Source: a virus. Taken from it: a DNA stretch of 24,198 bases. The position numbers were made by a program, and so were the translations under genes. The notes beneath the pieces were generated by a model that saw only the letters and a list, made by a program, of their open reading frames with translations, had not been told where the DNA came from and did not search any database. Shown here one piece after another: positions 1-24,198 of this stretch; the stretch's first letter is position 1; each line of letters starts with the position of its first letter. The DNA is taken from positions 1 to 24,198 of IMG/VR virus record IMGVR_UViG_3300036885_000535. One strand, given 5' to 3'.

Positions 1-3000
1 GGCACTCGGGTTCCCGTCCGTCCTGGTGTATCCACCGCAGTCGTTCTGACCGAAGAGCAGGTAGCCCTTCGGATCCGAGATGATGTCCCCAGACTGCTGG
101 GGCATCTGGTCCCTGTTGTAGCCGTAGCTGATGAGCCTCGCCCACAGGGTGGGGTCTGCCGACGGGGCGGCGTAGACCGGCATGGCGCGGCGCCTGATCT
201 CCCAAGTAGCACCGGACAGCGTCTTCGTGGTCCTCACCCCCAAGACCATCGTGGTCCTGGCGTTGTTGATGCTGAGGATGGGCAGGTCGTACTGCATCCC
301 GTTGATGCTGATGTAGTCGTAGCTCGAGGCGCCGGCGTTGATCCCGTCGTGGACCGTGAAGTTGAGGCCCGACTCGACAGACCCGAAGGGCATGGCCGTC
401 CCATCGATGTTGACCAGCGTCACCTGGGAGCCGGAGACGCAGGAGAAGATGCGGTAGGCGTTTCCGGACTGGGTGCCGGACCTGATGAAGAGCCACCTCC
501 CCACGTCCGAGGAGGTGAAGTTCGAGCCGTTGAAGGCGTTGCTGCCCGACGTGAACGAGCCATTCGCCCCCGAGCGAACCAGGAACGGAACGATGGTGTT
601 GCCCCCCGTCGCCAGAGTGATCGTATCGTCGGCCAAGTTCACCAGGCCATTCGCGTTCGCGAAGTCGGACCCTCCAGCGTTGTTGGCCTGGATGAAGTCC
701 ACCCGGGAAACTACTGCACTGAGGAAGTTCGGCTGGCTGGTGACGGTGTCCGTCCGCTGGTAGTTCCACAGGCCGACACGGTTTCCACTGGTGTCGTAGA
801 CCTCAAAGCTGGAGAAGTGCGGAGTGGGGCTGAACCCGTTGCTGTTGTACCGGGGCTGCATCATGAACTTCCACCATCGCCCCTTCCGGTGCGCGGTGTT
901 GAGATCCGAGAAGTCCATGTAGATGGAGTAGCCCTGACCGTCTCCGGAGTACGAGCCCCTGGTGATGAAGGTGCCGTTGTTGATGGTGAACGGAGGGACG
1001 TCATCGTAGCGGACAGAGAGGCGCTTCACCTTCTTCCAGATGGCCTGGGTGCATTGCCAGCTCACACCCGAGTTGCTGGTGTGGGGCGGGATGCGGACCT
1101 GGGCCGTGGTGGGGGTGAGCAGGCGCTCCACGCAGAGGCTGACGGTGGGGGAAGCCTGGCTCGGGGAGTGGATGACCTCCTCTTCGCGGACCCCGTTCCA
1201 GACCTGGAAGGAGATGCCGGAAGCCGTCACGGTCCAGGCCTTGGCCGTCTGGTCGAGGTTGCTAACGGTGACGGTGGTGCCATCGACGCTGACGGAGGTG
1301 ATGCGCCAGTACCCGAGATCGGCCCCGACAGTCCCCAAGGTCGTCTTCAGGATCGAGCCCTCCTCGTTCTGGTTGAAGCGGCCAGCGGAAGAAACGAGGG
1401 TGTTCCCGTTCTGGGTCACCACCCCGTCGGAGCCGGACACCCCATCCAGCGAGCCCATGAAGTCGCTGCTGGTGAGGGAGATCGTGCTGTTGTTGGCGTT
1501 GTAGGTGAGGTTGTTGGTGCCAGTGCAGCGCCACGTCGTGGTGTTGGTGGCGGGGGCGGCGCCATCGGGGTACATGAACATCGTCCCGATGAGACCATGG
1601 TAGGTGCTGGTGAAGCAGAAGGACTGGGAGGCATCCCACTGTTGGGCGTTGGTATTCCACCCACGCATGATGACGGCGCCAACCTCGACGTCACACCCGA
1701 GGTCTAGGATCGCGGCCTGCCCCATGACAGTGGAGGCCAGGTTTCCGAACCAGTAGGTAGGCCCTTGGGTGTTCGCCGGAGCCCTCTCGATCATGCCGTC
1801 GAAGGGGGTCTCGACTGTGGCCGGGTCGAAGGCGGTGAGCCCGTCGATGCCGGTGTAGGAGCCCAGGCCGGGCCCGTACTGGGCGCTGGTGGTGTTCCAG
1901 ACCTGCCAGTAGAACTTGTGCCCAGAGCTGCCCGTCGGCCCCAAAAGAGCTGGGATGGCGAACTTGGTGCCCTCCGCACTCTCGCTCAAGAGAGTCTTCG
2001 GACCGTAGTAGGCCTCGTAGAAGATGTTGTTGAGGTCCTGGGTGTTGTCCTTGCCGAGTCCGTCGGCCAACAGGCAGGTGGTGACCTCGGGGCCGGCGTT
2101 GGAGCCGACGGTGCCAATGTCCCAGACCGTGTACTGCAGCCCGCTCTCGTTCCCGCTCGAGCCGGCCCAGGTGGTGCCGTCACAATCTCCCAGGACGACA
2201 TGGCCGCTGTCGGTGTAGCTGTTGACCCGGTAGATCTTCTGCTGGGTGCCGGACTCGATGCGGAGGTAGCGGCCGGCATCGCTCGAGGTGAAGCTCGAAC
2301 CCGTGAAGGTTGTGGAACCAGTGCTGAGGGCTCCATCAGTCCTCACAGCGGGGGCTCCGCTGGGCTTGATGATGCCGGCCGTGCCAAGGAACTCGTTGTT
2401 GGCCGGGGTCGCCCCGCCCTGGGGGGTGAACTTCACCCGGACCCCCATCACGAGGTCTTGGAAGGTCGTGTGCATCGACTTGCCACTGCAGTTCGGGGAA
2501 GAGGTAGCGTCTGGGAGGCTCCCCAACACCACTTCTTGCGGAACCCAGGCGCCTCCGATCCACTGATACTGGATCTCGGGCAGGTAGAGGAAGATGAACC
2601 TCTGGACGATCTGGTAGGACCCGGGAGTGAGTATCATAGCCCCGCCGTAGGGGTCCGCGATCACCCGAGTTCCGTAGCCGTCTCCCCTGTAGAAGTTGAG
2701 AAGGTAGTCCTGATCTCTGTGTCCCTGATACCAGTTGTCCGCTTGGCGGGAGTACTGAAGAAGCTCGGTCCTCGAAGAGTAGTTGGTGACCCCCACCCCG
2801 AACACTCTTCCGTCGGGACCGAAGAAGAAGCTCTTGGTGGTGTCTCCGAGGTAGAAGCGGCTGAAGTAGGAGCAGTGGGGCCAGTTGGCGGGGTTCTGGT
2901 AGGAGCTGGCGTACTGGTTGTCCTGCCCCTGGTAGCGAGAGAAGTTCGCCGTCATGAAGTTGCTGAGCGGGATCTTGATCATCCCGTAGTTGCCCCCAAT

Positions 3001-5118
3001 CCACAGCTCACGGAAGGCAGAGTGTGGGTTGATCGCCATCGACCACATGTTGGTGGTGGCTGCGGGGGTGTTGACGGGGGAACCCCCCGGAGTCTGCAGG
3101 TCGGTCCCTGTCCTGTACTGCAGGGTCGCGGTGGATGGGTCGAGCTTGTATACCGCCCATGCAGCGGCGGAGTTGGTCAGCGCGCCGCTCAGCTCGTTCG
3201 AGATCCAATAGAGGCAGCCGGTGTACTGGTCCACCTCCATCTTCTGGGTCTCACTCCACCAGTTCTGGGACATCCCTGAGCGCCCTCGCGTGAGACCAGC
3301 GCAGGTCAGGAAGAGGAAGGTCCCGGGGGCCAGGGACTCCATGTAGTAGTGCTTGCCGTTGTTGGTGAGGTCGACGTGGTAGTAGTCCCCGAAGCAGATC
3401 CAGACTCGGTCACCGATGGACCAGCTCCTGCCAGTGTCGCCAGCGAAGGTCACTGCCTCACCAGCCAGCGTGGTCACCGTGAAGTTCTGGCCGTCGGTGA
3501 CCGTGGCAATGAGGTAGGTCCCCATGTCGGCACCGGCGAGGATCTTGATGGCCCGGCCCTTGTCGTAGGCCGTCATCGAGCTCGAGGCGTCGACGCAGGC
3601 ACCTCCACCATTGGTGGTGGTCAGGGCCGTGCCTGAGCGAGCTCTACTCCTGTCCACCGCCACCCCGGAGACGAGGTCGGAGGGCATCCCTGCCCCGGTT
3701 CCCCAGTAGGTGGTGGTGAAGTCCCTCTTGATGGAGATGAGCTTGCCGGTTCCCACGCCAGCGTTGTATCGACTGCAGGCGATGTACATTGTCCCGTCGC
3801 TGCCTTGGTCGATACCGGACACCATGTTCCCATCCACCATGGGAATGGGCTGGGAGAGCAGAGAAGCATTTGCACCACCCGCAGCAGCGCCACTGGCCAC
3901 CTCGCACAAGGACTCCGGGCTCTTGTAGTTCCAGAACCCGATGCTGGGGCGTGGGGGGTTGGTGAGGGGCCCACCTTGGAGGTTGGTGGAGTTGTAGGCG
4001 TAGCACAGGTTCTGCAAGTACCACATGTGCTGGGTCACGGTGTCGAAGGAGCCCCCACAACAGACTCCCCCAGCGTAGCCGGAATAGTCTGCCCCAGAGG
4101 TATTGAAGGTGGCGCAGTTGTCGTAGGCGTTGCTGAGAACCATCCGAAAGTCGGTGGCGATCCCGAAGTCGTATTGCCAGGTGCCAGCCCCCGCACCATC
4201 GTGGGAGTGGTAGGGGCGTAGCCCAAACCAGTAGGAGCCGAGCTGGGAAGAGTCCGAGGGGGACGGTGAGCCGGACTTGAACGGATGGATCCGGCAGATG
4301 TAGCTCATCCGGTTGATGCCGGGGTCGAACGAGCCGTCGAATGAGACAGCGCCCGTGCTGAAGGGGATGACGCTGACTTCATTGAAGAAGGCCCTCTTTG
4401 GGCCGTAGGCGGCGAAGACGGACTCGGACACCGTCGGGTTGAAGAGGGTGCCGTCGAACATGACGAGCTGGAAGTACCAGTAGGATCCGTCGTAGTAGAT
4501 CTGCCTGGGCCAGTACTGACCCTTGCTGGAGCCGGTGGTGATGTAGACGTGGTCGAACCGTCCAGGCTTGATGTCGTAGTCGAAGTCTGAGGCGCCCTCC
4601 CTCACCCAGGAAGAGCCAGAGGTGATCGTCAAAGTGGCAGACGCATCGACCTGCAGAGGGTGGGTGTATGGAAGGCCGATCTGCCTGGCGGGGATATCGG
4701 AGACAGAGAAACCATCCACACTCCCGCCACCGGAGTTGCCGAAGCCTGCGTAGATTCCAGCGATGACCTTGCAGTCGTCCGACGAAGTGAAACCGAGGAC
4801 ATTGTTGTAGAAGCGAAGGCGGGGCTCATCTGAGTTGGAGCAGATGTTCACGTTGTAGTTCGCGTGGTAGCCAGCAGTCCCGCTCTCGTCCACGCTGCTC
4901 CAGCCCAACAAAGCTCCAGGAGTCGGGAAGATCGGGGGCAGCTTCCACGGGTTCAGGTTCAACCACATACTGTCCCAGTAGGCCTGATCCCACCAGCTCT
5001 GGAGATAGCCCTTGACTCGGTAGGAGTTGACGAAGTTGCCAGCCTGGAGCCTCTCACGCACCCCTCCCAGGCCGGTGACTTCGACCGAGAGTTGTCCTGC
5101 GATTCCGTGGGAAGACAT
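1..5118 (-). CDS. Giant fibre/tail-tip-like virion protein, 3' end cut by the window
   Basis: I read the reverse frame codon by codon from the ATG at 5118 to base 1 and found no stop, so at least 1,706 residues are encoded and the C-terminus lies outside. The start follows a GAGAGG ribosome site that begins in the stop codon of the upstream gene. The product is rich in Gly, Ser, Thr, Asn, Trp and Tyr with few charged helices, a beta-rich composition typical of phage fibres, receptor-binding proteins and tail-tip proteins. I recognise no enzyme motif. Four diverged copies of a domain of about 70 residues lie near residues 503-569, 929-1002, 1232-1309 and 1520-1592; their signature is G-R-x-L-x-I-x-S-G, then a Y-R-[IV] strand, then S-G-L-x-[FY]-x-V-x-D. 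Placement at the end of the structural series, after a laminin-G-like protein, fits a host-contact role. The fibre assignment is inferred from size, composition and context. Confidence 0.75.
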   Translation of the reverse strand, partial: MSSHGIAGQLSVEVTGLGGVRERLQAGNFVNSYRVKGYLQSWWDQAYWDSMWLNLNPWKLPPIFPTPGALLGWSSVDESGTAGYHANYNVNICSNSDEPRLRFYNNVLGFTSSDDCKVIAGIYAGFGNSGGGSVDGFSVSDIPARQIGLPYTHPLQVDASATLTITSGSSWVREGASDFDYDIKPGRFDHVYITTGSSKGQYWPRQIYYDGSYWYFQLVMFDGTLFNPTVSESVFAAYGPKRAFFNEVSVIPFSTGAVSFDGSFDPGINRMSYICRIHPFKSGSPSPSDSSQLGSYWFGLRPYHSHDGAGAGTWQYDFGIATDFRMVLSNAYDNCATFNTSGADYSGYAGGVCCGGSFDTVTQHMWYLQNLCYAYNSTNLQGGPLTNPPRPSIGFWNYKSPESLCEVASGAAAGGANASLLSQPIPMVDGNMVSGIDQGSDGTMYIACSRYNAGVGTGKLISIKRDFTTTYWGTGAGMPSDLVSGVAVDRSRARSGTALTTTNGGGACVDASSSMTAYDKGRAIKILAGADMGTYLIATVTDGQNFTVTTLAGEAVTFAGDTGRSWSIGDRVWICFGDYYHVDLTNNGKHYYMESLAPGTFLFLTCAGLTRGRSGMSQNWWSETQKMEVDQYTGCLYWISNELSGALTNSAAAWAVYKLDPSTATLQYRTGTDLQTPGGSPVNTPAATTNMWSMAINPHSAFRELWIGGNYGMIKIPLSNFMTANFSRYQGQDNQYASSYQNPANWPHCSYFSRFYLGDTTKSFFFGPDGRVFGVGVTNYSSRTELLQYSRQADNWYQGHRDQDYLLNFYRGDGYGTRVIADPYGGAMILTPGSYQIVQRFIFLYLPEIQYQWIGGAWVPQEVVLGSLPDATSSPNCSGKSMHTTFQDLVMGVRVKFTPQGGATPANNEFLGTAGIIKPSGAPAVRTDGALSTGSTTFTGSSFTSSDAGRYLRIESGTQQKIYRVNSYTDSGHVVLGDCDGTTWAGSSGNESGLQYTVWDIGTVGSNAGPEVTTCLLADGLGKDNTQDLNNIFYEAYYGPKTLLSESAEGTKFAIPALLGPTGSSGHKFYWQVWNTTSAQYGPGLGSYTGIDGLTAFDPATVETPFDGMIERAPANTQGPTYWFGNLASTVMGQAAILDLGCDVEVGAVIMRGWNTNAQQWDASQSFCFTSTYHGLIGTMFMYPDGAAPATNTTTWRCTGTNNLTYNANNSTISLTSSDFMGSLDGVSGSDGVVTQNGNTLVSSAGRFNQNEEGSILKTTLGTVGADLGYWRITSVSVDGTTVTVSNLDQTAKAWTVTASGISFQVWNGVREEEVIHSPSQASPTVSLCVERLLTPTTAQVRIPPHTSNSGVSWQCTQAIWKKVKRLSVRYDDVPPFTINNGTFITRGSYSGDGQGYSIYMDFSDLNTAHRKGRWWKFMMQPRYNSNGFSPTPHFSSFEVYDTSGNRVGLWNYQRTDTVTSQPNFLSAVVSRVDFIQANNAGGSDFANANGLVNLADDTITLATGGNTIVPFLVRSGANGSFTSGSNAFNGSNFTSSDVGRWLFIRSGTQSGNAYRIFSCVSGSQVTLVNIDGTAMPFGSVESGLNFTVHDGINAGASSYDYISINGMQYDLPILSINNARTTMVLGVRTTKTLSGATWEIRRRAMPVYAAPSADPTLWARLISYGYNRDQMPQQSGDIISDPKGYLLFGQNDCGGYTRTDGNPSA
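343..561 (-). repeat. Fibre domain repeat, copy 4
   Basis: Codes for about 73 residues starting GSFTSGSNAF and ending NFTVHDG, with S-S-D-V-G-R-W-L-F-I-R-S-G in the middle. It aligns closely with the copy at 2113-2334, sharing FTSSD, GR, SGTQ, YR, DGT and ESGL in the same order. The repeat is protein-level; the DNA has diverged. Confidence 0.8.
1192..1425 (-). repeat. Fibre domain repeat, copy 3 (diverged)
   Basis: About 78 residues beginning GVVTQNGNTL and ending SFQVWNG. It keeps the order G-x-I, G-T-x-x-x-x-x-G, Y-W-R-I-T-S-V, a valine-rich strand and S-G-I-x-F-x-V-W, but lacks the T-S-S-D motif of copies 2 and 4. Membership is less certain. Confidence 0.55.
2113..2334 (-). repeat. Fibre domain repeat, copy 2
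   Basis: About 74 residues beginning GALSTGSTTF and ending YTVWDIG. It contains FTSSDAGRYLRIESGTQ, then Y-R-V, a strand with V-V-L, D-G-T-T and E-S-G-L-Q-Y-T-V. This is the best match to the copy at 343-561. Confidence 0.8.
3412..3615 (-). repeat. Fibre domain repeat, copy 1 (diverged, tentative)
   Basis: About 68 residues containing Y-D-K-G-R-A-I-K-I-L-A-G, G-T-Y-L-I-A-T-V and F-T-V-T-T-L-A-G-E-A. The order of G-R-x-[LI]-x-I, a Tyr strand and a V-T strand matches the other copies, but side-chain identity is low. Boundaries are approximate. Confidence 0.4.
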
Positions 5119-5127
5119 GAACCTCTC

Positions 5128-5679
5128 CTAGCCGATGGCCTGCATGAAGATCTTGTAGGTGACCTCGAGCGTCTGGCTCGTGGTCCTGAACTTGGGTGGG
5201 GTCACCAAGGAGTAGGCGGTGTAGTGAGCACCCGCGTACCAGTCGATGGAGTTCCTGTTGGTGATGCCGATGTTGCCCACGGTGTGATTGACCGAGGGAG
5301 TCCCAAAGACGTAGCTGAAGGTATGGGAGTGGTCGACGTTGTTGAGAGTGGCAGTGAGCCAGGAGGAGTTGAACACGTCCGCACCGACGGAGCCGCCAAC
5401 ACTCCATCTCCGTGCATCCGGAGTCTCGGTGCATGGAGTGATCATGATGATGGCCTGGTAGAGGGCATCGTTGCCGAAGAAGTACTGGATCCTCATCCAC
5501 TCAGTGATGACGTTGTGCTGGTCGAGCTTCCAGATCTCCTCCCCGGTCTTCTCTTCCCGACACACCGCCGAGACGTGGCCACGGAAGGAAACCCCGAGCC
5601 CACCGTCGGAGCTCTTCTTCTGCTGGAGCTTCTTGAGCACCCAATCGACCTCTTCTGGAGAGAGCTGTTCAACGTTCAT
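5128..5679 (-). CDS. Beta-rich virion structural protein candidate, 183 aa
   Basis: I chose ATG 5679 (MNVEQLSPEE) because a TGAGG ribosome site lies 5 bases upstream and includes the stop codon of the preceding gene; the open frame further upstream has no comparable start. Residues 1-25 are a charged helix with the sequence LQQKKSSDGG. The rest is beta-type, with G-x-V-S-A-V, N-V-I-T-E-W and a C-terminal strand T-L-E-V-T-Y-K-I. I recall similar C-terminal strands in uncharacterised tail-associated phage proteins, but I cannot name a family. It lies between the laminin-G-like protein and the giant fibre, with 7-9 base gaps on either side, so a fibre-base, connector or adhesin-associated role is plausible. 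Function unknown. Confidence 0.7.
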   Translation of the reverse strand: MNVEQLSPEEVDWVLKKLQQKKSSDGGLGVSFRGHVSAVCREEKTGEEIWKLDQHNVITEWMRIQYFFGNDALYQAIIMITPCTETPDARRWSVGGSVGADVFNSSWLTATLNNVDHSHTFSYVFGTPSVNHTVGNIGITNRNSIDWYAGAHYTAYSLVTPPKFRTTSQTLEVTYKIFMQAIG

Positions 5680-5686
5680 GGCTGCC

Positions 5687-5947
5687 TCACCAAGCGATGG
5701 GAACCCCTGCGCGAGTAGGATAGCGGAAGAGCTCTCCACCACCAGCACCAAGTTGTGGAACCGAGCTCTCTGTGAACCCCAGCTTGATCGGGGTCCTGTT
5801 GATGAAGCTGACCCTAGAGAAGTCCGGGGCGGGGGGCCCACCGGCCCCTATCAGACCGGGTGCGGCTTCCACGAACCCCAGCTTCACCGGGGTTCGGTTG
5901 ACTAGGTAGACTCTCTGGAAGTCAGGGGCTGGGGGACCGCCCGAGCC
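5687..5947 (-). repeat. 33-residue tandem repeat at the C-terminus of the laminin-G-like protein
   Basis: Residues 521-553 and 554-586 are near-identical units: G-[SA]-GGPPAPDF-x-R-V, then [VI]-N-R-T-P-[VI]-K-L-G-F-[VT]-E. A third partial unit starts with GAGG at residue 587 and diverges. The period is exactly 33 codons (99 bases). Such short C-terminal repeats could be trimer-tip or partner-binding segments; this is inferred. Confidence 0.85.
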
Positions 5948-7507
5948 AGTGTAGGAGATGTCAGCCATCTCCTTGTCATGGTTGATGACGGGAGTGGCGG
6001 CGTTGAATCCCCAGTAGACGACCCCCTGCCCAAGGTAGTCGATGACATAGTTGCTGCTCAGGGCCTGCAAGAACGGCTTGCCGCTCTTGTCCAGGGCTCG
6101 AGCGAAGTAGATAGAGCCGAAGACCCTGTTGGGAACCGGGTAGAAGTAGAAGGTGCCACCCTGGCCCACTGTGAATGCAGTGAGGGGCGCGGTGACAGTG
6201 CCGAGGAGAAGGTCCTGTCCCCCAGAGTAGCGCCAGATCTCGAACCCGTAGGCTCCTGCCGTGGCCGGGATGAGGATGCCGAAAGGGTTGGGGTAGAACT
6301 CGATGGTGAAGAAGCCGGGGTTGTCGAGGTACTGCCGGCGCCTGTTCTCGAACCAGGGGTTCCCCGAAGGACCCCCAGTTCCGACCCTGGCTCCTTCAAG
6401 AACCGGGTCGGCCTTGAGCTGGTTGCCTTGGTCGAAGACCGTGTGGACGTTCTGGGTGGTGGGGACATCCGTCGCTGTCGCCGTGATCTTGTAGATCTTC
6501 GAGTTCGTCACGAAGATGATGAGCAGGGTGTCGGTGCCGGCGTCGTAGACCAGCTTGGGCTTGCCTGCGGCCCCCGGAGCAGTACCTCCAGTGGTGAGCT
6601 GGATCTCGGGCGAGAAGTAGCCCAAGGGCTGCTCTCTGATGACGAACAGGTCCAGGTCCCTCTCATAGGTCCACCACCTACAGCCAGTGCTCAGCTCCGC
6701 CGACCCCACGTTCTTGACCGTGCCGTTGAGGGTCAGTCGGTTGGAGTTGGCCGCCAGGGAGATGCGGTAGTAGGCTGCCCTCAAGTAGGGGTTGGCCAAC
6801 CTGGCCGTGTCGTGGATGGAGACCTCGTCGATGATGCCCAACCACTTCGAGTTGTCCGAGGAGAGTCCGCTCTGCCCGAGGCGCAGCACCTGGGTCATCG
6901 GGGTGCCCGTCGTGGGCAGTGGAGCTGGGATGGAGCGGTAGTCGGTCCCGGGGTTCGCCGAGTAGACGGCGCTGGCCCAGCTCACCAAGAAGCCGTCGAC
7001 GTACAAGGCGCAGGTGCAGTTACCTCCACCGACGTCCGTGCGAACCAAGACCACCGACTGGAAGCGCCCTGCCTTGAAGACCCCGTTCGCGCTCTTCCAG
7101 GTCATGGTGGCCTGGTTGCCCAGCATGTGCATGTAGACAATGCTGCCGTTGCTGTCGACGGAGAGCCGGTAGAGGGTGTTGCTGGTGTTGGTGCCCCCGG
7201 TGCCCTCACAGGACAGGATGGTGCGCTGCAGGGAGCCCGTGGAGTTGAACTGGGTCACCTGCACCCAGGTGATGAGGGTCAGGCTCGAGAGGAGCTGGAA
7301 CGGGGTAGAGTCCACGGGGGAAGCGATGGTGGCGGCGCCGTCGAACTGGCGCCCGTTGCCCACTCGAGCGGGAACCGCAGCGACGGCTGAGGTGACGGTC
7401 AGGGGCCGGCCGTACGAGCCCTCGTCGAGGGCCTGATCCGTCTCATTCGCCTCGTCGAAGCCCCAGTAGGCGACGACGTGCGAGTCGATGGGCAGCCGGT
7501 CTGCCAT
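5687..7507 (-). CDS. Laminin-G/concanavalin-A-like domain virion protein, 606 aa
   Basis: Residues about 10-240 read as a laminin-G/concanavalin-A-like jelly-roll: A-Y-W-G-F-D-E near the start, G-R-Q-F-D-G, L-T-L-I-T-W-V-Q-V, L-Y-V-D-G-F-L-V-S-W, and the closing strand I-I-D-E-V-S-I-H-D-T-A-R-L. This fold is common in phage tail proteins that bind glycans or mediate contact. The middle (250-480) is beta-rich without a recognised motif. A second Y-W-G-F-N occurs near residue 497. The C-terminal 86 residues are a 33-residue repeat, annotated separately. The start ATG 7507 lies four bases beyond the upstream stop; the ribosome site is weak (AGGA 11 bases away or GAGGG directly adjacent), so translational coupling is likely. 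Placed next to the giant fibre, it is probably an adhesin or tail-tip component; that role is inferred. Confidence 0.8.
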   Translation of the reverse strand: MADRLPIDSHVVAYWGFDEANETDQALDEGSYGRPLTVTSAVAAVPARVGNGRQFDGAATIASPVDSTPFQLLSSLTLITWVQVTQFNSTGSLQRTILSCEGTGGTNTSNTLYRLSVDSNGSIVYMHMLGNQATMTWKSANGVFKAGRFQSVVLVRTDVGGGNCTCALYVDGFLVSWASAVYSANPGTDYRSIPAPLPTTGTPMTQVLRLGQSGLSSDNSKWLGIIDEVSIHDTARLANPYLRAAYYRISLAANSNRLTLNGTVKNVGSAELSTGCRWWTYERDLDLFVIREQPLGYFSPEIQLTTGGTAPGAAGKPKLVYDAGTDTLLIIFVTNSKIYKITATATDVPTTQNVHTVFDQGNQLKADPVLEGARVGTGGPSGNPWFENRRRQYLDNPGFFTIEFYPNPFGILIPATAGAYGFEIWRYSGGQDLLLGTVTAPLTAFTVGQGGTFYFYPVPNRVFGSIYFARALDKSGKPFLQALSSNYVIDYLGQGVVYWGFNAATPVINHDKEMADISYTGSGGPPAPDFQRVYLVNRTPVKLGFVEAAPGLIGAGGPPAPDFSRVSFINRTPIKLGFTESSVPQLGAGGGELFRYPTRAGVPIAW

Positions 7508-7510
7508 CCC

Positions 7511-8653
7511 TCACCAGGTCCTCTTCATGAAGTCGGAGGCGAGCTTGCTGAAGTCGACCGAGGAGACGACCTGCTTGGCCGCGGTGAGGGCCCCCGGGTC
7601 TGGGCGCATCTGCATGCCCAAGGCCCTCTTGCCCTTGTTGATCCAGCCGCGGACCCCGGTCTCCTGGGCCATCGTGTTGCGAGCTGCCTCGCCCTTGGCC
7701 GCTGCGGCCGCAGGGTTGAGAGCGGAGGGCCTGGCCACTGCGGCCGCGGCCGGAGCGGCCGCGCCTGTGGCTCCTGCAGCGGCTGGCACGGCAGCCTTGG
7801 CCGCCTTGCGTGCGGCCAGGTTTTCGAACCCAGCCACGCGCTTCATGTCCTGCATGCCCTTGCCACCCCCACGGATGCCAGTGGCCATCGCATCCCGGGA
7901 CATCTCTCCGATGCGGCCCGTTGTACCGGCGGCCCTCATGGCCAGGGGCTTGGCCGCGTAGCCGGCGCCCGCGCCCAGCGCCGCCCCGCCGGCGATGTTC
8001 TTGGCCATGTAGCCCAGACGGCTCTTCTGCTGCCCGGTGTTGGGGTCCACCCCAGGGTTTCCGAGAGCGCCTCGAGCGGCGCCCAGACCGGCACCCACCA
8101 TCGCCCCACCGCCCGTGAGGGCGTTCCTGCTGGAGCTGATGGCCCCGTGCATCCCTCTGCCGGCCAGGCCCTGCATTCCGGTCTTGAGAGCGCCCAGCAT
8201 GGGGGCGGCCGTCTTCTCCATGCTGCTCTTCTTCTCCTTCCCCTTCTTGCCTCGCTTGATGTTCTCGTCGTGGTGGGCCATGTAGCGCCCGATCTGGTAG
8301 CCGGCGCCGCCGGGGAGGAAGAGGGCGCCCGCGGCCTGGGGAACTCCGAACTCGTACTTCTCGCCCCTCTTCTTCTGCTCGGTCCCGTAGTGGTGGCCGA
8401 CAGCTCCCCCCAAGAGCTGGTCGAAGACGGCGGTCTTCTCCTTCTGCGCCATCTCCGAGCCCATCTGCACGGCCATCGCGCACTTCTCCTCCCACTCGTT
8501 CTGCTGGGAGAGGGCGAGTTGGCCGATGAAGGAGCCCTCCCCGCCGTTCTTCACGAACTCGTCGAGCTGGTCGATGGTCATCGACTCGAAGGTCTCTTCG
8601 AGCTCTTCCGGGCCGTCGCTGAGAGCGCTGGCCATCTTGGTCATCGGGTCCAT
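7511..8653 (-). CDS. Gly/Ala-rich internal virion protein candidate with KEKKSS tag, 380 aa
   Basis: ATG 8653 follows TAGGAGG with a 5-base spacer; the ribosome site contains the stop codon of the upstream gene. Residues 1-80 are acidic and helical and include MTKMASA and AQKEKTAVF. Residues 107-125 and about 185-245 are glycine-zipper-like (GGAGYQIGR, GAGLGAARGAL, GGAALGAGAGY), suggesting membrane-interacting helices. Between them, residues 133-150 hold the basic tag K-R-G-K-K-G-K-E-K-K-S-S-M-E-K-T-A-A, also seen in capsid-region proteins. Residues 285-325 are nearly all Ala, Pro and Lys. The C-terminus ends VDFSKLASDFMKRTW. I do not recognise the family. The composition and tag suggest a packaged or ejected virion protein; this is inference. 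Confidence 0.75.
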   Translation of the reverse strand: MDPMTKMASALSDGPEELEETFESMTIDQLDEFVKNGGEGSFIGQLALSQQNEWEEKCAMAVQMGSEMAQKEKTAVFDQLLGGAVGHHYGTEQKKRGEKYEFGVPQAAGALFLPGGAGYQIGRYMAHHDENIKRGKKGKEKKSSMEKTAAPMLGALKTGMQGLAGRGMHGAISSSRNALTGGGAMVGAGLGAARGALGNPGVDPNTGQQKSRLGYMAKNIAGGAALGAGAGYAAKPLAMRAAGTTGRIGEMSRDAMATGIRGGGKGMQDMKRVAGFENLAARKAAKAAVPAAAGATGAAAPAAAAVARPSALNPAAAAAKGEAARNTMAQETGVRGWINKGKRALGMQMRPDPGALTAAKQVVSSVDFSKLASDFMKRTW

Positions 8654-8662
8654 CAGGTCCTC

Positions 8663-9100
8663 CTACTTGATCATCTTGAGGATGGCCAGCCCCGCCAGAG
8701 CTCCAGCGGGAGCGGCCAAGAGGGCGGCCTTGCCCGGGTGCCTGGCCCCCACGTCGGCCACCGCGGAGACCGCGGGGGCAGTGGCGGCCTGGATGTCCTC
8801 CCGGAACGACAGTGGGCGCTTGTCCTTCTTCGCCTCGGCGGCCATGCCCGCGGTGGCCCGAGCTGCAGCTCTGGACGCTGACTGGTCGACCGAGGGCCTG
8901 CCCCCAGAGCGGGGCCTGGACATGAGGTACTGCCCACCCCCCGCCGCGGCGGCCCCGATCATGGCGGCGCCGATCTGGGGAGCTCGATCCCTGATGGCCT
9001 TGGCCAGGACGTTCGCAGTGGCCTTGGCGTACTCCCCCACTCCGGCCTCTTTCTGGAGGCCTCCGTTCGACAGGGCGTGGAGGAAGGTGAGCTCGTTCAT
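8663..9100 (-). CDS. Small Ala-rich membrane-type protein, 145 aa
   Basis: The frame is open far upstream, but I place the start at ATG 9100 (MNELTFLHAL). A GGGGA ribosome site lies 5 bases before it, and the upstream extension is Ser/Arg/Pro-rich shadow sequence that overlaps the real gene at 9144. The N-terminus resembles that of several neighbours: a short helix and then LQKEAGVGEYAKA. Residues about 40-60 (IGAAMIGAAAAGGGQYL) and 125-145 (ALLAAPAGALAGLAILKMIK) are hydrophobic, Gly/Ala-rich candidate membrane spans. No family recognised. The gene sits in the run of Gly/Ala-rich proteins before the fibre genes. Confidence 0.65.
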   Translation of the reverse strand: MNELTFLHALSNGGLQKEAGVGEYAKATANVLAKAIRDRAPQIGAAMIGAAAAGGGQYLMSRPRSGGRPSVDQSASRAAARATAGMAAEAKKDKRPLSFREDIQAATAPAVSAVADVGARHPGKAALLAAPAGALAGLAILKMIK

Positions 9101-9143
9101 GGCTTCCCCGAGCCTACTGCACCGGCCCTGGTGTGGGAATGAG

Positions 9144-9281
9144 CTAGGTGTAGAAGAGGACGAAGTGGCCGCTGGCCGCGTCGAAGACGATGGCCTTGAT
9201 GACGGAGACGTTGTTGCCGACCGTGTTGACGAACTTGCAGAGATCGGCCGAGGTGAGGAAGTCTGCGCTCTTGAGGCCCAT
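9144..9281 (-). CDS. 45-residue microprotein
   Basis: A complete short frame begins at ATG 9281 behind an excellent ribosome site, AAAGGAG, with a 6-base spacer; the TAG stop of the upstream gene lies inside that spacer. The product begins MGLKSADFLTSADLCKF and ends HFVLFYT. It reads as a normal mixed alpha/beta polypeptide, with VIKAIVFDAASGHFVLFY as a probable beta hairpin. Gap-free placement between two same-strand genes and the strong ribosome site argue that it is translated. No family recognised; it resembles the small unknown proteins commonly found in phage head-tail regions. Confidence 0.7.
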   Translation of the reverse strand: MGLKSADFLTSADLCKFVNTVGNNVSVIKAIVFDAASGHFVLFYT

Positions 9282-9284
9282 GAG

Positions 9285-10022
9285 CTACTCCTTTGGTTTG
9301 TAACCGATGAGGGCCTTGAAGCGCTGCCCGAAGGTCTTCTTCGGAGGAGCTTCGCTTGGCCTCTCGAGAGCTCTTCGCAGGGCTCCCTTGTTGACGTCCT
9401 TGAGCTCGTCCTTGGCGTGGGTGACCACGCCCTTGGCTTCGGTCCCAGCTTGAGCGGAAGCACGCCCTGCCTCGGTCCTGGCGTGGGTGATGACGCTCTT
9501 GGCCTTCCCGGCCCCGTGCCCGACGACACCCTTGGCCTGGTCCCCAGTGTGGGTGGCAACGTCCTTAAGCCGCTCCCCGGTGTGGGTGACCAACTCCTTG
9601 CCCTTCTCGCCAGCGTGGGTGGCTGCTCCCTTGAGCTCGCTTCCGGCGTGGGTCACCAGCTCCTTGCCCTTGCCTGCGGCGTGCTCGAGCGCCCGCTTCC
9701 CCGCACCCTTGAGAGCGACGAGCCCTCTCTTCCCAGCGTGTCCCAAGAGAGCTCCACCTGCAGCAGAAGCCGCGGTGCTCACGGCCATGCGGCCCAGGCG
9801 CTTCTTCCTGTTCTTGGCCTTCTCCGCATCGTTCTTCCCAGCGAAGTCCTCGACGTCACGCTTCTGCATCTCGGACTTGATGTTGCCCAGGCCGCCGAGA
9901 GTCCCTAGCAGGGCGGCTCCGGCTGCCTCAGGCTTCTTGGCGAAGGCCTTGAGAGCCTCGGTCCGAGCTCCAGCGATCTTGGTGAGCTCGTCCTCGAAGG
10001 CGCCCAGCATGAAGATGTCCAT
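9285..10022 (-). CDS. Hendecad-repeat (LEA-like) virion protein candidate, 245 aa
   Basis: ATG 10022 lies three bases past the stop of the upstream gene (TGAgccATG), so coupling is likely; a weak GGTGA may help. Residues 6-19 carry G-A-F-E-D-E-L-T-K-I-A-G-A-R, the helical K-I-A tag also found in the 150-aa protein at 15079. Residues 35-47 and 85-100 are glycine-zipper-like. Residues 114-212 are nine 11-residue repeats of the form [HQ]-[AT]-G-x-x-x-K-x-x-[VA]-T. Such 11-mers are typical of group 3 LEA proteins and of right-handed coiled coils, which are disordered or form long amphipathic helices. The basic tail reads FGQRFKALIGYKPKE. Function unknown; a DNA- or membrane-binding internal protein is possible. 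Confidence 0.75.
   Translation of the reverse strand: MDIFMLGAFEDELTKIAGARTEALKAFAKKPEAAGAALLGTLGGLGNIKSEMQKRDVEDFAGKNDAEKAKNRKKRLGRMAVSTAASAAGGALLGHAGKRGLVALKGAGKRALEHAAGKGKELVTHAGSELKGAATHAGEKGKELVTHTGERLKDVATHTGDQAKGVVGHGAGKAKSVITHARTEAGRASAQAGTEAKGVVTHAKDELKDVNKGALRRALERPSEAPPKKTFGQRFKALIGYKPKE
9387..9683 (-). repeat. Nine tandem 33-base (11-codon) repeats
   Basis: The units, read in order, are HAAGKGKELVT, HAGSELKGAAT, HAGEKGKELVT, HTGERLKDVAT, HTGDQAKGVVG, HGAGKAKSVIT, HARTEAGRASA, QAGTEAKGVVT and HAKDELKDVNK. There are no insertions between units, so the phase is kept over 99 residues. DNA similarity is visible as recurring gcgtgggt and ttgccctt strings on the plus strand. Confidence 0.9.
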
Positions 10023-10025
10023 GGC

Positions 10026-10553
10026 TCACCACTCGCCGTAGAAGTTGTTCACGAACCGGAACTCGGAGAAGACCCCGCCTTCCCAGGCCGACTCGATGTT
10101 CATGGCCACCTTCATCCGCATCTTCTTGTCCTCGTAGGCGTTGCGAAACACCTGCAGCCAGGACTGGATGAAGGGGGTCTTGTCGTTGATGCCGACCTGG
10201 ATGCCTCCGTCGGTGAAGGAGAGGTGGTTGCGGGTCTGCAACAGGCCAATGGACTCGAGCAGGGAGCACACCACCCCGCGGACCAGGAGGCTCAGGGAGG
10301 GGAAGTTCGCGATGCCCCGCTGGGTGAAGGGCGGTGTGGTGTTGAAGTCGTCCAGGGCGTCCATGATGGCCCAGACGATCTGTCGGTTGGAGCTCTCGTA
10401 GCCCGCCACGAGTCGGTTGAGCTCGGGGTAGTCTCGGAGGAAGGCGCGCACCTGGTTGACCAGGTTGTTCAGGTCCAGGTGCGCGCTGGGGATGTCGGGA
10501 GTCCCGTCTCCGGCGAGTGGATCCCAAGCTGCAGAGTCCTGTCGGTCGGCCAC
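10026..10553 (-). CDS. Unknown head/neck-region protein, 175 aa
   Basis: The start is GTG 10553, behind GGGAG with a 7-base spacer, directly after the TAG stop of the preceding gene at 10568. The protein is mixed alpha/beta and normally charged: a helix with LNNLVNQVRAFLRDYPELN, the segment S-N-R-Q-I-V-W-A-I-M-D-A-L-D-D-F-N, then two amphipathic stretches and a Trp-rich end ESAWEGGVFSEFRFVNNFYGEW without a basic tail. It lacks the K-x-A tags of its neighbours. Position a few genes downstream of the capsid gene suggests a head-completion or neck role, by gene order only. I do not recognise the family. Confidence 0.7.
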   Translation of the reverse strand: MADRQDSAAWDPLAGDGTPDIPSAHLDLNNLVNQVRAFLRDYPELNRLVAGYESSNRQIVWAIMDALDDFNTTPPFTQRGIANFPSLSLLVRGVVCSLLESIGLLQTRNHLSFTDGGIQVGINDKTPFIQSWLQVFRNAYEDKKMRMKVAMNIESAWEGGVFSEFRFVNNFYGEW

Positions 10554-10567
10554 GGGTCAGCTCCCTT

Positions 10568-10933
10568 CTACTTCCGCTTGCCGCCCTTGAACTCCTTGTC
10601 CTGGGCGGGGGCGGGCCTCATCTGCTCGACCTCGAGCTTGACCGGGGTGCTCTCGATCATGACCGCGTCGGTCGTCTTCACAGTGTCCGCCACCTTGATC
10701 TTGATGGTCTTGGGGTCGGACGCCGTCTTGGTGAGGTTGGCGTTCTTGATCCCCTGCTGCAGCGTCCACCAGTACGGCAAGCTTCCGAAGGCGAGCACCT
10801 TCTTCTCCTCGAGCTCCCGGTCCCTGTCAGGGATGAACTTGTCCAGCTCCGGGAGGCTCACCGAGCCCCCATCGCGGGGGATGGTGTGGCCCTTGTAGAT
10901 CAGCTCCTGAGAGGTCAGGTTGAAGACGAGCAT
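10568..10933 (-). CDS. Unknown small protein downstream of capsid, 121 aa
   Basis: ATG 10933 is preceded by AAGGAGTAG, in which TAG is the stop of the 140-aa gene; the spacer is 9 bases. The N-terminal 35 residues form a beta-type segment (MLVFNLTSQELIYKGHTIP, then R-D-G-G-S-V-S-L-P-E-L). A conserved-looking F-G-S-L-P-Y-W-W-T-L-Q-Q-G follows near residues 49-61, then LTKTASDPKTIKIKVADTVKT, with one K-T-A tag. The end is basic (EFKGGKRK). Function unknown; the Y-W-W core and small size suggest a structural adaptor. Confidence 0.65.
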   Translation of the reverse strand: MLVFNLTSQELIYKGHTIPRDGGSVSLPELDKFIPDRDRELEEKKVLAFGSLPYWWTLQQGIKNANLTKTASDPKTIKIKVADTVKTTDAVMIESTPVKLEVEQMRPAPAQDKEFKGGKRK

Positions 10934-10939
10934 GTAGAG

Positions 10940-11362
10940 CTACTCCTTGCGCCCCTTCTTGCCCTTGCGCTCGGCGGGGGCGGCGGAGTCCACGGTAGCA
11001 GGAGTCGCCTCGGGCTGCATCACCTCGGTCTTGGCCTCTTCCTTCGGGGGCTCCGGGACAATCACCGCGGGCGGGGAGACCTCGGTCTTGGGCTCCGGCT
11101 TCTTGCCGTTCTTCATCATCTCGCGGAGGGAGCGGCGCTTGCCGCCCTCGACCTCGAAGATCTCGATGGCGTGGGCCTCGTAGAGCCGCTTGATGTCCTT
11201 CTCGAACTTCTTCATGCCCTTCTCGTCGAGCTTGAGGGGCGTCCGGTCGCGGAGGATGTGGGCCCCGATCACCGGGCAGTCGGTGAAGAACGGCGAGGTG
11301 CGCTGGGCGACGCTGAGCTGGCCTGCGGCGCTGTAGATGGAGGCTTCGATCTCGTAGTGCAT
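10940..11362 (-). CDS. Unknown protein with Pro/Glu/Lys-rich tail, 140 aa
   Basis: This is the first gene after the capsid terminator. ATG 11362 has an AAGGGAG site with a 5-base spacer. Residues 1-80 look folded: MHYEIEASIYSAAGQLSVA, V-I-G-A-H-I-L-R-D-R-T-P-L, and a helix KKFEKDIKRLYEAHAIEIFEV-like in character. Residues 88-140 are low complexity, with alternating Pro, Glu, Ala and Lys and a basic end (ERKGKKGRKE). It could be a head-surface or DNA-contact protein; no family recognised. The leader between the terminator and the ATG contains a second small hairpin. Confidence 0.65.
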   Translation of the reverse strand: MHYEIEASIYSAAGQLSVAQRTSPFFTDCPVIGAHILRDRTPLKLDEKGMKKFEKDIKRLYEAHAIEIFEVEGGKRRSLREMMKNGKKPEPKTEVSPPAVIVPEPPKEEAKTEVMQPEATPATVDSAAPAERKGKKGRKE

Positions 11363-11387
11363 GGGCTCTCCCTTCGTTGTGTCCAGA

Positions 11388-11404
11388 GCCTAGCAGGACT
11401 AGGC
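11388..11404 (-). other. Small inverted repeat in the leader of the 140-aa gene
   Basis: GCCTAG and CTAGGC are separated by five bases, about 26-42 bases before ATG 11362. It lies between the capsid terminator and the next ribosome site. It could be part of the terminator region, an operator half-site pair or a stabilising hairpin; nothing distinguishes these. Confidence 0.4.
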
Positions 11405-11416
11405 CCCAGACAGAAC

Positions 11417-11444
11417 GAGGGGAGGAGGCGGACCTCCTCCCCTC
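11417..11444 (-). terminator. Hairpin terminator after the major capsid gene
   Basis: A perfect 12-base-pair stem (GAGGGGAGGAGG with CCTCCTCCCCTC) closes a 4-base loop. It starts 27 bases after the capsid stop codon. On the minus strand it is followed by GTTCTGTCT, a short T-rich run rather than a strict U tract. It is by far the strongest hairpin in the minus-strand series and fits an end point, or partial read-through point, for capsid mRNA. Confidence 0.75.
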
Positions 11445-11470
11445 GGAGACTCACTCGAGTCGCGCGTCGC

Positions 11471-12592
11471 CTAGAACTGGTCGACGTAGGGGTACGTCTC
11501 GCCGGCGTCGGCGAAGTTGTTGACCGGCGCCATGTCGTCCTCGGACAGCGGCAGGGCGTTCTGGGAGTTCGCGCTGAGCTGGGTGGGGGTCACGGAGCCC
11601 GAGTACAGCTCGAGCTTGACCACCGACGCGATGTTGCCGAACCCCATCCCGATGTCTTCCCAGGACTGCCAGGTGATGAGGTTGGCGATCTTGTCGATGT
11701 AGAACTTGGTGTTGTTCAGGATGTAGAAGCGGCCGAAGAACTCCGGGGCGGTGAAGCAGTAGACGTTGCCCTCCCGGAGGATCTCGGTCTTGATGGTGCG
11801 GATGATCTTCAGGCCGGTCACCGTGTTGGCCTTCCAGCCCTCGGTGGCGGTCTCGGCCGCGATGTTCCAGACGTCCTGGATGGTCCAGGCCGACAGGTTG
11901 TCGTAGTCCGGCTCGGTGATGACGATGCGCTCGGCGCGCAGGTGGCGGCGGTGCAGGAGCTGCTTCAGCTTGATGAAGTCCGGCTTCAGCACCGGGTGGA
12001 CGACGAAGTCGTCCGTGGCCGCCGAGATGGCCCCGGCGCCCTTGACCACCGACACCGCCAGCGTGGTGCCGGCGACGAAGTGGGCGACGTCGAACTTCTT
12101 CCAGGCCTCGCCGTTGCCCTCGTACTGGTACGCCTGCACGCAGGACTCGACGAACAGGAGGAACTGCCTGTCCTCGATGGCCTGGATGTCCTTCACCGAG
12201 TTCTCCTCGATGATCTTGGTGATGGGCATCTCGTAGGCCAGGAGCTCCTGCTCGGTCTTCTCGAACTTCTCGCTGGAGATCGTGAAGAACGGGATCTCGT
12301 AGCGGGAGCCGCGGATGAGGCGAGCCGTGGGCTGGCCACGGAAGGTCAGCGCCATCGCCCGCGAGTTCGGCTCGATGTCCACGACCTTGACGAGCGTGTC
12401 GTGGTTCACGGAGCGCTGGAGCTCGGCGCGCTGGACGTTGACCGGGGGGACGATCTTCCGCGCGAAGCTGACTTCACGCAGACGGTCGCGGATGTAGGTG
12501 CCGCCGAACTCGGCGATCTTGTCCTTGCCTTCGCCGGTGGCCACCTTCTCGAAGAACAGGTCGTTGAGGACCTTTGCGGGAACTGCGCTCAT
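11471..12592 (-). CDS. Major capsid protein (HK97-fold type), 373 aa
   Basis: ATG 12592 follows GGAG with a 6-base spacer. The protein has the size and mixed alpha/beta profile of an HK97-fold capsid subunit: an N-arm, a segment Y-I-R-D-R-L-R-E-V-S-F-A-R-K-I then P-P-V-N-V-Q-R, a long central helix region around residues 110-150, and a C-terminal region with Y-I-L-N-N-T-K-F-Y-I-D-K-I-A-N-L-I-T-W. Position after scaffold-like and decoration-like genes, strong G/C-ending codon bias and a dedicated terminator all fit the most abundant virion protein. Residues 15-18 (EKVA) and 24-27 (DKIA) match the tag seen in neighbouring proteins and could be where an N-terminal propeptide is removed. The capsid call rests on profile and context, not on a database match. 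Confidence 0.75.
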   Translation of the reverse strand: MSAVPAKVLNDLFFEKVATGEGKDKIAEFGGTYIRDRLREVSFARKIVPPVNVQRAELQRSVNHDTLVKVVDIEPNSRAMALTFRGQPTARLIRGSRYEIPFFTISSEKFEKTEQELLAYEMPITKIIEENSVKDIQAIEDRQFLLFVESCVQAYQYEGNGEAWKKFDVAHFVAGTTLAVSVVKGAGAISAATDDFVVHPVLKPDFIKLKQLLHRRHLRAERIVITEPDYDNLSAWTIQDVWNIAAETATEGWKANTVTGLKIIRTIKTEILREGNVYCFTAPEFFGRFYILNNTKFYIDKIANLITWQSWEDIGMGFGNIASVVKLELYSGSVTPTQLSANSQNALPLSEDDMAPVNNFADAGETYPYVDQF

Positions 12593-12658
12593 CTTGATCT
12601 CCGTTTCTTGTGGGCTCAGGTTCTACTGGGCCGGAGGGGTTGGGGTTGTGGTGGGGGA

Positions 12659-13138
12659 CTAGGTCAGGGCCGCCAGCAGGACCGGGCTGGTCCGCACGAA
12701 GCGCACCTTGCCCGACGAGGGCAGGCGGGTGACGTAGCCGACCTCCACGGCACCGGCCTTGCCGTCCGACAGAGCCAGGCCGCGCTTGTTGGTGAACGGC
12801 CCCGCTGTCAGCGTCTTGACCATCAGCTTGCTGCCGATGACCAGGTTGGTGTTGTCCACCACCGCCGTCTCCGCCTCGAACTGCCCGAGGAAGAGGACGT
12901 TGCTCTTGCCCAGCGCCTGGGTGTCGTACCGGCCGCGCTCGGTGTGGATCGGGTAGACGCAGAGCTTGCCGTAGCCCGTGCCGCGGGTGAGCTGGTAGCT
13001 GTCGTTGAGCTCGAGCCACTCGCCGTCCACCAGCGCGGTGGGGTCGAGGGGCTTGAGCATCGTGGGGTTGTCCACCGGGAAGTCCCGGCGGGTCAGGGTC
13101 TGCAGCTCGGTGACGAGCTCGAAGTTGGGGGCTGCCAT
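12659..13138 (-). CDS. Capsid decoration/cement protein candidate, 159 aa
   Basis: ATG 13138 has an AAGGAG site with a 7-base spacer. The protein is almost all beta type: F-E-L-V-T-E-L-Q-T-L-T-R-R-D-F-P near the N-terminus, G-E-W-L-E-L-N-D-S-Y-Q-L, Y-P-I-H-T-E-R-G-R-Y-D-T-Q, G-S-K-L-M-V-K-T-L, and a C-terminal V-G-Y-V-T-R-L-P-S-S-G-K-V-R-F-V-R-T. It has no Cys-rich, helical or K-x-A tag segments. Small beta-barrel proteins encoded immediately upstream of the capsid gene are often head decoration proteins, and codon bias as strong as the capsid gene suggests high expression. The role is inferred from position and composition. Confidence 0.55.
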   Translation of the reverse strand: MAAPNFELVTELQTLTRRDFPVDNPTMLKPLDPTALVDGEWLELNDSYQLTRGTGYGKLCVYPIHTERGRYDTQALGKSNVLFLGQFEAETAVVDNTNLVIGSKLMVKTLTAGPFTNKRGLALSDGKAGAVEVGYVTRLPSSGKVRFVRTSPVLLAALT

Positions 13139-13180
13139 CGCGAATCTCCTTCAAGAGGGTGAGAGGTTGATGTGAGGCGA

Positions 13181-13200
13181 TTGCACCACCACTGGTGCAA
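13181..13200 (-). other. Perfect inverted repeat before the decoration gene
   Basis: TTGCACCA and TGGTGCAA are separated by four bases. It lies in the 80-base gap between the coiled-coil gene (stop 13219) and the decoration gene (start 13138), about 43 bases before the start codon. No T tract follows. It may be a weak terminator, an mRNA-stabilising 5' hairpin for the decoration/capsid message or an operator. Confidence 0.6.
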
Positions 13201-13218
13201 AGCGGGAAGAGGAAACTT

Positions 13219-13614
13219 CTAGAGCGAGGCCAGGTTGGAGGCGAACTGCGTCGCGGCCATGTCGTTCTCCGCGTCGCTGCTGCCGCCCTCGACCGACACC
13301 TGGCCCCCGTCGGCCACCGATGCCAGCTTCGTCTGCGGCGCGGTCAGCTCGACCGCCTTCTCCACCACCGCGATGTCGTCGCGCGTCATGAGGTTCTCGA
13401 TCTTGGTCCCGATGTCGGTCTCGGGCTCGAGGCCCTTCTCCGTCATCTTGGACGCGATCTTCTCCACGCGCGCCCGCTTCTCGAAGTGGGCGACCTTCTC
13501 CTGCAGCTCCTGGTTCTCCGTCCGGAGGCCCTGGTTCTCGGTCGAAAGGGCCCGGACGTTCTCGGCGGCCAGCTTCATCATCTGGCCAGCCTGGGCACCG
13601 CTGTACTTGATCAT
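13219..13614 (-). CDS. Coiled-coil scaffold-like protein, 131 aa
   Basis: ATG 13614 follows GGAG with a 6-base spacer. Residues about 12-55 form a heptad-type coiled coil (KLAAENVRALSTENQGLRTE, then NQELQEKVAHFEKRARVEKI). The acidic second half holds short helices and ends in a Ser/Ala-rich tail (ATQFASNLASL). K-[LI]-A tags occur at MMKLAAE, VEKIASK and QTKLASV. Position just ahead of the decoration and capsid genes, coiled-coil content, acidity and the tags suggest an assembly scaffold or its core component. That is an inference; no specific family is recognised. Confidence 0.7.
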   Translation of the reverse strand: MIKYSGAQAGQMMKLAAENVRALSTENQGLRTENQELQEKVAHFEKRARVEKIASKMTEKGLEPETDIGTKIENLMTRDDIAVVEKAVELTAPQTKLASVADGGQVSVEGGSSDAENDMAATQFASNLASL

Positions 13615-13659
13615 GACGTTCTCCTGTGTCGGCGCTCTTGGTCTGGGTGACCCTTCGGC

Positions 13660-15066
13660 CTAGCTCTTCTTCTCCTCGTCCTTGCCTTCCTTCTTCTCGT
13701 CTCCGTCCTTCCCGGCCTTCCGGTCGGCGATGGCCTTCTTCAAGGCCTCGTGCCGGGGGTCGTTCGGGTCGGCGGCGATCTTCTGGAGGGCTTCCTTCGC
13801 TGCCTCTGCGATCTTCACGCCACCCTTGGAGGCGTTCCGCAGATTGTCCTGGACCTTGGAGTCCGTGGACTTGGTGAGGGCGGGCTCGGTCAGGACCTGA
13901 GCCAGCTCAGCCTTGCGGGGCGCCTTGGCCTCGCGCTTGGTGGCGCTGACGGGCGCCTGGTTGTTGGCGATGAGCTGCCGGCCCGGGGCGGCCTGGGGCT
14001 TGGGGCCCTGCTGCGCCGCGCTGTCCAGCGTCTCGCCACCGCCGTGGAACTCGGCGACCTTGCTGAGGATGAAGTCGACGGGGCTGGTCTCGGCCTCGGA
14101 CTTCTTCTCCTTGCTCTTGATCGGGTGCTTCTCCTCCTGCCGGGACTTGGTCAGGAAGCCGCCGAAGGGGTTGTAGGCGTTCCGATCCTTCTCGTGCTTC
14201 TTGGCGGCGTAGTCCATGTGCCGGTTCGTGAGCCTGTTGCCGATGCGGTGGAGGTAGCTCGCCTTGCCACCGATTCCCCCACCGATGGTGAGGTCAGCGG
14301 CCGTGGCCAGGCCGGTCGTGCCTGGACGCTTGCCCTTGTAGTCCTCGTGGGCCTGGGTCTTCTTGTGGGCGGCCTCGGCGTCGGCCTTGTAGGACTCGGC
14401 GTCGAGCTTGTGGCCCTCGCCGGTCACGGAGAAGGCCATCTTCTCGAGCGCGCCCTGGAGCAGCTCGACGGAGGACTTCTTCTCCTTCTCGCCGTGGACG
14501 CAGCACTTGGGGTCCTTCTTGCCGTCCTTGCAGGTGCAGGCCTCGGCGGTCTTCAGCACGCCCTTCTTCGGGTAGCTGGAGGTGAGGGGCACGGGCGGCT
14601 TGTGCTGGGTGTCGGGGTTGGCCGTGGCCGCGCTGCCGGTCTCCTTCTTCGCCTCGAGGCCGGTGGAGGTCGGCACCTGGTGGTGGGCCGAGTCCTTCTT
14701 GTAGTTCTGCTTGCCGCCGACGGGGCTGGCCGTGGCGAGCTGCTGCCCGCCCTGATGGCTCTCGCCACCGTTCTCGATGGAGTCGGACTCCTTGATGAAG
14801 TCGTCGCCCATCTCGTCGAGGGCCGAGGCGAGCTTGTCCATCTCCTCGGGGTCGGAGATGTTGAGGATGGCCGAGGACTTCTTCTCCTTGCCTTCCTCTT
14901 CCTTCTTCTCCTCGGCCTTGGACTCGCCCTTCTCATGCTTGGAGAAGGGGTTCTCCTTCTTCTTCTCCTTCTCCTCGGCCGCGGCCAGCTTCGTCCGCGC
15001 GGAGTCGATGGTCTGCGCGATCATGTCCTGCAGCGGGAGGTGACCAGCGAGCGTGGGGTGAAGCAT
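13660..15066 (-). CDS. Lys/Glu-rich scaffold or internal head protein with three KEKKSS tags, 468 aa
   Basis: ATG 15066 has AAGGAG with a 5-base spacer, a few bases after the TAA of the upstream gene. The protein is highly charged and probably extended. It has three copies of one tag: residues 60-80 (KEKKSS to MDKLA), 194-211 (KEKKSSVELLQGALEKMA) and 319-338 (KEKKSE to ILSKVA), each a basic-serine segment, a short helix and K-x-A. A further EALQKIA is at 425-431, and the C-terminus ends EEKKS. A Cys-rich patch, C-T-C-K-D-G-K-K-D-P-K-C-C-V-H, spans residues 177-191. Residues 255-293 are a glycine-zipper (T-I-G-G-G-I-G-G-K) followed by a basic helix. Scaffold or cleaved internal protein is the best guess from position and composition. 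Confidence 0.7.
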   Translation of the reverse strand: MLHPTLAGHLPLQDMIAQTIDSARTKLAAAEEKEKKKENPFSKHEKGESKAEEKKEEEGKEKKSSAILNISDPEEMDKLASALDEMGDDFIKESDSIENGGESHQGGQQLATASPVGGKQNYKKDSAHHQVPTSTGLEAKKETGSAATANPDTQHKPPVPLTSSYPKKGVLKTAEACTCKDGKKDPKCCVHGEKEKKSSVELLQGALEKMAFSVTGEGHKLDAESYKADAEAAHKKTQAHEDYKGKRPGTTGLATAADLTIGGGIGGKASYLHRIGNRLTNRHMDYAAKKHEKDRNAYNPFGGFLTKSRQEEKHPIKSKEKKSEAETSPVDFILSKVAEFHGGGETLDSAAQQGPKPQAAPGRQLIANNQAPVSATKREAKAPRKAELAQVLTEPALTKSTDSKVQDNLRNASKGGVKIAEAAKEALQKIAADPNDPRHEALKKAIADRKAGKDGDEKKEGKDEEKKS

Positions 15067-15078
15067 GGCTTCTCCTTC

Positions 15079-15531
15079 TTACGCACCGGGCATGGTGACC
15101 GGCGGAGGTGGCATCGTGCGACTGCTGCTCAAGTGATCCAAGGTGGCAGACGGCGGTTCCGGTTCCTTCACGATTGGCTTCGAGGTCAGCTTCGGCGTCG
15201 ACGCCAAGGTGGACTTCCTCTTCATCATCTTCGTCACGTCTCCAACGGATGCCGCTGCAGCGATCTTCTGGAGCTCATCTGAGAACCCCATCCACAAGGC
15301 CAAGCTGCTCGTCTTGGACTTGTGGCCAGGGTCCGCGGTCTTCTTGTACTCGGACTTCGGCTCGTCGTACTTCTGCTTCGCCTCTCTCTTCCCTTCCGCC
15401 GTCCCGTACCCCTTTGGCGACTTGCCAGTGGCGTGAGCTTGCTGGGTAGCGATGGCCCACGACTGCGACTCGGGCATGTCCGGGTTCTTGGCCCTGATGT
15501 GCTTCGCCCTGTCGTGGATCCACTGAGGCAT
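15079..15531 (-). CDS. Phage protein with W-I-H-D-R-A domain and K-I-A tag, 150 aa
   Basis: The frame is open upstream, but I favour ATG 15531 (MPQWIHDRAKHIRAKNP), because the N-terminal domain, as I remember similar phage proteins, begins there; its markers are W-I-H-D-R-A, A-I-A-T-Q-Q-A-H and G-K-S-P-K-G-Y-G-T-A-E-G-K-R. An alternative ATG at 15606 would sit inside an 11-bp hairpin with no usable spacing to a ribosome site. No good ribosome site precedes 15531, but a 28-codon frame starting at 15620 ends two bases before it, so coupling is possible. Residues 63-91 hold KKTADPG and then KTSSLALWMGFSDELQKIA, the tag shared with other capsid-region proteins. The tail is basic then Pro-rich (PPPPVTMPGA). 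Function unknown. Confidence 0.65.
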   Translation of the reverse strand: MPQWIHDRAKHIRAKNPDMPESQSWAIATQQAHATGKSPKGYGTAEGKREAKQKYDEPKSEYKKTADPGHKSKTSSLALWMGFSDELQKIAAAASVGDVTKMMKRKSTLASTPKLTSKPIVKEPEPPSATLDHLSSSRTMPPPPVTMPGA

Positions 15532-15544
15532 CGTCAGGACCAAG

Positions 15545-15582
15545 TCCCCCGGGTTTGGCACAGTACGTCCGCGCCCGGGGGA
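15545..15582 (-). other. Inverted repeat upstream of the 150-aa gene
   Basis: TCCCCCGGG (15545-15553) and CCCGGGGGA (15574-15582) are perfect 9-base arms around a 20-base spacer. It is the second of two dyads in the 98 bases between the 280-aa gene and ATG 15531. It may fold in the mRNA leader; no T tract is present. Confidence 0.5.
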
Positions 15583-15591
15583 GTTGAGGTC

Positions 15592-15618
15592 GGCCGGCGA
15601 GGCCATTCCTCGCCGGCC
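15592..15618 (-). terminator. 11-bp GC-rich hairpin after the 280-aa gene
   Basis: GGCCGGCGAGG and CCTCGCCGGCC are perfect 11-base arms with a 5-base loop, starting 12 bases after the stop at 15630. There is no following T tract on either strand, so it may be a pause, an RNA-processing or stability element rather than a true terminator. It would bury the alternative ATG at 15606. Confidence 0.5.
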
Positions 15619-15629
15619 ATCAGGTTGAG

Positions 15630-16472
15630 CTACTCCTTCTGCTGCTCCGGCTCCTGCTCGGCGGGGGTCACGCCGTACTGGCCCAGGAGGTTCCACGCGC
15701 GCTGCTCGACCTCATTCGCCAGCACCTCGCGGGGGTCGACGGTCTCGTCGGCGCTGACCTTCTCCTGCTCCTGCTCGACCGGCTTCAGGCTCTCCGGGTC
15801 GATGCCGCTGGCCTGGAGGATCTCGTTGGCGCGGGCCAGGACGAGGGTGTCGACGGCGCTGAGCTCCTGCTCGCCCTCGGCCGCCGACTTCTTCTCCTTG
15901 CCCTTCTTGCCGCCGAACGCCTTCTTGGCGCCGACGCCGGCCGCGGTGGCCGCGGCCGCGTGGGGCAGGAACTTCGCCGCGCCCTTGGCGCCGGAGATGA
16001 CCCGGCCCTTGGCGCCCAGGTCGAAGTCGCGCACGCCGCCGGACTTGCCGGTGATGCTCTTCACGCCCTTGACGGCGCCCTTGACGTCCTCGGCCGCACC
16101 CGCGTGGTACTTCTTCACGGCGCCCAGGACCTTGCCGGCCACTTCCTTGGCGCCGGCGGTCTTCTCGATCTCGTTGAGCTCCTGGACGTAGGAGTGGGCC
16201 ATGACGCGCCCGAGGTAGTCGGCCTCGGCGACCTTCTCCTGGGCCTCCTCCTCGGCGCTGGTCTTCTCCTGACCGTCTTCGCCCTGCTGCTCTTCCTCGG
16301 CCGGAGCGAGCACCTGCTGCGCGATGGCCTCGAGGTCCTCCTCGGTCATCGCCTCGGTGTTGATCTCGTCGTCGCCCGCCAACTGGGTGGCGAGCTCGGC
16401 CGCGGCCAGCTTCTCGATGTCGGCCTCGGTGGTCTGGTTGGTGCCGTAGATCTCAGCGAGCTTCGGGTCCAT
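15630..16472 (-). CDS. Acidic scaffold/internal protein candidate with K-x-A tags, 280 aa
   Basis: ATG 16472 has AAGGAG with a 7-base spacer. The N-terminal 105 residues are acidic and helical, with IEKLAAAE, QEKTSAEE, QEKVAEADYLGRVMAHSYVQ and then E-L-N-E-I-E-K-T-A-G-A. I recall helices of the D-[FY]-L-G-R-V-M-A-H type in uncharacterised phage head-region proteins. Residues 110-190 are basic and Gly/Ala-rich (KGAVKGVKSITGKSGG, HAAAATAAGVGAKKAFGGKK), followed by GKEKKSAAEG. The C-terminus is acidic again with QEKVSADE. Strong G/C-ending codons suggest high expression. Alternating acidic and basic blocks and position between candidate protease and capsid suggest a scaffold or processed internal protein; the role is inferred. 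Confidence 0.7.
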   Translation of the reverse strand: MDPKLAEIYGTNQTTEADIEKLAAAELATQLAGDDEINTEAMTEEDLEAIAQQVLAPAEEEQQGEDGQEKTSAEEEAQEKVAEADYLGRVMAHSYVQELNEIEKTAGAKEVAGKVLGAVKKYHAGAAEDVKGAVKGVKSITGKSGGVRDFDLGAKGRVISGAKGAAKFLPHAAAATAAGVGAKKAFGGKKGKEKKSAAEGEQELSAVDTLVLARANEILQASGIDPESLKPVEQEQEKVSADETVDPREVLANEVEQRAWNLLGQYGVTPAEQEPEQQKE

Positions 16473-16534
16473 CGTGATCTCCTTCGAGGGTTGAGGTTGC
16501 TGGCCGTCTTCGAGGTCTAAACCCCTGGGCCGAA

Positions 16535-16551
16535 GCTCTCGTCATGAGAGC
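16535..16551 (-). other. Small hairpin overlapping the stop of the 549-aa gene
   Basis: GCTCTC and GAGAGC surround a 5-base loop that includes the TGA stop of the protease-candidate gene. The stem is only six base pairs with no T tract. The remaining 62 bases to the next start hold only the AAGGAG ribosome site. A weak element at most. Confidence 0.35.
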
Positions 16552-18191
16552 CAAACGTGGTCCACCGCCTCAACAGCGGTGGTGTGAAGCAGCCGCCGGT
16601 CTTCAAGGTACGCGCCCATCATGTACACCACCGAGTCGAGGGTGAGAAGCGGAGAAGAGCTCGACGTCTTCATCATCATGTTTCCGAGTCCTTCTCCTAG
16701 AACAACTTCCCTCAACCTTGGGTCGCGCTGCAACACCTCTGTTGCCTTCGACAGCTTCGTCATGACCTCGCGGCGATACCCATTGTATGCCGCGCCCAAC
16801 TTGTTCAGCAAAGGATGGCCGATTGCAGACTGCATGGGAAGAGGAAGTTTCGGTGTGTCACGGTGTAGATGTACACGGATCGAGAAGGGCTGACCGAAGG
16901 CTCCTCGCTCCGAGACGTAGGAGCTCAAGATCTCCATCGCCTTCTTGATGCCGTCACCTGCTTCGTCACCCGCCTCCAGAGTGATGTCGACGGACATGAA
17001 TCCCTCAGAGACGGAGGGGAAGACCTCGTTCTTGCGCTCGAGCTGCTCGAGCAGGTCGTCCTCCCCCATCCTCTTGAGGGCCAGGTATTGGAACTCCTGC
17101 GGCTTGAGGATCATCCCCATGACCGTACTGGCTCCGAGGACTCCGGGGAGAGGGAGCTTCGCCAGCTCGTCGAGGTGAGGGCGTGTGATGGTGGGCTCGG
17201 ACTGCTCGAGCTCGGGCAGCCTCCTCATGGAGAAGGTGCCGGCGGGGATGTCCTTGATGATCTCGGACACCTTGTTGTGGGCTGCGGTCTTGCCGAAGGC
17301 GGAGGCCATCTTGGCCATGCCACCGCAGTTGCGGTCGCACTCGGCACAGGAACGGTCTGGGCAAGCGGGGAGAGCCGAGGCGGTCTTGGTGTGGCCCAGG
17401 TCGATGTAGAAGCGGTGGCCGGCATCGGCGGACAGCTCGTTCCGCTCGAACTGGGCAGAGGCCAGCTTGGCCATCACCTTGGCAGTCTTGTCGGCTCCGA
17501 TGAAGACGAAGCTGATGTCGAAGAACCTGGGGTAGATGTTCTTGACGAAGATCTTGCGGCCGTCGACCAGGATGCGGTTGGGGCCATAGAGGTAGCGCAG
17601 CTCCTCCGGCGGCCTCATATGGAGGCAGTAGTCGTCCTTGGTCTTGGAGTGCGCCGAGCAGATGGAGCACTCGTCCCAGGGGACCTTGCATCCCATAGAG
17701 ACGTCAGGGAACTCCCCCATGTCGATGCGGGTGATGATGCCGTCCGCACCCTCGGCCCTTGCCTTCTCCCGGTCGAGCCTGATGATGAGCTCGACGCGCT
17801 TCATCATCGGGTTGAGGATGGAGAAGAGGGGCTTGCCGAACGCCCGAGCAGGGTCCTTGTTCTTGTGGTGCTGGAAGGCGTTGGCGTTGAGGAAGGTCCG
17901 GTAGCCGTAGTCGTCCCCCTCATGGCAGAGGGAGTTCCAGGGGAACCAGTCGGCGTTGATGTTGCTGCCGTAGAACTCGCCGGCGCCGAGGGCGTTCACC
18001 AGGACGTAGCAGGCCTGCTCCCGGTCCTTCTTGGTGATGCCCCCCACGGCCTTCCGCAGCTCTTCCCCCGTCTCCCAGTCGGAGAAGGGAGGGGCTCCGG
18101 CAGTCTTCTCGAAGCAGCCCGAGCTCCCGAAGAGCGCCTGAGCCAGAATACCCTGGTCGGACTGCCCGACGAAGTGGAGCTGCTTGATCAT
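16542..18191 (-). CDS. Candidate prohead maturation protease with Cys clusters, 549 aa
   Basis: ATG 18191 overlaps the upstream stop by one base (TGATG), indicating coupling. Residues 69-170 look like a phage capsid-protease core: G-A-G-E-F-Y-G-S-N-I-N-A-D-W-F-P, then F-Q-H-H-K-N-K-D-P (H108/H109), a strand M-K-R-V-E-L-I-I-R-L-D, and G-E-F-P-D-V-S-M-G-C (S165). A His followed some 50-60 residues later by V-S-x-G fits herpesvirus-fold prohead proteases. Immediately after is a C-x2-C...C-x-H cluster (C175, C178, C189, H191), and a second Cys group (C277, C282, C285, C289). EKTAGA at residues 28-33 would be a natural autoprocessing site; MAKLASA, TKTASA and MAKMASA follow mid-protein. Residues 330-549 are an unrecognised domain. 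Position ahead of scaffold-like genes and capsid matches protease placement in large myoviruses. The catalytic assignment is inferred. Confidence 0.6.
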   Translation of the reverse strand: MIKQLHFVGQSDQGILAQALFGSSGCFEKTAGAPPFSDWETGEELRKAVGGITKKDREQACYVLVNALGAGEFYGSNINADWFPWNSLCHEGDDYGYRTFLNANAFQHHKNKDPARAFGKPLFSILNPMMKRVELIIRLDREKARAEGADGIITRIDMGEFPDVSMGCKVPWDECSICSAHSKTKDDYCLHMRPPEELRYLYGPNRILVDGRKIFVKNIYPRFFDISFVFIGADKTAKVMAKLASAQFERNELSADAGHRFYIDLGHTKTASALPACPDRSCAECDRNCGGMAKMASAFGKTAAHNKVSEIIKDIPAGTFSMRRLPELEQSEPTITRPHLDELAKLPLPGVLGASTVMGMILKPQEFQYLALKRMGEDDLLEQLERKNEVFPSVSEGFMSVDITLEAGDEAGDGIKKAMEILSSYVSERGAFGQPFSIRVHLHRDTPKLPLPMQSAIGHPLLNKLGAAYNGYRREVMTKLSKATEVLQRDPRLREVVLGEGLGNMMMKTSSSSPLLTLDSVVYMMGAYLEDRRLLHTTAVEAVDHVWLS

Positions 18192-18979
18192 CAGGGCTTC
18201 TTGGGAGGCACGAACCTGTTGGGGACGGCACGCACGGCATCTGCCGCGGCCTCACGAGCGATACGATCCTGCACCGAGCGCTGCTCGTGCTGGTCCCTCT
18301 CGTGAGCATCGAAGTCGCTGGAGCCCCGGCCCATCACGTCCCTGAGAGCGCTCTTCTGGGCCTCTGGCTGACGCTTCAGCCAGGCCATGCGCTCGACCCT
18401 CTTGTCGTCCATGTCGTCGAGCACTGAGGCGGGAATGTACGGGGCGTTCATGGAGGAGTACTGCCCCTTCTTGATGTCGCGCAGGTTCTTGCGGCTGTTG
18501 AGGAGGTCCTTCACGAGCTGGTGCTGGTTCTCGGGGATCTCCACCATCGCCTTGAGGATCTGGCCGCCGAGGTTCGGGTCCGAGGTGAAGTCCGGCGCGT
18601 AGCGGTGGAAGGTGTCGTAGGACTTCTTGATGTCCTTCTGGTCGAAGTTCCTCTTGATGTCCGGGTTGGCCTCCATGATGCGCTTGAAGTTCATGCCCTT
18701 GGTGAGGCCCCGCTTGGCCGCGTCGTAGAGGTCGGTGGCCACCGCCCCGGCGAGCCCCGCCCCTACCATCCCAGCAACCCCCAGAGCCCAGGCCTTCGGA
18801 CCCCCGAGGTCGGTGGCGGACACCTTCTCGGAGGTGTACTCGGTGATGGTCGAGAGCTCGGCCGTCAGGTCTTCTGCGAACTCCGGGTCGATGTGCTCGA
18901 GCACGAAGAGCGCCTTGGCCACCTTCTCGAGCAGTTCGGGAGCTGCTTCTCCAGCAGCCTTGAGGATCTCAGCGTTCAT
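18191..18979 (-). CDS. Unknown capsid-region protein with membrane-type segment, 262 aa
   Basis: Two in-frame ATGs lie six bases apart. I choose 18979 (MNAEILKAAG) because AGGGG is then 7 bases upstream; at 18985 the spacer would be one base. The upstream stop overlaps the first ATG (ATGA). Residues 10-25 contain PELLEKVAKALFVL and residues about 50-55 SEKVSA, the family tag. A Gly/Ala-rich hydrophobic stretch, GVAGMVGAGLAGAVATDLY, spans about 65-85. The rest is charged and helical: F-K-R-I-M-E-A-N-P-D-I, F-H-R-Y-A-P-D-F-T-S-D-P-N-L-G-G, then M-N-A-P-Y-I-P-A-S-V. I do not recognise the family. Confidence 0.7.
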   Translation of the reverse strand: MNAEILKAAGEAAPELLEKVAKALFVLEHIDPEFAEDLTAELSTITEYTSEKVSATDLGGPKAWALGVAGMVGAGLAGAVATDLYDAAKRGLTKGMNFKRIMEANPDIKRNFDQKDIKKSYDTFHRYAPDFTSDPNLGGQILKAMVEIPENQHQLVKDLLNSRKNLRDIKKGQYSSMNAPYIPASVLDDMDDKRVERMAWLKRQPEAQKSALRDVMGRGSSDFDAHERDQHEQRSVQDRIAREAAADAVRAVPNRFVPPKKP

Positions 18980-18981
18980 GT

Positions 18982-19269
18982 TCATGCCCCTGGAGGTGTG
19001 GGAGGCTGGCCCATCATGGACTTCTGGACTTCTGGATTGAAGCCCGCCTTGTACTGGTCGTACTTGCCTTTGGCGCCAACGACCCCCAAACCCGCCCCGA
19101 GACCCACACCCAGAGTTGCCCCGGGCTTTCTCATGGCGAGAGCGCCTAGTCCCTTGCCAACACCCCAAGCGCCCTTGGCCGCTGCCCCCAAGAGCCCTGC
19201 CCTCTTCTCAAGGGCGAGCTCGCGAAGGTGGGAAGAGGCTGAGGCGTACTTGGAGAGCTGTGCGAGCAC
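18982..19269 (-). CDS. Small Gly/Ala-rich membrane-type protein, 95 aa
   Basis: The start is GTG 19269, with TAGGAGAGG directly upstream; its TAG is the stop of the 310-aa gene. The N-terminal helix carries LSKYASASSHLRELALEKRAG. Residues 24-75 are nearly all Gly, Ala, Val and Leu, with glycine-zipper spacing (GLLGAAAKGAWGVGKGLGAL, GATLGVGLGAGLGVVGAKG). This suggests one or two membrane-inserting helices. The end is Pro-rich (MMGQPPTPPGA) and its stop overlaps the ATG at 18985. It resembles in style the 145-aa and 380-aa proteins. Function unknown; ejection or membrane contact is possible. Confidence 0.65.
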   Translation of the reverse strand: MLAQLSKYASASSHLRELALEKRAGLLGAAAKGAWGVGKGLGALAMRKPGATLGVGLGAGLGVVGAKGKYDQYKAGFNPEVQKSMMGQPPTPPGA

Positions 19270-19278
19270 GGGCCTCTC

Positions 19279-20211
19279 CTACGCGAGGAACCGCTGGCGG
19301 ATGAAGTCGTCCACCTTCTTGAGCTCCGGCATGACATCTTCCAGGCCCTTGGCCACTGCCCCGAGCTCCTCGCTGCAGGCCACCACCGCCCCCGCGGCTT
19401 TCACCATGGGGTTCTCGGTGTTGATGATGCGGTGGGCGACCTTGTCGAGCTTGGTCAGGTCGTACTTCATCTCGTCGCCGCTCAGCACCCGCTCCTTCAG
19501 GAAGCCGACGATGACCGGCTGCAGGACCTCGGCGATCTTGGTCTGGCTGCTGGTGGTGGCTTCGACGGCGCGGAAGACGTCCGCCATCGAACCGCCCTCG
19601 AGGACGTGGCGCTTGGCCAGCTCGTAGAGCTCGGCGGAGGCCTCCTTGAACATCAGGTCGAGCTGCTCGGCGGAACCCCGGAGGCTGTCGCGCAGGCCGA
19701 CCAAGGCGTCCTTGGCCGAGGTGATCTCGTTGATGGCGGAATCCCTGGAGAAGTCGGCCTCGGCGGTCTTCTCCTTCGACATCCCGAACATCTCGGCGAG
19801 GGCCGCTTCCCGCGGGTCGGCTGAGGAGACCTTCTCCTTCTGCGGCTGCAGCCCATACTCCCGGTCGGTCTGGGTGACCACGGTCGGCCTGGCCCCGTCG
19901 CTCATGTCCTGGATGACCCGGCCGGGGTCGGCGAGGGCGAACTGGGGGTAGCTCGTGGCCGCGCCGGCAGTCTTGTTCTTGTCGTGCAGGGCGAGGTAGG
20001 TCGCCGTGTTGGCGAACTCCACGACGCGCTTGACCTGCTCGGGAGAGATGTCATCGTAGGCCGAGGCGATCTTCACCACGGCCTCGTTCAGCGACACCTG
20101 CTCGTCGAGGAAGAGGTTGGCCGCCTGCTTGCCCATCACCTCGAGCATCTCGGGGGAGACGGAAGCGTGACGGTGGCCATCGGCCAAGTAGTTGGAGAGG
20201 TCGTCGCTCAT
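19279..20211 (-). CDS. Virion-associated candidate, first gene of the capsid series, 310 aa
   Basis: ATG 20211 follows GGAGAG with a spacer of about 7 bases. Residues 1-75 are helical, with VVKIASAYDDISPEQVKRVV and E-F-A-N-T-A-T-Y-L-A-L-H; I recall similar E-Q-V-x-R-V-V-E-x-A-N segments in uncharacterised phage head-region proteins. Four tag-like motifs follow: KNKTAGA (79-84), QKEKVSSADPREA (125-135), SKEKTAEADF (145-153) and QTKIAEV. The second half is long amphipathic helices (A-E-Q-L-D-L-M-F-K-E-A-S-A-E-L-Y-E-L-A-K). It is not a recognisable portal: no portal-type wing or clip motifs and too short. G/C-ending codon bias suggests strong expression. Likely an internal or head-assembly protein, by inference. 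Confidence 0.7.
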   Translation of the reverse strand: MSDDLSNYLADGHRHASVSPEMLEVMGKQAANLFLDEQVSLNEAVVKIASAYDDISPEQVKRVVEFANTATYLALHDKNKTAGAATSYPQFALADPGRVIQDMSDGARPTVVTQTDREYGLQPQKEKVSSADPREAALAEMFGMSKEKTAEADFSRDSAINEITSAKDALVGLRDSLRGSAEQLDLMFKEASAELYELAKRHVLEGGSMADVFRAVEATTSSQTKIAEVLQPVIVGFLKERVLSGDEMKYDLTKLDKVAHRIINTENPMVKAAGAVVACSEELGAVAKGLEDVMPELKKVDDFIRQRFLA

Positions 20212-20273
20212 GAGGGATACTCTCCGCGCAACTGGTTTGGTGCAGACCTGAGATTAGACTCTAGGGGTTCAGA
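20212..20273. promoter_or_regulatory. Divergent intergenic region, probable promoters for both directions
   Basis: This 62-base gap separates the minus-strand capsid series from the plus-strand helix-turn-helix gene, so at least one promoter in each direction is expected here or just inside the genes. No convincing -35/-10 pair is visible. CTGGTTTGG (20232-20240) recurs at 21017-21025 before the next plus-strand gene. Ribosome sites are GGAGAG (minus) and AGGGG (plus). Confidence 0.4.
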
Positions 20274-20969
20274 ATGGGAAGCGACTTCTACTCCATCGAC
20301 GAAGCTGCGAACCGTCTCGGCTGCTGCAGAAAGACCATCCACAACTACATCAAGAAGGGATTCCTGTCTTCCCAGCGCAACGGGCGGGACACGATGGTGC
20401 TGAAGAAGGATGTCGAGCAGCTATCCATCGACCTGGGAACGGATGCCCCCGCTCTGAACCGAGCGAACTGGTTCAAGCTCTACGCCAGGTTGGAGAAGAT
20501 GGAGCGAGAGCTGTTCACCGTGAAGCACATCTTGGAGATCCGTGACGAGCCCCTCCGGGTCTCCCCTCTCGAGTGCATCCAGCTCCACGACCTCTCGGTC
20601 AACTTCCTGACGAAGAGCTCTTGGACCCTCCCCGAGATGGAGCTCTGGGCCAAGTACTTCGAGAGGATGGACGACACCTTCTTGAAGGCCCTGGCCGAGG
20701 CCAACCAGAACCAGAAGGCCTGGCAGCCCCTCTTCAAGCTCTGCATCTTCATGATCCGCCAGGTAGGGGCGGATCTGGAGAAGAAGCCCACCGTTCCTCT
20801 CCAATCCCTGCTCCTGAAGCTCGATGAGGGGCGCAAGAAGCTCCGCGGAACCATCCTGATGTGGGTCGCCAGCGGACAGGGGGGCCTCCCAGAGGCCTTC
20901 TTGGCCACCCTGGAGGACCCTCAGGAGACCGTGGCGCGTCGGTTGGGGGGCTCAAACGGCAAAAGCTGA
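20274..20969 (+). CDS. Helix-turn-helix DNA-binding protein, 231 aa
   Basis: ATG 20274 has AGGGG with a 6-base spacer. Residues 5-50 match a MerR/excisionase-type winged helix: Y-S-I-D-E-A-A-N-R-L-G-C-C-R-K-T-I-H-N-Y-I-K-K-G-F-L, followed by a wing strand and K-K-D-V-E-Q-L. Residues 70-231 are helical and charged, with R-L-E-K-M-E-R-E-L-F, W-T-L-P-E-M-E-L-W-A-K-Y-F-E-R-M and a lysine-rich end; this part is not recognised. It is oriented against the flanking structural genes. It could be a transcription regulator of the divergent operon or, given its place beside terminase large subunit, a small-terminase-like DNA recognition protein. The DNA-binding part is well supported; the specific role is not. 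Confidence 0.8.
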   Translation: MGSDFYSIDEAANRLGCCRKTIHNYIKKGFLSSQRNGRDTMVLKKDVEQLSIDLGTDAPALNRANWFKLYARLEKMERELFTVKHILEIRDEPLRVSPLECIQLHDLSVNFLTKSSWTLPEMELWAKYFERMDDTFLKALAEANQNQKAWQPLFKLCIFMIRQVGADLEKKPTVPLQSLLLKLDEGRKKLRGTILMWVASGQGGLPEAFLATLEDPQETVARRLGGSNGKS

Positions 20970-21018
20970 ACTGTCGTAGGGATAAGCCAATAGGACAGGG
21001 AACCACAAGTCTCTGTCT

Positions 21019-21032
21019 GGTTTGGCCAAACC
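21019..21032. promoter_or_regulatory. 14-bp perfect palindrome, candidate operator
   Basis: GGTTTGGCCAAACC lies 50 bases after the helix-turn-helix gene and 36 bases before the next start codon. A perfect 14-base palindrome in a 98-base gap beside a DNA-binding-protein gene is a plausible operator. Part of it belongs to CTGGTTTGG, also present before the regulator gene itself. Confidence 0.45.
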
Positions 21033-21038
21033 CACAAC

Positions 21039-21055
21039 GTCCCCCCACTGGGGAC
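21039..21055 (+). other. Leader hairpin before the small membrane protein gene
   Basis: GTCCCC and GGGGAC pair around the 5-base loop CCACT, ending just before the CGGAG ribosome site. It could modulate translation or protect the mRNA 5' end. The stem is only six base pairs. Confidence 0.4.
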
Positions 21056-21067
21056 CGGAGACAGCTC

Positions 21068-21427
21068 ATGAGCGACGAGAAGACCCCCACCACCCCCGAG
21101 AAGGACAAGGTCCACATCGTGGTCAGCGCGGCCGACACCGCCGGCACCACCCAGACCCCCGCGCCGTCCAACGGCGCCATGGCCCCCCAGGCCCCCGCCC
21201 CGACGGTCGCCGCGGCCCCCGCCGCGCCGGCGAAGACCGAGAAGCTGGGCGTGCTCGGCTCCATCTCCAAGTTCGGCAACACGGAGGTGAAGGTGAAGCA
21301 CATCGCCTACGCGGTCGGCGGAGCCGCCGCGACCTTCGCCGCCTACGAGGGCGTGGCGCGCTGGCGGGACTGGCCCCGCGTGGGCCTCTTCGGCGGCAAG
21401 AAGCCCGCGCTGCCGGGGAAGAAGTAG
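21068..21427 (+). CDS. Small single-span membrane protein with Pro/Ala-rich N-terminus, 119 aa
   Basis: The frame extends upstream to 20861, but the true start is ATG 21068 (MSDEKTPTTPEKDKVHIVV): GGAG lies 7 bases before it and the upstream part overlaps the helix-turn-helix gene. Residues 1-60 are disordered and Pro/Ala/Thr-rich. Residues about 78-97 (VKHIAYAVGGAAATFAAYEG) form a candidate membrane span, then R-W-R-D-W-P and a basic tail ending in two lysines. Codons are extremely G/C-ending, like those of the capsid genes, suggesting high expression. It could be a membrane-anchored virion or lysis-related protein; no family recognised. Confidence 0.65.
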   Translation: MSDEKTPTTPEKDKVHIVVSAADTAGTTQTPAPSNGAMAPQAPAPTVAAAPAAPAKTEKLGVLGSISKFGNTEVKVKHIAYAVGGAAATFAAYEGVARWRDWPRVGLFGGKKPALPGKK

Positions 21428-21446
21428 CATCGACGCTGGTCGATGC
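21427..21446 (+). terminator. Hairpin directly after the membrane protein gene
   Basis: GCATCGAC and GTCGATGC are perfect 8-base arms around the tetraloop GCTG, beginning at the last base of the TAG stop. It is the first of two tandem hairpins in a 48-base convergent gap. Confidence 0.55.
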
Positions 21447-21450
21447 AAGG

Positions 21451-21471
21451 AGGGGGTCATCTAGACCCCCT
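21451..21471. terminator. Bidirectional terminator candidate between convergent genes
   Basis: AGGGGGTC and GACCCCCT form a perfect 8-bp stem with the loop ATCTA. On the plus strand it is followed by TCCCTT. It lies between the 119-aa gene and the terminase stop at 21476, where both transcripts must end. No strong U tract is present on either side. Confidence 0.6.
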
Positions 21472-21475
21472 TCCC

Positions 21476-23284
21476 TTAGCCCTCGATGATGGGGAGAGAC
21501 TCAGAGCTGTTCGTCTTCGCCTGGGGGTTGAGAACATCGAAGCGGGGAATCTTCAGCATAGAGGCGAGGAAGCAGTAGAGGATGGCGTGGAAGGAGTCGT
21601 CCGTGCAGTCTGGACTCTTCTTGTACTGGATCTGCCGAGCCTGCTCGTTGTACTCGCTGAAGATGTTCAGCATGTCCTGACCGTAGGGGTCGAAGAACTG
21701 GGCGAAGTCCGGGAAGCGGAAGACGTCCCTTCTCTTGATGGCGTTGAAGATGTCGCTCATCACCTCGGTGCGATGGACCAGGAAGCGGTTCAGTGGAGCT
21801 TCCCACTTCACCTTCACGCCCGGGGTTGAGTACTGGTACTTCCAGATCCTCTCTCTGCCGAACTTGCGCTGCAGGGCATCGTTGGGCCAGTGGCCACCAC
21901 CGTAGTCGACCCCAACCGTCCTCACGTTCCAGTTCCTGATGAAGGCGTCGATGAGGTCGATCTGCACCTCCGGCTCCGACTCCGGTCCCTCGAAGCGGTG
22001 GATGTAGAAGATGGTGAACTTCTCGTCGAGGTAGGTGCCTAGGCAGAAGATCGTGTAGGTGTTCTCACCCGTGCCCCAGTCGATGCCGGCGAAGACCGGA
22101 GAGGATGCGCTGAGCCTGGTCTTGATGCTTGCGAGCTGCTCCTTCGTCATCAAGAAGCCCGGAGCGCAGTTGTCGATGACGTCCTGCCGGGTGAGGGGCC
22201 TAGTGCCGGAATCGTAGGAGACCCCCAACACCTCGTTGTGGAAGAGAGCTCGGCTCAACCTCTTCTGCTTGTCCAGGATCTCGTGCCACTCGAGCCAGGG
22301 CACCATGAGCTGAGGGATGCGGTAGCCCTCGAAGGGCTCCTTCAGCTTGGTGGCCACGCTAGGGTTCATGGCTGCCCACTGAGCCATCGGGTGGATAGGG
22401 TTGATGAGGTTCTTGCACTTCGAGCAGACGAGTCCACTCTCCCCGATGTTGGACTCGTCCAGGACGTTCCAGAACCAGGTGGAGGGATCGCTTGGAACCC
22501 CGTGGTGCTCACAGGGAACGACCCACTCGTTCTGGGTGGACTGCTCCGTCCAGTACTTCTCGAGGGGGTTGTCCAGGCTCTTGGGCGTGCCGGAGTAGGT
22601 GAAGATCTTGAAGGGGGAGTGGGACGCGCACTCCTCGATGATGGGGATGTTGTCGGTGATGACGTCCTGGATCTCGTCGATGAGCACCATGTCCGCTGGG
22701 ATGCCACGGACTCGGTCGGCGTTGTGGTAGGCGTAGCGCAGGGTGATCTGCGAGCGGTTCACGAACTTCTTGAGGAAGACGTTGTCGCTGAGCTTGGACG
22801 TGGTCCAGGCCCGAAGACGCTCCGAAGTCTCCACCGGCTCTCGCAGGCGGTCCTGGGAGAACGTCTTGGTCTGGAGGTTCGTGGGCGAGACGTAGAGCAC
22901 CTGGAAGGAAGCGTTGATGCAGCAGTAGGCCAGGCACTTGTTGCCGAGCAGGGTGCTCTTCTCCACCTGGCGGCCGCACTTGAGGAGCAGCCTCTTGTTC
23001 GGGGTGTTGTAGGGGAGCAGGAGGTACTTGCGTCGGTCGAAGGAGAAGGGCCCTCTGGTCTTCTTCTCCTTGTCCGGGATGGTCATCGCGAACTCGGTGA
23101 AACCGGAAGGGGTGACACCGATGATGTACTTCTGCTTGGCCGCCAGGGTCTCTTCATCCAGGAACTCGTCCGGGATCTCGAGCTCGTAGTCCCACTCCTC
23201 CTTGATGGCGGGCTGGCCTGTGCCTGTGATGATCACCCTCGGGTGGAAGCGCCTCTGGTACTCTTGGGTCGACACCACTTGCAT
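21476..23284 (-). CDS. terL: Terminase large subunit (DNA packaging ATPase/nuclease), 602 aa
   Basis: This motor translocates phage DNA into proheads and cuts it. The ATPase domain has an adenine-side region Y-L-L-L-P-Y-N-T-P-N-K-R, a Walker A variant G-R-Q-V-E-K-S-T (104-111), Walker B M-V-L-I-D-E (199-204, D203/E204) and coupling motif Y-S-G-T-P (230-234). A likely zinc-binding insert carries C258, H260, C287 and C290. The RNase-H-like nuclease has G-I-D-W-G (D402), V-G-V-D-Y-G-G-G (D460) and D-D-S-F-H-A (562-567). I choose ATG 23284, not GTG 23314, because GAGG lies 6 bases upstream and the longer form would overlap the divergent gene. The protein lacks K-x-A tags, as expected for a component that does not stay in the capsid. 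Confidence 0.93.
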   Translation of the reverse strand: MQVVSTQEYQRRFHPRVIITGTGQPAIKEEWDYELEIPDEFLDEETLAAKQKYIIGVTPSGFTEFAMTIPDKEKKTRGPFSFDRRKYLLLPYNTPNKRLLLKCGRQVEKSTLLGNKCLAYCCINASFQVLYVSPTNLQTKTFSQDRLREPVETSERLRAWTTSKLSDNVFLKKFVNRSQITLRYAYHNADRVRGIPADMVLIDEIQDVITDNIPIIEECASHSPFKIFTYSGTPKSLDNPLEKYWTEQSTQNEWVVPCEHHGVPSDPSTWFWNVLDESNIGESGLVCSKCKNLINPIHPMAQWAAMNPSVATKLKEPFEGYRIPQLMVPWLEWHEILDKQKRLSRALFHNEVLGVSYDSGTRPLTRQDVIDNCAPGFLMTKEQLASIKTRLSASSPVFAGIDWGTGENTYTIFCLGTYLDEKFTIFYIHRFEGPESEPEVQIDLIDAFIRNWNVRTVGVDYGGGHWPNDALQRKFGRERIWKYQYSTPGVKVKWEAPLNRFLVHRTEVMSDIFNAIKRRDVFRFPDFAQFFDPYGQDMLNIFSEYNEQARQIQYKKSPDCTDDSFHAILYCFLASMLKIPRFDVLNPQAKTNSSESLPIIEG

Positions 23285-23295
23285 GCAAGGCCTCG
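23285..23295. promoter_or_regulatory. Back-to-back ribosome sites between divergent start codons
   Basis: Only 11 bases separate the terminase ATG (minus) from the 103-aa gene ATG (plus). AAGG (23287-23290) serves the plus gene with a 5-base spacer; GAGG read on the minus strand (23294-23291) serves terminase with a 6-base spacer. There is no room for promoters, so each gene must be transcribed from within or beyond the other. Confidence 0.7.
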
Positions 23296-23607
23296 ATGTC
23301 CGATCTACCGCCACCTCTCGAGTGGCTCGAATCCTTCAGAGCCTCTACATCCAGAGCCCTAGGTGACAAGGTCACCATGAAGATGGGCCCGAGTGTAAAC
23401 CCACTCGTGTACGAAGTGTACCTCGGATGTCCATCCGACATACCTGGTGAGCTGAAGCTGGCGGTCTGGAACCTGTTGCAGCAGTGGGCCGTGAAGAACG
23501 ACTGCCCACTGCTGAGCAAGGACATCATGACCACCGAAGGGCTGCACTTCCAGGTGGTCATGAAGCGCCGGCACGGCCCAGCAAGAAGTGACTGGCCTTG
23601 GGCATAA
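23296..23607 (+). CDS. Unknown 103-aa protein divergent from terminase
   Basis: ATG 23296 has AAGG with a 5-base spacer. The product begins MSDLPPPLEWLESFRA and contains P-L-V-Y-E-V-Y-L-G-C-P-S-D-I, a helix L-K-L-A-V-W-N-L-L-Q-Q-W-A-V and a strand H-F-Q-V-V-M-K-R-R-H. It has a normal folded composition with no membrane span or signal peptide. It is followed 17 bases later by RNase HII on the same strand, so the two may be co-transcribed. No family recognised. Confidence 0.65.
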   Translation: MSDLPPPLEWLESFRASTSRALGDKVTMKMGPSVNPLVYEVYLGCPSDIPGELKLAVWNLLQQWAVKNDCPLLSKDIMTTEGLHFQVVMKRRHGPARSDWPWA

Positions 23608-23624
23608 GGGGGCATGGAGACTAC

Positions 23625-24198
23625 ATGCACGCCATGAACGAGCAGCAGAAGGTTGGCGGCTTGGATGAAGTTGGATGGGGCTCATTGGCCGGCCCCATCA
23701 TCTCGGTTGTCGCCGTCTTCCGAGCCAGTGACCTGGCGCTGCTCCCCCACGGGGTGCGCGACTCGAAGAAGACCACGGACATCCAGCGGTCCATGCTCTA
23801 CCTCCCCCTGTGCCGCGCCGCCTGCGATGTCGGCATCGGCCATGCCTGGCCGTGGGAGATTGATTCCTTAGGCCCCATGCCCTCACTGCAGCTCTCCTAC
23901 AAGAGGGCGCTCGAGGACCTGGTGGTAGCCAAGCCCGACCTCCTCATCGTCGATGGCAGCAACCGGGTAGCTGGCTGGAGTGGGAAGCAGCAGGTTGAAC
24001 CCAAGGCCGACAACAACCACCAGCAGGTCTCGGCTGCTTCGATGATCGCGAAGCACTTCCGAGACACCATCATGAAGGACTACTCCAAGGACCTCCGACG
24101 CCTGGGGCTTCCTGACTATGGCTGGTCCGTCAACATGGGCTATGGCACCCCAGACCACCTGGAAGCCATCAAGGACCACGGACTCTTGATCAACGAAG
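23625..24198 (+). CDS. rnhB: Ribonuclease HII, 3' end cut by the window
   Basis: The enzyme cleaves RNA in RNA/DNA hybrids and at embedded ribonucleotides. Seen here: G-L-D-E-V-G-W-G-S-L-A-G-P (12-24; catalytic D14 and E15), R-D-S-K-K (45-49), L-L-I-V-D-G (D110), K-A-D (D129) then V-S-A-A-S-M-I-A-K (135-143), and the C-terminal Y-G-W-S-V-N-M-G-Y-G-T with H. All four expected acidic residues are present, so it is probably active. I choose ATG 23625 because GGAGA is 4 bases upstream; ATG 23634 would have a 13-base spacer. 191 codons are in the window without a stop, so it is nearly complete. A role in primer removal or hybrid clearance during phage replication is likely. Confidence 0.93.
   Translation, partial: MHAMNEQQKVGGLDEVGWGSLAGPIISVVAVFRASDLALLPHGVRDSKKTTDIQRSMLYLPLCRAACDVGIGHAWPWEIDSLGPMPSLQLSYKRALEDLVVAKPDLLIVDGSNRVAGWSGKQQVEPKADNNHQQVSAASMIAKHFRDTIMKDYSKDLRRLGLPDYGWSVNMGYGTPDHLEAIKDHGLLINE

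Follow-up and report, generated by a model that had tools for sequence, protein, structure and literature searches.

Cleavage codes and packaging peptides of large phages

The prohead protease of phage T4, gp21, cuts at L/I-x-E sites, which occur in many copies in the core proteins; its gene lies beside the capsid gene and the protease is itself processed (PMC9026906). Among giant phages, gp175 of phiKZ recognizes S/A-x-E and gp245 of SPN3US recognizes A-x-E with Ser favoured at P1' (PMC10052503, PMC9026906), the head propeptides hold several copies of the site and the protease carries a C-terminal propeptide (PMC10052503, PMC9026906). T4 also has a capsid targeting sequence, a short N-terminal peptide on IPI, IPII, IPIII and Alt that is removed by the prohead protease (PMC9026906). 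Phage polyvalent proteins combine several domains, including InPase, ART and peptidase ones, and are probably packaged (Iyer et al, 2017, PMC5512222); internal metallopeptidase domains have been proposed to process them (Iyer et al, 2017, PMC5512222). Glu precedes the cut in T4, phiKZ and SPN3US alike, so cutting at K-x-A would be a new specificity, and we found no description of such a code, or of the N-terminal tag reported below, in the literature (open-access PubMed Central). Outside phages, herpesvirus assemblin (maturational protease-scaffold) cleaves between Ala and Ser (Ala|Ser, the bar marking the cut) and releases itself from a longer fusion. To our knowledge its site has no Lys at P3, and we draw the analogy only as regards the Ala at P1.

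Motif counts in the head module

The window is a 24,198-nt stretch of viral DNA (IMG/VR record IMGVR_UViG_3300036885_000535) whose head-module features considered here lie within 7511-20211 (Table 1). A first-pass annotation of its sequence had listed K-[TIVLM]-[AS] motifs in 11 named products, and all of these products do carry them where reported. Observed counts were set against composition-matched shuffled proteins, as that annotation had proposed, with 14 head-module proteins pooled (counts are given as observed vs expected). Both [ED]K[TIVLM][AS] (21 vs 2.1, z 13) and K[TIVLM]A (39 vs 10.8, z 8.9) were strongly enriched. The controls A[TIVLM]K, [TIVLM]KA, KA[TIVLM] and R[TIVLM]A were at or below expectation in these 14 proteins, with no enrichment of the mirror motif (8 vs 10.8). 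For the remaining window proteins, which include the terminase, the fibres, an HTH protein and the proteins of 159 and 175 aa, the counts were 0 vs 0.6 for [ED]K[TIVLM][AS] and 2 vs 3.1 for K[TIVLM]A. Enrichment over shuffles together with near absence from non-head proteins, in the window as well as in the full genomes of relatives, supports the proposal of a K-x-A signal for head targeting or cleavage. The terminase, fibres and other proteins lack [ED]K[TIVLM][AS], much as had been claimed; the 175-aa protein, which had been listed as having no clear copy, does hold one conserved KVA (residue 148, 10104-10112), probably structural and not a signal. Tested singly, 5 of the 11 named proteins were significant at p 0.013 or less (13219, 13660, 15630, 16542, 19279), and the counts of the 9285 and 18191 products were not significant.

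Table 1. Features of the head module. Enrichment figures are motif sites observed vs expected; a vertical bar marks the proposed cut.
Feature	Coordinates	Strand	Basis
Head-module protein, four sites	7511..8653	-	Family 38 vs 8.9, 6/6 genomes
Putative packaged cargo, N-terminal tag MDIFMLGAFEDELTKIA then helical repeat body	9285..10022 (tag 9972-10022)	-	Tag family
Small protein bearing LTKTA and KIKVA (a weak case)	10568..10933	-	4 vs 1.3 among relatives, found in 2/4
Major capsid protein, HK97 fold	11471..12592	-	phrog_2522, E 1.8e-10; Foldseek HK97 Head II, E 7e-9
Proposed capsid maturation site KDKIA|EF, residues 25-27	12512..12520	-	K[TIVLM][AS] kept in 97% of 32 non-redundant relatives
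Second capsid N-terminal site FEKVA|TG, less conserved	12539..12547	-	31% conserved
Scaffold-like coiled protein, four sites	13219..13614	-	p 0.002 singly; family 148 vs 13.6 (38 relatives + window protein)
Lys/Glu-rich low-complexity head protein, seven sites	13660..15066	-	Family 232 vs 47.2 (35 relatives + window protein)
KTA- and KTS-bearing protein in which the targeting tag recurs internally as GFSDELQKIA	15079..15609	-	Sequence
Acidic head protein, six sites, conserved IEKLA near N-terminus	15630..16472	-	Family 149 vs 30.6 (33 relatives + window protein)
Candidate prohead protease precursor, 549 aa	16542..18191	-	phrog_18299, BFVD fold matches, AlphaFold disorder, invariant residues
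Six-site cluster DKTA, AKLA, TKTA, AKMA, GKTA, NKVS in linker after protease core	17265..17489	-	Linker excess in 40 relatives
FEKTA/GA site (cut FEKTA|GA), N-terminal propeptide of protease	18099..18107	-	K29 invariant in 29 aligned sequences
Head-module protein with LEKVA, SEKVS	18191..18985	-	Family 44 vs 17.2 (26 relatives + window protein); not significant singly
Head-module protein, six sites	19279..20211	-	Family 189 vs 28.7 (38 relatives + window protein)

The same statistics recovered the T4 code, [LI]xE, in the cleaved head proteins of T4 (z 5.8). In the window substrates the Glu-ending codes that define the gp21, gp175 and gp245 specificity group were not enriched ([LI]xE, z 0.8; [AS]xE, z 0.7), vs z 9.3 for K[TIVLM]A; T4-like or phiKZ-like Glu sites were therefore rejected as the window's code, and the annotation had likewise suggested a signal that differs from T4's x-x-E sites. 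Bare K[TIVLM]A was mildly raised in the head proteins of T4 (10 vs 4.0) and phiKZ (17 vs 8.7), two phages that do not use it, which leaves the bare count by itself indecisive. An extended motif, [LMIVFYQ]xK[TIVLM][AS][SAGE], separates better, with 25 vs 1.3 in the window substrates, 0 vs 0.7 elsewhere in the window, 3 vs 0.8 in T4 and 5 vs 1.6 in phiKZ.

Over 251 sites the consensus is [MFILQ]-E-K-[TLVIM]-A-[S/A/G/E], which reads like a protease recognition site: directly after the Ala, a small residue or Glu is preferred and Pro and Asp are absent (site logo). Motif lysines are conserved at 0.73, vs 0.36 for other lysines and 0.38 for the flanks, and the copies form conserved islands within variable, predicted disordered stretches; in the 13660 product, 5 of 6 scored sites are 77-94% conserved. 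Cutting is implausible at two other conserved copies, the KVA of the 175-aa protein and a capsid KIA at residue 301 (11684-11692); the motif by itself is therefore insufficient. The capsid KIA falls in a predicted beta strand and was rejected as a signal, being probably structural.

Candidate protease, capsid protein and putative tagged cargo

The 16542-18191 product has an N-terminal propeptide, a core at about 39-231, a disordered linker at 232-317 that carries six K-x-A/S sites, and a C-terminal domain. Its profile match is to phrog_18299, head maturation protease (E 2.3e-5), weak tblastn matches in Rhodococcus phage E3 and Gordonia phage Pupper are annotated as prohead or capsid maturation proteases, and a fold search matched gp19 of phage G and several prohead proteases in BFVD. 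The full-length model had no PDB match below E 0.001, and sequence and fold searches of the PDB with this protein gave nothing useful. S165, H108, H109 and D225 are invariant in 39/39 relatives; the Ser and the two His residues suit the core of a prohead serine protease, with a putative catalytic role. The gene sits in the head module near the scaffold and capsid genes, in the window and in five related genomes. Eight of the nine protease sites lie in predicted disordered stretches flanking the folded core (AlphaFold); across 40 relatives, motif sites were depleted in the core (15 vs 22.2) and in excess in the linker (180 vs 33.9) and N-terminus (43 vs 4.5), with the C-terminal domain, largely folded in the model, also above chance (62 vs 21). 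Arash and D69, two of the cultured relatives described below, have a propeptide site at the same place (LTKQA and LEKSA, respectively). In the capsid protein, KDKIA|EF, where K[ILVM]A is nearly invariant, lies in the low-confidence N-terminal arm of the model and aligns by eye with GLVKEAG/GLTKEAG of the Arash/D69 capsid proteins.

A longer form of the motif, F-x-D-E-L-x-K-I-A, occurs at N-termini 33 times vs 0.4 expected (five genomes). It is part of a tag of about 17 residues that heads at least 43 unrelated protein bodies, with its lysine most often at residue 15 and at a near-fixed distance from the protein start; amidase-like, kinase-like and possibly ADP-ribosyltransferase-like proteins are among those tagged. 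It looks like an address label that would load cargo into the virus particle. The T4 capsid targeting sequence is likewise a short N-terminal peptide common to otherwise unrelated proteins, and differs from the tag found here in consensus, length and number of bodies. In one polyprotein, K15, K181, K522 and K663 fall just beyond the borders of the Pfam domains, peptidase and pyrophosphatase (18-133, 524-656); the protein carries further sites at K137, K405 and K489. It resembles the polyvalent proteins, but here prohead-protease-like sites sit between the domains.

From these sequence-level features (enrichment, head-family restriction, conservation, predicted disordered or linker location, N-terminal tag) we infer that a bond is cut, which bond it is, that the 16542-18191 enzyme cuts it and that the tagged proteins are packaged. 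We consider it very probable that the phage's own prohead protease recognizes K-[T/I/V/L/M]-A as its code, and that the N-terminal tag targets cargo and is then removed. The protease would most likely cut after alanine, K-x-A|[S/A/G/E], shredding the scaffold and core proteins with their many copies, removing about 27 N-terminal residues from the capsid protein at KDKIA|EF, and freeing its own core by cutting the N-terminal propeptide and the C-terminal linker. F-x-D-E-L-x-K-I-A would send unrelated proteins into the prohead and be removed at the same motif; the two uses appear separable, as internal and linker sites fit cleavage and the N-terminal form fits targeting followed by cleavage. Such a code would share with T4 gp21 a short P3-x-P1 form with a loose middle, many core-protein copies, gene placement and processing of the enzyme itself, and would differ in having Ala at P1 and Lys at P3 in place of Glu and Leu/Ile. 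Multi-copy head propeptides, Ser favoured after the cut and a C-terminal propeptide on the protease recall phiKZ gp175 and SPN3US gp245, which both cut after Glu, at a code ([AS]xE) that is not enriched in the window substrates.

The motif might instead be a docking peptide only, which by its binding to a scaffold or core protein brings its bearer into the prohead with no cleavage. We regard this as unlikely, even though a pure docking motif would account for much of the enrichment, and the tag exceeds the length required of a protease site and keeps the spacing from the start expected of a binding peptide. Against docking alone stand the residue preferences directly after Ala, the clustering of sites around and not in the protease core, the many copies in scaffold-like proteins and the sites at polyprotein domain borders; in T4, moreover, docking occurs together with cleavage (PMC9026906).

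Spread of the code among relatives

In five related ~190-200 kb genomes the motif excess falls in the same head families, which are enriched in 6/6 genomes; families outside the top 45 have 62 vs 123. The cultured relatives Salmonella phage Arash, Vibrio phage D69 and Bacillus phage G share the code, with 24 vs 1.3 in head proteins of Arash and 24 vs 1.9 in those of D69, and 2 vs 2.4 and 3 vs 1.7, respectively, in their other proteins. Cleavage by another phage or host protease and not by the 16542-18191 product is very improbable: other peptidase genes occur in relatives, but phages sharing this protease (Arash, D69, phage G) have the code, and its sites flank the core of the protease itself. 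Least credible is a by-product of Lys/Ala-rich amphipathic helices, which the mild excess in T4 and phiKZ head proteins would suit and which keeps its force as a caveat for the bare motif, but which was rejected for the extended motif by the mirror and permuted motifs (mirror 8 vs 10.8, extended 25 vs 1.3) and the T4 and phiKZ controls, and is disfavoured by conservation and position, the copies being conserved islands in predicted disorder.

We think it somewhat probable that a whole large-phage protease lineage (uncultured ~200 kb phages, Arash/D69, phage G and perhaps Myrna-like actinophages with drift to [K/R]-x-A) uses basic-x-Ala and cuts after Ala, the uncultured group adding the common F-x-D-E-L-x-K-I-A cargo tag; if so, the injected protein set of that group could be read from phage sequence. 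Large-phage head proteases would gain a basic-x-Ala specificity outside the x-x-Glu rule of T4, phiKZ and SPN3US, and sequence alone would suffice to list the proteins packed into the head of an uncultured phage and injected by it. Which head proteins are processed in phages that have not been grown would become a testable list, and the tag could be turned into a short peptide with which to bring foreign proteins into phage heads.

An unbiased whole-genome scan of all a-[TIVLM]-b patterns ranked K[TIVLM]A first for the window as well as for two relatives (G012 and G010). The pattern is diluted in other relatives, which makes the head-family tests necessary; in G004 it is not the top pattern genome-wide, yet the head proteins carry the motif.

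Head-specific enrichment of K-x-A motifs

Judged from sequence, the first-pass proposal that K-x-A peptides form a head-specific processing and targeting code is well supported by their enrichment, restriction, conservation and position and by an N-terminal tag; we infer that the sites are cleaved, at which bond and by which enzyme, and that tagged proteins are packaged. All named motif copies were found in the products concerned, within the head module of this 24,198-base virus record (minus-strand genes, 7511 to 20211). When residues were shuffled within each protein, keeping composition, the expected enrichment was borne out: the 14 head-module proteins hold 21 copies of [ED]K[TIVLM][AS] (2.1 expected, z 13) and 39 of K[TIVLM]A (10.8 expected, z 8.9), with no excess in the same proteins of A[TIVLM]K, [TIVLM]KA, KA[TIVLM] or R[TIVLM]A. 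The claimed limitation to head proteins also held, as the remaining window proteins contain 0 (0.6 expected) and 2 (3.1 expected) copies, respectively. An extended motif, [LMIVFYQ]xK[TIVLM][AS][SAGE], occurs 25 times in the window substrates (1.3 expected) and 0 times in other window proteins (0.7 expected), its z-value being somewhat optimistic because its form was derived from a 251-site logo that includes the window.

T4, whose [LI]xE code is established by experiment, served as positive control: z was 5.8 in its cleaved head proteins and 1.4 in its other proteins; the known phiKZ code [AS]xE reached only z 2.3 by these statistics. A mild excess of bare K[TIVLM]A is no proof, because it reaches z 2.9 in phiKZ too. 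The extended motif counts 3 in T4 heads (0.8 expected) and 5 in phiKZ heads (1.6 expected).

Searching IMG/VR with the capsid protein returned at least 246 related stretches, several within contigs of 190-210 kb, of which five were taken whole, with genes called by a simple script. Among families common to at least three genomes, the K[TIVLM]A excess falls mainly in head families (6/6 genomes for most; Table), and families ranked lower than 45th total 62 copies (123 expected), a contrast partly produced by the ranking itself. Across 25-39 non-redundant relatives per family, mean conservation was 0.73 for motif lysines, while other lysines scored 0.36 and residues flanking the sites 0.38 (Mann-Whitney p about 3e-9 for either comparison). 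The terminase, 159-aa and 175-aa proteins had been described as lacking clear copies, which stands for the first two as negative-control families (7 copies, 12.6 expected; 14 copies, 9.1 expected) and not for the third, whose single conserved KVA (family total 26, 4.0 expected) we read as structural.

Features and motif copies (observed vs expected). Family counts are K[TIVLM]A in families common to at least three genomes; protease segment counts are sites in 40 relatives.
Feature	Coordinates	Strand	Match	Copies
7511 family	7511			38 vs 8.9
Tagged helical-repeat product	9285-10022			
Major head (capsid) protein	11471	-	phrog_2522	14 vs 3.8
Scaffold-like family	13219			23 vs 2.1
Lys/Glu-rich family	13660			44 vs 8.9
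Acidic family	15630			24 vs 4.8
Candidate head maturation protease	16542-18191	-	phrog_18299	34 vs 6.8
Protease N-terminus				43 vs 4.5
Protease core				15 vs 22.2
Protease linker				180 vs 33.9
Protease C-terminal domain				62 vs 21.1
Protease tail				39 vs 8.0
19279 family	19279			28 vs 5.0
Large terminase	21476		phrog_675, GpA_ATPase	
First-pass RNase HII gene	23625-24197	+	phrog_19422	
568-aa protein family	outside window			32 vs 5.2 (5/5 genomes)
Polyvalent protein	L127 7497-9773	-		
Tagged PARP-like protein	L108 16377-17153	+		
Myrna gp96 + gp97	L142 8198-15336			

Shape and position of the sites

In the logo of 251 sites from enriched families, M, F, I, L and Q are favoured at the second residue before Lys, followed by Glu, Lys, T/L/V/I/M and Ala; S, A, G or E comes next (P and D absent, L nearly so), then A or V. 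T4 sites are L/I-x-E (PMC9026906), and mapped SPN3US sites are A-x-E with a preference for Ser at P1' (PMC10052503). The window phage shares with both a P3-x-P1 layout and a small residue next, whereas Lys and Ala occupy its P3 and P1; going by this resemblance, the bond after Ala would be the one cut. The protease fits the prohead-protease family, and the Glu specificity of the T4, phiKZ and SPN3US enzymes, when tested for in this phage, did not hold.

An AlphaFold model of the protease is confident for the core (about 39-231) and of low confidence at 15-37, 232-317 and 501-512, and these low-confidence parts contain 8/9 K[TIVLM][AS] copies, with 0 in the core. In the capsid protein, which has the HK97 fold, KDKIA (25-27) lies in a low-confidence N-arm and is present in 97% of relatives; KIA at 301 lies within a strand.

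An N-terminal tag on diverse proteins

In five genomes, E[LMF]xK[TIVLM][AS] starting at residues 6-21 occurs in 33 non-core proteins (0.4 expected); with other loci added, 78 tagged proteins represent 43 bodies without detectable mutual similarity. The consensus is [A/S]-F-x-D-E-L-x-K-I-A, the lysine most commonly being residue 15. This tag is comparable to the capsid targeting sequences of T4 internal proteins, which gp21 removes and of which the first ten residues are enough for packaging (PMC9026906). Tagged bodies include C92 amidase/NlpC-like and MazG plus nucleotide-binding-like proteins, and others with weak PARP-like and kinase-like matches. A 758-aa polyvalent protein (L127) joins leader EFTKTA to C39 peptidase and InPase domains and a YHGT-type stretch resembling ADP-ribosyltransferases, with K-x-A sites between domains (K15, K181, K522 and K663 bracket domains 18-133 and 524-656). 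Another tagged protein, from locus L108, has a weak PARP/ADP-ribosyltransferase match (E 0.029) and is possibly a counterpart of packaged T4 Alt. Within the window, the tag stands at the start of the 9285 product, and a further copy lies within the 15079 product; the former, whose body is built of helical repeat units (KELVTHAGSELKGAATHAGEKGKELVTHTGERLKDVATHTG) resembling LEA or apolipoprotein repeats, may be packaged cargo that interacts with DNA or membranes.

Distant relatives and further features

Salmonella phage Arash and Vibrio phage D69 match the protease at 37-39% identity and the capsid protein at 27-30% over matched parts. With head and non-head sets chosen by us from gene order and homology, [LMIVFY]xKxA[ASG] occurs 24 times in head proteins of each (1.3 and 1.9 expected) and 2 and 3 times in their other proteins (2.4 and 1.7 expected). 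Their code is K-x-A as in the window phage, but with a freer middle residue (pooled logo G-[LMI]-[EV]-K-x-A-S), and the places of their capsid sites (GLVKEAG, GLTKEAG) and protease N-terminal sites (LTKQA, LEKSA) correspond to those of the window phage. Bacillus phage G has 12 copies in four head proteins (2.1 expected), with some neighbouring proteins of unknown function also showing an excess. Gp96 and gp97 of Mycobacterium phage Myrna hold 19 copies of [KR][TIVLM]A (5.8 expected; mirror motif 4, 5.8 expected), tentatively suggesting a related basic-x-Ala code that has drifted to [KR]-x-A in Myrna-like actinophages.

For the gene named RNase HII in the first pass, the family match is phrog_19422 (E 1.6e-21), whose function is given as unknown. 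In full contigs of relatives (G001, G004, G006, G010, G012), CxxC occurs at roughly six- to eightfold its expected number (e.g. 63 vs 9.5), pointing to many small zinc-binding proteins. Related loci L015, L024, L061, L065 and L078 have terminase matches in two or three pieces within one open frame of ~970-1470 aa, and proteases of 930-1670 aa occur at L007, L017 and L015, which looks like inteins in both genes.
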